The notes under the pieces were generated by a model that saw only the letters and a program-made list of their open reading frames with translations, had not been told where the DNA came from and made no database searches. The position numbers and the translations under genes were made by a program. From contig JARUPZ010000009.1 in NCBI GenBank assembly GCA_031213475.1, forward strand, positions 8,341,601-8,405,600: a stretch of 64,000 nt of DNA, written 5' to 3'. This document shows, one piece after another, positions 1 through 64,000 of this stretch; position 1 is the stretch's first letter; each line of letters begins with the position of its first letter. The DNA is from Nereocystis luetkeana (lineage: Eukaryota > Sar > Phaeophyceae > Laminariales > Laminariaceae).

Positions 1-3000
1 ATAACAGCTGCATCACGTAGGCGGGCGGGGGTACAACAGTAGTAGACCCCGTAGGCCTAAACGCTCGACCTTCCCGTCCAACGGGGGAATGCTGCAGTAT
101 CAACAGAGGGGGAGGGGGCACAACAGTACCAGACCCGTATGATCATACCCATCATAACCTCGTCAAAGGGGGAAAAACAGCAGAATCACGTGGGCGGGAG
201 GGAGCACAACAGTACCAGACCCCGTAGGATCACACCCTCGACCTTCCCGTCAAACCGGAGAATGCTGCAGCATCAAGAGGGGGAGAGGGGGCAGAAAAGT
301 ACGAGACCCCGGAATATCATACCCTCGACCTTCCCGTCGAACGGTGGAATGCTGCAGTATCAACAGAAAGGGAGGGGGCACAACAGTACCAGACCCCGTA
401 GGATCATACCCTCCCCTTGAACGTCCAACCGGGAGAATGCTGCAGTAATATGAGAGAGGGAGGGGTCACAACAGTACCAGGCCCCGTAGTATGATACCCT
501 CTATAACCTCGTGAAATCAGGAGATAACAGCAGCATCACGTGGGCGGGGGGGGGCACAACAGTACCAGACCCCGTAGGCCTATACCCCCGACCTTCCCGT
601 CAAACGGGGGAATGCTGCAGTAGCAAGAGAGAGGGAGGGGGCAGAAAAGTAAGAGACCCCGGAGGATCATACCCTCCCCTTGAACGTCTAAACCGGAGAA
701 TGCTGCAGTAATAGGAGAGAGGGAGGGGGCAAAGCAGTACCATGCCCCGTAGGATCATACTCTTTATAACCTCGTCAAAGCGGGGGAAAGCAGCACAACC
801 ACATGGGCGGGAGCGGGCACAACAGTACCAGACCCCGTAGGACCATACTCTCCCCTTGAACGTCCAACCGGGAGAATGCTGCAGTAATATGAGAGAGGGA
901 GCGGTCACAATAGTACCGGGCCCCGTAGGATCATACCCTCTATACCCTAGTCAAAGAAGGAGATAACAGCAAAAGCACGCGGGCGGGATGGGGCACAACA
1001 GTACCAGACCCCGTATGATCATATCCTCTATAATCTTGTCAAGGCGGGAGATAACAGCTGCATCACGTGGGCGGGCGGGGGTACAACAGTAGTAGACCCC
1101 GTAGGCCTATACGCTAGACCTTCCCGTCCAACGGGGGAATGCTGCAGTATCAACAGAGGGGGAGGGGGCACAACAGTACCAGACCCGTATGATCATACCC
1201 ATTAAAACCTCGTCAAAGGGGGAAAAACAGCAGAATCACGTGGGCGGGAGGGGGCACAACAGTACCAGACCCCGTAGGATCACACCCTCGACCTTCCCGT
1301 CCAACGGGATAATGCTGAAGTATCAAACGAGATGGAGGGGGCAGAACATTACGAGACCCCGGAGGATCATACCCTCCGGAACCTCGTCGAACCGGGAAAT
1401 AACAGCAGCATCACGTGGGCGGGAGGGGGCACAACAGTACCAGACCCCGTAGGCCTATACCATCGACCTTCCCGTCAACCGTTAGAATACTGCAGTATCA
1501 AGGGAGGGGGAGGGGGCACAACAGTACGTGACCTCTGGGATACTACCCTCGACTTTCCCGTCTTACGGGGGAATGCTGCGGTATCAACAGAGGGGGAGGG
1601 ATCACAACAGTACCAGACCCCGTATGATCATATCCTCTATAACCTTGTCAAAGCGGGAGATAACAGCTGCATCACGTAGGCGGGCGGGGGTACAACAGTA
1701 GTAGACCCCGTAGGCCTAAACGCTCGACCTTCCCGTCCAACGGGGGAATGCTGCAGTATCCACAGATGGGGAGGGGGCACAACAGTACCAGGCCCGTATG
1801 ATCCTACCCTCTACAAGCTTGTCAAAGCGGGAGATTACAGCAGCATCACGTTGGCGGGCGGGGGCATAACAGTACAACACCCGGTAGGATCATACCCTCG
1901 ACCTTCCCGTCAAACGGGAGAATGTTGCAGTATCAAGAGATCGGGAGGGGGCACAACACTCCCAGACCCCGTAGGATTATACCCTCTATAACCTCGTCAA
2001 AGCGGGCGAAAACAGCAGCATCACGTGGGCGGGAGGGGGCACAACAGTACCCAAACCCGTAGGACCATACCCTCCCCTTGAACGTCCAACCGGGAGAATG
2101 ATGCAGGAATAAGAGAGAAGTAGTGGGTACAATAGTACCAGGCCCCGTAAGATCATACCCTCTATACCCTAGTCAAAGCGGGTAAAAACATTAGAAGCAC
2201 GCGGGCGGGAGGGGGCACAACAGTACCAGACCCCGTAGGATCACACCCTCGACCTTCCCGTCAAACGGGATAATGCTGCAGTATCAAGCGAGATGGAGGG
2301 GGCAGAACATTACGAGACCCCGGAGGATCATACCCTCTGGAACCTCGTCGAACCGGGAGATAACAGCAGCATCACGTGGGCGGGAGGGGGCACAACAGTA
2401 CCAGACCCCGTAGGACCATACCCTCCCCTTGAACGTCCAACCGGGAGAATGATGCAGCAAGAAGAGAGAAGGAGTGGGCACAATAGTACCAGGCCCCGTA
2501 GGATCATACCCTCTATACCTTACTCAAACCGGGTGAAAACAGCAGAAGCACGCGGGCGGGAGGGGGCACAACAGTACCAGACCCCGTAGGATCACACCCT
2601 CGACCTTCCCGTCCAACGGGATAATGCTGCAGTATCAAACGAGATGGAGGGGGCAGAACATTACGAGACCCCGGAGGATCATACCCTCTGGAACCTCGTC
2701 GAACCGGGAGATAACAGCAGCATCACGTGGGCGGGAGGGGGCACAACAGTACCAGACCCCGTAGGCCTATACCATCGACCTTCCCGTCAACCGTTAAAAT
2801 GCTGCAGTATCAAGAGAGGGGGAGGGGGCACAACAGTACGTGACCCCTGGGATACTACCCTCGACTTTCCCGTCTTACGGGGGAATGCTGCGGTATCAAC
2901 AGAGGGGGAGGGATCACAACCGTACCAGACCCGTATACACATACCCTCTAGAAGCTCGTCAAAGCGGGAGATAACAGAATCATCACGTCGGCGGGAAGGG

Positions 3001-5236
3001 GACCAACAGTACCAGACCCCGTGGGACTATACCCTCGACCTTCGCGTCTAAGGAATGGTGCAGTATCCACATATGGGGAGGGGGCACAACAGTACCAGGC
3101 CCGTATGATCCTACCCTCTATAAGCTTGTCAAAGCGGGAGATAACAGCAGCATCACGTTGGCGGGCGGGGGCATAACAGTACAACACCCCGTAGGATCAT
3201 ACCCTCGACCTTCCCGTCAAACGTGAGAATGTTGCAGTATCAAGAGATCGGGAGGGGGCACAACACTCCCAGACCCCGTAGGATTATACCCTCTATAACC
3301 TCGTCAAAGCGGGCGAAAACAGCAGCATCACGTGGGCGGGAGGGGGCACAACAGTGCCCAAACCCGTAGGACCATACCCTCCCCTTGAACGTCCAAACGG
3401 GAGAGTCCTGCAGTAATAGGATAGCAGGAGGGGGCACAACAGTACCAGGCCCCGTAGGATCATACCCTCTATAACCTCGTCAAAGCGGGAGATAACAGCA
3501 GCATCACGTGGGCGGGAGGGGGCACAACAGTACCCAAACCCGTAGGACCATACCCTCTCCTTGAACGTCAAAACGGGAGAATGATGCAGGAATAAGAGAG
3601 AAGGAGTGGGCACAATAGTACCAGGCCCCGTAAGATCAAACCCTCTATACCCTAGTCAAAGCGGGTAAAAACAGCAGAAGCACGCGGGCGGGAGGGGGCA
3701 CAACAGTACCAGACCCCGTAGGACCATACCCTCCCCTTGAACGTCCAACCGGGAGAATGATGCAGCAAGAAGAGAGAATGAGTGGGCACAATAGTACCAG
3801 GCCCCGTAGGATCATACCCTCTATACCTTAGTCAAAGCGGGTAAAAACAGCAGCATCACGTGGGCGGGAGGGGGCACAACAGTACCAGACCCCGTAGGAT
3901 CACACCCTCGACCTTCCCGTCCAACGGGATAATGCTGAAGTATCAAACGAGATGGAGGGGGCAGAACATTACGAGACCCCGGAGGATCATACCCTCCGGA
4001 ACCTCGTCGAACCGGGAAATAACAGCAGCATCACGTGGGCGGGAGGGGGCACAACAGTACCAGACCCCGTAGGCCTATACCATCGACCTTCCCGTCAACC
4101 GTTAGAATGCTGCAGTATCAAGGGAGGGGGAGGGGGCACAACAGTACGTGACCCCTGGGATACTACCCTCGACTTTCCCGTCTTACGGGGGAATGCTGCG
4201 GTATCAACAGAGGGGGAGGGATCACAACAGTACCAAACCCCGTATGATCATATCCTCTATAACCTTGTCAAAGCGGGAGATAACAGCTGCATCACGTAGG
4301 CGGGCGGGGGTACAACAGTAGTAGACCCCGTAGGCCTAAACGCTCGACCTTCCCGTCCAACGGGGGAATGCTGCAGTATCAACAGAGGGGGAGGGGGCAC
4401 AACAGTACCAGACCCGTATGATCATACCCATCATAACCTCGTCAAAGGGGGAAAACAGCAGAATCACGATGGCGGGAGGGAGCACAACAGTACCAGACCC
4501 CGTAGGATCACACCCTCGACCTTCCCGTCAAACCGGAGAATGCTGCAGCATCAAGAGGGGGAGAGGGGGCAGAAAAGTACGAGACCCCGGAATATCATAC
4601 CCTCGACCTTCCGTCGAACGGTGGAATGCTGCAGTATCAACAGAAAGGGAGGGGGCACAACAGTACCCGACCCCGTAGGACCATACCCTCCCCTTGAACG
4701 TCCAACCGGGAGAATGATGCAGCAAGAAGAGAGAAGGAGTGGGCACAATAGTACCAGGCCCCGTAGGATCATACCCTCTATACCTTAGTCAAAGCGGGTA
4801 AAAACAGCAGCATTACGTGGGCGGGAGGGGGCACAACAGTACCAGACCCCGTAGGATCACACCCTCGACCTTCCCGTCCAACGGGATAATGCTGCAGTAT
4901 CAAACGAGATGGAGGGGGCAGAACATTACGAGACCCCGGAGGATCATACCCTCCGGAACCTCGTCGAACCGGGAAATAACAGCAGCATCACGTGGGCGGG
5001 AGGGGGCACAACAGTACCAGACCCCGTAGGCCTATACCATCGACCTTCCCGTCAACCGTTAGAATACTGCAGTATCAAGGGAGGGGGAGGGGGCACAACA
5101 GTACGTGACCCCTGGGATACTACCCTCGACTTTCCCGTCTTACGGGGGAATGCTGCGGTATCAACAGAGGGGGAGGGATCACAACAGTACCAGACCCCGT
5201 ATGATCATATCCTCTATAACCTTGTCAAAGCGGGAG

Positions 5237-6496
5237 ATAACAGCTGCATCACGTAGGCGGGCGGGGGTACAACAGTAGTAGACCCCGTAGGCCTAAACGC
5301 TCGACCTTCCCGTCCAACGGGGGAATGCTGCAGTATCAACAGAGGGGGAGGGGGCACAACAGTACCAGACCCGTATGATCATACCCATCATAACCTCGTC
5401 AAAGGGGGAAAAAAAGCAGAATCACGTGGGCGGGAGGGAGCACAACAGTACCAGACCCCGTAGGATCACACCCTCGACCTTCCCGTCAAACCGGAGAATG
5501 CTGCAGCATCAAGAGGGGGAGAGGGGGCAGAAAAGTACGAGACCCCGGAATATCATACCCTCGACCTTCCCGTCGAACGGTGGAATGCTGCAGTATCAAC
5601 AGAAAGGGAGGGGGCACAACAGTACCAGACCCCGTAGGATCATACCCTCCCCTTGAACGTCCAACCGGGAGAATGCTGCAGTAATATGAGAGAGGGAGGG
5701 GTCACAACAGTACCAGGCCCCGTAGTATGATACCCTCTATAACCTCGTGAAATCAGGAGATAACAGCAGCATCACGTGGGCGGGGGGGGGCACAACAGTA
5801 CCAGACCCCGTAGGCCTATACCCCCGACCTTCCCGTCAAACGGGGGAATGCTGCAGTAGCAAGAGAGAGGGAGGGGGCAGAAAAGTAAGAGACCCCGGAG
5901 GATCATACCCTCCCCTTTAACGTCCAAACCGGAGAATGCTGCAGTAATAGGAGAGAGGGAGGGGGCAAAGCAGTACCATGCCCCGTAGGATCATACTCTT
6001 TATAACCTCGTCAAAGCGGGGGAAAGCAGCACAACCACATGGGCGGGAGCGGGCACAACAGTACCAGACCCCGTAGGACCATACTCTCCCCTTGAACGTC
6101 CAACCGGGAGAATGCTGCAGTAATATGAGAGAGGGAGGGGTCACAATAGTACCGGGCCCCGTAGGATCATACCCTCTATACCCTAGTCAAAGAAGGAGAT
6201 AACAGCAAAAGCACGCGGGCGGGATGGGGCACAACAGTACCAGACCCCGTATGATCATATCCTCTATAATCTTGTCAAGGCGGGAGATAACAGCTGCATC
6301 ACGTGGGCGGGCGGGGGTACAACAGTAGTAGACCCCGTAGGCCTATACGCTAGACCTTCCCGTCCAACGGGGGAATGCTGCAGTATCAACAGAGGGGGAG
6401 GGGGCACAACAGTACCAGACCCGTATGATCATACCCATTAAAACCTCGTCAAAGGGGGAAAAACAGCAGAATCACGTGGGCGGGAGGGAGCACAAC
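5237..6496. repeat. Satellite block duplicated from 1-1,260
   Basis: This stretch repeats window positions 1-1,260 at a constant offset of 5,236 bp with few differences. It includes the unusual monomer with ACAACAGTAGTAGACCCCGT and the GGCCTAAACGCTCG variant. The same block is itself a 12-monomer unit of 1,050 bp, because position 139 also matches 1,189. The array has therefore grown by copying multi-monomer segments, not single monomers. Confidence 0.85.
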
Positions 6497-9400
6497 AGTA
6501 CCAGACCCCGTAGGATCACACCCTCGACCTTCCCGTCAAACCGGAGAATGCTGCAGCATCAAGAGGGGGAGAGGGGGCAGAAAAGTACGAGACCCCGGAA
6601 TATCATACCCTCGACCTTCCCGTCGAACGGTGGAATGCTGCAGTATCAACAGAAAGGGAGGGGGCACAACAGTACCCGACCCCGAAGGACCATACCCTCC
6701 CCTTGAACGTTCAAACAGGAGAAACCAGCAGTAATAAGATAGAGGGAGGGGGCACAACAGTACCAGACCCCGTAGGCCTATACGCTTGACCTTTCCGTCT
6801 AACGGGGGAATCCTGCAGTGATAGGATAGCAGGAAGGGGCACAACAGTACCAGGTCCCGTAGCATAATACCCTCTACATCCTCGTCAAAGCGTGAGAAAA
6901 CAGCAGAACCCCGTGGGCGGTAGGGGGCACAACAGTACCAGACCCGTAGGACCATACCCTCCCCTTGAACGTCCAACCGGGAGTATGCTGCAGTAATATG
7001 AGAGAGGGAGGGGTCACAACAGTACCAGGCCCCGTAGTATGATACCCTCTATAACCTCGTGAAATCAGGAGATAACAGCAGCATCACGTGGGCGGGGGGG
7101 GGCACAACAGTACCAGACCCCGTAGGCCTATACCCCCGACCTTCCCGTCAAACGGGGGAATGCTGCAGTAGCAAGAGAGAGGGAGGGGGCAGAAAAGTAA
7201 GAGACCCCGGAGGATCATACCCTCCCCTTTAACGTCCAAACGGGAGAATGCTGCAGTAATAGGAGAGAGGGAGGGGGCATAGCAGTACCATGCCCCGTAG
7301 GATCATACTCTTTATACCCTCGTCCAAGCGGGGGAAAGCAGCACAACCACATGGGCGGGAGCGGGCACAACAGTCCCAGACCCCGTAGGACCATACCCTC
7401 CCCTTGAACGTCTAACCGCGGGAATGCTAGAGTGATAAGGGAGAGGGAGGGGCCACAACAGTACCAGACCCCGTAGGACCATACCCTCCTCTTGAACGTC
7501 CAAACGGGAGAATGCTGAAGTATCAACAGAGGGGGAGGGGACACAACAGTACAAGTCTCCGTTTGATCATACCTTCTATAACCTCGTCAAAACGGGACAT
7601 AACAGCAGCATCACGTGGGCGGGAGGGGACACAATAGTACCAGGCCCCGTTGGATCATACCCTCTTTACCCTCGTCAAAGCGGAAAAAAACAGCAAAATC
7701 ACGCGGGAGGGATGGGGCACAAGAGTACCAGACCCCGTAGGATCACACCCTCAACCCTCCCGTCAAACGAGAGAATGCTGCAGCATCAAGAGAGGGGAAG
7801 GGGGCCCAACAGTACCAGACCCCGTAGGATCATACCCTCGACCTTCCCGTCGAACGGGAGAATGCTGCGGTATCAAGAGAGAGGGAGGGGGCAGAACATT
7901 GCGAGACCCCGGAAGATCATACCCTTTGGAACCTCGTCAAGCCGAGAGATAACAGCAGCATCACGTGGGCGGGTGAGGGCACAGCAGTACCGGACCCCGT
8001 AGACCTATACCCTCGACCTTCCCGCCAAACGGGAGAATACTGCAGATCAAACGATCGGGAGGGGACACAACAGTACCAGACCCCGTAGGATCATACCCTC
8101 TATAACCTCGTCAAAGCGGGTGAAAACAGCAGCATCACGTGGGCTTGAGGGGGTACAACAGTACCCGACCCTGTAGGACCTCCCCTTGAACGTCCAAACG
8201 GAGAAATGCTGCAGTAATAAGAGTAAGGCAGGGGGCATACCAGTACCAGGCCACGTAGTATCATACATTCTATCACCTCGGCAAAGCGGGAGAAAACAGC
8301 GGAGTCACGTGGGCGGAAGGGGGCACAACAGTACCAGACCCCGTAGGATTATGCCCTCCACTTGAACGTCCAAACGGGAGAATGCTGCAGTAACAAGCGA
8401 GAGCCCGTAGGATCATACCCTCGACCTTCCTGTACAACGGGAGAACGTTGCAGTAGTAAGAGAGCGGGAGGGGGCAGAAAAGTACGAGACCCCGGAGGAT
8501 CATACCTTCGACGTTCCCGTCGAACGGGGGAATGCTGCAGTATCAACAGAGAGGGAGGGGGCACAACAGTACCCGACCCCGTAGGACCATACCCTCCCCT
8601 TGAATGTCCAAACGGGAGAATCCAGCAGAACAAAGATAGAGGGAGGGGGCACAACAGTACCAGACCCCGTAGGTCTATACCCTCGACCTTTCCGTCTAAC
8701 GGGGGAATGATGCAGTATCAACAGAAGGGGAGGGGGCACAACAGTACCAGACGCGTTGGATCATTCCCTCTATAACCTCGTTAAAGCGGGAAAAAGCAGC
8801 AGAATCACGTAAGCGGGAGGGGGCACAACAGTCCCAGACCCCGTAGGTTCATACCCTCGACCTTCCCGTCCAACGGGAGAATGCTGCAGTATCAAGAGAG
8901 AGGGAGGGGGCCGAACAGTACGAGACCCCGGAGGATCATCTCTGAAACCTCGTCAAGGCCGGGAGATAACAGCAGCATCGCGTAAGCTTGAGGGGGCACA
9001 GCAGTACCAGACCCCGTAGGACAATACCCTCTACTCCCTTGTCACTCGGAAAAAAAAAACAAAAAAACTTGAGCGGGAGCGGGCAAACCAGTACCAGACC
9101 CCGTAGGATCATAACCTCGACCTTCCCGTTAAACGGGAGAATGCCGCAGTATCAAGAGAGAGGGGGGGGGCACAACAGTCCGTGACCCCGTAGGATCATA
9201 GCCTCGACCTTCCCGTCTAACGGGGGAATGCTGCAGTTTTCACAGAGGGGGAGGGGGCACAACAGTACCAGACCCGTATGATCATACCCTCTATAACCTC
9301 GTCAAACTGGGAGATAACGGCAGCATCACGTGGGCGGGAGGGGGCACAACAGTACCAGACCCCGTAGGCGTATACCCTCGACCTTACCGGCAAACGGGAG

Positions 9401-10385
9401 AATGCTGCAGTATCAAGATGTCGGGAGGGGGCACAACAGTACCCGACCCCGTAGGATTCTACCCTCCTAAAGCTCGTCTTAGCGGGTGAAAACAGCAGCA
9501 TCGCGTGGGTGGGAGGGGCACAACAGTACCCGACCCCGTAGGACCATACCCTCCCCTTTAACGTCCAAACGGAGGAATGCTGCAGTAATAGGAGAGAGGC
9601 AGGGGGCACAACAGAACCAGACCCCGTAGGATTATACCTTCTATAACCTCGTCAAAGCGGGAAAAAACAGCAGAATCGCGTGGGCAGGAGGGGGCATAAC
9701 AGTACCAGACCCCGTAGGCCTATACCCTCAACCTTCCCGCCAAACGGGAGAATGCTGCAGGAGCAAGAGAGAGGGAGGGGGCACTACAGTACCAGACCCC
9801 GTAGGATCATACCCTCCCCTTGAACGTACAAACGGTAGAATGCTGCAATATCAACATAGGGGGAAGGGGCAAAACAAGACTAGACTACGTTTGATCATAC
9901 CTTCTATAACCTTGTCGAAGCGGGACATAACAGCGGCATCACGTGGGCGGGAGGGTTGACAACAGTACCAGTCCCCGTAGGATCATACCCTCGACCTTCC
10001 TGCCGAACGGGACAATGCTGCAGTATCAAGAGAGAGGGAGGGGGCGCAACAGTACCAGACCCCGTAGGATCATTCCTTCTAAAACCTCGTCAAAGCAGGA
10101 AACAACAGCAGCATCACGTGGGCGGGACGTGGCACAACAGTACCCGACCCCGTAGGATCATACCCTCGACCTTACCGTCCAACGGGAGAATGCAACAGTA
10201 TCAAGAGAGAGGGAGGGGGCAGAACATTACGGGACCCCGGAAGATCATACCCTTTGGAACCTCGTCAAACTGGGAGATAACGGCAGCATCACGTGGGCGG
10301 GAGGGGGCACAACAGTACCAGACCCCGTAGGCCTATACCCTCGACCTTCCCGGCAAACTGGAGAATGCTGCAGTATCAAGATGTC

Positions 10386-13300
10386 GGGAGGGGGCACAAC
10401 AGTACCCGACCCCATAGGATTATACCCTCCTAAGGCTCGTCAAAGCGGGTGTAAACTGCAGCATCACGTGGGCGGGAGGGGGCACAAAAGTACCAGACCC
10501 CGTAGGACAATACCCTCTACTCCCTCGTCACTCGGAAAAAAAAACAAAAAAACTTGAGCGGGAGGGGGCAAAACAGTACCAGACCCCGTAGGATCATAAC
10601 CTCGACCTTCCCGTCAAACGGGAGAATGCCAGAGTATCAAGAGAGAGGGAGGGGGCACAACGGTTCGTGACCCCGTAGGATCATAGCCTCGACCTTCCCG
10701 TCTAACTGGGGAATAATGCAGTTTTCACTGAGTGGGAGGAGGCACAACAGTACCAGACCAGTATGATCATACTCTCTATAACCTCGTCAAACTGGGAGAT
10801 AACGGCAGCATCACGTGGGCGGGAGGGGGCACAACAGTACCAGACCCCGTAGGCCTATACCCTTGACCTTCCCGGCAAACGGGAGAATGCTGCAGTATCA
10901 AGATGTCGGGAGGGGGCACAACTTTACCCGACCCCGTAGGATTCTACCCTCCTAAAGCTCGTCAAAGCGGGTGAAAACAGCAGCATCACGTGGGTGGGAG
11001 GGGCACAACAGTACCCGACCCCGTAGGACCATACCCTCCCCTTGAACGTCCAAACGGAGGAATGCTGCAGTAAAAGGAGAGAGGCAGGGGGCACAACAGA
11101 ACCAGACCCCGTAGGATCATAGCCTCGACCTTCCCGTCAAACGGGGGAATGCCGCAGTTTTCACAGAGGGGAAGGGGGCACAACAGTACCAGACCCGTAT
11201 GATCATACCGTCTATAAGCTCGTCAAAGCGGGAGATAACAGCAGCATCACGTGGGCGGGCGGGGGCATAACAGAACAACACCGCGTAAAATCATACTCTC
11301 GACCTTCCCGTCAAACGGGGGAATGCTGCAGTATCAAACGATCGGGAGGGGGCACAACAGTACCAGACCCCGTAAGATTATACCCTCTATAACCTCGTCA
11401 AAGCGGGCGAAAACACCAGCGTCACGTGGGCGGGAGGGGGCACAACAGTACCCGACCCCGTAGGACCATACCCTCCCCTTTAACGTCCAACGGGAGATTC
11501 CTGCAGTAAATAGAAAGAGATAAAGGGAGGGGGCACAACAGTACCAGACCCGTAGGATCATACCCTCTATAACCTCGTGAAAGAGGGGAAAAACAGCAGA
11601 ATCGCGTGGGCAGGAGGGGGTTAAACAGTACCAGACCCCGTAGTATCATATCCTCGACCTTCCCGTCTAACGGGGGAACGCTGCAGTATTCACAGAGGGG
11701 GAGGGGGCACAACAGTACCAGACCCGTATGATCATACCCTCGATAACCTCGTCAAAGCGGGAGATAACAGCAGCATCACGTGGGCGGGGGGGGGCAGAAC
11801 AGTACAACACCGCGTAGGATCATACCCTCGACCTTCCCGTCAAACGGGAGAAGGCTGCAGTATCAAGAGATCGGGAGGGGGCACAACAGTACCCGACCCC
11901 GTAGGATTATACCCTCTATAACCTCGTCAAAGCGGGCGAAACCACCAGCATCACGTGGGCAAGAGGGGGCACAACAGTACCCGACCCCGTAGGGCCATAC
12001 CCTCCCATTGAACGTCCAACGGGGGAATCCTGCAGTAACAAGCTAGAGGGAGGGGGCATAACAGTACCAGGCCCCGTAGGATTATACACTTTTAAACCTC
12101 GTCAAAGCGAGCGGAAGCAGCAGTATCACGTGGGCGGGAGGGGGCACAACAGTACCCGACCCCATAGGATTATACCCTCCTAAGGCTCGTCAAAGCGGGT
12201 GTAAACTGCAGCATCACGTGGGCGGGAGGGGGCACAAAAGTACCAGACCCCGTAGGACAATACCCTCTACTCCCTCGTCACTCGGAAAAAAAAACAAAAA
12301 AACTTGAGCGGGAGGGGGCAAAACAGTACCAGACCCCGTAGGATCATAACCTCGACCTTCCCGTCAAACGGGAGAATGCCAGAGTATCAAGAGAGAGGGA
12401 GGGGGCACAACGGTTCGTGACCCCGTAGGATCATAGCCTCGACCTTCCCGTCTAACGGGGGAATAATGCAGTTTTCACTGAGTGGGAGGAGGCACAACAG
12501 TACCAGACCAGTATGATCATACTCTCTATAACCTCGTCAAACTGGGAGATAACGGCAGCATCACGTGGGCGGGAGGGGGCACAACAGTACCAGACCCCGT
12601 AAGCCTATACCCTTGACCTTCCCGGCAAACGGGAGAATGCTGCAGTATCAAGATGTCGGGAGGGGGCACAACTTTACCCGACCCCGTAGGATTCTACCCT
12701 CCTAAAGCTCGTCAAAGCGGGTGAAAACAGCAGCATCACGTGGGTGGGAGGGGCACAACAGTACCCGACCCCGTAGGACCATACCCTCCCCTTGAACGTC
12801 CAAACGGAGGAATGCTGCAGTAAAAGGAGAGAGGCAGGGGGCACAACAGAACCAGACCCCGTAGGATCATAGCCTCGACCTTCCCGTCTAACGGGGGAAT
12901 GCCGCAGTTTTCACAGAGGGGGAGGGGGCACAACAGTACCAGACCCGTATGATCATACCGTCTATAAGCTCGTCAAAGCGGGAGATAACAGCAGCATCAC
13001 GTGGGCGGGCGGGGGCATAACAGAACAACACCGCGTAAAATCATACTCTCGACCTTCCCGTCAAACGGGGGAATGCTGCAGTATCAAACGATCGGGAGGG
13101 GGCACAACAGTACCAGACCCCGTAAGATTATACCCTCTATAACCTCGTCAAAGCGGGCGAAAACACCAGCGTCACGTGGGCGGGAGGGGGCACAACAGTA
13201 CCCGACCCCGTAGGACCATACCCTCCCCTTTAACGTCCAACGGGAGATTCCTGCAGTAAATAGAAAGAGATAAAGGGAGGGGGCACAACAGTACCAGACC

Positions 13301-13885
13301 CGTAGGATCATACCCTCTATAACCTCGTGAAAGAGGGGAAAAACAGCAGAATCGCGTGGGCAGGAGGGGGTTAAACAGTACCAGACCCCGTAGTATCATA
13401 TCCTCGACCTTCCCGTCTAACGGGGGAACGCTGCAGTATTCACAGAGGGGGAGGGGGCACAACAGTACCAGACCCGTATGATCATACCCTCGATAACCTC
13501 GTCAAAGCGGGAGAAAACAGCAGCATCACGTGGGCGGGGGGGGGCAGAACAGTACAACACCGCGTAGGATCATACCCTCGACCTTCCCGTCAAACGGGAG
13601 AAGGCTGCAGTATCAAGAGATCGGGAGGGGGCACAACAGTACCCGACCCCGTAGGAGTATACCCTCTATAACCTCGTCAAAGCGGGCGAAACCACCAGCA
13701 TCACGTGGGCAAGAGGGGGCACAACAGTACCCGACCCCGTAGGACCATACCCTCCCATTGAACGTCCAACGGGGGAATCCTGCAGTAACAAGCTAGAGGG
13801 AGGGGGCATAACAGTACCAGGCCCCGTAGGATTATACACTTTTAAACCTCGTCAAAGCGAGCGGAAGCAGCAGTATCACGTGGGC
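10386..13885. repeat. 1,750-bp higher-order tandem duplication
   Basis: Two adjacent blocks, about 10,386-12,135 and 12,136-13,885, are almost identical. Each is 20 satellite monomers long. They share rare private features, such as an A-rich stretch beside ACTTGAGCGGGAGG at about 10,533 and 12,283 and a monomer with TTTTCACTGAGTGGGAGG. Only scattered single-base differences were seen, so this is a recent unequal-exchange or amplification event within the older array. Confidence 0.9.
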
Positions 13886-15761
13886 GGGAGGGGGCACAAC
13901 AGTACCCGACCCCGTAGGACCATACCCTCCCCTTGAACGTCCAAACGGGAGATGCTGCAGTAATAAGAGAGAGGGAGGGGGCACAACAGTACCAGGGCCC
14001 GTAGGATCATACCCCCCCCTTGAACGTCCAACGGGAGAATCCTGCAGTAATAAGAAAGAGATAGAGGAAGGGGGCACAGCAGTACCAGACCCGTATGATC
14101 ATACCCTCTATAACCTTGTCAAAGCGGGAAATAACAGCAGAATCGCGGGGGCAGGAGGGGGCATAACAGTACCAGACCCCGTAGGCCTATACCCTCGACC
14201 TTCCCGTCAAACGGGAGAATGCTGCAGGAGCAAGAGAGAGGGAGGGGGCACAACAGTACCAGACCCCGTAGAATCATACCCTCCCCTTGAATGTCCAAAC
14301 GGTAGAATGCTACAATATCAACAGAGGGGGAGGGGGCACAACAGTACTAGACTACGTTTGATCATACCTTCTATAACCTCATCGAAGCGGGACATAACAG
14401 CGGCATCACGTGGGCGGGAGGGGGGAGAACAGTACCAGTCCCCGTAGGATCATACCCTCGACCTTCCTGTCGAACGGGACAATGCTGCAGTATCAAGAGA
14501 GAGGGAGGGGGCGCAACAGTACCAGACCCCGTAGGATCATTCCTTCTAAAACCTCGTCAAAGCAGGAAACAACAGCAGCATCACGTGGGCGGGACGTGGC
14601 ACAACAGTACCCGACCCCGTAGGATCATACCCTCGACCTTACCGTCCAACGGGAGAATGCAACAGTATCAAGAGAGAGGGAGGGGGCAGAACATTACGGG
14701 ACCCCGGAAGATCATACCCTTTGGAACCTCGTCAAACTGGGAGATAACGGCAGCATCACGTGGGCGGGAGGGGGCACAACAGTACCAGACCCCGTAGGCC
14801 TATACCCTCGACCTTCCCTACAAACGGGAGAATGCTGCAGTATCAAGAGATCGGGAGGGGGCACAACAGTACCCGACCCCGTAGGATTATACCCTCCTAA
14901 CGCTCGTCAAAGCGGGTGAAAACAGCAGCATCACGTGGGTGGGAGGGGCACAACAGTACCCGACCCCGTAGGACCATACCCTCCCCTTGAACGTCTAAAC
15001 GGAGGAATGCTGCAGTATTAAGAGAGAGGCAGGGGGCACAACAGTACCAGACCCCGTAGGATTGTACACTTTTTAACCTCGTCAAAGCGAGCGGAAGCAG
15101 CAGTATCACGTGGGCGGGAGGGGGCACAACAGTACCCGACCCCGTAGGACCATACCCTCCCCTTGAACGTCCAAACGGGAGATGCTGCAGTAATAAGAGA
15201 GAGGGAGGGGGCACACCAGTACCAGGGCCCGTAGGATCATACCCTCTATAACTTCGTCAAAGCGGGAGAAAACAGCAGAGCGAAGTGGGCGGGAGGGGGC
15301 ACAACAGTACTAGACCCCTTAGGACCATACCCTCCCCTGCAACGTCCAACCGGGAGAATTCTGCAGGAATAGGAGAGAGGGAGGGGGCACAACAGTACCA
15401 GGCCCCGTAAGATCATACCCTCTATAACCTCGTGAAACCGGGAGATAACAGCAGCATCACGTGGGCGGGAGGGGGCACAAAATTAGCAGACCCCGTAGGC
15501 CTATACCCCCGACCTTCGCGTCAAACGGGGGAATGCTGCAGTAGCAAGAGAGAGGGATGAGGCAGAAAAGTACGAGGCCCCGGAGGATCATACCCTCCCC
15601 TTGAACGTCCAGACGGGAGAATGCTGCAGTAATAAGATAGAGGGAGGGGGCACAACAGTACCAGGCCCCGTTGGAGCACCGTCTTTGCCTACGCCCCGAG
15701 GTACGTGAGACTTCACAGGGCACACACGCCGGGATCAGTTTGGTCGTCCCTTTTATACTGT

Positions 15762-15800
15762 GAGTCAGTCAACACCGAGCGGTTTGGCAGGCAAACAGGC

Positions 15801-15845
<45 letters not shown>

Positions 15846-16327
15846 GGCAGGCAGACGGGCAGATAGACATACAGGCAGAGAGACAGGCGGACAGACAGGC
15901 GCTCACAGACAGACAGACAGGTAGACAGACAGACAGACAGGCAGGAAGACAGACAGACAGGCTGCCTGACAGACGGACAGACCGTCAGATAGACCGACAG
16001 GGTTATCGAATAAAGGAACAAGTGGAAGAGTTCGACCTACCGCCGTCGGGGCAGCTCGACATTTCTGGCTGAACAGCGGGCCAGATACCCTCTTCAACCA
16101 AACTCAGGACAGAGCCGAGGTCGTAGAAGTTCAGATCAGCAGGCGAGGTACAAGTATAGGGCCGGTTAACCCCCTTCAATCCGTTTCTCGGAGGGGCCGC
16201 CCGCCCCCTTTTTAAGGTACAACAGACAAACAAACACACGAACATGAAACAAACCCACGCCAAGCAGTCGTTGGGCGCACGCCGCCAGTTGACACGGGAG
16301 CCCAGTGAGTCAGTCAACAACGAACGT

Positions 16328-16376
<49 letters not shown>

Positions 16377-17400
16377 CAGACCGACAGGCACGTAGACAAG
16401 CCAGCCATACAGACAGACAGACGGGCAGACATACAGACAGTCTGGCAGACTGACAGATAGCCTCACAGACAGACAGACAAACAGACAGACAGACGGGCAG
16501 GCAGGCAGACAGGCAGGCAGACAGGCAGACAGACAGATAAACTGATGGACAGGCAGACAAACAGGCAGACAGACATACTGGTAGACAGGAAGACAAACAG
16601 GCAGGCAGGCAGGCAGAGAGGCAGATCGACAGTGTTATCGAAGAAAGGGACCAGTGAAAGCATTCAACCTACCGCCGTCGTTGCAGCTCAACCTTTCAGG
16701 TTGAACAGCGGGTCAAATACCCACTTATAGCAAACTCGGGACAGAACTGAGGTAGAAGAGGTTCAGATCAGCAGGCGGGTACGAGTAGAGGGCCAGTTAA
16801 CCCTCGTCGGTTGTGAGCACCGCGGAGTCACCCCACGGTAGGGGCTGCACTTTTTGGGCCAAAGGGTTTTTACCGATTGAGTTCCCTAAGGGAGGAACCA
16901 GCAGTTAGGATTAAAATATCAATCGTGTATTCGTCTGAGGACTAGCACATAGAAGTGCCGGTCGGATGGCGCGAACAGATGCCTTCCAAGTATTGTATCA
17001 GGTGAAATATTGAGCTCCTAATGTGAGGGGCTCAGGAACTTCTGGTACACCCCTGCCGTGGGATGGCTCCGCGGCAGTAGAGCTTACGTCGAACGCTCGT
17101 ACCATTCGCACCCAAAAGCGAGAGTAGAGGGTCAGTTAGCCCCTCTCCCCTTCCACGCGACTCGTCCGTGGCGCTTTCCGCGGAAAGGCTCGCCCAGCAG
17201 CAGGAGCAGGTGGCCAGGTACCCCACTTTTCACGCGCGCGTCGTTGGTAGCGAGCGCGCAGAAGGCTCATGTTTTTCAGAAGGGCCGTACACCCCCCCTT
17301 TCGGTTACAACAGACGGAGAAACAAAATCAAACACCCACGCCATGCAGTCGTTGGGTGCATGCCGCCAGTTCGCACGGGACCCCAGGCGAACTAGAATGT
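15762..17400. repeat. Compound repeat with (GACA)n tracts
   Basis: A unit of about 543 bp begins TGAGTCAGTCAAC at 15,762 and again at 16,305. It runs into a (GACA)n/(GGCAGACA)n tract (15,790-15,985 and 16,329-16,640), then a segment X (16,000-16,180, again at 16,635-16,830) and a segment Y (16,190-16,315, again at 17,277-17,398). In the second copy X and Y are separated by about 450 bp of other sequence (16,830-17,275). Y carries AGTCGTTGGG then CGCCGCCAGTT. The long cysteine/leucine/serine-rich reading frames on the minus strand here are microsatellite translations, not genes. Confidence 0.85.
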
Positions 17401-17439
17401 AGTAGAACATGTCACTGCTACTCCTGCTGCCGGCACGAG

Positions 17440-18780
17440 CACTGGTTGTGGTGAATGATGACGGCGGGTACTAAAAACGGTTTGATGGAAGGAATACACG
17501 AACCAACCAGCAAAAAAGTACGCATGGTGCCCTGACGTGTCCCTACGGTTCTGATACTTGCTTATACTGAGTTTATTTTTTCGGGAGCGACATTGCCATC
17601 CTCCAGGTGGACAAACACACATAGACGCGGCCGGAGATTATATTGGTGATCCAAGGTCTCAGATTCGTAGCACGCGGGGGGAGGGGGGGTGACGCACGCG
17701 TACGTACGTACGTGCTTGGAGTCGAGAGCCATTAACTTGATTTGATTTCTCTCGCCCACTATGGAAAATGGACTGCACGTAACCCCACCCCCCCCCCCGC
17801 TCCGGCCACGCGTGCAACTATGGATGCTATGCCACTATATTTTAGTTTGCGTGGGTTATTATTTTGTTTCGTCCGTTTTTTTATTATTATTGTGTTCACT
17901 GGGTCGTGTTCGGTCCCCCCCCTCTTTCCCCCGTCCTAACGTTAGTAGACAGCTGGTATCGATGTTAAAAGAAGACTACGAAAACACTACACCGCTGTTC
18001 CAGCGCGTATCTTCGATTTGTATACTACTGATAAAATTTTGAATGGTATACAATGGGGTTTTTTAGTGGTTGAGTTTATACCGAGCATTTAGTTTGGGTA
18101 AGCCATACCGTCGAGAGATTCGGGTCGTATTATACTGGCTTTAAGGAGAAGAATATTTTGGATTTGATTGTGTTTTTTTAATTCGAATGGCGATGTGTAC
18201 ACAGCCGGGACTCGGGTGCACGCGTGCAGCAGGTGTTGACCTGATACGCGTTTGAATGTCGTGGAACGAGGTCCGTAGTTTTGGCAGGTTATTGTGGAGG
18301 AGATTGTTGGAACATGAATTAGAGATGGCGCCATCGGCAATCTAGTCTAGGCGTTCACATCAGCTACGAGCTGCTACACACGCCAATCACCATACCGAGT
18401 AACTTACACCAGTACAGTAAATCTTGGAAATTAATACTGAACTTGAGTGTTCGAATGCTGGATGAATTTGAAGGTTTCTAAGCTGGGATGCAGCTGGTTT
18501 ACGACTTTTGAAATTCCTGTGTTTGAATAGTCCGCACGACAAGACGACAACACCTATGTGTTGAATGATTGCAGACCTACGTACGGCAGTGACGCTAGGA
18601 TGAGGACGGTGTGCCGCGAATGGGGGGGCTGTAAGAGTGAGACATAGCAGTTACTCATAGTCACGTAAATGTCTGATGCACTTTCATCAGCTTATTGCCT
18701 AGGGTTTCATGCTTTCCCGAATGTGCAAGACGTCGGGGATAACCTGTGTTGTTTCTGTCTGAAGGCTAGAGCAATCAACG
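17440..18780. other. No gene seen
   Basis: Mixed-composition sequence with a poly-C run near 17,787-17,797 and T-rich stretches near 17,870-17,900. Open frames are short, overlap on both strands and show no recognisable domain or repeat. Confidence 0.5.
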
Positions 18781-18789
18781 AAAAACTCA

Positions 18790-19640
18790 AAGGGACTGTG
18801 CAGCCCACCTCTGGGGGGCAACATTTTGAATCGCTGCAGTTTCAATGCCTCTGGAGAGCGACATGCGAATGTGGGATCAGAAGAGAAGGAGGAACAGGGT
18901 GAAATCCAGGCGGGGGTCAAGAGAGGGCTGTGTGTGGGCAGCAGGAAACGGCGAGGGTTTCCAATATGATTAGGCGGCGCGTGCTGTTGTAGAGGTATAT
19001 TAGCTCCTATATAGAGTGAGGTTTCTGAGGCTCCTCGCCCAGAGGGCCTTACACCTCACCCAGCAACCGCCTTCGGCAAAGGTTGCGCAAAATTTGCGCA
19101 CATACATATATATATATCTATATATATATAGATACATACATACACACATACATATACACATAATCCTGTATATATATATGTGTGTACAGGTACACGCCCA
19201 CTAATACATCGACACTTTACCTGACCACTCTTTGTCATGTGGTATCAAGCTTGGGTCGGCTGACGGCACCGAGTTCATCAAGAGCGACATGACGATTGCA
19301 CACAAGGGCGTGCAACACCAATGTCTCTGATGGGTGTTGAATTGATCCACCTCGAGTGGGTGCAATTCCAATGCCTCTAGAGGCTTCCCATTCTCATTGA
19401 CCTCCACCGTTTGGGTTATTTACCACGGCGCTCCGGCGTGAACGACACGCAAACGCTCTAGAGGCTAATGATTGTAGTGACCTCCAGAGGTCGCATCAGA
19501 AAATACCCCCCTGTAGAAGGCAAAACCTTGTACCCTCGACTAACTCCAGCGCGCTCTGGAGGGTGATATGTCGAGCACCCTCGATATTTGTCGATAGAAA
19601 CCCCCCTAGAGGGTTGAAACGGCCATTGCCTTCATCTGGA
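18790..19640. repeat. Degenerate repeats around the palindrome CCTCTAGAGG
   Basis: The palindrome CCTCTAGAGG or close variants occurs at about 18,809, 18,848, 19,315, 19,374, 19,455, 19,481, 19,550 and 19,608. It is often preceded by (C)AATTCCAATG or TTTCAATG. The best-preserved pair (GTGCAACACCAATGTCTCTG and GTGCAATTCCAATGCCTCTA, 19,302-19,380) suggests an original unit of about 40-55 bp. A (TA)n/(CA)n microsatellite interrupts it at 19,095-19,190. Confidence 0.5.
19095..19190. repeat. TA/CA microsatellite
   Basis: Alternating TATATA, GATACATACATACACAC and TATATATATGTGTG tracts. No coding content. Confidence 0.9.
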
Positions 19641-19683
19641 ACAAAGCTACAGTACGAAACAGCAGCAATGTATATACAGCATT

Positions 19684-19982
19684 TTATTGTGTATCTTTCG
19701 AATTGCATTATCTCTATCGTTTCCTGAGTCGAGGGAGAGAGAGGATCCTCCCCTCGGCAAGATACCTATATCACAGCTTCCAGCACTACCCTAGATATCT
19801 CGACCAACCTCATTCTACGTCTCTCTCTCCCTCATATTGTACAGCCCTAGATATCTCGCCAAACCTCATTCTACGCCTCTCTCTCCCTCATATTGTACAG
19901 GCCGGGTTCCTAACTAGTACGGCCTACAGTTGTCTCGGATGATCAAGCCTCCATATGGTACCGTACCATTCGACTCCTCTAC
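19684..19982. repeat. Direct repeat, copy I (with palindrome)
   Basis: This segment is repeated at 20,393-20,628. Shared landmarks in order are ATCTTTCGAATTGCATTATC, GTTTCCTGAGTCGAGGGAGA, GCCGGGTTCCTAACTAGTAC, a near-perfect palindrome (ATGGTACCGTACCAT, 19,955-19,969) and CATTCGACTCCTC. Copy I is longer because a unit of about 47 bp (CCTAGATATCTCG...CATATTGTACAG) is tandemly doubled at about 19,790-19,900. The pair lies just beyond the recombinase end of the DIRS-type element, so it could be part of that element's split terminal repeats, but no matching copy was found beyond its other end. Confidence 0.8.
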
Positions 19983-20392
19983 TCTAACTTACAGTGAACC
20001 CTAACGGAAGGAAAGACATTTCCTCCGTACTCCCGGCTACTCGCGCCCCTCCCCCCTCCCCCCTTCGAAAGAAAAAAAAGGAGGGGGTGGGGCGGCGGAA
20101 AATGAGGCACACATTCCTGGCTTGGATGCACAAGCCAGCGATTACCTCACGTCTGCCCGTGCTCGTCACAGGACCTCGTGCTTGCTCGGGCCCGGTGTGA
20201 GGATGCCGACCTACGCTCGGTGCTCTGCTTGGAAGGACTGCGTGCGCGATCTTTCTTTCCAACTAAACTTGTTCTATCCCAGTTCCCGATACAGGCATGC
20301 CACATTCTCTTTACCAATAAACCCTGCTTTGTCCGTTACTTCGTTTGCGGAGGCCGTTGCCTCGTCTACGGACAAACCTACCCTTTATTGTA

Positions 20393-20628
20393 TATCTTTC
20401 GAATTGCATTATCATTATCGTTTCCTGAGTCGAGGGAGAGAGATGTTTCTCCCCTCTGCCAGATACCTGTATCGCAGCTTCTTGCAGTACCCTTGATATC
20501 TCGACCACCATAATTCTACGTCTCTCCCTCCCTCCTATGATACCAGCCGGGTTCCTAACTAGTACGGCCTACAGTTATCTCGGATGACCAAGCCTCCGAA
20601 TGGTACGGTACCATTCGACTCCTCCAAC
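20393..20628. repeat. Direct repeat, copy II (with 21-bp palindrome)
   Basis: Partner of 19,684-19,982. It contains a perfect 21-bp odd palindrome, CGAATGGTAC-G-GTACCATTCG, at 20,597-20,617. The stem is conserved in copy I apart from the outer left bases, while the centre base differs (C in copy I, G here). Confidence 0.8.
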
Positions 20629-20699
20629 ACTGAGTTAGGTTGAGGCTACTGTTTGCCGTACTTCTAGTTACTTCATACGCCACGCCGTTCCTTCCCCCG

Positions 20700-21640
20700 G
20701 CTGTCTTTCCCTCGCCAGCTTACGTGACACCCTCGTCGAATCTTCTATGTCATTACGCGTGTATGCCTTGTACGCTTCCGACCTCCACCTCCCTTCTCTC
20801 TGGATAACTCGTTCCGCTATGTCTCCCCCCGCCGCGAGCGTGGTCGCGGCTCATATACGCAACCAGTGCAAGGCGAACTCGTCGGGATTCCGACCTGACT
20901 TCGCCACCACCTCCTTGATTGCTCTAAGGGCACGGCCATACCTTACCACTCTTACGGCCTCGCCACCCCGATACAAGGAAAGGGGGGCATGGTCGCGCAA
21001 ACCAGGGAAGCATGACATTAACTCCAACATAAAGGTAACGGCCCCGCCGCCTGCCCTCAAGGACGACCTTGGCCCGCGAACATCGCTTCGAGTCTGCACG
21101 CGCACACTGCTCGTCTGTTCCTGATCCCTAGTATGCCCCTTAAAGCGCACCTTTACCGTGTCCGGTTCTTGCTCTCGCCTCTCTCCCAACTGAGTGCCCT
21201 CGGCGAAAAACGCAACGTCCCCCCGCGTCAGGCAGTGCACCGGGTGCACCGCCCCCGAATCCGGGGCGAACATTTCAGTCCGAACGCGTCATCAGGAAGT
21301 AACTCAGACACAGACACAACCCCAACACTTTCCCCTCCGGGCCCCACGTGGAAATGAGGGTTTCCCCTGCAAGAAGCAATCCAGACGACACCGGTAAACG
21401 GACGCGGCGCGGCGTCCCTGCCGTCACGTGGGCCCGTGCAATACCCTTGAGCGCACGCTGGACGACGGGAGCCGTGACCGGCAGCTCCACTCCAACCTTC
21501 AATCTATGGAAATACTGCACCGCCGCAAATTTTCCGGCAATCGTATTCGCCAAGTTACCGTCCGACGCACAACACCACGACGCAATTTTGATCAACGCCC
21601 AGGCCTTGAAACTCTACGAATCACTCGACGTCAAGGACTC
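20700..21640 (-). pseudogene. Tyrosine recombinase region of the DIRS-type element
   Basis: The N-terminal core-binding domain is recognisable (TIAGKFAAVQYFHRLKVGVE, then APVVQRALKGIARAHV). It is followed by the catalytic domain with an H-x-x-R block (ALHWLRI) and, further on, a block carrying the expected C-terminal tyrosine. This domain identifies the element as DIRS-type rather than LTR-type. Treated as a fossil; the region is interrupted. Confidence 0.75.
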
Positions 21641-21651
21641 CTGACAACCCA

Positions 21652-22677
21652 TCAATCTGCGAAACGTACTCCAAGATCGGCGACCAGACTCGTACGTACG
21701 CCTAGTCGAGCTCGCAACTGAGCCCCCGACGTACTGGAGGCCAAGAGGTCGGTACAGAGATCCTCCCCTGCCTTCCCCAGACGCTGCTCCTGCCTATTGA
21801 TGTCGGGACGAAGCGCGTGGAGGTGTGGAGCGATGGTGGGGCGATCCCACCGTAATATACCATCCGCCAGAACATTCGCAACGCCGCGCACATGTTGCGC
21901 TCTAAAACACCAACCACTGCGCATTTCAAGGCAGCCTGGTATCCGCATTTGTGCGCCCGCCCGCGGCTCGCGCCCCCCCCGACATCGGCTAACGCAGTGG
22001 AGGGCCGACATATTGTCGCCCCGCACTAGAATACTCTTGCCGACGTATTGGGGCGCCGTCTGGGCCTCTACCGTAAACGCCCATGCCGTAACTACAATGG
22101 CCAGCAATTCCAACGCGTTAATAGACAGGTCATCCCTCCCCTGACCGTGCGACCGGACGCGGTCCTGGGTATCGTCGTCGAAATCCCACCGCCACGATCT
22201 CTCGGTCTCCAAACAAAAATCCCCCATCACGTCCCCTGAAGCGTCGCTGATGAGCGTACGCGAATGAAGCTGCAAATAATAACTCAGCAGTGGGGCGGAA
22301 CACGTGCCGCCCCCCCCCGGGTCCATCGCTTTTTGTACCATCAACCGCCAAAACGAAAGGTCGTCGTGGAACTCGGCCCCTAGGCGGACGTGTGAACGGC
22401 TCGTCGACGAACGCTCGCCCCCTTCCGGACCCCGTACTTTCTCGTGCCAGGCCTGTACGGGGGGCATGCCTAACTGATTAGGCATGCGCCGCACGAAAAA
22501 CGTACCCGGTCGCACGACTTCGCATACGTGCATAAGTTTCCCCATCAACGACAGTGACTCGGATTCCCGCGCGCTACGGCGGTCGCTCGGCCACTCCGCG
22601 AGGCGCTCACGGAGCTGGTCAAGTTTCCCCAGCGGCAAAGAAATCGTCATGGCTACTGTATAAAGCTCCCATCCCAA
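21652..22677 (-). pseudogene. RNase H region of the DIRS-type element
   Basis: All four acidic positions of a retroelement RNase H can be seen in order: LISDASGDVMGDF (Asp), INALELLAIVV (Glu), LVRGDNMSALH (Asp) and GVANVLADGILRW (Asp). The enzyme would remove RNA from the RNA/DNA hybrid during copying. The N-terminal third is the connection region after the RT. Treated as a fossil. Confidence 0.8.
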
Positions 22678-22714
22678 TCAATACCCCGAGCCGCGTGTGC
22701 CACGAGGACATTTT

Positions 22715-23700
22715 CTAAGCTATCAGGGGCGGGTCACCCGCTCGTCGTTCACCGAGGAGGCGTCCGTGGTCGGATCCCATACTTTGGGACGCCCGCACCC
22801 ACCGGTCCCCTACAGGCGAACGCTGTGGCTCTACCAAGACTGCGTCATCTACGTACATTCGAGTAAAGAACGGCTTGGCCTCCCCCCTCCCGTCCCCCGG
22901 GGGTACCAGGTACCCCGGGGGTAAGCGGAAGGTGTATTCTCCTGTGGCAGGCTCACTCACGGTGACGTGACTCGTGACCGCCTGGCCAAAGGGAGTGACC
23001 ACCGCGTTACGGAATGTTGTGTGGGCGTACGCGTGTTCGAGAGCGGCCGAAAACAGACACCATAATCCCGGGCTATTCCGCCACCCAAACTGAAAACGCC
23101 GGTTGACTACGACCAGGTCGCGGAAAGCGTACCCGGACAGGGGGCACTGTGCCCAGTCCACGGGGATCTGCCGGAAGGCGTCCTTCACGTCCATCTTACT
23201 CAGCAGGACGCGCGTGGGTGGGGCCGACGGGCGACGCAAGTGTAAAATACGCCAAATAATACCACGTAGTACGTGGCCTAGTTTACAGGGGGGGGCGGGC
23301 GAAAAATCTGTGCTGGAGTGGACGCTTGGTACAGATGTCTTAAAGGTAAGGCCATGAATGATTCGGATCTTAACGGGAGACACCGTCACCCCTAAAGGGT
23401 ACGATTGACAGTGTCCCGCGCGAAGACGAATGCCCGCCAAAGCCTCACGTCTTCCGCTATTTTACACGGTATGTTTCCCTCGTACAGGACGATCGATATA
23501 TGATTAACATACTGCAGGGCGGCACCCAAATCCCCGACGACGTATTCCACCACCGGCACCCCGTGCGTGATTATTTTCGCCAACAGGTCAATCTGCGGAA
23601 AACGCTTAGTATACCCAAACCAGGCCGCCACCCGACCTGCTAGTACGCGGGGGACGTGTAGCAAGTTTTCGAGGGCCCGTATGTACCCGAATTCCCCCCG
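22715..23700 (-). pseudogene. Reverse transcriptase region of the DIRS-type element
   Basis: The hallmark blocks are in order: SKMDVKDAFRQIPV (first catalytic Asp), FQFGWRNSPG (the template-grip block) and FFTRMYVDDAVLV (YVDD active site). The block spacing and the FGWRNSPG wording fit DIRS/Ty3-related enzymes rather than LINEs. It is followed directly by RNase H. Treated as a fossil. Confidence 0.8.
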
Positions 23701-23867
23701 GTGGACAGAAAAAAATGGGACTAGTGACTCGCTACGCGCTCGAGCGCCTGTTCTACCCCCCCGGTTCCGGCCACTGCCGTCAGTTGATGTACCGACTCAA
23801 CGCACGCGCGGGCAAGGGCCAGCCCACCTGCCTCTGGACCCGTCGTCATGTGACGAGGCCCGTCTCC

Positions 23868-25181
23868 CTATCCGCGCCCGGGCGTCGCTGCCCCCGAGGC
23901 GGCCCCGCCCCGGGCGGCGGTACCCCCCCCCCCCGCTGTTCCTGGAGGCGCTGGCGGCTCCATTCGGTTTGGAGCGGCCCTCCCGCCCACGCTCGCCTGA
24001 TGGCGGGCCGCCGCCTCCGCCGGTACAGGTGACGTTGTTGTGTACACTTCCACCGGTCCCACCGCGGCCGTTGCTCGCCCGGTACTTCTTGTGTGCGGGG
24101 TGAGCGTACACACACTTTTCGCCGAACCGGCACCCGCGTGCGTCCCCCCACGCGAAGCAGTCGCTAAACCGGCTGCCCCCCCCCCGAGGTCTGGCGGTCG
24201 CGCTTCTCTGCGCGTCTCGCGACTGCCTTCGGCGAGCGCGCCTAGGAGCCCCCTTCCCCGTGTGTAGTTCGTTAAAGCTGGCCACGTCGGGTACACCACG
24301 CCCGGCATGTTCTCGATCATCGGGGGTGGACCCTTTGCGACGTCCACAGCTGTGGAAAACAGGCGCTGGCAGTATTCCTCCATATCGGCGTCGATCAAGG
24401 TGGCCATGAGCGCCTTGTTGTCCGGCATGACAGCCTTGGGCCGGTGCTTCCGGCAGTGGATCCGAAAATCGGAAAGACCCCGCAGGAGTCCGTCCTCCAG
24501 CATGCTGAGCCCGTCCACGCCGTCCTCCGAAGACACCCCGTTCCCCATGACCGCCAGGATGGCCTCCACCATGATCTCCAGCTGCTCCGGCAGGAACATG
24601 GCCGCAGCCAGCCGAGTGGTGTCGTCCTCGGCCATATACGCTCCGACCCGGAACCCGGTGAAGGTGTTCAGCTTGGCGGTCGTCTCGTCCGACGCGTGCG
24701 CCACATCCCCCAGAAATGCCTGCATCTCCTCCTGCTTCAGGTTGTACACCGCCGGTTTTTCCCCGGTGGGGATCCACACCTTTCGGACGCCGAGGATACG
24801 CCACGCCGCGAAAAAATCTTTGTCCTTGGGTCGTCGCCCCACTGCGGCAAGCCCGTCCCCATAGGCCCCCGGCTGCTGGGAACCCACGATGAAGAGCTGC
24901 ATCTGTTCGCACATGGCGGCAACGGCTTCCCGGTCCTCGGTCAGAGCGACGACCTCCTTCTGCGTCGCGGAGAGTTGCTCACGGAGTGCCCGGAGGTCCT
25001 CCAGCATCTCGCCCACCGCCGCCGCCTGCGAGTCCGAGTCGCGATCCGTTTGGAGCTGGCGGATAAGCTCGGGCAACGACGTGACTGACATCCTCGCCGG
25101 GGACGCCGGTCGACGCCCCGCCCCTCGCGGCCGGGACGTGTCGGTCCAGATTCGTTGCCCCCGGCCCCCGCTTACCGCCAT
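23868..25181 (-). pseudogene. gag-like region of the DIRS-type element
   Basis: This is the first part of the element. The N-terminal half contains a predicted coiled coil (LQTDRDSDSQ... to VALTEDREA) and an alpha-helical capsid-like region. The C-terminal portion is Gly/Pro/Arg-rich. On the same strand near 24,110-24,180 lies a CCCH zinc finger of pattern C-x8-C-x5-C-x3-H, typical of the gag-like proteins of this group and likely nucleic-acid binding. Treated as a fossil: the region is interrupted. Confidence 0.65.
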
Positions 25182-25189
25182 TCACGCGT

Positions 25190-26050
25190 TGCCGACGGCA
25201 TCTGGTTGCGTCGCTGCGTATACGGGAGAGCGCGGCTGGAGGTTGGTAAGGGAGGGGGGGGGGGGGTTATGTGGTGAATATATATTTCTCCCCCCTTCGC
25301 GCCTTCTCTGCACTCTTACGTAGGTGAATCTTCTTCCATCCGCCCCTGGCGGGTGACTCAGAAGCCGTGGGTGCCAAGCCCAGCATCCCGATCGACAAAC
25401 CAACTAACAAACAACGTGGGGACGGTGGGGGGGCTTCCCAGCGCTATGCTCTTACCCTCCCCATGTTCGCATACCCTAATTTGAGATAACTGCTTCTGCG
25501 TATGCCGCCACCCTGTCCAAAACGTTCTTATCAGACGGGGCGCACGACTCATGCACGACGGCATGGGCCGTGCGTCCAACGACGAGGGATAGTCCCCCCG
25601 CCGAACATGAATTCTGGAAGCAGGGCCAACTTCAGCAGGGAAGTTACCTCATACAGCGTTGTTTGACTGTGTCTGTCTCGATCCGTGGCTAAGCCACTCG
25701 CCCGGTTGTCGCCCTTCTCTAGTCTGTGCGAAGGATAACTTTGCTGGACAATTTGTTTTTCCCTTCTCTCGCTTCTCTTTTTTCTTATTTTTCCCTTTTT
25801 CCTTTTTTTCCCCAATGGTGTTACCGGTGCCTGGAGCGTGGTTCGTTGGCTCATTCTTGGGAAATTTGAACGCCAAATAAGTAACACTCCCCGGAAAGAA
25901 GGAAACACAAAACAACTAGGAAAATGGGGAAATCTAGACTTCGACCCCCCCGGTTCTTCCTTCTCTCTTCTTGTTTTTTTCTTTCTCTCTCTCTGTCAGT
26001 CTTTTATCTCTCTCTTTATGTCTACCCATGTGGTGGTTCCGAAATATTTC
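25190..26050. other. No gene seen
   Basis: Contains a poly-G run at about 25,254-25,266 and pyrimidine-rich stretches at 25,755-25,815 and 25,950-26,015. Overlapping frames on both strands carry no recognisable domain. Confidence 0.5.
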
Positions 26051-28110
26051 CCTCGTGCATTAACCACAGCGAGCCCACCCCTTGCCGTCTCCACAGCCTG
26101 TCAGCACCGCGTCGGTCGTGCGTCCATATATATTGTTCCCGTCACACGCAGCAGTACTGTCTCCACAGCGCACCGACTCTAATGATAACCGCGGCCCATC
26201 CTTGGCCATGTTTCCATTAGTATCGGGCTCAGAGCTTGTAACAAGAAGCCACACCATGTCGGTCGGGCGTCGATATGTTTTCATCGCGCACCGCAGCCCT
26301 GTCTTCATGGCACGCCGACTCCAAGTATTGTTGTAGCGCTCCCCCGCCAGCAACCCGTGTCAGTCGTGCCTATGTATGCTTCCTCGCTCACAGCAGTGCT
26401 GTCTCCACAGCGCACCGACTCTAATGATAACGGCTGCCCATCCTTGGCCATGTTTCCATTAGTATTGGGCTCAGAGCTTGTAATATGAAGCCACACCATG
26501 TCGGTCGGGCGTCGATATGTTTTCATCACGCACCGCAGCCCTGTCTTCATGGCACGCCGACTCCAAGTATTGTTGTAGCGCCCCCCCGCCAGCAACCCGT
26601 GTCAGTCGTGCCTATTTATGCTTCCTCGCTCACAGCATTACTGTCTCCACAGCACACCGACTCTGATGATAACCGCGGCCCATCCTTGGCCATGTTTTCC
26701 AATAATATCGGGCTCAGAGCTTGTAATATAAAGCCACACCATGTCGGTCGGGCGTCGATATGTTTTCATCGCGCACCGCAGCCCTGTCTTCATCGCACGC
26801 CGACTCCAAGTATTGTTGTAGCGCCCCCCCGCCAGCAACCCGTGTCAGTCTTGCCTATGTATGCTTCCTCGCTCACAGCAGCACTGTCTCCACCGCGCAC
26901 CGGCTCCACTTATCAAGTTTGCTATATATAGTGGTCCACACCTGGCGTGTGTTTGTTTTTTTTCCTCTCACTGGTCTCAGGCCGAGAAATTGTAACTGAA
27001 CTGTGTATCCAAACCCCACCGCACCGTGTCGGGCGTTCGTCCACATGTTTGCATCACGCAGAGCAGTTCTGTCTCTACAGCTGCCCAAGGATTTACACGA
27101 GGCTATTTTGTTTTCCTTCTCAGCACACCCCACCGTGTCAGTCGTGCGTCGATATGTTTTCATCGCGCACAGCAGCACTTTCCCCACAGCGCGCCGACTC
27201 AAATTATTGTTAGAGTGGCCCCGGTCAGCAACCCGTGTCGGTCGTGCATGGATAGGCCTCTTCGCACACAGCGGTACTGTACCCACCGCGACCGACTCAA
27301 CATATTTTTTTATTGTCATAGTGGTCAATACCGGGCATGTGTTTCCTTTCTTTTCATTATTATCAGGCCGAGAACTTGTAACCAGACTGTGTCTCCACAC
27401 CCCACCGCACCGTGTCGGGCGTTCGTCCACATGTTTGCATCACGCACAGCAGTTCTGCCTCCCCAGCTGCCCAAGGATTGACACAGGGCTGTTTTTTTTT
27501 TTTTCTCTTTCACAGCCCACACCACCGTGTCGGCCGTGCGCCGAGATATTTTCCTGGCGCACAGCAGCACTGTCTCCACAGCGCGCCGACTCAAATTATT
27601 GTTATAGCGGCCACGGCCAGCAACCCGTGTCGGTCCTGCGTATCTATGCTTCCTCGCACACAGCAGTGCAGTCTCCACAGCGCACCGACTCCAATTCTTA
27701 TTATTGTTAAAGTGGTCAACACCTGGCTTGTGTGTGTGTTTTTTAGTTTATCTCTCTTCATTAGTCACAGGCCTAGTTTTTGTTCCCTTTCTTTGCCGGC
27801 ACACCACACCGGGCCGGTCGTGCCTCGATATACTTCCATCGCACCCCGCAGCACTGTCTCCACCGCACCCTATGCCGATTATATTATGTGTCCCTCGCAC
27901 ACCGCCGCACCGTCTTCACAGCGCACCGGCGTTAATTATCATAGTGGCGAATTCTGCGGCATGATTCTATGAGTATTGGACCCCGAGCTCACAACAAGAC
28001 TGTCCCCACAGCAGCCAGCAACCCCATATCGGTCGTGCGTCGATATTTTGTTCTCGCGCGCACCGCAGGACTGTTTCCCCAGCGCACCGACCCACATTAT
28101 TTGAGCGGCC
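26050..28110. repeat. Nested tandem array (242-bp and 387-bp units)
   Basis: The basic motif, about 80 bp, reads CGGTCGTGCGTCGATATG, TTTTCATCGCGCAC, CACTGTCTCCACAGCGCACC, GACTC. It is organised into near-identical units of about 242 bp at 26,255, 26,497 and 26,739, and into longer, more diverged units of about 387 bp at 27,012 and 27,399. More decayed copies trail to about 28,110. Reading frames across it are repetitive and present on both strands, so they are unlikely to be genes. Confidence 0.9.
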
Positions 28111-28390
28111 AATTGTTATTTATAGTATTACAAGTATAATTATGTTCATTGCCTTCCGACAATGTACAGCATGTTCTGCACTATTGAGCACTTATCGCTT
28201 TTCTGCATTGTCATTATAATTGTAGCTGCCAATACCGTCGCCACAACGCGTACTCCCTTTGCCGCATTCAGGAATGTATATCCTATCAATATCGAGTTCG
28301 CGGTTGTGCATCAACTTTAAACAGCATGCCATATCAGACACGCACGCATCAATGAATAACAAGTAGAAAGGAGTACTTGATAAACGTGAC
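28110..28390. other. No gene seen
   Basis: AT-rich sequence between two repeat regions. Nothing recognisable. Confidence 0.4.
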
Positions 28391-28760
28391 ACTCAGCACG
28401 AACAGAGGGCCAGATTACTTCTTTGCAAATCGGGACCGTACCCAGGTTACGGAAGGTTCAGTACAGCAGGGCGTGGTGTGAGCAGAAAGGGCCAGATGAC
28501 CCACTTCCGACGGAAATCGAGACAGTGTCGGCTACTCAGACGACTAACACCACAGCACAGGACAGCTTGAGCAAAGGGTCAGCTTACCCCGCTTTCACGC
28601 GAATCGAAACTGTGTCGATCCCGCAGAATCCTCAAATAAAAAAGGCCGTCCAACCGTTTACTAAATGGGTAATCTCTACATCAGCACGGTCAACATATAT
28701 AGCCGTGCAGAGAGAACGTGGGCAAGCCAAGCCACCCTTACGGCAGTTTGATGAGTCTGC
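28390..28760. repeat. Degenerate 85-90-bp repeat, related to 16 kb
   Basis: Three or four decayed units start near 28,425, 28,510 and 28,600 and end in AGGGCCAG(A/C)T(G/T)ACCC-type blocks. The first matches 16,080-16,180 and 16,725-16,820: CAAACTCGGGAC, then GGTTCAGATCAGCAGGCG, then AGAGGGCCAGTTAACCC. The family therefore lies both beside the (GACA)n repeat and here. Confidence 0.5.
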
Positions 28761-29059
28761 GCTCGTTTCGGTCGACGCGCGAGAAGTAGCGTGTCAACTT
28801 TCCCACGGCTTCTTCATGGGGAGTCAATTAGTCGAACATTATCAGAATGTATGATACGACGATTGCACGCAGAAACCAAAAACTCCAAAACTAAACTAGA
28901 CGCACGAGAAAGATAACAACTGCGTTTTATGCTCGCTAACATTTGCACAACCATGATGCAAAAAAAAACAAGGAGTCGTGGAGGTTGTAGCTCGGGAACT
29001 AGGAGGAACTTTGGTTGCACCGCTGATTGACCCGGTACAAATATAACGGTACTTCGGAG

Positions 29060-30870
29060 ACATGAAAGCCTTGGGGGCCGTGGACAAACTCGTCAAGATA
29101 GTGACGGGCGGGGTACCGGTGAACGCAGTAGCGACGGGCGCGGATGTAGAGGGCGCCGTTCAGTACGGAATCCATCCCAGCGCCAAACAGCCTTTGACAG
29201 CAGTCTGGAAGAAAATCGGCGAAGATGTAACACGTCGAAAGTGGTCGGTGATACCTGGTACAAGAATCAGCTGCGCAAGAAGCCCCTTATCCATTAGTGT
29301 TCCCGCTTGCGGCGGTCGTGACACGCAAGGCCAGGATCATAAATGAGATCACAAACGAGCAATCGTTCAATACGCCGATTCGAGGGAGAAAAGGTGGTAT
29401 CAACCGAGACACTGGCCCCGACACAGCCCCCCGATGTATGTGCACACACGCGCCGCCCAGTTTGTTTTACTAACTCTTGACACTGAGGAAACGGTTCCTC
29501 GAAAGAACAGATAGTTTTGAGTAAGGCCGACGTGTCAGCCGCCTTCAAGAACGTGCGGGTTGACCAGGATCAAAACTCACCAATTTTGCTAGAGATATGG
29601 TTGTGATTGATTTTCACCTAACGTTTGAATGGTCGGGATCGCCGGGTTTCTCGGGTGTCATGTCGGTCGTGTCCGAATGCGCGCATTGCAACACCACACT
29701 CAAGTGGAGGCAGTTACTGAACAAAAGGAAACTTTACGATGACTCGGGTTGAGGTGGTAGATCGGTGGGTAAAGGGTACGCACACGCGGACTCCGCCAGA
29801 CGCTAAACTCAGGGCACACAGCAGGAGAGATATATCTGACCCATGTGTAGACGGCTATCTTCTAACTAGGGTTCAACATTCAGACGACAAGATTGTTTTG
29901 ATCGCGTTAGATTTTTCTGCCTCGGATCACGTCCGCTCGCTTGGACCGGGGGAAGAGGGATTAGCGTCCATCTTAGCGGCGAAGAAGAGTACGGACTGGG
30001 GCTCCACGATTGACGCGCCAAGGTACGCTTTCAACTCGCACACAATGATAATCCGCGCGTGAAGGCCGACCCTAGAAAAAGAGTGCTGCTTGATGCGTGG
30101 CCCCTAAGCAGAAGGCGAGCGACAATGAGGGACGTGCTCAGCATTTGCCGGGAGCTTAGGTAGTGCGTGCGGGCAGGTATTTCGTATGGAGTCGGTTGCC
30201 ACTGACCGGGGCACATGCTTGCACGACGCAAGCGCTCGACAAAATCAGAACCGTATCGTAGATCGTGCGCGAGAGTTTCACGCTTACCTCCTGTTTTGGA
30301 GGTGAGCTATAACTCACAAGCTTCCATTAGACGGAAAGGCGCTCAGCGCGCCTAATTCACGACGATAATACGACCCGCCAAAAGGCAATGCAAGTACCTG
30401 TCTGAGACAAGTTTTAAGGCCCTGGGAGGTTTCTGCGTCGAGAAGAATGGGTTTTCGGAGATACGACCAGCCGATAGAGTTAACTGCTGAACTCAAAAGG
30501 AAAGCCGTCCTTCAGGAGACCTAGAACTCCACAATCAACCTGTTGGAGCTAGTGGTAATGCTTGTGACAGGGTGCGTCATGCTCGAACTAGTAAGTGACC
30601 GGGCGGACGCGTCCGGGCGACCCGGTCTTGATGCGAACTGACGACATGGCTGCCCTATCGTGGGTGTATGTGAGCGGTGGGCGACAGAGAAAAGGGAGTA
30701 CTCACTCATGAGAATGCTGATGCGACTTCAACTCGTGGGAGGATGGAACAACTCCGCAGAACATATTCCAGGCGTCCAGGACACGTTCGCGGATAAAACG
30801 TGTGGGTGGCCCACAGACATACCGACACACAAGGTCAGGGACCTAACAAGCGGCGGCGAGTGGTACGAAC
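29060..30870 (+). mobile_element. Old relic of a DIRS/Ty3-type RT-RNase H region
   Basis: The plus strand carries decayed blocks in the same order as the element at 21-25 kb. First comes a stretch like its pre-RT region (KLVKIVTGGVPVN and GADVEGAVQYGI against LLAKIITHGVPVV and GDLGAALQYVNH). Next is an RT first-aspartate block (LSKADVSAAFKNVRVDQ, about 29,520). Last is an RNase H end block (NSAEHIPGVQDTFADKTCGW, about 30,750). Many interruptions were seen, so this is far older than the other element. Its gag and recombinase ends were not recognised. Confidence 0.6.
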
Positions 30871-32140
30871 AACCCATTTGTCAGCGGAGATGGGGGATAT
30901 TCGATGTCGTGCTCCAAACAAGGAACATCATTTCCAATGACGACATATTCGATGGAACTTCACGATGCACGTCTAGCTCGACTCACGGCATGCTTACCGT
31001 GCGCGCACGCGCCTCCCAGGAGCAGGGGACAACATGGGAAAAAAGGAAGAGGTAACGAGGTCGGTCGAAACGCTCGCTTTTGGTTCAGCCGTGAAGAGCG
31101 CTCAGAAAAACTACGCAAGACAGGGTGAAAACCTGAGTTAGAAGAGAAACACAGGGAAAAACGAAATGGTTGCGATTGCATATTATTGACGATGCCTGCA
31201 GCGCTGACTGAAGTGCATGCCATCTCGCTGTTTCGAGCGTAATATCCAGCGATCTAAGGTCAGAGGGTGCCTGGCAGCCATCAAAGTCTCGCGCAAGATG
31301 TTTCTAGGCTGGGCGGTATCATTGTCGCATTACATGATAGTTGATTTGGGGTAGGAGATTTCCCTTCGGTACTGAGCGTCAGAGATGTGTGCGTACACAA
31401 ACGAGCAGGTCTATCCCAAGTTTTGACTCACGCGGAAATGCTTTATATTCTTTCTCAGTGTCCTGCAGGTGCCATTTGAGAACAAAGTGATCGCCACAGC
31501 AGTGCCGGCACCCTTTTTTAGGTTCCAAGTGTGACCGAAAAAGGCCAGGGGGACCCATTACGCGAATGCGTCAGGTACATAGTGAGTCGAGAGGGGCGCC
31601 GATGGGCGCGTTCGAAACACTTCTCGAACTGCCTGATGTATGGTGTACCCTCTGCACCAGCGGAAGCACCTATGACAGTTAGGAGCACCCCAGTCGGACG
31701 AAAAGTGCTTACTATGACCAAAACGATCGTTTCGTTGAAATTTAGGCTCTGTAGCCAAACTAAAAAGACCCCATGAAGGTCGCGCTGCACTCTGGCTATA
31801 TATATCGAAGGGAGCACCAAGCTTGCGTCTCGAGTATTTTCATTGTTGAGCATTCAGCACGCAGGAAGGTGGATGTCTCGGGTGTTTATTGCATACGCGA
31901 GGAGGGCAGGGAAAGGGGCAAACTCCGTTTCCGTTGCACTCATAAATACGTAGAATGACGGTGATAGTATCGAGCTACTACATCCGTAAAACATTTGAAG
32001 GGTTATAGCCCCGCCAAGATTGGAGCGGGGCCATCACAATTCGGGGGATTATCCTGATTTAAAGAAATCAAAACTCAATTTGGGTAGAAACGCCTTTGAC
32101 ACATTTTTCGTGATCTTCATATTTCAATTTTGATTAGAGG
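30870..32140. other. No gene seen
   Basis: Follows the retroelement relic and may contain its unrecognisable remains. Short frames on both strands have no domain signature. Confidence 0.4.
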
Positions 32141-32372
32141 TGTCATACGAAAGAGCTTCACCCTAAACTTTCTGGGGCTCCTCATTCACGGAGCTCCATA
32201 CCTCACCCGAAAACTGACTTCAGCAAAAAATGAAATAGCATCCCGACGAATAATCTCACGGCCCAAGTATATAAAAATGTCATTTTTCGAGGCAACATCA
32301 ACATTCCGACGATTTTGGTTTGAGAAGAAAACATTATTATAACGGAAATGGGCAACCTCTATCGTAGAACGC
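32141..32372. mobile_element. MITE family H, copy H1
   Basis: About 232 bp. It aligns over most of its length with 34,886-35,128 and 41,540-41,882. Shared blocks are GGAGCTCCATACCTC, AACTGAC(T/C)TCAGCAAAAA, ATACAAAAACGACATTTTTC, CGATGATTTTGGGTT and CGGAAATG...CTCTATCGTAGAA. The right end (CTCTATCGTAGAACGCGT) is an imperfect inverted copy of the left end (TCATACGAAAGAGCTTCACC). It has no coding capacity, so it is probably a non-autonomous DNA transposon. Confidence 0.65.
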
Positions 32373-33539
32373 GTCATTGGGTGAGTTGATCGGGCTTGAG
32401 GTAGCATGTTGAAGGGGGGGATACACCCCAGGTAGAGTATGCGGTGATTCCCGGCCGCCTCGATGACCACGATCTAGGCGATAAAACCCAAATCTCGACG
32501 AGGGGTGACCGGAGCTATAGCCGTGGCCACGCCCACAAGCCACAGGACGTCGTACCCCGGCAATGGCGCCTAAAAACCCATAGCGGCCACAAGCCCAATT
32601 TTTAGGCCTGCTCGTTCGGCCAACCGTCACGAAAACAGAGCAAACGAGTAAACAGCCTAGAATACGCTCGAGACCTCGATAGCTCCATCACAGTTGTTGT
32701 TCCGCACGTGGCGCTCGAGGGCTCTCTTCGCCCAAACAGAACACCCCAGGATTGACGAGCCCATGCTCTCCGTCAAGGGCGACTCGCTTACCGTAGCAGC
32801 CTTCAACCTTTTGGAAATAGGTCAGCCCCCAACCAGGTCTCCGTGTCGAAGGTTGAAGACAACATTCATTCGGCAACACTCGATCACCACTGTAGGTGAC
32901 TTCGGGGCTAGTGTAGTCCAACGTACACATCGAGCAGCGACACCTTCTTTAGCTTCATGGTCTCCCTGGACGAATATGCCCTTCATAGACCCTGTTGTTC
33001 ACAGACCCTCCGGTCCCACTCAACGAATACTCGCCTCGTAGACGCTATTGTGTGCAAGAAGCGTACACGACCAGTACATGTTGGTTCACCTTTTCCGGCG
33101 TCACCTTCGATAGCTGCATGAGCTGCACCACAGCTGCTGGCAGGATTCCTATTGCTTACCTGTCCTCCAAACCCTCCGTAGTGACACAACACCGACAGGT
33201 AGCGAGAGCCATTCTGGAATCTTGTTTGGAGGCTTAATCGAAGTCAGGTGTGTACTCCTCGTGAATTCTGACACATCCGACGTCAAGATTGGACAAAACC
33301 CGTTGTTAAATATGCGCGAACCTGTACGGACCGCAACTACCGTGCAACCACGTTCAAGCTGTCGGTACCACTGTATTCCTTACTCCAGTCGCGTTAGCAA
33401 CGAGTCCTGCCATGCTACAGTAGTAGCATATCCCATGTCGTACGACATAAGTATCTATGGTGCGTGGCTAGCCCTGGAACCAGCCCATACTGCACTGTAT
33501 CGACACAACGAATATCTCGAAGGGTAAACAAACAATACG
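32373..33539. other. No convincing gene
   Basis: Plus-strand frames near 32,694-33,041, 32,995-33,237 and 33,222-33,527 look mildly protein-like but lie in different phases. They show no family I recognise and no clear splice sites joining them. They may be the remains of a decayed gene. Confidence 0.35.
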
Positions 33540-36050
33540 CTATTTCTTCTTCGCACCCGGACATATTTTGGACTCAAATACGTCAAGCTTGCGCTGAAGG
33601 CGTGCCGCAACCAGGTCCGCACCCTTGTACAGTAAAGACTCGTCGGACGGAGCGCGTGGAGCCCCTTCAACTTTGACAAACGATTCCTTCAACAGTGCAG
33701 CCAAGTTCTCATTCGGTGCCAAAAACTCCGAGACTGAACTGGACTGGTCGGCGTTGCCAAGATGGTCAAAGTCGTAACACACCAAGAATCCTGGACCGAG
33801 TTCCTCGAGAAACGAGTGAACCACGGCGATATCTGTGAATAGGATTTGCATGTACTCCATGTAACTCTTCTCCTCCGTCGAAGGTCCACTGTTTCGTAGT
33901 TGCCTGCGACAATATGCAACAGACGGCCCAATTGTGGTTGAGCGACCGTTCAGGACCAAGCGTGTGGCTACGCGGCTGTGCGAAGACGAGGACTCAGTTT
34001 TCTTTAGTCAGACAGTAAGTGGAAAAATGTGTCAACTTCGTATACTAGCAATACGTTCTACTGGAAAGCAGCGTATTCATCTCAAAAACTCACCGTATGC
34101 GGTGTCCACCCGGTAATGTAGGCAACACCTATTTTATGTAAGTAGAAAATATGAAACCCAACGAGATTTGGAGGAAAAATAATAACCTTCAATTCAGGCT
34201 GAACAAATTGAGTCGTTGTATATTAGTAATTACCTACTGTAGAATATATGTTCAACTGCATCGAATCAATTAAGGGTCCTTCTCATCGGAGAGTTTCCCC
34301 CCAAAACTTTCGACATTTGTTTTGCGCAATTTTTTAACCTCCCATATATTCCGTTTTTTCCACAAGTGTGAAATTTGACGAAGTTGTTTTTTTTGCTCCC
34401 GGAGTTTCACGAATAGTGACAGAACGCCTCCGTTGATTGATACGTTTCTCCAATTATTTCCAAATTAATGTGCGTGACGAGACCCCGAGGCATAGAACCC
34501 GCCAGTGTATCTGTGTTTTATACAAATGGCCTCAAAAGGGATGTGTTTTTTGCGTAGCACAGCGCCAAAGGTAGACGAGACTTCGAAAAAACAAATGTTT
34601 CCATAATCGGCTGTGATTCATAGCATGTCAATAACCCAACGCATATCTGTATTGCAGCAATGTGCAACCAAACGCGCCAATGCAGGGACATCATACGACC
34701 ATGTAAAACGACCTTCAGCCTTTGGTGGGGACGCCTTCCAGGTCGTGCACATAATCCGTACAAAATATTTGTCGTCCACCCATTGTGGTTTGACCTAATT
34801 ATCCAAAGAACGGTGACGTCTGGAGTATCTAATTGTTTCCGATACCCAGATATTTGGGAAGAATACTGTACCCTGGTGGTAGAGGCGTTCTACGGTAGAG
34901 GTTCACCTTAAAACTCCTGAAGCTCATCAGTTGAGGAGCTCCATACCTCGCTCGGGAACTGACCTCAGCAAAAACCAAATTGCTTCCCAATGAACAATCC
35001 GATGGCCCGAGCATACAAAAACGACATTTTTCAAAACAAGATCGACCTTCCGATGATTTTGGGTTAAGGAGGCCCGTCATTCAGAAATAAAGCGGAAATG
35101 TGCTACCTCTATCGTAGAAAGCGTTCTACATAAAGCATTGGTGTATTCAAGGCAAACGTTACAAGGCCGAAATGAAACTGCCCACCCGTCGCCATAAATA
35201 TTCACGTAACCTGTGAATTGGGTTTGCGAGACCATTGACAGAAACTCGTACCTAAAACATTGAATAATCTCTGGAGACGGGGACTGGTATCGATCTACAG
35301 AGGCAGGGAACGGTAATTATTAAGCTGTGCTCGGGGTGAGCGTACCGGCTCAGGAGTGTTGGCCTCTTTTGAGAATACACTTACACAATAAACGAAATAT
35401 TTATTTATTAGGAATCGTGTTCGAAGACAGAACCGAATTGATGCCGTGGGGTCCACTCACGTTTGAAAAGTCCGATGAATCGTGTTCGCAATTACCAGAT
35501 CCTTCGCAGGTCGCCGAAGGTAGAGCACTCGCAAGTCTACCCCCTCCTCTTCCGCCACCTCCGCCAGCAGTCGAAGATCAAAATATTTCAGTGCCTTATT
35601 CGGACCTATGCCAGTGGGATAAGAGTGAAATCCGCGTGGGTCATGCGTGTACACCAACGTTCCTGGAAATGGTAGTGCCTGTCCGCGTTGCGCGACATTA
35701 CGCATACGATTCCTTGCCCGGCTAAGTGACGTGTTGTAGTGTTGTACGGTTAGCCCCATGGAGTAGTTGATGCCGTACAAGTCATCGACGGCGTCCTTAC
35801 GACTGCCGGAGATTTGTTCCAGGTTTGGATTGGCCTTGAACAGATCGTCTAGGACATGGCCAAACATGTGGTGTCCAGTACCCTCCAGTCCCACTTCGAA
35901 AACAAAACGCATGGTGGAGCTAACAACTGTCTTTGGGACGACGAGCGTCAAACTTGGTTCCTCCGTAGAGGTAAACTCCACGGACTCGGCTTCGACCCCC
36001 AGACCCAAAGCCAAAACCGCTCCAGCGATGATGCTGAACGTTAGTTTCAT
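33540..36050 (-). CDS. Sulfotransferase-like secretory protein, two exons
   Basis: Exon 1 is 36,050-35,461. I place the start at the ATG beginning MKLTFSIIAGAVLALGLGVEA because it opens directly with a signal peptide or anchor; an in-frame ATG lies 84 bp upstream. Residues 53-61 read VGLEGTGHH, the P-loop-like 5'-phosphosulfate site of sulfotransferases, and residues 178-189 (LRRPAKDLVIAN) fit the 3'-phosphate site. Exon 1 ends in phase 2 at a canonical donor (CAAAC|GTGAGT). Exon 2 ends at the stop at 33,540-33,542 and resumes in phase from either of two AG acceptors (33,903 or 33,975). It carries YMEYMQILFTDIAVVHSFLE, FLVCYDFDHLGNADQ and a C-terminal LVAARLQRKLD helix. The product would be about 317 or 341 residues, the usual size. 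The likely role is PAPS-dependent sulfation of a carbohydrate in the Golgi. The intron is about 1.5 kb and holds MITE copy H2. No break was seen. Confidence 0.65.
34886..35128. mobile_element. MITE family H, copy H2 (intronic)
   Basis: About 243 bp, lying within the intron of the sulfotransferase-like gene. The ends are inverted repeats of about 22 bp: GCGTTCTACGGTAGAGGTTC on the left against the complement of CTACCTCTATCGTAGAAAGC on the right. The internal sequence matches H1 and H3. This is the clearest copy for defining the family's termini. Confidence 0.7.
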
Positions 36051-36139
36051 GCCTACCAAATCTTCGTCAAAGGGACTGCTGCACGATCCGCTGAGTTCAC
36101 CGCAAGATATCCTGCCCTCGACCTTCACCTGCATGGGGG

Positions 36140-37400
36140 GTACCGAATTAGGCCACGTTAGCGCGGCGAAATGACCTCGACGTCAGCCACGATAATCAAA
36201 CTACGTCAGATGACTATGTCAGATGAAGAATACCTGTCGGTAACAAGTCACGCAACCATGGTGTGGACGACAGCTACTGTAGGACCGTTTCCAAGCGACA
36301 ACAGTAAGAAGAAAGACGCTTGCTATTCAAGCAACAAAACAACGGCAAGTAGTGCAAAACTGCACCGATTGGTTCTATTGATTTACACAATAAACGAGCG
36401 AGGTCGTCCATATTTTAGTAACGTAGCGCACCCTGACTACTGATGAAACCCCGATCGACCGAGGTCCGAGAAAGTCGACGACACTGTCGCCGAGGAATGG
36501 CAGTCGGCAGCACCATGCAACTCTCGGAATAATATTTTGTAAGGATTTTGAGGGATAGTGGGCCAGCAGTTGGTTTGTATTATATTCCATTGGCTTGATT
36601 GGTCGCAAAGAGCAAAATGAGATCGAAGCACCCAATTTCACAAGAAAAAAACTTGCCAACGAAAGAAGACGACGATGTAATTTAAACTTCTTAGCAAGTA
36701 AACTACCTCGTATATTCTTGGAGTGCAGTCTATACCTATGCAATGTGATGTGGAAAAATATTTGACAAATATTCGTCTGAAACGGCCCTGTGTGCAGCCA
36801 TTGAACAACGTTTTCGTGCTGCTCTTTGTGGCGCAAGGCGGAACACACTGGAGAGGGCTCCAAAACAAGGCTGCGGTCGTCTGGATGCAATCAAACGTAT
36901 ACTTGTAGTGCAATTAGTGGTGTTCGTTTCCTGCCGCAGTCCCTCCGAAAAAAACGGGAACCACTCGTCGGGACAAAAACGCAAATAGGTATCGGCAAAA
37001 ATGTTATATGGAGTTTGCCAATGGGGTGGATGGTGAAGAGAACCCCCATTCAGCAGGAAAGAAAATACGCCTGCATTCATGGTGCCCGTTTCTCCATGGG
37101 CGTCGACGTGGGAGATGGGGTGCGATGCTGGTGAACGGGTCGATTACTTTTCTCACCCCGCTGCGGCGATACCGCCGAAACGCCAAAAATCCCGGGGGCT
37201 TAGCGAAACATATCGCTTTTCTGCTCCCCCACGCAACAGGTCTGGTGGGGTTCCAACTGGACAACGAATATGGAGTCCGAACTTTCACATCGTGTTTTTT
37301 GCGTAATAAAACGTCAAAACCCTTTACATGTTGGCGTACTGTTATCAGCACGGAAGTTGTTCTCCACCACGTTGTTTTTACTAAAACAGACATCAGGCGG
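36140..37400. other. No gene seen
   Basis: Frames on both strands up to 171 codons show no domain and are not supported by splice sites or homology that I can recognise. Confidence 0.45.
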
Positions 37401-37404
37401 GTTC

Positions 37405-37462
37405 CGAGCTATATACCAGGTATATATATATATATATATAATATATATATATATATATTTGT
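37405..37462. repeat. (TA)n microsatellite with TACCAGGTA
   Basis: A (TA)n tract of about 38 bp directly follows ATATACCAGG at 37,411-37,420. The 9-mer TACCAGGTA at 37,414-37,422 is one of 13 in the window. Confidence 0.9.
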
Positions 37463-38089
37463 GGGGGGAGTGGTTTGGTACCATTACCCCCCCAGCGCAT
37501 GATTTTTTGTTCACATGACGTCATGTGATATATTGAAGAAACTGTGTGAAAGTTGTGAAAACAAAATCGTAAGTGATACCCGGGGTACTGGCACGTACAA
37601 TAAGTACAGTGGGCGCGGTGTGCTTCAGGGTGCTTTGATTTTCTTGTTCATTGTGTAAATATATGTGTGTCGCGCAGGTTGCGCTTGTAAGTTTCAATAA
37701 TTTTCTGCGTTTTATCAAAGGCTGTGGCAATCATAAGAACTCGGGTGGGAACGGCTGTAACTTCACACCAAATATGATTGAGGAGATTATGAAAGCGGAT
37801 TCGTAATCCCCGCCTACACTTTACCACACCCTGAAATTTTCAGAGTGACCAGATCATTTTTAAAACCCGGGGATAGTTCGCCACCATCCCCGGTTTTGGC
37901 GTTTTCGCGAATTCGCCGCCTGGAAATAGGAAAATGCGTTAAAAACGACCCGAATTGCGTGCCAGTAACCCGATTCATCATACAGACACTCTGCCTGTTA
38001 CCGAACACGATTTTCTTTGGTGCCGTTCTTTTTTGGGGGTAGACCGGAGGATCCACCCCCGCCTCAGGATCTACCCTCTCCTTAACTCC

Positions 38090-39445
38090 AGTCAACTTGA
38101 GCTTCGAGACGAGGTCGGGTACTGGCGGTGGGTATTGCACCGGTTGTAGTCTCTCACCCGGCAGGCGGAGCAAAAACACGACGCCAAAGAGGTGCACAGC
38201 TGGTGTTCTGCAGCAATCTTCTCTACACGAACCACCTCGTCCCCTGGCACCGGACCCTCCTCCTGTTCCTCCGACCCTCCCGACATTTCTGAATCCTCTA
38301 ATTCCTCCCCCGGCCACCTGCACGCGCGGTCTCCGTACCCTGCCGCCGCGCCTGGTACCTATAGAGCCCCCCCCCCCCCCCTTCCCCCCTCCCTCCCCCT
38401 CCTCCTCCTCCTCTTCTCCATCGTAGCCCGTAAGCCTCACATTTATCTTCCGCTTTCTGTTGCAGCGCCTGGGGCCATCAGCCCCCCCCCCCCCCCCACC
38501 CCCCCCCCTCCTTGTCACAGTCCCCCTGCCCATCCACCCTTTTGACCCCCTGCTCTGGGGTCGATGGAACATGCGTCCTGGCCGTTAGCACCTTGAGCCC
38601 CGTCCCCTCCACCTCCCCCGCATCCCCTCCGTTCGCCGCCAACCAACCCCCCGCCATGACATCCGTGGTGGGGACCTCGGGTCTAGCCGTGTTGGTCCCG
38701 ATGAAAAGGTACATGTCGCGTGTACCGGGGATACTCTTCGGTTCCAGCTGTGGCCTGGGTACCTCCTCCGGTCCGACGAAGTCAACGTGCACACATCGGA
38801 TACGATACGGAGGCCACGTGGCGAGATACTCGGCGATATGCTTCTTTCCGATATGATCAAAGTACTCCTTCAAGAAGCACACCACGCCGGCCGCGCCGGC
38901 GATTTGGTTGCCACGAACCTCGGATCTCTCCATCGCATTCTTGCCCCCCCCCACCGATGCCGTCGTGACAGCCTTCGATATGAGAGGTTGCCGCAAAGTG
39001 GTGCTCTACATTGAAGCCGATCCGCCGCACACTGTCGGACGAAAATCGGAAGTTGCGCCTGCTCTTGTACTGCTACGCGCACTCGTCCGTGATCATATTC
39101 ATGCGGGGCGTCCTGTTGTCCTCCCGAGCCCTTCGCGGTTTCTGCGGATCCCTTACCTTCCAAGTAGTAGTCAGCGATCTGAGACAGCGCATGGAGATGG
39201 AAGTCGAAGTCGTGGACAGGGTCCTCGAAAGCCACCCACAGTTGCGGGCTGAAATGCACGATAAGGCACCATGAGGGTGCCTCGCACACGTCCGGACGCT
39301 CAAGGGTATGTGGGAGTACTTCTCGATGAAGTCTGGCGGCGGGGTAGGCGTTGATCGTGTTTACCACTTTGGTTGGCTCCCTCGTGTCGTAGAAAGTGGT
39401 GGTGATACGCAGACCGAAGTTGTGTCGCGCCCACGCCTGCTTCAT
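38090..39445 (-). pseudogene. Decayed transposon-type protein with DECA-QYKSR / HHFAATSH motifs
   Basis: Read on the minus strand from 39,445, blocks appear in order across more than one frame: LWVAFEDPVHDFDFHLHALS; ITDECA then QYKSRRNFRFSS; VRRIGFNVEHHFAATSHIEG then CHDGIGG; NAMERSEVRGNQIAGAAGVV; and near the end a small Cys cluster, SCFCSACRVRDYNRC. This resembles a widespread eukaryotic protein family with the signature (S/T)DGC-x-x-Q(Y/F)K-x-R ... H(F/Y)(F/Y)A-x-x-H-x-x-G-x-x-DG-x-GG, usually found in many genomic copies and probably transposon-derived. There are at least two interruptions, one of them an in-frame stop between DECA and QYKSR, so the copy is dead as sequenced. A GTAAGG donor-like site follows DYYLEG near 39,153. 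The 38,340-38,520 part is C/T-rich and low complexity. Confidence 0.5.
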
Positions 39446-39449
39446 GACG

Positions 39450-41535
39450 TCCTTCTTTAGATCCTACTAGCATCGAGCGTCGGCACTATCCTGGGGTCGT
39501 GACCGCCGGGCCCCGCGACCCAGCCTGAGCGTCACCCACAACAGAGCTTCCCACGTCGAATTTTTCTCTGAGCACCTATCCGAGTGGCTCTACCTCCCCT
39601 AAATCGGTCAAGCAGAGTCGATTGGAGCGATGGTATGTAAAACAAAAGTTCGGGAAAGGGGCGAAAACAATAGTTTGGAGCTGTTCCGGAGCCAAGGGGA
39701 ACTGTTTTTTTTCATACCACTTCTTTAAACCTCTGTTTTGGGTGTTTCAGAGCGAACCAAAAGGTCGTTTTTTGTTTGTTTGTTTTTAGGGTGAACATCG
39801 TTACTAATCTTCAGCTCGGAACCCTCCCTCGAAGTCGGAAAAACACAACAATCAATAATCATCACCGAACAGGTGGTACCTGATGGAGCCCACATGCATT
39901 TGTTGTTCGAAGCACACGGCAGGAAGAACAATCCCAACCCCAAAACGTGCCGAGAATGTACAGCTTTCATGCCTGGACTCTCGGCCCTCCAAAGGCACTA
40001 GCTTTGACCGGATCTTGAAACGAAAAAACTGTACACCTCCTTTGACGTCGTCGTTTGAGCGTGTGCGCCAAAACGAGCACGATCACCTTTGGTCCTATTC
40101 TTGTTCGGAAACGTTAAGAGTAAGTTTGATTTCGGTTTTTCTACTTTTCATTTTTGCGCACATGTTTTATCTTGCTAGAACGATGCCCCCTACTATTTCC
40201 CCCTCTGGTGGAATAGCAGCTTCTCGGCAACAAGGAGCGCTTGAATGGTAAACGCGAAAGTAGAAGAACCGTATAACGCAGGGTCACACAAGATGATTTC
40301 GTTTCTCTCGTCTTTTGTTTTGTCCTTTTCATCTAGCTCCTAGGAAGTTGCCACCTCGGCAATCAACCGAACAAGCAAAGGTTGCGTACCCTCCCGGTAC
40401 GTGCCTCCCCTACCTTCCGGGCATGGGCAAAACATTTTCACTCTTTGTCTATTTTCATTGAATGTCGCTAACTCACGATGTCGCGCTACCAGCTTGGCTT
40501 CTTTTCTGAATGAATAGGTCCTTACGAGGACCCCCTCGGTGATACTTGCACTCACGAAGATGATCATATTAGGCACTGGGTTCATGATAAAATGAAAAAA
40601 ATCCCCCCTATTTTGTTTGTTCGAATCGTCGTTCAAATTAAAGGACACGACTTCGTGCGAAAGGCGGTGGTGACAATCTCTCGCCCAAAACACCGAACCA
40701 AAAACATCTCGTATGTAGCGAGTCGATGAGCCGACAGCGAGGAAGCCGAACAACTGCACACACGTAAAAATAATGGAATTAAGAGTGTCTTCGAGAACTA
40801 CGCTGCCCGATGCACCGCACAGGATAACGCCATCCGCACGCGCCGGAGGTTGAGGCGACATGAGTAGTGCTTGGGCGAGTTTGCATCCGTGATCGTGATC
40901 GGCGCGATTTTGTTGTCAGGCTTGGGTTTGGTGAGTTATCGTCCAGAGCGGACGTTTACATTTCAGTTGATCTAACTATTGATCTGCGACATTGTTTGGG
41001 GGGTCTTCTCTGTCACAAGAACTGCAATGAAACACAAGATATCTCTTCAGGGCACGCCGACCGTAAGCGACGTTGCTCGAAATAAAACCGCGCGAAACAC
41101 ACGTGTCTCAATCAGTTTCTGGTTTTCCGTTTTGACGCGTATTTTGATCTGTCTCGGCACGTCGGAGCTTCGTATTAGCTCGCCCTAGACTTGTCTAACC
41201 ACGTCGTAGGTTTGCCCCGGGGAGTCTTAGATTGTACCCGGTATTTGAGAAGTCTTGGTCCGTATTTTCCTGGCGTGTTGGGAGAAAATATTTTTCTGAC
41301 GCCCGCGAGGGGGATCGCGTACGAATCTATAGCACACAATGAATCGCAAAAATCACTGCACACGATAAGTATATGTTCGTTGCCATTAAGCAGAATTTTG
41401 GTACTAGCAACGCGAGTACAGATCTGGGCACATAAAAAAAAACACTCAAGAAAGCTCCTCAACACTACGACAGTAGTCAAGAGGACACAACAGGCGAGTT
41501 TACATTGCGAGTTCCCCGCCCTGGTCACATGGTAC
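39450..41535. other. Mostly featureless; one weak open frame
   Basis: Apart from the frame at 40,340-40,861 nothing recognisable is seen. Several T-rich runs occur (39,700-39,790, 40,300-40,330). Confidence 0.4.
40340..40861 (-). CDS. Hypothetical protein, 173 codons, or an exon
   Basis: An ATG-initiated frame (MSPQPPARADGVILCG...) of 173 residues with one hydrophobic stretch (SIIFTCVQLFGFLAVG, about residues 29-44). I recognise no family. A stretch reading TATTTTTACGTGTGTGCAG lies inside the frame just before the codons for LFGFLAVG and would be a good 3' splice site, so the real coding part, if any, may be an exon starting there. The frame is free of the repeats that fill neighbouring regions. 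There is no other support, so it may be chance. Confidence 0.2.
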   Translation of the reverse strand: MSPQPPARADGVILCGASGSVVLEDTLNSIIFTCVQLFGFLAVGSSTRYIRDVFGSVFWARDCHHRLSHEVVSFNLNDDSNKQNRGDFFHFIMNPVPNMIIFVSASITEGVLVRTYSFRKEAKLVARHRELATFNENRQRVKMFCPCPEGRGGTYREGTQPLLVRLIAEVATS

Positions 41536-41539
41536 GTAC

Positions 41540-41882
41540 GTGTGTCGAGACGCATGCTACACAAGAGTTGGACCACCAATGTTTGGGGCCTTCTCCCTCG
41601 GGGAGTTGATACCTTATCCAAACACTCACGTACGGGTGTCGAGGCGCATGCCACAGAAGAGTTGGACCATAAATGTCTGAGGTGTCCTCACTTGGGTAGC
41701 TGATACCTTATCCAAACACTGACCTGAGTACAACTCAAATTGCGTCCAGTTAAAAACTCCCTCAACTATACAAAAACTCGTTTTTCGAAACAGGGTAGGC
41801 CTTCGGACGATGTTGGGTTACCCGTCTTCCAGAAACACTTTCAGCGGAAATGAGCCAACTATATCGTAAAACACGTATCGTG
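41540..41882. mobile_element. MITE family H, copy H3, with internal 95-bp duplication
   Basis: The right two thirds (41,730-41,882) matches H1 and H2 through AAAACTCGTTTTTCGAAACA, CCTTCGGACGATGTTGGGTT and TCAGCGGAAATGAGCC. The left third is doubled in tandem: the block beginning TGTCGAGACGCATGCTACA at about 41,542 repeats 95 bp later as TGTCGAGGCGCATGCCACA, each ending in TGATACCTTATCCAAACACT. The open frames here on both strands are by-products. Confidence 0.55.
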
Positions 41883-41884
41883 AC

Positions 41885-43075
41885 AATGTATAACAGTATA
41901 TGCTGGGTATTTGGTATTTTTGGCAATATTTAGAACTCACTGCATTCCGACACTGCCTCGGTATGACAGTCAGCAGCGTGTTCTCAACCTTGGCATAATT
42001 TTCATAGTATTCCAACGAAGCAGCCAGCGGGAATGAAACACGAAAAAAGTGCAACCGCTAAACTAAACGTTTTCTTACGCGTACCAGGTATCAAGGAAAA
42101 ACACACGCTCGCGCGCACAAGTTCCTGGCGTACAGTAGTCACTTCGAGACCCAACCCACCAGTGGCATGTGCAGCCAACAGGCTGACCTCTAATGGTATT
42201 GCTGTGTTGTACAAAAACTAAACATTGCTCTATCTTCAAGCGTTTGGTCCCCCAAACGGGAGTTACAGCAGATCCGTCCCGGTCAATGCTCCTTCAACAC
42301 AATTGGACGTCATTACTACACACCAGCCTCATGATTTACAAGTACACACAACGATATCTCGGTGTCAGGCGCAACAGGGTTTCGACGCCGCCGGGTCCTC
42401 CGAAAACAACATGACAAGTGAGACGCGGTGAGCAGAAGAGGCTAAGCAGACCTGAGGCAATCAAGCCGTCGGGAAAGTCGGCAGAACGCGACGTATGCAT
42501 GATGGTTTCGAGATTGGCGCCGAAGAAAGATCGTCAGGCGATACCAGCATGGAACTGCTGACCGACTCCGGCCTCTATCGATATAGAATGCCGTTGCAGG
42601 GGTCACTCGTACCCTGGCTTCTGAGAGCGTCTCCGTCGCAAAGATTTTTTAACAAGAAAATAATAGTGGGACGGCAGCTGTACTACTGGGTAAATGCCCG
42701 GGGATGAAACAGTTGTGTGAGTGATGCGTTCTTTCTGGCGTGAGTTGTGTGGCGGCTTGGGGATGGCCGATGATTCATATCGCGATTGCTTTTTTCAGAC
42801 GAAAAATCTCCACCTCGAAAGTTTTGGGGGGAGAGTAGAATGCCCGCGGAAACCGGGAAGCAACGTGGGCGTCCAAACCAGTACGCTGAATAAAACCCAA
42901 GTGAATGAATCAACCCACCTGGTGTTCAAGTTGTGTCCTCAAGCTCGCCGTGCAAGTGGCGATCCTTAGAGACGTGCTCAGTGGAACCAGGGTATATAGT
43001 TACACGGCAAAAATATCTGTCAAGATGGCATAACCATTGGGACAGCTCTCTTGAGTGTGAAACGAATCAAGACGA
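41885..43075. other. No gene seen
   Basis: Unremarkable sequence. A frame at 42,495-42,707 has no recognisable content. One TACCAGGTA lies at 42,082-42,090. Confidence 0.4.
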
Positions 43076-43079
43076 AGTA

Positions 43080-43310
43080 AACGAAACGTGTAAAGCTATT
43101 GGACTGACCACGCGATCCTCTCCTACGCGAAGACCCTCAACATGACACGCTGCGAATTTTGCTCAATGGCCATCTTCAAATGGCCGCACGTTTTGGCGGG
43201 GCCCTAGGCATGTCAAAGCAACGAGTGATTACTGACCCGGGTAATGCTCTGGACGATGGCTGGCCGGGAGAAGCCGAAACCTCGTGGACGATGAAATATC
43301 ATAAGATCAA
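43080..43310 (+). mobile_element. Fossil fragment of the LINE at 51.6-54.3 kb
   Basis: It aligns in the same orientation with about 53,680-53,885, the C-terminal part of the LINE ORF. Examples are CTCTCCTACGCGAAGACCCT against CTCTCGTACGCGAAGGCCCT, and GGTAATGCTCTGGACGATGG against GGTAATGCTCGGGACGATAG. The translated remnant keeps ILSYAKTLNMTRCE, then a degenerate stretch, then RVMLWTMAGREKPRP in shifted frames. It is a short, old, broken copy with several indels. Nothing upstream in it was recognised as RT. Confidence 0.75.
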
Positions 43311-43379
43311 GCAAGCCAGCGGGATCACGTTTGACACGAAACCGTGCCGAAACTAATTTAAGCCGTGCAAAACCGTGAC

Positions 43380-43830
43380 CCTATTGCACCGTTCCGCGAC
43401 CGATGGAACGGCAGTTATTGTACTGTTTCAGGTTGACCGCACCGTTCAAAAACCGATCTAACGGTCTTTGGCACCGTATCGTTACGCACACGGTGCGGTT
43501 TGGCTTTATGATATTTCCCACGGTGCGGTTCGGTGCGGTTTTCCGTTAGTGTGAATCCTACGGTCCTTTTCGGTTGTGTGATAAATCCTACGGTGCACGG
43601 TTCGGTGCGGTTTTCAAGCATCGGAGATGCTACGGTGCGGTTCGGTGCGGCTTTAGAAAGTCGGAAATATAACGGTGCGGTTCGGTTATTTTTGAAATCC
43701 TCCGGTGCGGATCGGTGCGGTTTTCCTATTTCGTAAAACCTATGTTGCGGTTCCATGCAGTTTTCCTGGAGGCAAATATCATCCGGTGCGTTGCGGTGGG
43801 GTTAACCGCACCGAACCGCACCAAACCGAT
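43380..43830. repeat. Degenerate CGGTGCGGTT array
   Basis: Irregular units of about 30-45 bp built on CGGTGCGGTTCGGTGCGGTT with AT-rich spacers such as AAATCCTAC. Units lie near 43,500, 43,525, 43,590, 43,631, 43,674, 43,704, 43,743 and 43,783. The right end (AACCGCACCGAACCGCACC, 43,803-43,821) is inverted relative to the array, so a large hairpin is possible. A 21-bp tandem doublet (TGGAAATATCGAAGATCTTT) follows at 43,857-43,898. Confidence 0.75.
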
Positions 43831-44302
43831 AGGAAAAGCCGCAGCGTAAAGAACCCTGGAAATATCGAAGATCTTTCTGGAAATATCGAAGATCTTTCAT
43901 CTTCAATGTTATCTCCCACAAAGGTGCGTCACCTCACTCATCACCCGAGCACCTCGCACCTTCAACGTATGTATGCTAGCTTTCACTTCATGTGGTACAG
44001 TGGGCTGTTGGGGGTATGGTATATGGGGAAAACACATAATGTGGTATGGTTCGTTTGTCATCTGGTGAGATGATACCGTGTGGGGATGTATTATATGGCT
44101 CAATCTGACTGATGGTACGGGGTATGATATATTTGAGTATATAAGGCCCGTACGGGTAGAATATATCGAACGAACATCATACGCAACAAGATATCGACCA
44201 CTGCAATTTTTTCGAAAATATAAGACATGGCGGACAGACAGACCGACAGATTTTGAATTACCAACATTGTGACTTAGTTGTACAAACTGAGAATGACGTT
44301 CA

Positions 44303-45030
44303 GGCCGTTTCCTATGCGGTTCGATTTTGAGCTTCAGATTTGTGTTTTTCAAACTCAAAAACGAATGACCCTGCTCATGCAGTCCAAATATGCCAAGTCC
44401 GACCGAACAAAAACCGATTTGAGAATCCGATGACCCAAGCTGTCGGACTTTGGCCCAAAATCCGACGACCTGGGTCATCACATGTTGGCCCACAATCCGA
44501 CGACCTGGGTCATCAGATTTTCAAATCGGAAAATGGCATGCTCTCTAAAATGAAGATGTTATCCATGACCGCAAACAGCAGGAGCAGAACGATCGATGAG
44601 TTGGATGGTGACAGAGCGGTATACCGACGTTGCTTCGCGCCCGACACTCGGGCGGCAGGGGGGGGCGTCCCTCCGTGGCCAAACTAGAACTCGGCACGCA
44701 CCTCTCCGTGGATACAGACGAGTACTCGTAGACTACACTGCTGTACAGCAGCAGCAGCAGCCAGTCACAAAATGGGTCACAAAATACCAAGACAGCTAGG
44801 CTCTTGCGCACTCGCCACGTCCCCTTTCCACCCGATCAGAGGTAGTAAGCCTTGGCTCGCACGGCTGCGTCCTACGCGCAGGGCAGCGCACCCCGCGCGT
44901 CTCATTCCGGCGCCAAACCACAAAAACAGCAGGTGGACTCGGCGTTTGCTCGAATCTCTACATACAATAAATTTGATTTTTCCGCACAGGAAGACTGTTT
45001 CGATTTGCCAACTCCACATATGAAAATAGT
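44303..45030 (+). mobile_element. TIR family E, copy E1 (right end lost)
   Basis: It aligns with E2 at 61,352-62,345 from CAGGCCGTTTCCTATGCGG to TTTGCCAACTCCACAT. It has E's left inverted repeat and the internal foldback segment (GATGACCCAAG ... CTGGGTCATC, here partly doubled at 44,430-44,520). It lacks the right terminal repeat and the SINE insertion present in E2. No coding region was recognised. Probably a non-autonomous DNA transposon. Confidence 0.75.
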
Positions 45031-45165
45031 CATATCAAATCGAGTAACTTCTTCAATTCAGGTGAAATGAAACAAATACCCGTCAATACAGGAGAACTGT
45101 TGTCAACTTGTGTGCGATGGTAGTTGCGGGAATCGACTCGATTGAATACCCTCAACTTCGTCCTA

Positions 45166-45250
45166 TACATCCCGTCGTCCTCTGTAGCTTGGTTGGTGAT
45201 GCGCGTGCCTATCAATAACAACTTCGTGGGTTCAAGTCTCACCGAGTGTA
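45166..45250 (+). other. tRNA-like sequence (relic or SINE head)
   Basis: An A-box-like TAGCTTGGTTGG is followed after about 35 bp by a B-box-like GGGTTCAAGTCTC. The latter sits in a good T-arm: GTGGG-TTCAAGT-CTCAC pairs at 5 of 5 positions, one as G-T. The acceptor stem does not pair well, so a working tRNA gene is unlikely. Confidence 0.35.
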
Positions 45251-45299
45251 GTGTATGCTCGCAAGGACTTTCTGTAGCAGAAAACAATTGACTAGCGGA

Positions 45300-45980
45300 A
45301 AGCGCGAGTTATAGATGCGTCCGATGAAAATGGACTTACCGGTGGGAATGCTGAATAAAAAAAACCCTCATGAGCGAAAATATATTTAGGCACGTACCGG
45401 GGGGGGAGAAGGTGTGACACCTGTGACCACGGCTTGTCCAGAAGTTCACCAAGCATAAACACTCCTACGCGCTAGCCTGGAAAGTTGAAGTGATTATAAA
45501 AGTATAAAAACATATGAACATCTCCACTTTGAATAATACGTGGTTTACTAAACCAAAAGCAAATTATGCTGAAACGTCGCGGCTTCCGTTTCTCATCTCG
45601 AGATATCTGTCCTGAACTGAAATCCAGTAAGCAAGAGTTTATTTGTGGATGTTGGTCCTCTTTATTTTCGTTGTTTTTTTATCGGAATCAAACTGGCTCT
45701 CTATTTCCCTTTATTTGTCTTACACCAGGTAACAGGTACCAGGTATATCATAACTGCACTTTCGAAAACAATCTGGATGTTGAAAATAGAACCATCTCGA
45801 CAAGAAAATTATTCTGTTTCTCCAAATATAGTTATTTTGTTCCATACGGTAATAAAAAGAGTCATATATCTTTCTTCGGATGCCGGTCAAATTTACAAGA
45901 AAGCCTCAGCATTCCGTTTCGTGGCTCGAGTTCTTATTTGCCTCGAATGAATTAAGTCAGATCCATACCATTCGCAGCCC
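45300..45980. other. No gene seen
   Basis: AT-rich sequence. Plus-strand frames near 45,566-45,955 show no domain. TACCAGGTA occurs at 45,737-45,745 beside CACCAGGTA at 45,722. Confidence 0.4.
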
Positions 45981-45984
45981 GGTC

Positions 45985-46510
45985 GACCATCTATTATGGG
46001 TGGCGATGCCTATTGTTGGACACAACCGCCTCCCTATTGTTGGCGGCATCAGAAGCTTCGGTGGTCGTCAAGAATGGCCATCGACAAGCATTATTATTCC
46101 ACGGTGTTCTTATGCGATAATCTATTGTGAAATCACGCCCAACAGCTTCTTGTGGGTGACAATGGCTATTGATGGACAAAATTGCGTGTCTATTGTTGGT
46201 GGCAATAGCCAGCAGTAGGCAGACGTTTCAGTCTACGAGTACTGTTCAAACAATATATATCGCGGTTGCTTTCGCAAGAACGTTTGTTCAGGACAATGGC
46301 CATCTATGAACAACATCGTGACTCCATTCGGTAGGGCAACGCGTATTGTGTCATTTGCCGGAAAAAAAAATGTTCCCTGACCATATATATTTCGATATAC
46401 AGCGTTGACAGTCAGTTGTCGTTAACAATATCTATCTATAGACAGCGTTGACAGTCCATCGTGGTTTACAGCAGTCTTTACCGGTAGACAGTGCTGCTAG
46501 TTTATTGTGG
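45985..46510. repeat. Degenerate repeats (CTATTGTTGG, ATAGACAGCGTTGACAG)
   Basis: Two units of about 130-150 bp share GGTGRCRATGSCTATTG(T/A)TGG and GTCTATTGTTGGYGGCA (about 46,000-46,215). Shorter units follow with ATAGACAGCGTTGACAG and TACCGGTAGACAGTGCTGCT (46,400-46,500). Similar decayed motifs around (A/T)CGATAGCC(A/G) occur at 46,915-46,955, 48,800-48,950 and 55,165-55,380. Confidence 0.5.
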
Positions 46511-46511
46511 T

Positions 46512-46870
46512 TCAAAAAATGTTTTTTTATTTTTTTGCTCATCACATTTTTTATCTTCGCCCATTTGCTCTCCTTCCAACTCGTAACTCAGATCCGGCGT
46601 CACATGGCAGGCTCTTCCACCCCCTTCCCGCTACGGTACGTGCCTTCATTTTTATCGCGAGAAGATCTCAGCCTTTTCTTCCCTCGTCGACTCGCACCGA
46701 ATTGTGCCTACCCACGCTGCAAGGCGCTCTCAACAATTGAATCATTTTATATATCTTTTCACTTTTGCAAATATAGTCAAAGTCCGACCCACCTGGGGCT
46801 CGAACCCAGGACTCAAACAAGTAGAATTCGAGGTTAACCACTTGAATCACCGGGGCGACCGGCTTTCTAT
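46512..46870 (-). mobile_element. tRNA-derived SINE, copy S1 (full length)
   Basis: Read on the minus strand it starts with a tRNA-like head (46,862-46,785): A box TGATTCAAGTGG and B box GGTTCGAGCCC, the latter inside a perfect T-arm (CTGGG-TTCGAGC-CCCAG). The body carries TTGTTGAGAGCGCC, GGCACAATTCGGTGCGAGTC and GACGAGGGAAGAAAAGGCTG. It ends in an A-rich tail, AAAAAAATAAAAAAAC. Two further copies without the head lie at 61,637-61,850 and 63,015-63,275. SINEs have no protein; the head would be a pol III promoter. Confidence 0.75.
46785..46862 (-). promoter_or_regulatory. Internal pol III promoter (A and B boxes) of SINE S1
   Basis: The A box TGATTCAAGTGG and B box GGTTCGAGCCC are about 45 bp apart on the minus strand, in tRNA-like positions. 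The T-stem is fully paired. The acceptor stem is not intact, so it is not called a tRNA gene. Confidence 0.6.
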
Positions 46871-47082
46871 CGTGAGGCAAAGTTGCCAGGCTGCTGTCGT
46901 GAACAGTATCTATTCATGCACGCTTTTTCGGGGCTACCGACTATAGCGGCAGTGTTCTATTTCCTTTTTATTGTCCCGGGTATATCCCAAGGGATAAGTA
47001 TAAAAAACACCGAGTACCAACGACAACAACATTTCCATCATTTTTTCATTTAAAATTTCGTTTTTTTTTCTATTTGATTGTT

Positions 47083-48335
47083 GTTGTTGTTCTCATATTT
47101 TGGCGAAGGAGTCGATGGTCACACGAAGGTGCTGGAGCCCTAGGAAGATCCGAAAAAAAAAAAAAAACGAAATTCGGCTGCCTCAAAATACACGAGACGA
47201 AGAAAGTGCACACAAGATAAAACCAATGCGCAAACTGAACTAACATGGCCGCGGGTATATCCTCTCAACTACAACATAGAGTACCCCCGTTCCCACAACT
47301 AACCAACTCGTGGTTGCTGACTACAGCGGATGCTGTCAGAAGTGCTGCCTGCACCGTACGAAACGCACGGTAGTCGTGAAAACGAAAGAGAAACATACCT
47401 GCCTGCTATCTGGAGTTCTGTCGGAGTGAAGACTCGCGGGTATGGAGTGAAAAAAGGAGCAATCGTACCTCACTACCACACGAATATCAACGATCGCCAT
47501 CTCTTCCTGGACTATCTGACCCAAAAAGGTGCAGCACAGTTATGATACCACGTCCCTGATAATTGCGTACCATAGGTTATTTCCCATGAAGCCTACGACA
47601 ACTCGTGAAACTACAAAGACCAGTGACGACATTTATAACAAGTTCCGGTAGATACTATTCTGCCTTGTGAAAAACAAGACCAGGAAAAAACAAACTATAA
47701 CTGCTTCTCTCGTGATGATAGTGTGCGCGCAGATCATGGGTCTCCGTGCACCGTCTTCCTGCCGCTTTTTATGGCCGCATCATCGCGTTGGACCAATCCA
47801 CCCGCTCCTTTGCGCGTGCACTCGTTGCCTTTCCCTTCCAGTCGTTTCCCTTTCTCCGTCATCCTGAAAAACAAAACGCTCTTCGCACTTGGGGTTCTGA
47901 TATGAAAAATAAAAATTCTCGCGCAGGGGGAGTTTAATCCGTCTCTTCCCCGCACGTCGACGCTCAGTCTCCCTCCGGCCTCGTCGTCTTTTCCAGCCTC
48001 CTACCTGCGCAATAGACTGTGCCGTAGTGTGGCCTGTGGTGGTGCCTGCCTCCGCGCACGGACACCCTGATTAAGCATTGCTGCTCTGCCGCAGCTGCCT
48101 AAAAAAGACGCGCGAATCGGAGGTCTCCGTGCCTGACGCACCACGTACGACCCAACTCTACTGCCGCCGGAGCCTCGCGGCCACAGGCAGCGGCAAGAAG
48201 GTATCACTCCTTGAGGGTGAGTCCGGCCTTACACCCGCCAGAAAGACCTACCCCACTCTCTATAAGCCTGATAGGGCATGCCTCGCAGCATTCCTTGCCG
48301 AGGCAGCAAGGGGAACGGAAGACAGGTATTGTATC
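47083..48335 (+). mobile_element. TIR family A, copy A1 (right end lost)
   Basis: It starts at the family's left terminal repeat (GTTGTTCTCA, then GGTCACACGAAGGTGCTGGA). It matches copy A3 throughout to GAGGCAGCAAGGGGAACGGA, then stops where repeat C1 begins. It contains a short frame also present in A2 and A3 (GSRENER... VKTRGY, 47,330-47,545) that is about 60-70 codons and of unknown meaning. Confidence 0.8.
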
Positions 48336-48610
48336 CTTTCGTTTCTCTTTTTCATAGAATGTGTGTGTGTGTCGTGCCTGACGTACCTACTATGATGACA
48401 TAGCATTGCATTGCCCACTGCTGTGCTTACTGCTGTGCATACATACGTGGCAACGTCGTATATCTCTGGCGTAGCTTTGTGACCACAGAATTTGTATCTC
48501 TTCTAGAATTGAAGAATCGGCTCGGACACTGGTTGTGCTGGATGTCAACGGGTAAAAAAAAACGGTTTAATGTGAAGAACACACACACGGCCGACAATGC
48601 AACACAGTAG
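48335..48610 (+). repeat. Dispersed repeat family C, copy C1
   Basis: It shares, in order, CATAGAATGTGTGTGT, ATGATGACATAGCATTGCA, GGCGTAGCTTTGTGACCACA, ATCGGCTCGGACACTGGTTG and GGTTTAATGTGAAGAACACA with C2 (54,780-55,155) and C3 (55,830-56,115). Inverted partial copies lie at 58,786-58,885 and 63,785-64,000. No terminal repeats or coding content were recognised. Confidence 0.75.
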
Positions 48611-48967
48611 TTAACCCCCTTGATGCCCACTCCTTGTTGTAGCCCTTTTTCACGCTATGCCATGCACCCATTTTGCTACTCGTCACTTTACACCGTGCAC
48701 TCGTTCCAAGCTGGTTGTGATCACAAGCTGAAACCAAGGCATCGCTTCGGCACGAAATACTGCAGTGCGTATTAAATCAGAGTACATTGTAGTTTTGAAA
48801 GCAGGCGGTTGATGGTGTCCATTCATGTACATTGTCGACCAAAGCTATATTCCCATCGGTTTCCATCTATATTAATGGCTAGTCACAAATATGATTCGAA
48901 ACGTGTCTACCGATAGCCGGTGCTGGCCACAATAGATTCAGCAAAAACATACGTGGTACCTGGTATA

Positions 48968-49941
48968 TCAGGCGGCAGTAGAGTTGGGCCGTACGTGGTG
49001 TGTCAGGCACGGAGACCTACGATTCGCACGTCATTTTTACGCATCTGCGGCAGAGCAGCAATGCTCAATCAGGGTGTTCGTGCGCGGAGGCAGGCACCAC
49101 CACAGGCCACACTACGGCACAATCTATTGCGCCTGTAGGAGGCTGGAAAAGACGACGAGGGAGGAGGGAGACTGAGCGTCGACGTGCGCGAAAGAGACGG
49201 ATTGACCTCCCCCTGCGCGAGTTTTTTTTTTTTTCCAGATCAGAACCGCAAGTGCGAGGAGCATTTTGTTTTTCAGGATGACGGAGAAAGGAAAACTACT
49301 GGAAGGGAATGGCAACGAGTGCACGCGCAAAGGCGCGGGTGGATTGGGCCAAGACGATGCTGCGGCCATGAAGAGCGGCAGGAAGACGGTGCATGGAGAC
49401 CCATGATCTGCGCGCACACTATCATCACGAGAGAAGCAGTCATAGTTTGTTTTTTTCCTGGTCTTGTTTTTCACGAGGCAGAATAGTATCTACCGGTACT
49501 TGTTATAAACGTCGTCACTGGTCTTAGTTTAACGACTTGTTTACCCTTCATGGGGAATAACCTACGCAATTATCAGGGACGTGGTATCATGACTGTGCTG
49601 CACCTTTTTGTGTCGGTCAATCCAGGAAGAGATAGCGATCGTTGATATTCGTGTGGTAGTAAGGTTCCATTGCTCCTTTTTTCACTGCATATCCGCGAGT
49701 CTTCACTCTGACAGCACTCCAGATAGCAGGCAGGTATGTTCCTCTGTGGTTTTCACGACTACCGTGCGTCTCATACGGTGCAGGCAGCACTTCTGACAGC
49801 ATCCGCTGTAGTCAGCAACCACGATTTGTTAGTGGTGGAAACGGGGGTACTCTGTGTTGTAGTTGAGAGGATATACCCGCGGCCATGTTAGTTCAGTTTG
49901 CACATTGGTTTTATCTTGTGTGCGCTTTCTTCGTCTCGTGT
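48968..49941 (-). mobile_element. TIR family A, copy A2 (inverted, right arm missing its TIR)
   Basis: An inverted copy of A3: it runs from GGCGGCAGTAGAGTTGGGCC (the reverse of 51,033 upward) to CTTCGTCTCGTGT, where it meets the left terminal repeat of A3. With 50,056-51,033 it makes an inverted repeat with arms of about 970 bp, roughly 90% identical by eye. Confidence 0.85.
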
Positions 49942-51330
49942 TGTTGTTGTTCTCACGTTAACTCTCTGACGAAGGAGTCCGTGGTCACACAAAGGTGATG
50001 GAGCCCTAGGAAGATCCGAAAAACAACCAAAAAAAGAAATTCGGCTGCCTCAAAATACACGAGACGAAAAAAGCGCACACATGATAAAACTAATGTGCAA
50101 AACTGAACTAACATGGCCGCTGGTATATCCTCTCAACTATAACATAGAAGACTACCCCCGTTCCCACCACTAACCAACTCGTGGCTGATGACTACAGCGG
50201 ATGCTGTCTGAAGTGCTGCCTGCACCGTACGAAACGCACGGTAGTCGTGAAAACGAAAGAGGAACACACCCGCCTGCTATCTGGAGTGCTGTCAGAGTGA
50301 AGACTCGCGGATATGCAGTGAAAAAAGGAGCAATGGAACCTTACTACCACACGAATATCAACGATCGCTATCTCTTCCTGGATTGACCGACACAAAAAGG
50401 TGCAGCACAGTCATGATACCACGTCCCTGATAATTGCGTAGGTTATTCCCCATGAAGGGTAAACAAGTCGTTAAACTAAGACCAGTGACGACGTTTATAA
50501 CAAGTACCGGTAGATACTATTCTGCCTCGTGAAAAACAAGACCAGGAAAAAAAAAACTATGACTGCTTCTCTCGTGATGATAGTGTGCGCGCAGATCATG
50601 GGTCTCCATGCACCGTCTTCCTGCCGCTCTTCATGGCCGCAGCATCGTCTTGGCCCAATCCACCCGCTCCTTTGCGCGTGCACTCGTTGCCATTCCCTTC
50701 CAGTAGTTTTCCTTTCTCCGTCATCCTGAAAAACAAAATGCTCCTCGCACTTGCAGTTCTGATCTGGAAAAAAAAAAATCTCGCGCAGGGGGAGGTCAAT
50801 CCGTCTCTTTCGCGCACGTCGACGCTCAGTCTCCCTCCTCTCTCGTCGTCGAATCCAGCCTCCTACCGGCGCAATAGACTGTGCTGTAGTGTGGCCTGTG
50901 GTGGCGCCTGCCTCCGCGCACGGACACCCTGATTGAGCATTGTTGCTCTGCCGCAGCTGCCTAAAAAAGACGCGCGAATCGGAGGTCTCCGTGCCTGACG
51001 CACCACGTACGACCCAACTCTACTGCCGCCTGAGCCTCGCGGCCACAGGCAGCAGCAAGAAGGTATCACTCCTTGAGGGTGAGTCCGGCCTTACACCCGC
51101 CAGAAAGACCTACCCCACTCTCTAAAAGCCTGATAGGGCATGCCTCGCAGCATTCCTTGCCAGGGCATGCCTCGCAGCATTCCTTGCCGAGGCAGCGAGG
51201 GGAACGGAAGTATGATGTATTTTCAGGCAGCAGAATTTTCGCAATTCTCGTTTTTTTCATCTTCCTAGGGCTCCAGCACATTTGTGTGACCACGGACTCG
51301 TTCGTGAGGGAGTTAATGTGAGAACAATAA
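49942..51330 (+). mobile_element. TIR family A, copy A3 (complete, ~1.39 kb)
   Basis: The left end (49,942-50,055) and right end (about 51,215-51,330, inverted) are terminal inverted repeats of about 115 bp. They share GTTCTCAC, TTAACTC, GAGTCCGTGGTCACACAAA, TGGAGCCCTAGGAAGAT and, further in, GGCAGC/GGCTGCCT...AAAATACA. The interior has no recognisable transposase, so this is a non-autonomous DNA transposon. A 28-bp tandem doublet (CAGGGCATGCCTCGCAGCAT region, 51,130-51,190) lies near the right end. Confidence 0.75.
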
Positions 51331-51342
51331 CAACCTTACCGA

Positions 51343-51343
51343 T

Positions 51344-51375
<32 letters not shown>
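51343..51375. repeat. (GTT)n microsatellite
   Basis: About 11 GTT units lie just beyond the right end of A3. Shorter GTT runs flank the other A-family ends. Confidence 0.9.
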
Positions 51376-51605
51376 CTCACAATAAATACAATGCAGTCCG
51401 TGGTCGCAGGACAGGCTCCAATAACTCTGGAGTGGGAAAAACACCTCAGTAAAACAGAGGCAAAAACAAAAAACAAGCATGCGCACTCCACCACTGCGGA
51501 CACAACTTAAGCAAAAAGGAGACTATTAATAGGAGACAAGAACCTAAAAAAGAAGATGAAGAGCAAAATAACAAAACAAAACAAAACAAAAACAGAAGCA
51601 GATAG

Positions 51606-54300
51606 CAAAACGCAAAAAAATGCAAAACGGACCATACTAACAAAGACACAATAGCCATTGCCGGCCACATCTTGTATATCAAAGTCCGACTCGGTGGTCG
51701 TTTTGCGCCCAACAGACAAATACGTAGACCGACGAAACGCCGAGAGTTCGACAGGCAGCTTTTTATGTCCGATGGAAATTGTCGTGAACGAGTAGTCTCC
51801 AGGATCATCTCCACTCTCAACCAGCCTATCCAGCCCCGTAATACGTCTGGTATGGTTGAGATTTTCACTGCGGCTGTTATTGATGCGGTCGAAAGAGAGG
51901 TACCACCCCCTGCACGTCGCCACCGCAGACATGGATGGTGTGAGTCTGCCGAAACCTTGGCCGCATTCATGCCAGCATGGACAGCGAGGGAGGATGCACG
52001 ACAATTCTTGCGTGCCCACCCCCGGGACAGAACCGCGTGGAAGACCCTGAGATCTGCGTGTGCGAACCTGCAGAAGGTGATTGCCGCAGGACTGCATGCG
52101 TACTTCGAAGCGTACCTTGCCGAAACCGAACGACTCCTAGCGAACAACGACCAAAGAGGCTTTTACAAGCACCTTAAGAGTACGGTAGGATTGGAAGGGA
52201 CTAAAGCGAGGAGCGAACAGTTCATTAGGGACGAGGATGGCACGATCCTACGGGATAAGGTGCGAATTCGTGAACGATGGGCGGGGTTTTATCACAAACT
52301 CTTGAACACGAAGTCGCTGAAACTCGATCCCACGATCATCGACCTCTTGCCACCGCGACCGCCTAAACTGTCGCTTGAAGATGAACCATCCATAGACGAG
52401 ATGACCGAAGCACTTAAGGGGATGTCGAATTGGAAAGCTGTCGGGCCAGATGGTCTCCCGGTCGAACTCCTAAAAATCGACCACCCGGCATTCGCCCAGC
52501 GCTTTCACAACATCCTTGTCAATGTTTGGTTAACAGGAGAAGTCCCTCAGCAATGGAAAGATGCGATCATCAAGGTCCTTCACAAAAAGAAGGATCGAAC
52601 TGACTGCAACAACTATAGAGGGATCTCGCTTGTTGCCCACGCAGGCAAAGTGTTGTTGAAAATCGTCGCGTCCCGCCTCAGCAACTACTGCGAGACCGAG
52701 GAACTACTCCCCGAGGAACAGTGCGGCTTCCGCCCCGCACGATCAACGATTGATATGTTGTTCGTCGTGCGCCGGCTGCAAGAGCTCGGACGACAGAGGA
52801 AAATCCCCTTATACGTGTGCTTCATCGATCTGCAGAAAGCGTACGACTCTGTCGACCGAGAGCTGTTATGGAAGGTACTCACACGCTTTGGCGTACCAAC
52901 CAAGATGCTGAGAATTATCCGTAATTTCCACGATGGCATGCGGGCTCGCGTGCGTACTGATGACGGCGAGCTCTCGGAATGGTTTGATGTCACGCAGGGG
53001 CTGCGGCAAGGCTGTGTACTGTCACCGTTACTGTTCAACGTGTTCTTCGCTGCTGCGTTACACGTCGTACTAGTACGCTTCAGCCAAGACGAAGCCATTG
53101 TAAGGGATTTGGTCCAACTCTTGGAAGCTGGAGTAGTTCGAACAGGGAAGGAGGAGCCATTGGCGTGCGTGCGAAGGTCTGTATGGGGCATGTTATACGC
53201 CGACGATGCAGGAATTGTCTCGAAGTCGGCTGAAGGGCTCGCAAAAATGATGACAGTCATCGTGACTGTCTTCGAAGCAGCAGGCCTCACGGTGTCGGAA
53301 AAGAAGACTGAGACAATGGTCCTACAAACACCAGACCGGACAACCCTCGCACCACCGCTCGTCATCGAAGCGGCAGGTCAGAGGTATAAGCAGACGACCC
53401 AGTTCTTATACCTAGGCGGCGTTATCCACGAAAACGCTGACCTCTCGCTCGAAATCGACCGACGGATCCGCCTCATGCGAGCATGCTTCAAACGGTTCGG
53501 CCCGGAGTTGTATGATAGGACGACCGCCCCCCTTAGCCTTAAAGTCCGAATGCTGAAGGCCGAGGTGATTGAGACCCTGCTGTACGGGTGTGTGACGTGG
53601 ACCCTCAGAGCGGAACACTTTGCCAAGCTTCGAACGGCTCACCACCAAGTCCTGTTGCGAGTCATTGGCTTCCAGCGCCGACTTCGTACTGACCATGCCA
53701 CCCTCTCGTACGCGAAGGCCCTCAAGATGACACGTTGCGAGAGCATCGAAACGACCATTCGCAAACGGCGGCTCTTCTTTGCGGGGGGCGTGGCACGGCA
53801 AAGCAAGGAGCGATTACCCAATCGGGTAATGCTCGGGACGATAGCTGGTGGGGAGAACCCGAGACCAGGCGGACAGTGTAAGACTTGGCATAGATGCATA
53901 GTCGAAGACCTTAGGGAGTTCCGAGCCACCGAAGGGTCAACGGAAGTTGCCCCCTTGGTGTTTGGAGTTGAGACCGCGTTGTGGTCCACTGCAGCCAAAA
54001 AGGTGGGGAAGTGGTACCGGGGGATCCTTGAAGCAGCCGAACGGTTCATGGTGAGGTGGCACGAGGCTGAGGCTGAGATGAGTAGACAGCGCCGCGCATC
54101 CGCCGTGGATGGTGCCCAAAGGAACGGGGGGGGAGGGGGCAACAGGAGAAGTGGCATAAAGCCCGACCGAGGGAATGCAGAGAGGGGGGGGAACAGGAGG
54201 GGTAGAAGGGAAACGGCGGTAGACGAAAGTAGGAAGGAGATTGCAGACAGGGTAGCAAGGCACCAAGTCGACTAGGAAGTAGAATATGACCATACTACTA
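51606..54300 (+). mobile_element. 5'-truncated LINE (RTE/Jockey-like)
   Basis: One long plus-strand frame covers the reverse-transcriptase half of a non-LTR retrotransposon. The frame is open from 51,606 and begins in what looks like the very end of an APE-type endonuclease domain ([17 protein letters not shown], resembling the usual SDH-x-x-V-x-x-K-x-R-L end). The rest of the endonuclease is absent, which is ordinary 5' truncation during target-primed insertion. The upstream 51,480-51,605 is A-rich. An older fragment of the same family lies at 43,080-43,310, and its 3' tail is partly repeated at 54,525-54,640. Confidence 0.85.
51672..54275 (+). CDS. LINE reverse transcriptase ORF
   Basis: 867 codons counted from 51,672 (a TTG; the frame is open back to 51,606 and its native start was lost). 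Reverse-transcriptase blocks by approximate residue: [14 protein letters not shown] (256-269), [14 protein letters not shown] (346-359), [14 protein letters not shown] (384-397, first catalytic Asp), [15 protein letters not shown] (442-456), [11 protein letters not shown] (506-516, active-site YADD), [10 protein letters not shown] (534-543) and FLYLGGVI (578-585). The C-terminal half has the conserved thumb and tail of RTE-like elements ([23 protein letters not shown]), then a basic Gly/Arg/Asn-rich tail. All catalytic Asp residues are present and no stop interrupts the frame, so the insertion is fairly young, but without its endonuclease it cannot be a complete autonomous copy. Confidence 0.9.
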
Positions 54301-54524
54301 GTGCTACCAACCGGTGCAGCTGGTTCGAACGTGGTCTTCCCTTGTCTTCTCTTCTTGTTTTTTTTTTTTTTTTTTCTTTCTTGCGCTGACTCTCCGTGAT
54401 TTTCATTTCATTTTTTCTCTTCCTCTTCCTTTTCTGATTGATAAGCCGTACTCAAGGAGCCGTGTGGCGTGGTTGGAAGACGAACCTGCTCTGCTCGGCT
54501 CGTATTGTCTGACGCCAAGGGGCT

Positions 54525-54640
54525 GGGCATAGTTGACGAACGCAGGGCGGAGACGGCAGTCTGGGTAGCAAGGTACCAGGCGGATTAGCAGGGAGAACCT
54601 GGCTATACTACTCGTACCACAAGCTGCTGCCGCCACCTAG
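54525..54640 (+). repeat. Second copy of the LINE 3' end
   Basis: It resembles the end of the LINE ORF and its 3' flank (54,220-54,320): GGGTAGCAAGGTACCAGGCG against GGGTAGCAAGGCACCAAGTC, and CTATACTACTCGTACCA against CCATACTACTAGTGCTACCA. The two are separated by a T-rich stretch (54,355-54,435). It is either a tandem 3'-UTR duplication or the tail of another insertion. Confidence 0.55.
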
Positions 54641-54779
54641 AAGGTGCTTTGGGCTTTGGTCTGCCTGTTATTTCCCCTTTGTTATTTTTCCTTGTTACTT
54701 TCTCCTTGGTTCTTTGTCTTACTCTGTTCACAAGCAGTGGTGTTTTTTGTTATTTCTTCTTTTTTCCAGCTCGTTCTTT

Positions 54780-55155
54780 TTCAAGTGTAGGCCACCTCGC
54801 CTGCGGGGGGGGGGGCACGACAGATTGTTTCTCTTAGATTTTGCTTTCATTTTTCTTCTTTTTCTTTTTCGACTTGTCTACCTTGTTTTTGTTTTCTCTT
54901 TGATTGTTTCTTTTCGTTTCACTGTTTCATAGATTGCGTATGTCGTGCCTGTCGTATCTAGTATGATGACATGGCTTTGCATTGCCCACTGCAGTTCACA
55001 CTGCACACGTGGCAACGTAGTATCTCTGTGGCGTAGCTTTGTGACCACAGAACTTGTATCTCTTCTAGGATGGAAGAATCGGCACGGACACTGGTTGTGC
55101 TGGATGTCGACAGGTAGAAAGAACGGTTTAATGTGAAGAACACACACACACACAC
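54780..55155 (+). repeat. Dispersed repeat family C, copy C2
   Basis: The longest copy. It starts near GGCCACCTCGCCTGC with a G run, passes through a T-rich stretch (GACTTGTCTACCTTG, then TTGATTGTTTCTTTTCG) and then the conserved core GGCGTAGCTTTGTGACCACA...GGTTTAATGTGAAGAACACA. It ends in a (CA)n run at 55,139-55,156. Confidence 0.75.
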
Positions 55156-55164
55156 AACAAATGA

Positions 55165-55800
55165 AGAAATGTTTTCGTCGATAGCCACCGCTGTGGGCCG
55201 CAGTAGATTCTGCAAGCTATACATCGATAGCCATTGTCGGTGACAAAAGCTTTCAGCCCGGAAACTTCAGCACACTGCCTGCCTGAACAATATGTTGGTA
55301 ACAAAACCTATCGATAGACATTATCGACAACATTGGCACGAAGAACGTGCCAATGGATAGCCAGGGGTGAGGCTCACTTGGCGGTAAGTAATAAGGATGA
55401 GACCCGGTATCCGTTGTAGGCCCCATGCCCCCTACATAAATAAACATAAGTGGAGCATTTTTATCGGAAACCCCTGCTGTTTTGCTCCCTTCGGCAGCTT
55501 CTGCCCTCCATATTTCACATTTGGAGCTTTTTTTGCTGTGGACCTGCGACCAGCTGCGACTCCCTGTCAATGTTATCTACCAACCGGAGAAGGTCGGTCT
55601 CCGCTGTCCCTGCCTTGCCATGTTGGCGGAGGCTTGGAGCTTACAGCAGTGTCAAGTGCCGAGGAGCTAGATGTAGCAGGAAGCAAAATATAACTTAGTA
55701 TTACCTGGTAGACTGGGTTGAACTCATCCAAATGCCGATCGGTTGAAGTCACAGCTGACGTACTCTTTTTGTTTTCTTGAAAAAAAAAAAAAAAAGCAGA
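55165..55800. other. Decayed ATCGATAGCC repeats, then no feature
   Basis: 55,165-55,380 holds degenerate units around TCGATAGCCA(C/T), CGATAGACATTATCGACAAC and GTGCCAATGGATAGCC, as at 46.4 and 48.9 kb. 55,390-55,780 has frames on the plus strand without domains and a poly-A run at 55,780-55,795. TACCTGGTA lies at 55,702-55,710. Confidence 0.45.
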
Positions 55801-55829
55801 ATCTGAGCTTACTCATATTTCGTTTTGTC

Positions 55830-56115
55830 TTGTTTGTTTTTTGTTTCCGCTTGGATTATTTCCTTTCGTTTCTCTAATTCATAGAATGTGTATGTCGTGC
55901 TTGTCGTATCCACTATGATGGCATGTCATTGCATTGCCCACTGCTGTGCTTACTGCATACACATACCTGGTACGTGTCAACGTGGTATATCGGTGGCGTA
56001 GCTTTGTGACCACATAACTTTCATCTCTTCTAGGATTAAAGAATCGGCACGGACACTGGTTGTGCTGGATGTCGACGCGGAGAAAGAACGGTTTAATGTG
56101 AAGAACATACGCACA
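55830..56115 (+). repeat. Dispersed repeat family C, copy C3
   Basis: It matches C1 and C2 from CATAGAATGTGTATGTCGTG to GGTTTAATGTGAAGAACATA. Compared with C1 it carries a 7-bp insertion that creates TACCTGGTA (ATAC-CTGGTAC-GTG against ATAC-GTG). Confidence 0.75.
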
Positions 56116-56264
56116 GCAGTTATTGGAAGCTCTGTGCACGCACACACACGCAAGACACTTTGTCTTCCTGGTGGGGTGGGAAATCGTTCACAGTTCGTCG
56201 AGCTAGGTGCGGCAACGTGTGTAGGCACATGTCTGTGCTGGGCCGTGTTCAAAATACAAAATTA

Positions 56265-56465
56265 TAACGGTTTTTGTGCCTGTGCCTGTGCCTATCCACA
56301 GCATGCACACTGTGCCTGCCCACAGCAGGCAGACTATGCTTGTCCACAGCAGGCAGACTGGGCCTGCCCACAGCAGGCAGACTGGGCCTATCCACAGCAG
56401 GAAGATTGAGCCTGTCCGCAGCACTCAACAGCAGGGAGACTGGGCCTGTACACAGCAGGCAGACG
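56265..56465. repeat. 24-bp minisatellite
   Basis: About seven units of GCCTGCCCACAGCAGG plus CAGACTGG, in phase with codons so that the plus strand reads CPQQADWA repeatedly. The plus-strand frame 56,062-56,409 runs into it from repeat C3, so the frame is probably not a gene. Confidence 0.85.
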
Positions 56466-56504
56466 GCTTTGTTTTTTTAGCTTTCTTCTACCTACGTGAT
56501 ACAT

Positions 56505-57941
56505 AGGGTTTCCCCGTAAAAAAGTAAAGTCGTGAAGATCGTCGTCTCGCCAAAAGAAAGTCGTCTCGAGGTTGTTATTACGCCGCTAAATTATACCAGC
56601 TGCCAGTACAATTCAAAAACATAGCAATTTTCCCACGACGAAAAAATCTGACGAGAGGTACTTCTACGGCATACCCTGGTATTCTTTTTCTCCCTCCCCA
56701 GTTAAAGGTCATCTCTTTTTCGTCGTGAGGGTGAACAGCTGCGAACAGACCGCAGCCGGGCCATCCCCATCTCCCAGCCTTGGCATCCCTCGCATCCCTC
56801 ATCTCGTGCGCTGTAAGCAATCCCCAGCAGCCGCAGTGTACCACGACGACATATACCGCTTCAACGTGTGGCCGGCCGGCACCGCGGGAGATAGATGCTG
56901 TTTTCTGTTTGTGTGAAACCCATCTACAGCTCTGCGCTGATCGCATGTTGAGTTTCTTGTCGACGAGATGAAACATGTCCTCGGGTGCACGCGGCAAGGG
57001 GCATGCAACCACACAAACATCGAGCGCAAAATGCATTTCCTTTGCACTGGCACCCCGCCGAGTCGAGACCATCGGCAAGGCTGTGGAGAGCCGGAGCTTC
57101 CGGGCTGGGGGTCGAGGGGGGTGGCGTTGGGCGTCTGAGGGCGACCGGGAGCAACAGCTCTCCAGTGCGTCTGGATGATAGCTTCGGCTCGCTGGGACGC
57201 TCACCGGAGTTGGAATTTGTGGGCACGAGAGGTCGGGAAGCTGCTGCTGTGCGTGGAGGCCCGAGCGGGGTGGAGGAGGCGGATGAAAAGGACGAGGATG
57301 ATGGGCAGGGGGGGGGGATAACGCAGGCGGCGGTACCGCAGCAGGTTGTGCTTGAGGTTGTATGTAGCGGGTCATCAGAGCATATATATATATATGGCGC
57401 GTTCGTACGAGTATGATGTACGAAGAAGCAGGACGGAGGATCGCTCCATATGGTTTTGCGTTTTTGAAGCTTGCTGTCCTTGTATACCACTACTACAGCA
57501 GTAGTAGTAAACCAGGAATGACACCTGATGGTGTGTTCGCTGTATGTACTCGTACGTTCGGCAACTGCTGCTATGCGAGCTTCAGGTATACATACAGTAA
57601 TCAACACACACGTGATTGGACCCACGAATGGAAGGGGTGTACAACGGCAGTAGCGCCAGTTGATAAACCGGAGGTTCTAGTTCTTGCGGGTTCATGCTTT
57701 GTATCTGGTACGCAGGTGATGAGAGTATGAGGAATGCGCAATCGGCACAGGAAATATATGTACCAGGTGCCTGGTAGATGAAAAAGCGGGCCGAACATCG
57801 AAATCTACATCATTTCCGCTAACTACTCGCCAAACTGTGGTTCAAACGTCACGGCGAACTTCGCGACGATAAATTTCGCCGGAAAATAACTGAGACGACG
57901 TTCTTTCACGACGTTTTCATTTCTTTTTACGGGGAAACCCT
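56505..57941. mobile_element. TIR element G, 1.44 kb, non-autonomous
   Basis: Inverted terminal repeats of about 80-90 bp: the left starts AGGGTTTCCCCGTAAAAA at 56,505, and the complement of the right end (57,941 downward) starts AGGGTTTCCCCGTAAAAAGA. Both continue through GTCGTGAA, CGTCGTCTC and GTTATT...CGGCG/CGCCG. The left arm has an internal doublet of GTCGTCTCG. No target-site duplication is obvious. The interior has no recognisable transposase but does hold a long GC-rich minus-strand frame. Confidence 0.75.
56578..57375 (-). CDS. Hypothetical protein inside TIR element G
   Basis: 265 codons from an ATG. The N-terminal third is Pro/His/Ser-rich (QAQPAAVPPPALSPPPAHHP). The middle has EDMFHLVDKKLNM and VEAVYVVVVHCGCWGL. 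The last residues (GSWYNLAA) are encoded by the element's left terminal repeat. I recognise no family and no DDE-type catalytic triad. The GC-rich interior differs from the AT-richer flanks, so this may be a captured host segment carried between the inverted repeats. It could equally be a chance frame in GC-rich DNA. Confidence 0.25.
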   Translation of the reverse strand: MTRYIQPQAQPAAVPPPALSPPPAHHPRPFHPPPPPRSGLHAQQQLPDLSCPQIPTPVSVPASRSYHPDALESCCSRSPSDAQRHPPRPPARKLRLSTALPMVSTRRGASAKEMHFALDVCVVACPLPRAPEDMFHLVDKKLNMRSAQSCRWVSHKQKTASISRGAGRPHVEAVYVVVVHCGCWGLLTAHEMRDARDAKAGRWGWPGCGLFAAVHPHDEKEMTFNWGGRKRIPGYAVEVPLVRFFRRGKIAMFLNCTGSWYNLAA

Positions 57942-58089
57942 CTAAGAAAACCCAACTACGAGTAGTCATAGGCAGGCTTCGCCTGTCTATCCACAGCAAC
58001 GTTAGGGCCATGTGCTGCAGGTTATATTGTCAGGCCTACCCTCCTACTGACGAGGGGACGGAGAAACAGGAGAAGATCTCCTGTAGTTG

Positions 58090-58970
58090 TACAGCAGTCA
58101 GTAGTAGTGGTGGCACCTGCTACGAGAACCTCTGTTGGATACATGTATGTCATATGAGAGGTTGTAGATATTTCGTCTTGAAATTATGAGGGTGGAATCA
58201 GGAACCACACACAACATCGAGTACGGTGTACAAAGGGCACAAGCCGAGCGTACTACGACACTGACCCTGGCCTCGTGGATCCTACTGCTACTGCTGCTGC
58301 TGTTTTGCTGCTGAAGAAGCTCTTACCACGGTATGTAGATGTTGCACAGCTGCAGAAGTTGTGGCACCTGCTACAAAAAGCTCTTTTGGGTATGTCATGT
58401 TCGTGTTGTCTCGAAAATATTATGAAGACTTTCGAGGTGGAAAGCAGGAAACACAAAAAAAAAACGAGTGCAGGGTACACACTACAGTACGTATGTGTGT
58501 GTGTACGCGTACAAAGGGTGCAAGGGTTAGACCAACAAGCTAAGCGTACGGCGACGCTGACCCTGGCCTCGTGTGTCCTACAGCTACTGCTGCTGCTGCT
58601 GTTATGGTGCGGGAGGCACACGGCTGCTGTAGATGTCGTACATCAGTCCAAGTTAAGTTGTGGTGACACCTGTCGCTAAAAAAAAGCTCTTTCTGTTGGA
58701 CGAAACATGTGAGATGCAGATTCTTGTTGTGCTGAATTTCAACAAGAAAACACTCTGCTGGACAAAACATGTCGAGTGTTGTGTGTTCTTGACTATTTCT
58801 ACCCGTCGACGTCCAGCACCACAGCAGTGCCCGTGCCGATCCCTCAATCCCTGAGAGATACAAGTTCTGTGGTTGCAGCAGTGCAGATTTCGTCTTCAAA
58901 ATTATTACCAGGTATGCAGGATTTAGAGGTGGAAACCAGGATACACACGACCAAATCCAGTACTTCTTCA
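58090..58970. repeat. Three ~290-bp tandem units
   Basis: Units begin near 58,100, 58,345 and 58,640. They share GTGGCACCTGCTACRA, TCGTCTTGAAATTATGA-like, GGTGGAA(A/T)(C/G)AGGAA(C/A)CACA, GTACAAAGGG(C/T)(A/G)CAAG and ACGCTGACCCTGGCCTCGTG, followed by CTACTGCTGCTGCTG. The third unit has an inverted family-C fragment inserted at 58,786-58,885. Frames rich in Ser or Leu reflect the CTG/CAG runs. Confidence 0.7.
58786..58885 (-). repeat. Dispersed repeat family C, copy C4 (partial, inverted)
   Basis: The complement matches the core GTGACCACAGAACTTGTATC...GGAAGAATCGGCACGGACAC...GTTGTGCTGGATGTCGAC of C2. Confidence 0.65.
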
Positions 58971-59037
58971 GATCAAGAGTCAGGAGAGGCCAAGAACATG
59001 TATTTACGAAAATTATTGAGATGCACCCACGACGGCG

Positions 59038-59866
59038 TACAGAACCGCAAGTGCGAGGAGCATTTTGTTTTTCAGGATGACGGAGAAAGGGAAAAAACTG
59101 GAAGGGAATGGCAACGAGTGCACGCGCAAAGGAGCGGGTGGATTGGGCCAAGGCGATGATGCGGCCATGAAGAGCGGCAGGAAGACGGTGCATGGAGACC
59201 CATGATCTGCGCGCACACCATCATCACGAGAGAAGCAGTCATAGTTTGGTTTTTTCCTGGTCTTGTTTTTCACGAGGCAGAATAGTATCTACCGGTACTT
59301 GTTATAAACGTCGTCACTGGTCTTTGTAGTTTAACGAGTTGTTTACCCTTCATGGGGAATAACCTACGCAATTATCAGGGACGTGGTATCATGACTGTGC
59401 TGCACCTTTTTGTGTCAAGACAGTCCAGGAAGAGATGGCGATCGTTGATATTCGTGTGGTAGTATAGTTCGATTGCTCCTTTTTTCACTGCATATCCGCG
59501 AGTCTTCACTCTGACAGCACTCCAGATAGCAGGCAGGTGTGTTCATCTTTCGTTTTCACGACTACCGTGCGTTTCGTACGGTGTAGGCAGCACTTCAGAC
59601 AGCATCCGCTGTAGTCAGCAGCCACGAGTTGGTTAGTGGTGGGAACGGGGGTAGTCTTCTATGTTATAGTTGAGAGGATATACCCGCGGCCATGTTAGTT
59701 CAGTTTTGCACATTGGTTTTATCTTGTGTGCGCTTTTTTCGTCTCGTGTATTTTGAGGCAGCCGAATTTTCGTTTTTTTTTGTTGTTTTTCGGATCTTCC
59801 CAGGGCTTCAGCACCTTTGTGTGACCACGGTCTCCTTCGTCGGAGAGGTAATGGTGAGAACAACAA
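59038..59866 (-). mobile_element. TIR family A, copy A4 (inverted, one end)
   Basis: It runs from AACCGCAAGTGCGAGGAGCA to the terminal repeat CTTTGTGTGACCACGG...GGTGAGAACAACAAC, matching A2/A3 in reverse. Unlike A2 it keeps its terminal repeat (about 59,745-59,866). The other third of the element is missing. Confidence 0.8.
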
Positions 59867-60012
59867 CAACAGTAGTTCGTACAGTAGTACGTACGTGGTA
59901 AATTTTCCTTCGTGTTCGTTCGTTCAGCACAATACAAAATAATCAGTATGCGCCCAGCATGATGCATCGCAGATATTATGGCTACTGCAGGTATTACCGA
60001 GGTCGCTCCTCA

Positions 60013-60130
60013 TTACTATTACGGGGGTCCATAGTTACTAGGACCTGTGGTATACATAAAAACCTATATATGTAACCATTTTTACTATCCATATTTGGTC
60101 CTATTAACTATGGTCCCCCGTAATAGTGAA
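60013..60130. mobile_element. 118-bp foldback MITE
   Basis: Left arm TTACTATTACGGGGGTCC then ATAGTTACTAGGACC (60,013-60,045). The right arm (60,097-60,130) is its inverted complement, 30 of about 33 positions paired. The 51-bp loop is AT-rich. TACCAGGTA (60,137-60,145) begins 7 bp beyond the right arm. Confidence 0.7.
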
Positions 60131-60169
60131 AAATAATACCAGGTATATTTCAAGTCCTACCACTACTGT

Positions 60170-60564
60170 GACTTGCGAATCGTGGCGGGACGCGACGGGA
60201 AATATTTTTATTGTTTGGCGGAGAAAAAATGACAACGGGACGGTAAAATGAAGACATGAAAAGTTGCCGGGACGGAACAGCGGTTGCACATATTGTCGAC
60301 ACGACGGGACTGTCGAATTCAGCGGTACAGATTTCACGACGGGACGGGACGGAAATAATTCAATCCTCCGGCTGAAAGGGACGGTAAATATAGTTTTCCT
60401 TGGCGGGAAAGGACGGTATATATTTTTCCCCTCGTCGAGACGGGACGGTAATATAAATATATTTTCCCCACGGCGAGGCGGGACGGTATATTTTTTTTTT
60501 TTCGACGGGGCGGCATGGTGAAAAATTTTTCCTCCGTTGAACGGGACGGTAAATATATGCCAGG

Positions 60565-60595
<31 letters not shown>
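60170..60595. repeat. Degenerate GGGACGG array and (TA)n
   Basis: Irregular units of about 35-55 bp of (G)GCGGGACGGTA(A)ATATA with T-rich spacers (TATTTTTCCCC) cover 60,180-60,555. They are followed by TGCCAGGTATATG and a (TA)n tract (60,568-60,594). Related to the array at 62,570-62,870. Confidence 0.75.
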
Positions 60596-60599
60596 TCTT

Positions 60600-61190
60600 T
60601 CCTGCTGCAAGGTCGACGCGTTTGTACGTCAAGACTTTCCCGCACTGATTGTTGCGCGAAGGGAGAGCCGGCTCGACGCAGACGTTTTTCTTCTCGACCC
60701 GCGGTCCGCAAGCCCCGAGAAGTGCTACCACTACACGGGCGACATATTTTCCTTATTTCTCGCCCCCCCTGCCGCAAGTATTGTTGCGGTGCTAGCTCAT
60801 GGCCTAGTGGCTGTGTTCTGATGGTTATTTTTTAATGTGTTTGCGCTGTGGTACTGATTATTGTGGAGGTAGGTAGGTGAAGATAGGTACTGCTGGAGGT
60901 GGTGGCGGCGGCGGTGGTGGTTGTAGTGGCGCTCGCGGCTGATCGATCGACCCCGCCCGTGAGATAGGCATCCATGGCGTCCGTACCAGTCATACAAGAG
61001 ATGCTAGGAGCTACGAGACAGCATTCTCCCCCCTTGACAAGACAGCAACTTTGCCTTGAAACACATACCAGGTATATGCTTTGACAGACACCAAACTACT
61101 AGGCTAAATGTGGAATACATGGCCCTACATCGTTAACAGCGCACCTTGTGAGTCTCGCTTGATGACGTGTCCCGACATCTTTTTGGGCCA
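60600..61190. other. No gene seen
   Basis: Contains a purine-rich (GGT/GGC)n stretch at about 60,893-60,925. TACCAGGTA lies at 61,066-61,074. No recognisable coding content. Confidence 0.4.
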
Positions 61191-61196
61191 TACCAG

Positions 61197-61320
61197 TTGT
61201 TGTTATTAGTTTTTGTTGTTCTCACATTCACTCTCTGAAGGAGGAGTCCGTGGTCACACGAAGGTGCTGGAGCTCTAGGATAATCCAAAAAACGAAAAAA
61301 AAAAAAAAAACGTCTGCTTC
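61197..61320 (+). mobile_element. TIR family A, terminal repeat only (A5)
   Basis: It matches the left end of A3: GTTGTTCTCACATTCACTCT, GAGTCCGTGGTCACACGAAG, GTGCTGGAGCTCTAGGA. It ends in an A run just before element E2. Confidence 0.7.
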
Positions 61321-61351
61321 TGTAGATTGGTGGTGTGACCGTGAGTTGATA

Positions 61352-62345
61352 CACTCAGGCTGTTTCCTATGCGGTTCGATCTCGAGCTTCAGATTTGTAT
61401 TTTTCGATTTCAAAAACGAATGACCCTGCTTATGCAGTCGAAATATGCAAAACCCGACCGGGAATTTTCCGATTTGAGAAGCCGATGACCCAAGTCGTCG
61501 GATGTTTGGCCAAAATCCGATGACCTGGGTCATCAGATTTTGAAATCGAAAAATGGCATGCTCTCTAAAAACAAGATGTTATCCATGACAGGCAACAGCA
61601 GCAGAACGATTGATGAGTTGGAAGGTGACACAGCTGTAGAACACAATTCGATGCGAGTCGACGAGGGAAGAAAAGGCTGAAATCTTCTCGCGATAAAAAT
61701 GAAGGCACGTATCGTAGCGGGAAGGGGGGAGAAGAGCCTGCTATTAATATGTGACCCCGGATCTGAGTTACGAGTTGGAAGGAGAAAGAGAAGAAGACGG
61801 GCGAAAGATAATAAATGGGATAGGAAAAAAAAAATAAAAAAATTGCGACGTTGCCTCGCGCCCGACGCTCGGGCGGCGAGCGGCGCGACCCTCCGTGGAC
61901 AGACGTGAGTTGCCTGGCGCGGTCTCGGGCCTAGAGACCAAGAGAAGCGCACTCGGCACGCACCTCTCCGTGGATACGTACGAGTACTTGTAGGCACAAT
62001 ACACTGCTGTACAGCAGCAGTCAGTCACAACATGGCACCCAAAACACCAAGACAGGTGGCTCTAGCGCACTAGCCACGTCTCTTCGCCGCCAGACCAGAG
62101 ATGGTCAGCCTTGGCTCGGACGCTTAGGTCCTACGCGCACTGCAGCACCCAGGGCGTCTCTTCGCGGCGTCAGACCGCAAAAACAGCAGTTGGTTTCGGC
62201 GTTTGCCCAAATCTCTACACACACAATAAATCTGATATTTCCTCATAGATAGGAAGGCTGTTTCGATTTGCCAACTTCACATCTGAAAATGCTATAGGGC
62301 CAAAATCTGAAGCTCAAAAATAGGAGCGCATAGGAAACGGCCTCA
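61352..62345 (+). mobile_element. TIR family E, copy E2 (complete, carries a SINE)
   Basis: The left end (CAGGCTGTTTCCTATGCGG...GAGCTTCAGATTT) and the right end (AAATCTGAAGCTC...CGCATAGGAAACGGCCTC, 62,300-62,345) are inverted repeats of about 45 bp. The interior matches E1. An internal foldback at 61,486-61,537 pairs GATGACCCA with TGGGTCATC and TCGTCGGAT with ATCCGATGA around GGCC. SINE S2 is inserted at 61,637-61,850, and E1 keeps the uninterrupted sequence. No transposase is seen. Confidence 0.8.
61637..61850 (+). mobile_element. SINE copy S2 (no tRNA head)
   Basis: It matches the body of S1 from CACAATTCGATGCGAGTCGA through GAAGGCACGTATCGTAGCGG to the A-rich tail AAAAAAAAAATAAAAAAA. It sits inside E2, between bases that are adjacent in E1 (GTATAC/CGACGTTGC near 44,625). 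Confidence 0.8.
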
Positions 62346-62569
62346 ACTTTCATTTTTTTGCAAGCTGCGTATTACGTATGCAACTGTTTACTACTGTTGA
62401 TACTGTTATGTACGTCTTCCAATCTTATTAGTATGCGAGTTGTAGTACCTGGTAGTTATATAGGAATACCTACAAAATTTTAGAAAAACTCGATTTTAAT
62501 TTCATTGTTTTCGTGATTCGAGGTGGGAATAGACGGGAACAGACCACCTCGAATGAATGTATCTCGCTG
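62346..62569. other. No gene seen
   Basis: AT-rich spacer. TACCTGGTA lies at 62,446-62,454. Confidence 0.4.
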
Positions 62570-62870
62570 GGGGAGAGGCACGTTATGTCCGCCGGGGCCA
62601 GCGGAACGGGAGGGTAATTTTTCAGTGTCACGGCGGGACGGGACGGTACTGTCCGGTGTCACGGGCGGACGGGGCCGTCATTGCTGGTGTCACGGCGGGA
62701 CGGGACAGTAATTATTCGGGATCACAGCGGGACAGGACGGTAATTTTCGAGGGGAAATATCTTATCGGCGGGGCGGGCGGTATGTGACGACGGTCGGGAA
62801 ATTGGTCGGCGGGACGGGACGGCGAGACCATTTTGATGCTCCGCCGTTACTGGCGTTACCGTCCCGCTAA
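62570..62870. repeat. Degenerate GTCACGGCGGGACGGGACGG array
   Basis: Units of about 36-40 bp: GTCACGGCGGGACGGGACGG then TA(A)TT(A/T)TTC-like spacers, at about 62,627, 62,657, 62,689 and 62,722, with more decayed units either side. The right end (GTTACCGTCCCGCTAAAATA, 62,849-62,868) is inverted relative to the array, as at 43.8 kb. Confidence 0.75.
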
Positions 62871-63014
62871 AATACCGTGATAAGCCTTGAAACATTTCAA
62901 CCTGTTGCAAAGTCATATTCCCTGAGTTTAAATACCTTCCCTTAGCCGGGTTAAAGTGTATCAGTGCGAAGAATGATGGTGTATCTTGTCCTATTGACCC
63001 GGGTAGAATCCAGA

Positions 63015-63275
63015 GGAGTCACTGGGATATAGATTTGATAAATTGTTGAGAGGGCCTTGCAGCGTGGGTAGGCACAATTCGATGCGAGTCCAAGAGGGAA
63101 GAAAAGGCTGCAATCTTCTCGCGTTAAAAATTAAGGCACGTACCGTAGCGGGGAGGGGGGAGAAGAGCCTGCTATATGTCCCCGGATCTGAGGTACAAGC
63201 GGGAAGGAGAGAGAGTAGAAGATGTGCGAAGAAAATGAATGGGATGAGAAAAATAAAATAAAAAACATCTGATGA
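63015..63275 (+). mobile_element. SINE copy S3 (no tRNA head)
   Basis: It matches S1 from ATTGTTGAGAGGGCCTTGCA through GGCACAATTCGATGCGAGTC to the tail AGAAAAATAAAATAAAAAAC. The tRNA-like head is missing. Confidence 0.75.
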
Positions 63276-63784
63276 TGCATTCTTGACAAGGAAGTGCACA
63301 ATTGTACCTGGTAACAGGTATAGAATATGCGCGAAGTGCGTATCGAACAATTTGTAACCAAGGTATAATCTCAAATACCGAGTATATAGTGTAGACGAAA
63401 CGTATTACTCAGCTTGGAAAGTTGAATATCAAATTCAGTTGACCTGGGAGCTGACAGCTGACGTATTAGATATTTTCCCAAAATAACAACAATGGAAAGG
63501 AAGAGAACATTTTTCTTCACATTCATATATATGTATGTGCCTGTTAATCCGTTGATCCGAGGAGATGCGTCATTTCCCTCCGTCCTTAATCTCACTCTGT
63601 TTATATGTAGCATTATTGGTCCTTTAATTTACGTACATACCACGTATATACAAAGCTCGGTCATTTCGAATGTTCGCAACGTCCCCTGCGCGGGCAGGAA
63701 TGATACGTACTTCGTTTTGTATTGTCTACCAGGTGTGATAAATTGTCGATATGTCGTATACCGTGCTCGCTGCTTCCAGTATGG
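63276..63784. other. No gene seen
   Basis: Short frames only. TACCTGGTA at 63,305-63,313 and a TACCAGGTG at 63,727. Confidence 0.4.
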
Positions 63785-64000
63785 TGTGTGTGTGTGTGTT
63801 CTTCACATTGAACCGTTCTTTCTACCCGTCGACATACGCAATCTATGAAATAGTGAAACGAAAAGAAACAATCAAAGATAAACAAAAACAAGGTAGACAA
63901 ATCGAAAGAGAAAAAATATGAAAAATGAAAGCAAAATCTAAGAGAAACAATCTGTCGTGCCCCCCCCTCGCAGGCGAGGTGGCCAACACAGAAAAATAAA
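63785..64000 (-). repeat. Dispersed repeat family C, copy C5 (inverted, internal deletion)
   Basis: The complement matches C2 from GGTTTAATGTGAAGAACACA inward, then jumps from GTCGAC directly to the CATAGATTGCGTA region and the T-rich stretch, skipping about 150 bp of core. It continues past the right edge of the window. Confidence 0.7.

Follow-up and report, generated by a model that had tools for sequence, protein, structure and literature searches.

The window studied here, the whole stretch of 64,000 nucleotides of Nereocystis luetkeana DNA that was analysed, raises the question of what kind of event places the near-palindromic word TACC(A/T)GGTA in it again and again. It holds 13 exact copies, and all 13 positions given in the first-pass annotation proved correct when checked against the sequence. 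That annotation put the chance level at ~0.5 copies; the value is ~0.49 at equal base use, and 100 dinucleotide-preserving shuffles agree (mean 0.44, sd 0.73, maximum 3). The near copies it reported are real, and its statement that five copies run on into TATAT holds when counted from GG (TACCWGG-TATAT at 37414, 45737, 48957, 60137 and 61066). The copies are as follows.

22904..22912, strand., exact TACCAGGTA; no spanning paralog in the sample
29252..29260, strand., exact TACCTGGTA; clean single-TA empty site in locus L015
37414..37422, strand., exact TACCAGGTA; inside an AT repeat
42082..42090, strand., exact TACCAGGTA; exact match and shuffle control
~45723, strand., near copy CACCAGGTA; adjoins the next
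45737..45745, strand., exact TACCAGGTA
48957..48965, strand., exact TACCTGGTA; exact match and shuffle control
55702..55710, strand., exact TACCTGGTA; exact match and shuffle control
55964..55972, strand., exact TACCTGGTA; cleanly empty in L012, and the window copy near 48435 has TA
57761..57776, strand., near copy TACCAGGTGCCTGGTA; compared with a related unit in L029
58906..58914, strand., exact TACCAGGTA; single TA in the window 58411, L012 and L029 copies
60137..60145, strand., exact TACCAGGTA; 12 bp past a MITE at 60017-60125
60558..60566, strand., near copy TGCCAGGTA; sequence read
61066..61074, strand., exact TACCAGGTA; paralogs only with other gaps
62446..62454, strand., exact TACCTGGTA; exact match and shuffle control
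63305..63313, strand., exact TACCTGGTA; exact match and shuffle control
63727..63735, strand., near copy TACCAGGTG; sequence read

The enrichment is not peculiar to the window. In the 465-Mb genome the reversed word, taken as control, occurs 1,744 times and the word itself 182,395 times, a density of ~1 per 2.5 kb and ~100 times the control rather than a frequency near expectation. Twenty evenly chosen 10-kb pieces of the genome held 0-9 copies each.

Comparison with paralogs shows that TACC(A/T)GGTA is a 7-bp insertion at TA: the TA is duplicated on both sides of the insert and single where the site is empty, as expected from the earlier remark that the word behaves like a small insertion. 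In a strict test of 125 sampled sites, a spanning paralog was found for 31, and in 12 of these 31 it had a clean single TA with no other local gap, although one of the 12 (L007 3388) sits in an AT repeat. A laxer test of 120 sites gave 33 with a spanning paralog; for 21 a single-TA copy turned up, in some cases within AT repeats or doubles. When all TA-N5-TA words were treated alike, a clean single-TA paralog was found for 12 of 27 CCWGG cases (112 sites) and for 6 of 227 others (Fisher p = 2e-9). The two stricter tests drop sites near ends or with low-complexity flanks, and several counts leave out the first 16.7 kb of the window, a tandem array. Paralog counts vary with the sample, in which the motif-rich loci L029/L030, L033 and L034 were chosen for richness and not at random. 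Some pairs are very close: at L029 6518 the insert is the sole difference over 70 aligned bases (100% identity outside it), with 87% identity in a longer alignment, and the empty paralog of L029 9233 is 96% identical.

Within the window, the annotation had pointed to related repeats without the word, and this is borne out at 55964 by the copy near 48435 and by one in L012, though only 1 of 8 spanning copies there is cleanly empty, the others having further small gaps. It had also described a ~10-bp insertion in the third 58-kb tandem unit; the insertion is there, at 58906, but measures 7 bp. This site was kept out of the strict count, as other small gaps lie near its empty copies.

The TA is specific, and the neighbourhood beyond it is not random. 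Among words of the form XY-CCWGG-XY on both strands, the count is high for TA alone, at 194; the 15 other dinucleotides give 2-13 each. Outside the insert, with the two sides of 92 listed sites scored separately, R precedes in 77 and Y follows in 79, A stands at -10 in 49 and T at +10 in 44, and A/T stands at -11 in 75 and at +11 in 74. The preference was also scored pooled, against the background of all TA; it is palindromic around TA and extends beyond the insert on both sides. Loci L001 and L002, which had been fetched for a hit, were dropped from the flank-dinucleotide counts and from those of insert uniformity. The reading of the word itself as a preferred target, one of those offered earlier, is rejected, because the word is missing from the empty paralogs and so arrives with the event.

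Of those readings (excision footprint, preferred target, or a tiny mobile or gene-conversion motif), the first is the best supported: empty sites have a single TA, TA stands on both sides of the insert, the target preference reaches beyond it, and a second word that behaves alike fits a visible MITE. We consider it probable, at roughly 0.7, that the copies are footprints left by the excision of a Tc1/mariner-like DNA transposon that inserts at TA and has ends starting with CCAG(G) or CCTG(G). Such an element would insert at TA, duplicating it, and its transposase would later excise it by staggered cuts placed a few bases in from either end. The single-stranded ends left behind would read CCAG(G) or CCTG(G) and, being self-complementary except for the middle base, would let the two flanks anneal; an A-A or T-T mismatch repaired either way would then give the A/T centre. 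TA would thus become TA-CC(A/T)GG-TA, and the site would grow by 7 bp. We infer the excision step, the end sequence, an overhang for which 4 or 5 nt would both do, and a transposase of Tc1/mariner-like type (IS630-Tc1-mariner or pogo). The Sleeping Beauty scar, TAC(A/T)GTA, has the same A/T ambiguity at its mismatched centre. Decay specific to the centre was rejected as proof of the mismatch: the sample gave 26 changes against 3.9 expected, but genome-wide counts place variation at the centre only slightly above other positions, at ~1.4x per base change. The clean empty sites can be explained without gene conversion, which may have acted where several paralogs share a site, as at window 58906 and L029 10454.

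A second word, TATTAATA, behaves in parallel. It is enriched genome-wide (93,112 against 10,689), and clean single-TA paralogs were found at 5 of 9 sites. The window contains this word and a short element.

51524..51531, strand., TATTAATA, second scar-like word
61742..61749, strand., TATTAATA, second scar-like word; also among the 6-bp insertions relative to a paralog
60017..60125, strand., 109-bp TA-flanked MITE, ends TA-TTACGGGGG ... CCCCCGTAA-TA

The element beginning TTACGGGGG is short and non-coding, has terminal inverted repeats and TA flanks, and occurs in several copies with empty sites; it was seen filled and empty at two loci. Its ends, TTAC, fit the second word, and it is one candidate donor of TATTAATA, a 95-bp TTAACCC repeat being another. 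The Sleeping Beauty-like word TACWGTA was rejected as a third class: over the two strands it occurs 105 times where 36 are expected, yet of the 24 sites that could be assessed just 1 showed an empty paralog.

Overlapping double copies, TACCWGGTACCWGGTA, number 15,917 genome-wide against 2. Among 59 listed on the + strand, the two centres differ in 19 (A followed by T, or the reverse), an arrangement that could not come from simply duplicating a single unit in tandem. Equal centres are nevertheless in excess (40 of 59, p = 0.009), so not all doubles are two independent events. Where the window reads TACCAGGTGCCTGGTA at 57761-57776, the related unit in L029 (5156 region) reads CACCAGGTACCTGGTA, and the two look like versions of a double scar TACCAGGTACCTGGTA that have mutated in different ways.

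The search for a donor of the main word covered ~310 kb of sampled DNA and revealed no element whose terminal inverted repeats read TA-CCWGG (or TA-CCA/CCT). Nor was there a locus for which filled, empty and scar versions were all seen. PF13358 had no match in the genome, and neither had PF01359, in a search whose control was also silent. PF03184 (DDE_1) had 28 matches; the loci examined were rejected as donors, as no CCWGG-type ends were present at six of them (L023-L028) or at L031 and L032, the last two being the same sequence over 5,583 bases. A micro-element of the form TACCWGG-15/16 bp-CCWGGTA at L033 858-886 was also set aside, its sole genome match being itself; a second such arrangement lies at L025 1194-1223.

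That 134 scars but no donor were found in the ~310 kb of sampled DNA favours a direct micro-insertion, the counterpart of the annotation's tiny mobile motif, in which an enzyme would add the 5-bp CCWGG and duplicate the TA, or add the 7-mer TACCWGG, at TA sites that never carried a larger element, for example by abortive end-only transposition; so does the high uniformity of the inserted letters across sampled scars. We know of no enzyme that does this. Two things count against direct micro-insertion: the insert looks as it should if self-complementary overhangs had annealed around a central mismatch, and TATTAATA in the same genome fits a visible MITE. We regard it as unlikely. Similarly improbable, in our view, is the broader alternative of either a micro-insertion system run by a transposase-like enzyme or a source element eliminated, perhaps by a programmed process, to the point that the sequenced DNA retains its scars alone.

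Passive spread within ordinary repeats, or a 7-bp tandem repeat, would account for the copies that do lie in repeats and share a site (such as L029 9958 and 11823) and for the excess of equal-centre doubles, but the flanks of the 92 listed sites differ, on which ground a single repeat family was rejected as the source, the insert is missing in 12 of the 31 paralog sets and heterotypic doubles exist, so that we think this very doubtful. Slightly less likely still is a palindromic protein-binding or chromatin motif that selection has retained or multiplied. It would suit a short, near-palindromic word dispersed genome-wide, but between close paralogs the difference is exactly the 7 bp, with one TA in the copy that lacks them and TA duplicated in the other, a pattern that a motif arising by base substitution would not show. 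Many mutated copies also persist (altered versions amount to ~5% per base at one inner position in genome-wide counts).

The excision-footprint reading has precedents. Passages of PMC7827188 set out the general mechanism (staggered cuts, 3′ overhangs and an end-joining scar between two TAs), on which PMC1925063 also bears, and footprints of Sleeping Beauty and its Tc1/mariner relatives share with ours the TA target, the TA duplication and the scar between two TAs; here, in contrast, there are ~182,000 copies in one genome and no donor was found in ~310 kb. An excerpt of PMC7913693 gives 2-4 bp between the TAs for Tc1/mariner scars, against 5 here, a difference in size that counts against the reading, and describes a preference of the related element ZB for a palindromic AT repeat around TA. 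Stowaway MITEs in intron 4 of the Triticeae beta-amylase gene, likewise TA-flanked, left scars in nature and inserted anew beside earlier ones, but in the part of PMC1925063 concerned these are of varied sequence in one gene, whereas here one sequence dominates genome-wide. Pogo-type Passer elements leave TA-related scars, of 0-4 bp in the relevant portion of PMC9976928 and so again short of 5 bp; DDE_1 domains are present in this genome too, and the loci examined showed no link to CCWGG ends. Among the literature matches listed for letter strings of the motif, no title has transposon scars as its topic.

If the excision-footprint reading is true, the genome carries a dense fossil record of cut-and-paste jumps, with ~1 scar in every 2.5 kb, which would escape annotation aimed at whole elements. 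Past jumps would be countable, target preference could be read from them and the ends of an unseen element could be deduced. The scars would also form a natural large-scale test of the repair of excision breaks and supply frame-shifting 7-bp indels.

Each of the 13 exact TACC(A/T)GGTA copies listed for the window by the first-pass annotation was found at its coordinates; 100 dinucleotide-preserving shuffles of the window gave a mean of 0.44 and a maximum of 3. The strong enrichment it had claimed extends genome-wide: the assembly searched (465,085,209 bases, 1,987 contigs) holds 182,395 copies, versus 1,744 of the reversed word. The window corresponds to C9:8341601-8405600 of this assembly, whose size and low coding density point to a probable eukaryote. 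Twenty 10-kb pieces, one at a fixed position on each of contigs 1–20, carried 0–9 copies (mean 3.85), consistent with the whole-genome count.

That the motif behaves as a small insertion was borne out by paralogs having a single TA in its place. Each motif was swapped for a single TA and all sampled DNA was searched for site-spanning paralogs; under a strict criterion the paralog had to show one TA and no further gap 8 bases or less away. With 125 sites tried, a spanning paralog was found for 31, and 12 of these were clean. Among the clearest cases, in motif-rich sampled piece L029, the site at 6518 differs from its empty paralog only by the insert over 70 aligned bases (87% identity over a longer alignment), and those at 9233 and 10454 have paralogs of 96% and 94% identity; another is L020 7056, where 11 of the 15 copies that span the site are empty. 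Window sites 29252 and 55964 satisfy the strict test and 58906 a laxer one. An unbiased version took in every TA-N5-TA word, and gave clean empty paralogs for 12/27 CCWGG sites versus 6/227 for the remaining words combined (Fisher p = 2e-9). A massively repeated 7-bp insertion at TA is real.

The flanking dinucleotide is highly specific: XY-CCWGG-XY was counted 194 times with TA (both strands, representing 97 sites) versus 2–13 times with the other 15 dinucleotides. Surrounding sequence is unlike among the 92 listed sites, which share a base preference: R before (77/92) and Y after (79/92), A at −10 (49/92) and T at +10 (44/92), and A or T at −11 (75/92) and +11 (74/92). The pattern, with the two sides pooled, is absent from background TA sites. 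A transposase complex with two-fold symmetry would be expected to leave such a symmetric preference beyond the inserted bases.

TACCWGGTA is most likely a transposon footprint. It would be the scar of a cut-and-paste element that inserts at TA and has tips CCAG(G) or CCTG(G); 4- or 5-base overhangs would anneal with G-C pairs flanking one A-A or T-T mismatch, whose repair in favour of one strand or the other would account for the A/T centre. The Sleeping Beauty scar is TAC(A/T)GTA. Staggered cuts, 3′ overhangs, end joining and TA duplication belong to the general chemistry as outlined in part of PMC7827188. Tc1/mariner footprints are put at 2–4 bp in a section of PMC7913693, whereas here there are five bases, so the element would be a variant. 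Its chief competitor as an explanation is that the short sequence is inserted directly.

No element with CCAG(G)/CCTG(G)-type ends was found in the sampled DNA (~310 kb after masking); if inverted ends are recognisable, donors should therefore number roughly fewer than 4,500 in the genome, far below the scar number. Profile searches gave no match for transposase PF13358 and none for PF01359, whose search control was silent too, and 28 matches for PF03184; CCWGG-type ends were not present at the six of these 28 loci that were read. Two small contigs (C872 and C1099), identical over 5,583 bases, each have a DDE_1 match and no TACCWGGTA.

A second scar-like word, TATTAATA, has 93,112 copies in the assembly versus 10,689 for its reversed word, and clean single-TA paralogs at 5 of 9 testable sites. 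Its sites favour G, T, A going outwards, a target different from that of CCWGG. Two repeats are candidate sources:

Window 60017-60125: 109-bp TA-flanked MITE, ends TA|TTACGGGGG ... CCCCCGTAA|TA, also at several sampled loci.
L007 378-472, L007 1604-1698, L008 400-492 and L016 8651-8751: TTAACCCTTTTAGAACCGCAGTCCCG-like palindromic repeat, ~95-100 bp.

The MITE is filled at L008 8192-8300, with an empty copy near L008 7927, and at L013 9283-9391, with an empty copy near L017 3895; filled, empty and scarred states together at one locus were not seen in the sampled loci. For this MITE (TTACGGGGG), a genome search with a scarred L020 copy as query gave 2,223 first-look candidates, of which 40 were scored. 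Excision of the MITE would yield TATTAATA if TTA overhangs paired by two bases. The assignment to the MITE is likely, not proven, because the palindromic repeat, whose end in L016 is TATTAACCC, could leave an identical scar.

The double word TACCWGGTACCWGGTA occurs 15,917 times in the assembly versus twice for its reversed word. Centres of 59 plus-strand doubles among the matches listed, tallied by hand, were A-A 23, T-T 17, A-T 14 and T-A 5. Tandem duplication of one unit is impossible for the 19 with mixed centres; equal centres are in excess (40/59 among the matches listed, p = 0.009), so a fraction of the doubles did not arise as two independent events. The 'perfect palindrome' noted at window 57761 and its L029 relative CACCAGGTACCTGGTA have the appearance of such a double, each with different mutations.

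Other repeats and a coding region were also observed:

Window 1-15700: an 87/88-bp unit (175-bp dimer) repeated in tandem ~179 times across two neighbouring stretches that adjoin.
Window 43490-43686 and 62601-62749: short, diverged repeats resembling ACGGTGCGGTTCGGT and GCGGGACGGGACGGTAAT.
Window 47100-51200: unit of >1 kb in +, − and + orientation, with long inverted repeats.
Window 51672-54275: 867-aa ORF with reverse transcriptase domain RVT_1 (E 1.2e-35).
Window 56917-57917, L029 4553-6123 and L030 6414-8000: large palindromes; arms in L029 resemble the window around 57 kb at ~85-89%, and inverted ends similar to GGGTTTCCCCGTAAAA, close to 56508 and 57945, border the window copy.
L022 412-1430: ~1 kb TA-flanked element, ends GAGTGTTTG, with a related copy lacking it.

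The scar centre is only ~1.4 times as variable as other positions, per base change, which gives the mismatch model no support beyond the A/T choice itself. Genome-wide on both strands, TACDWGGTA had 39,127 matches versus 19,965 for its control, an excess of ~9,600 for each of two symmetric positions, or ~5% of exact copies; TACCSGGTA (10,882 versus 1,899 for its control in the genome) also stands at ~5%. With changed versions at this level, the scars are on average only mildly decayed.
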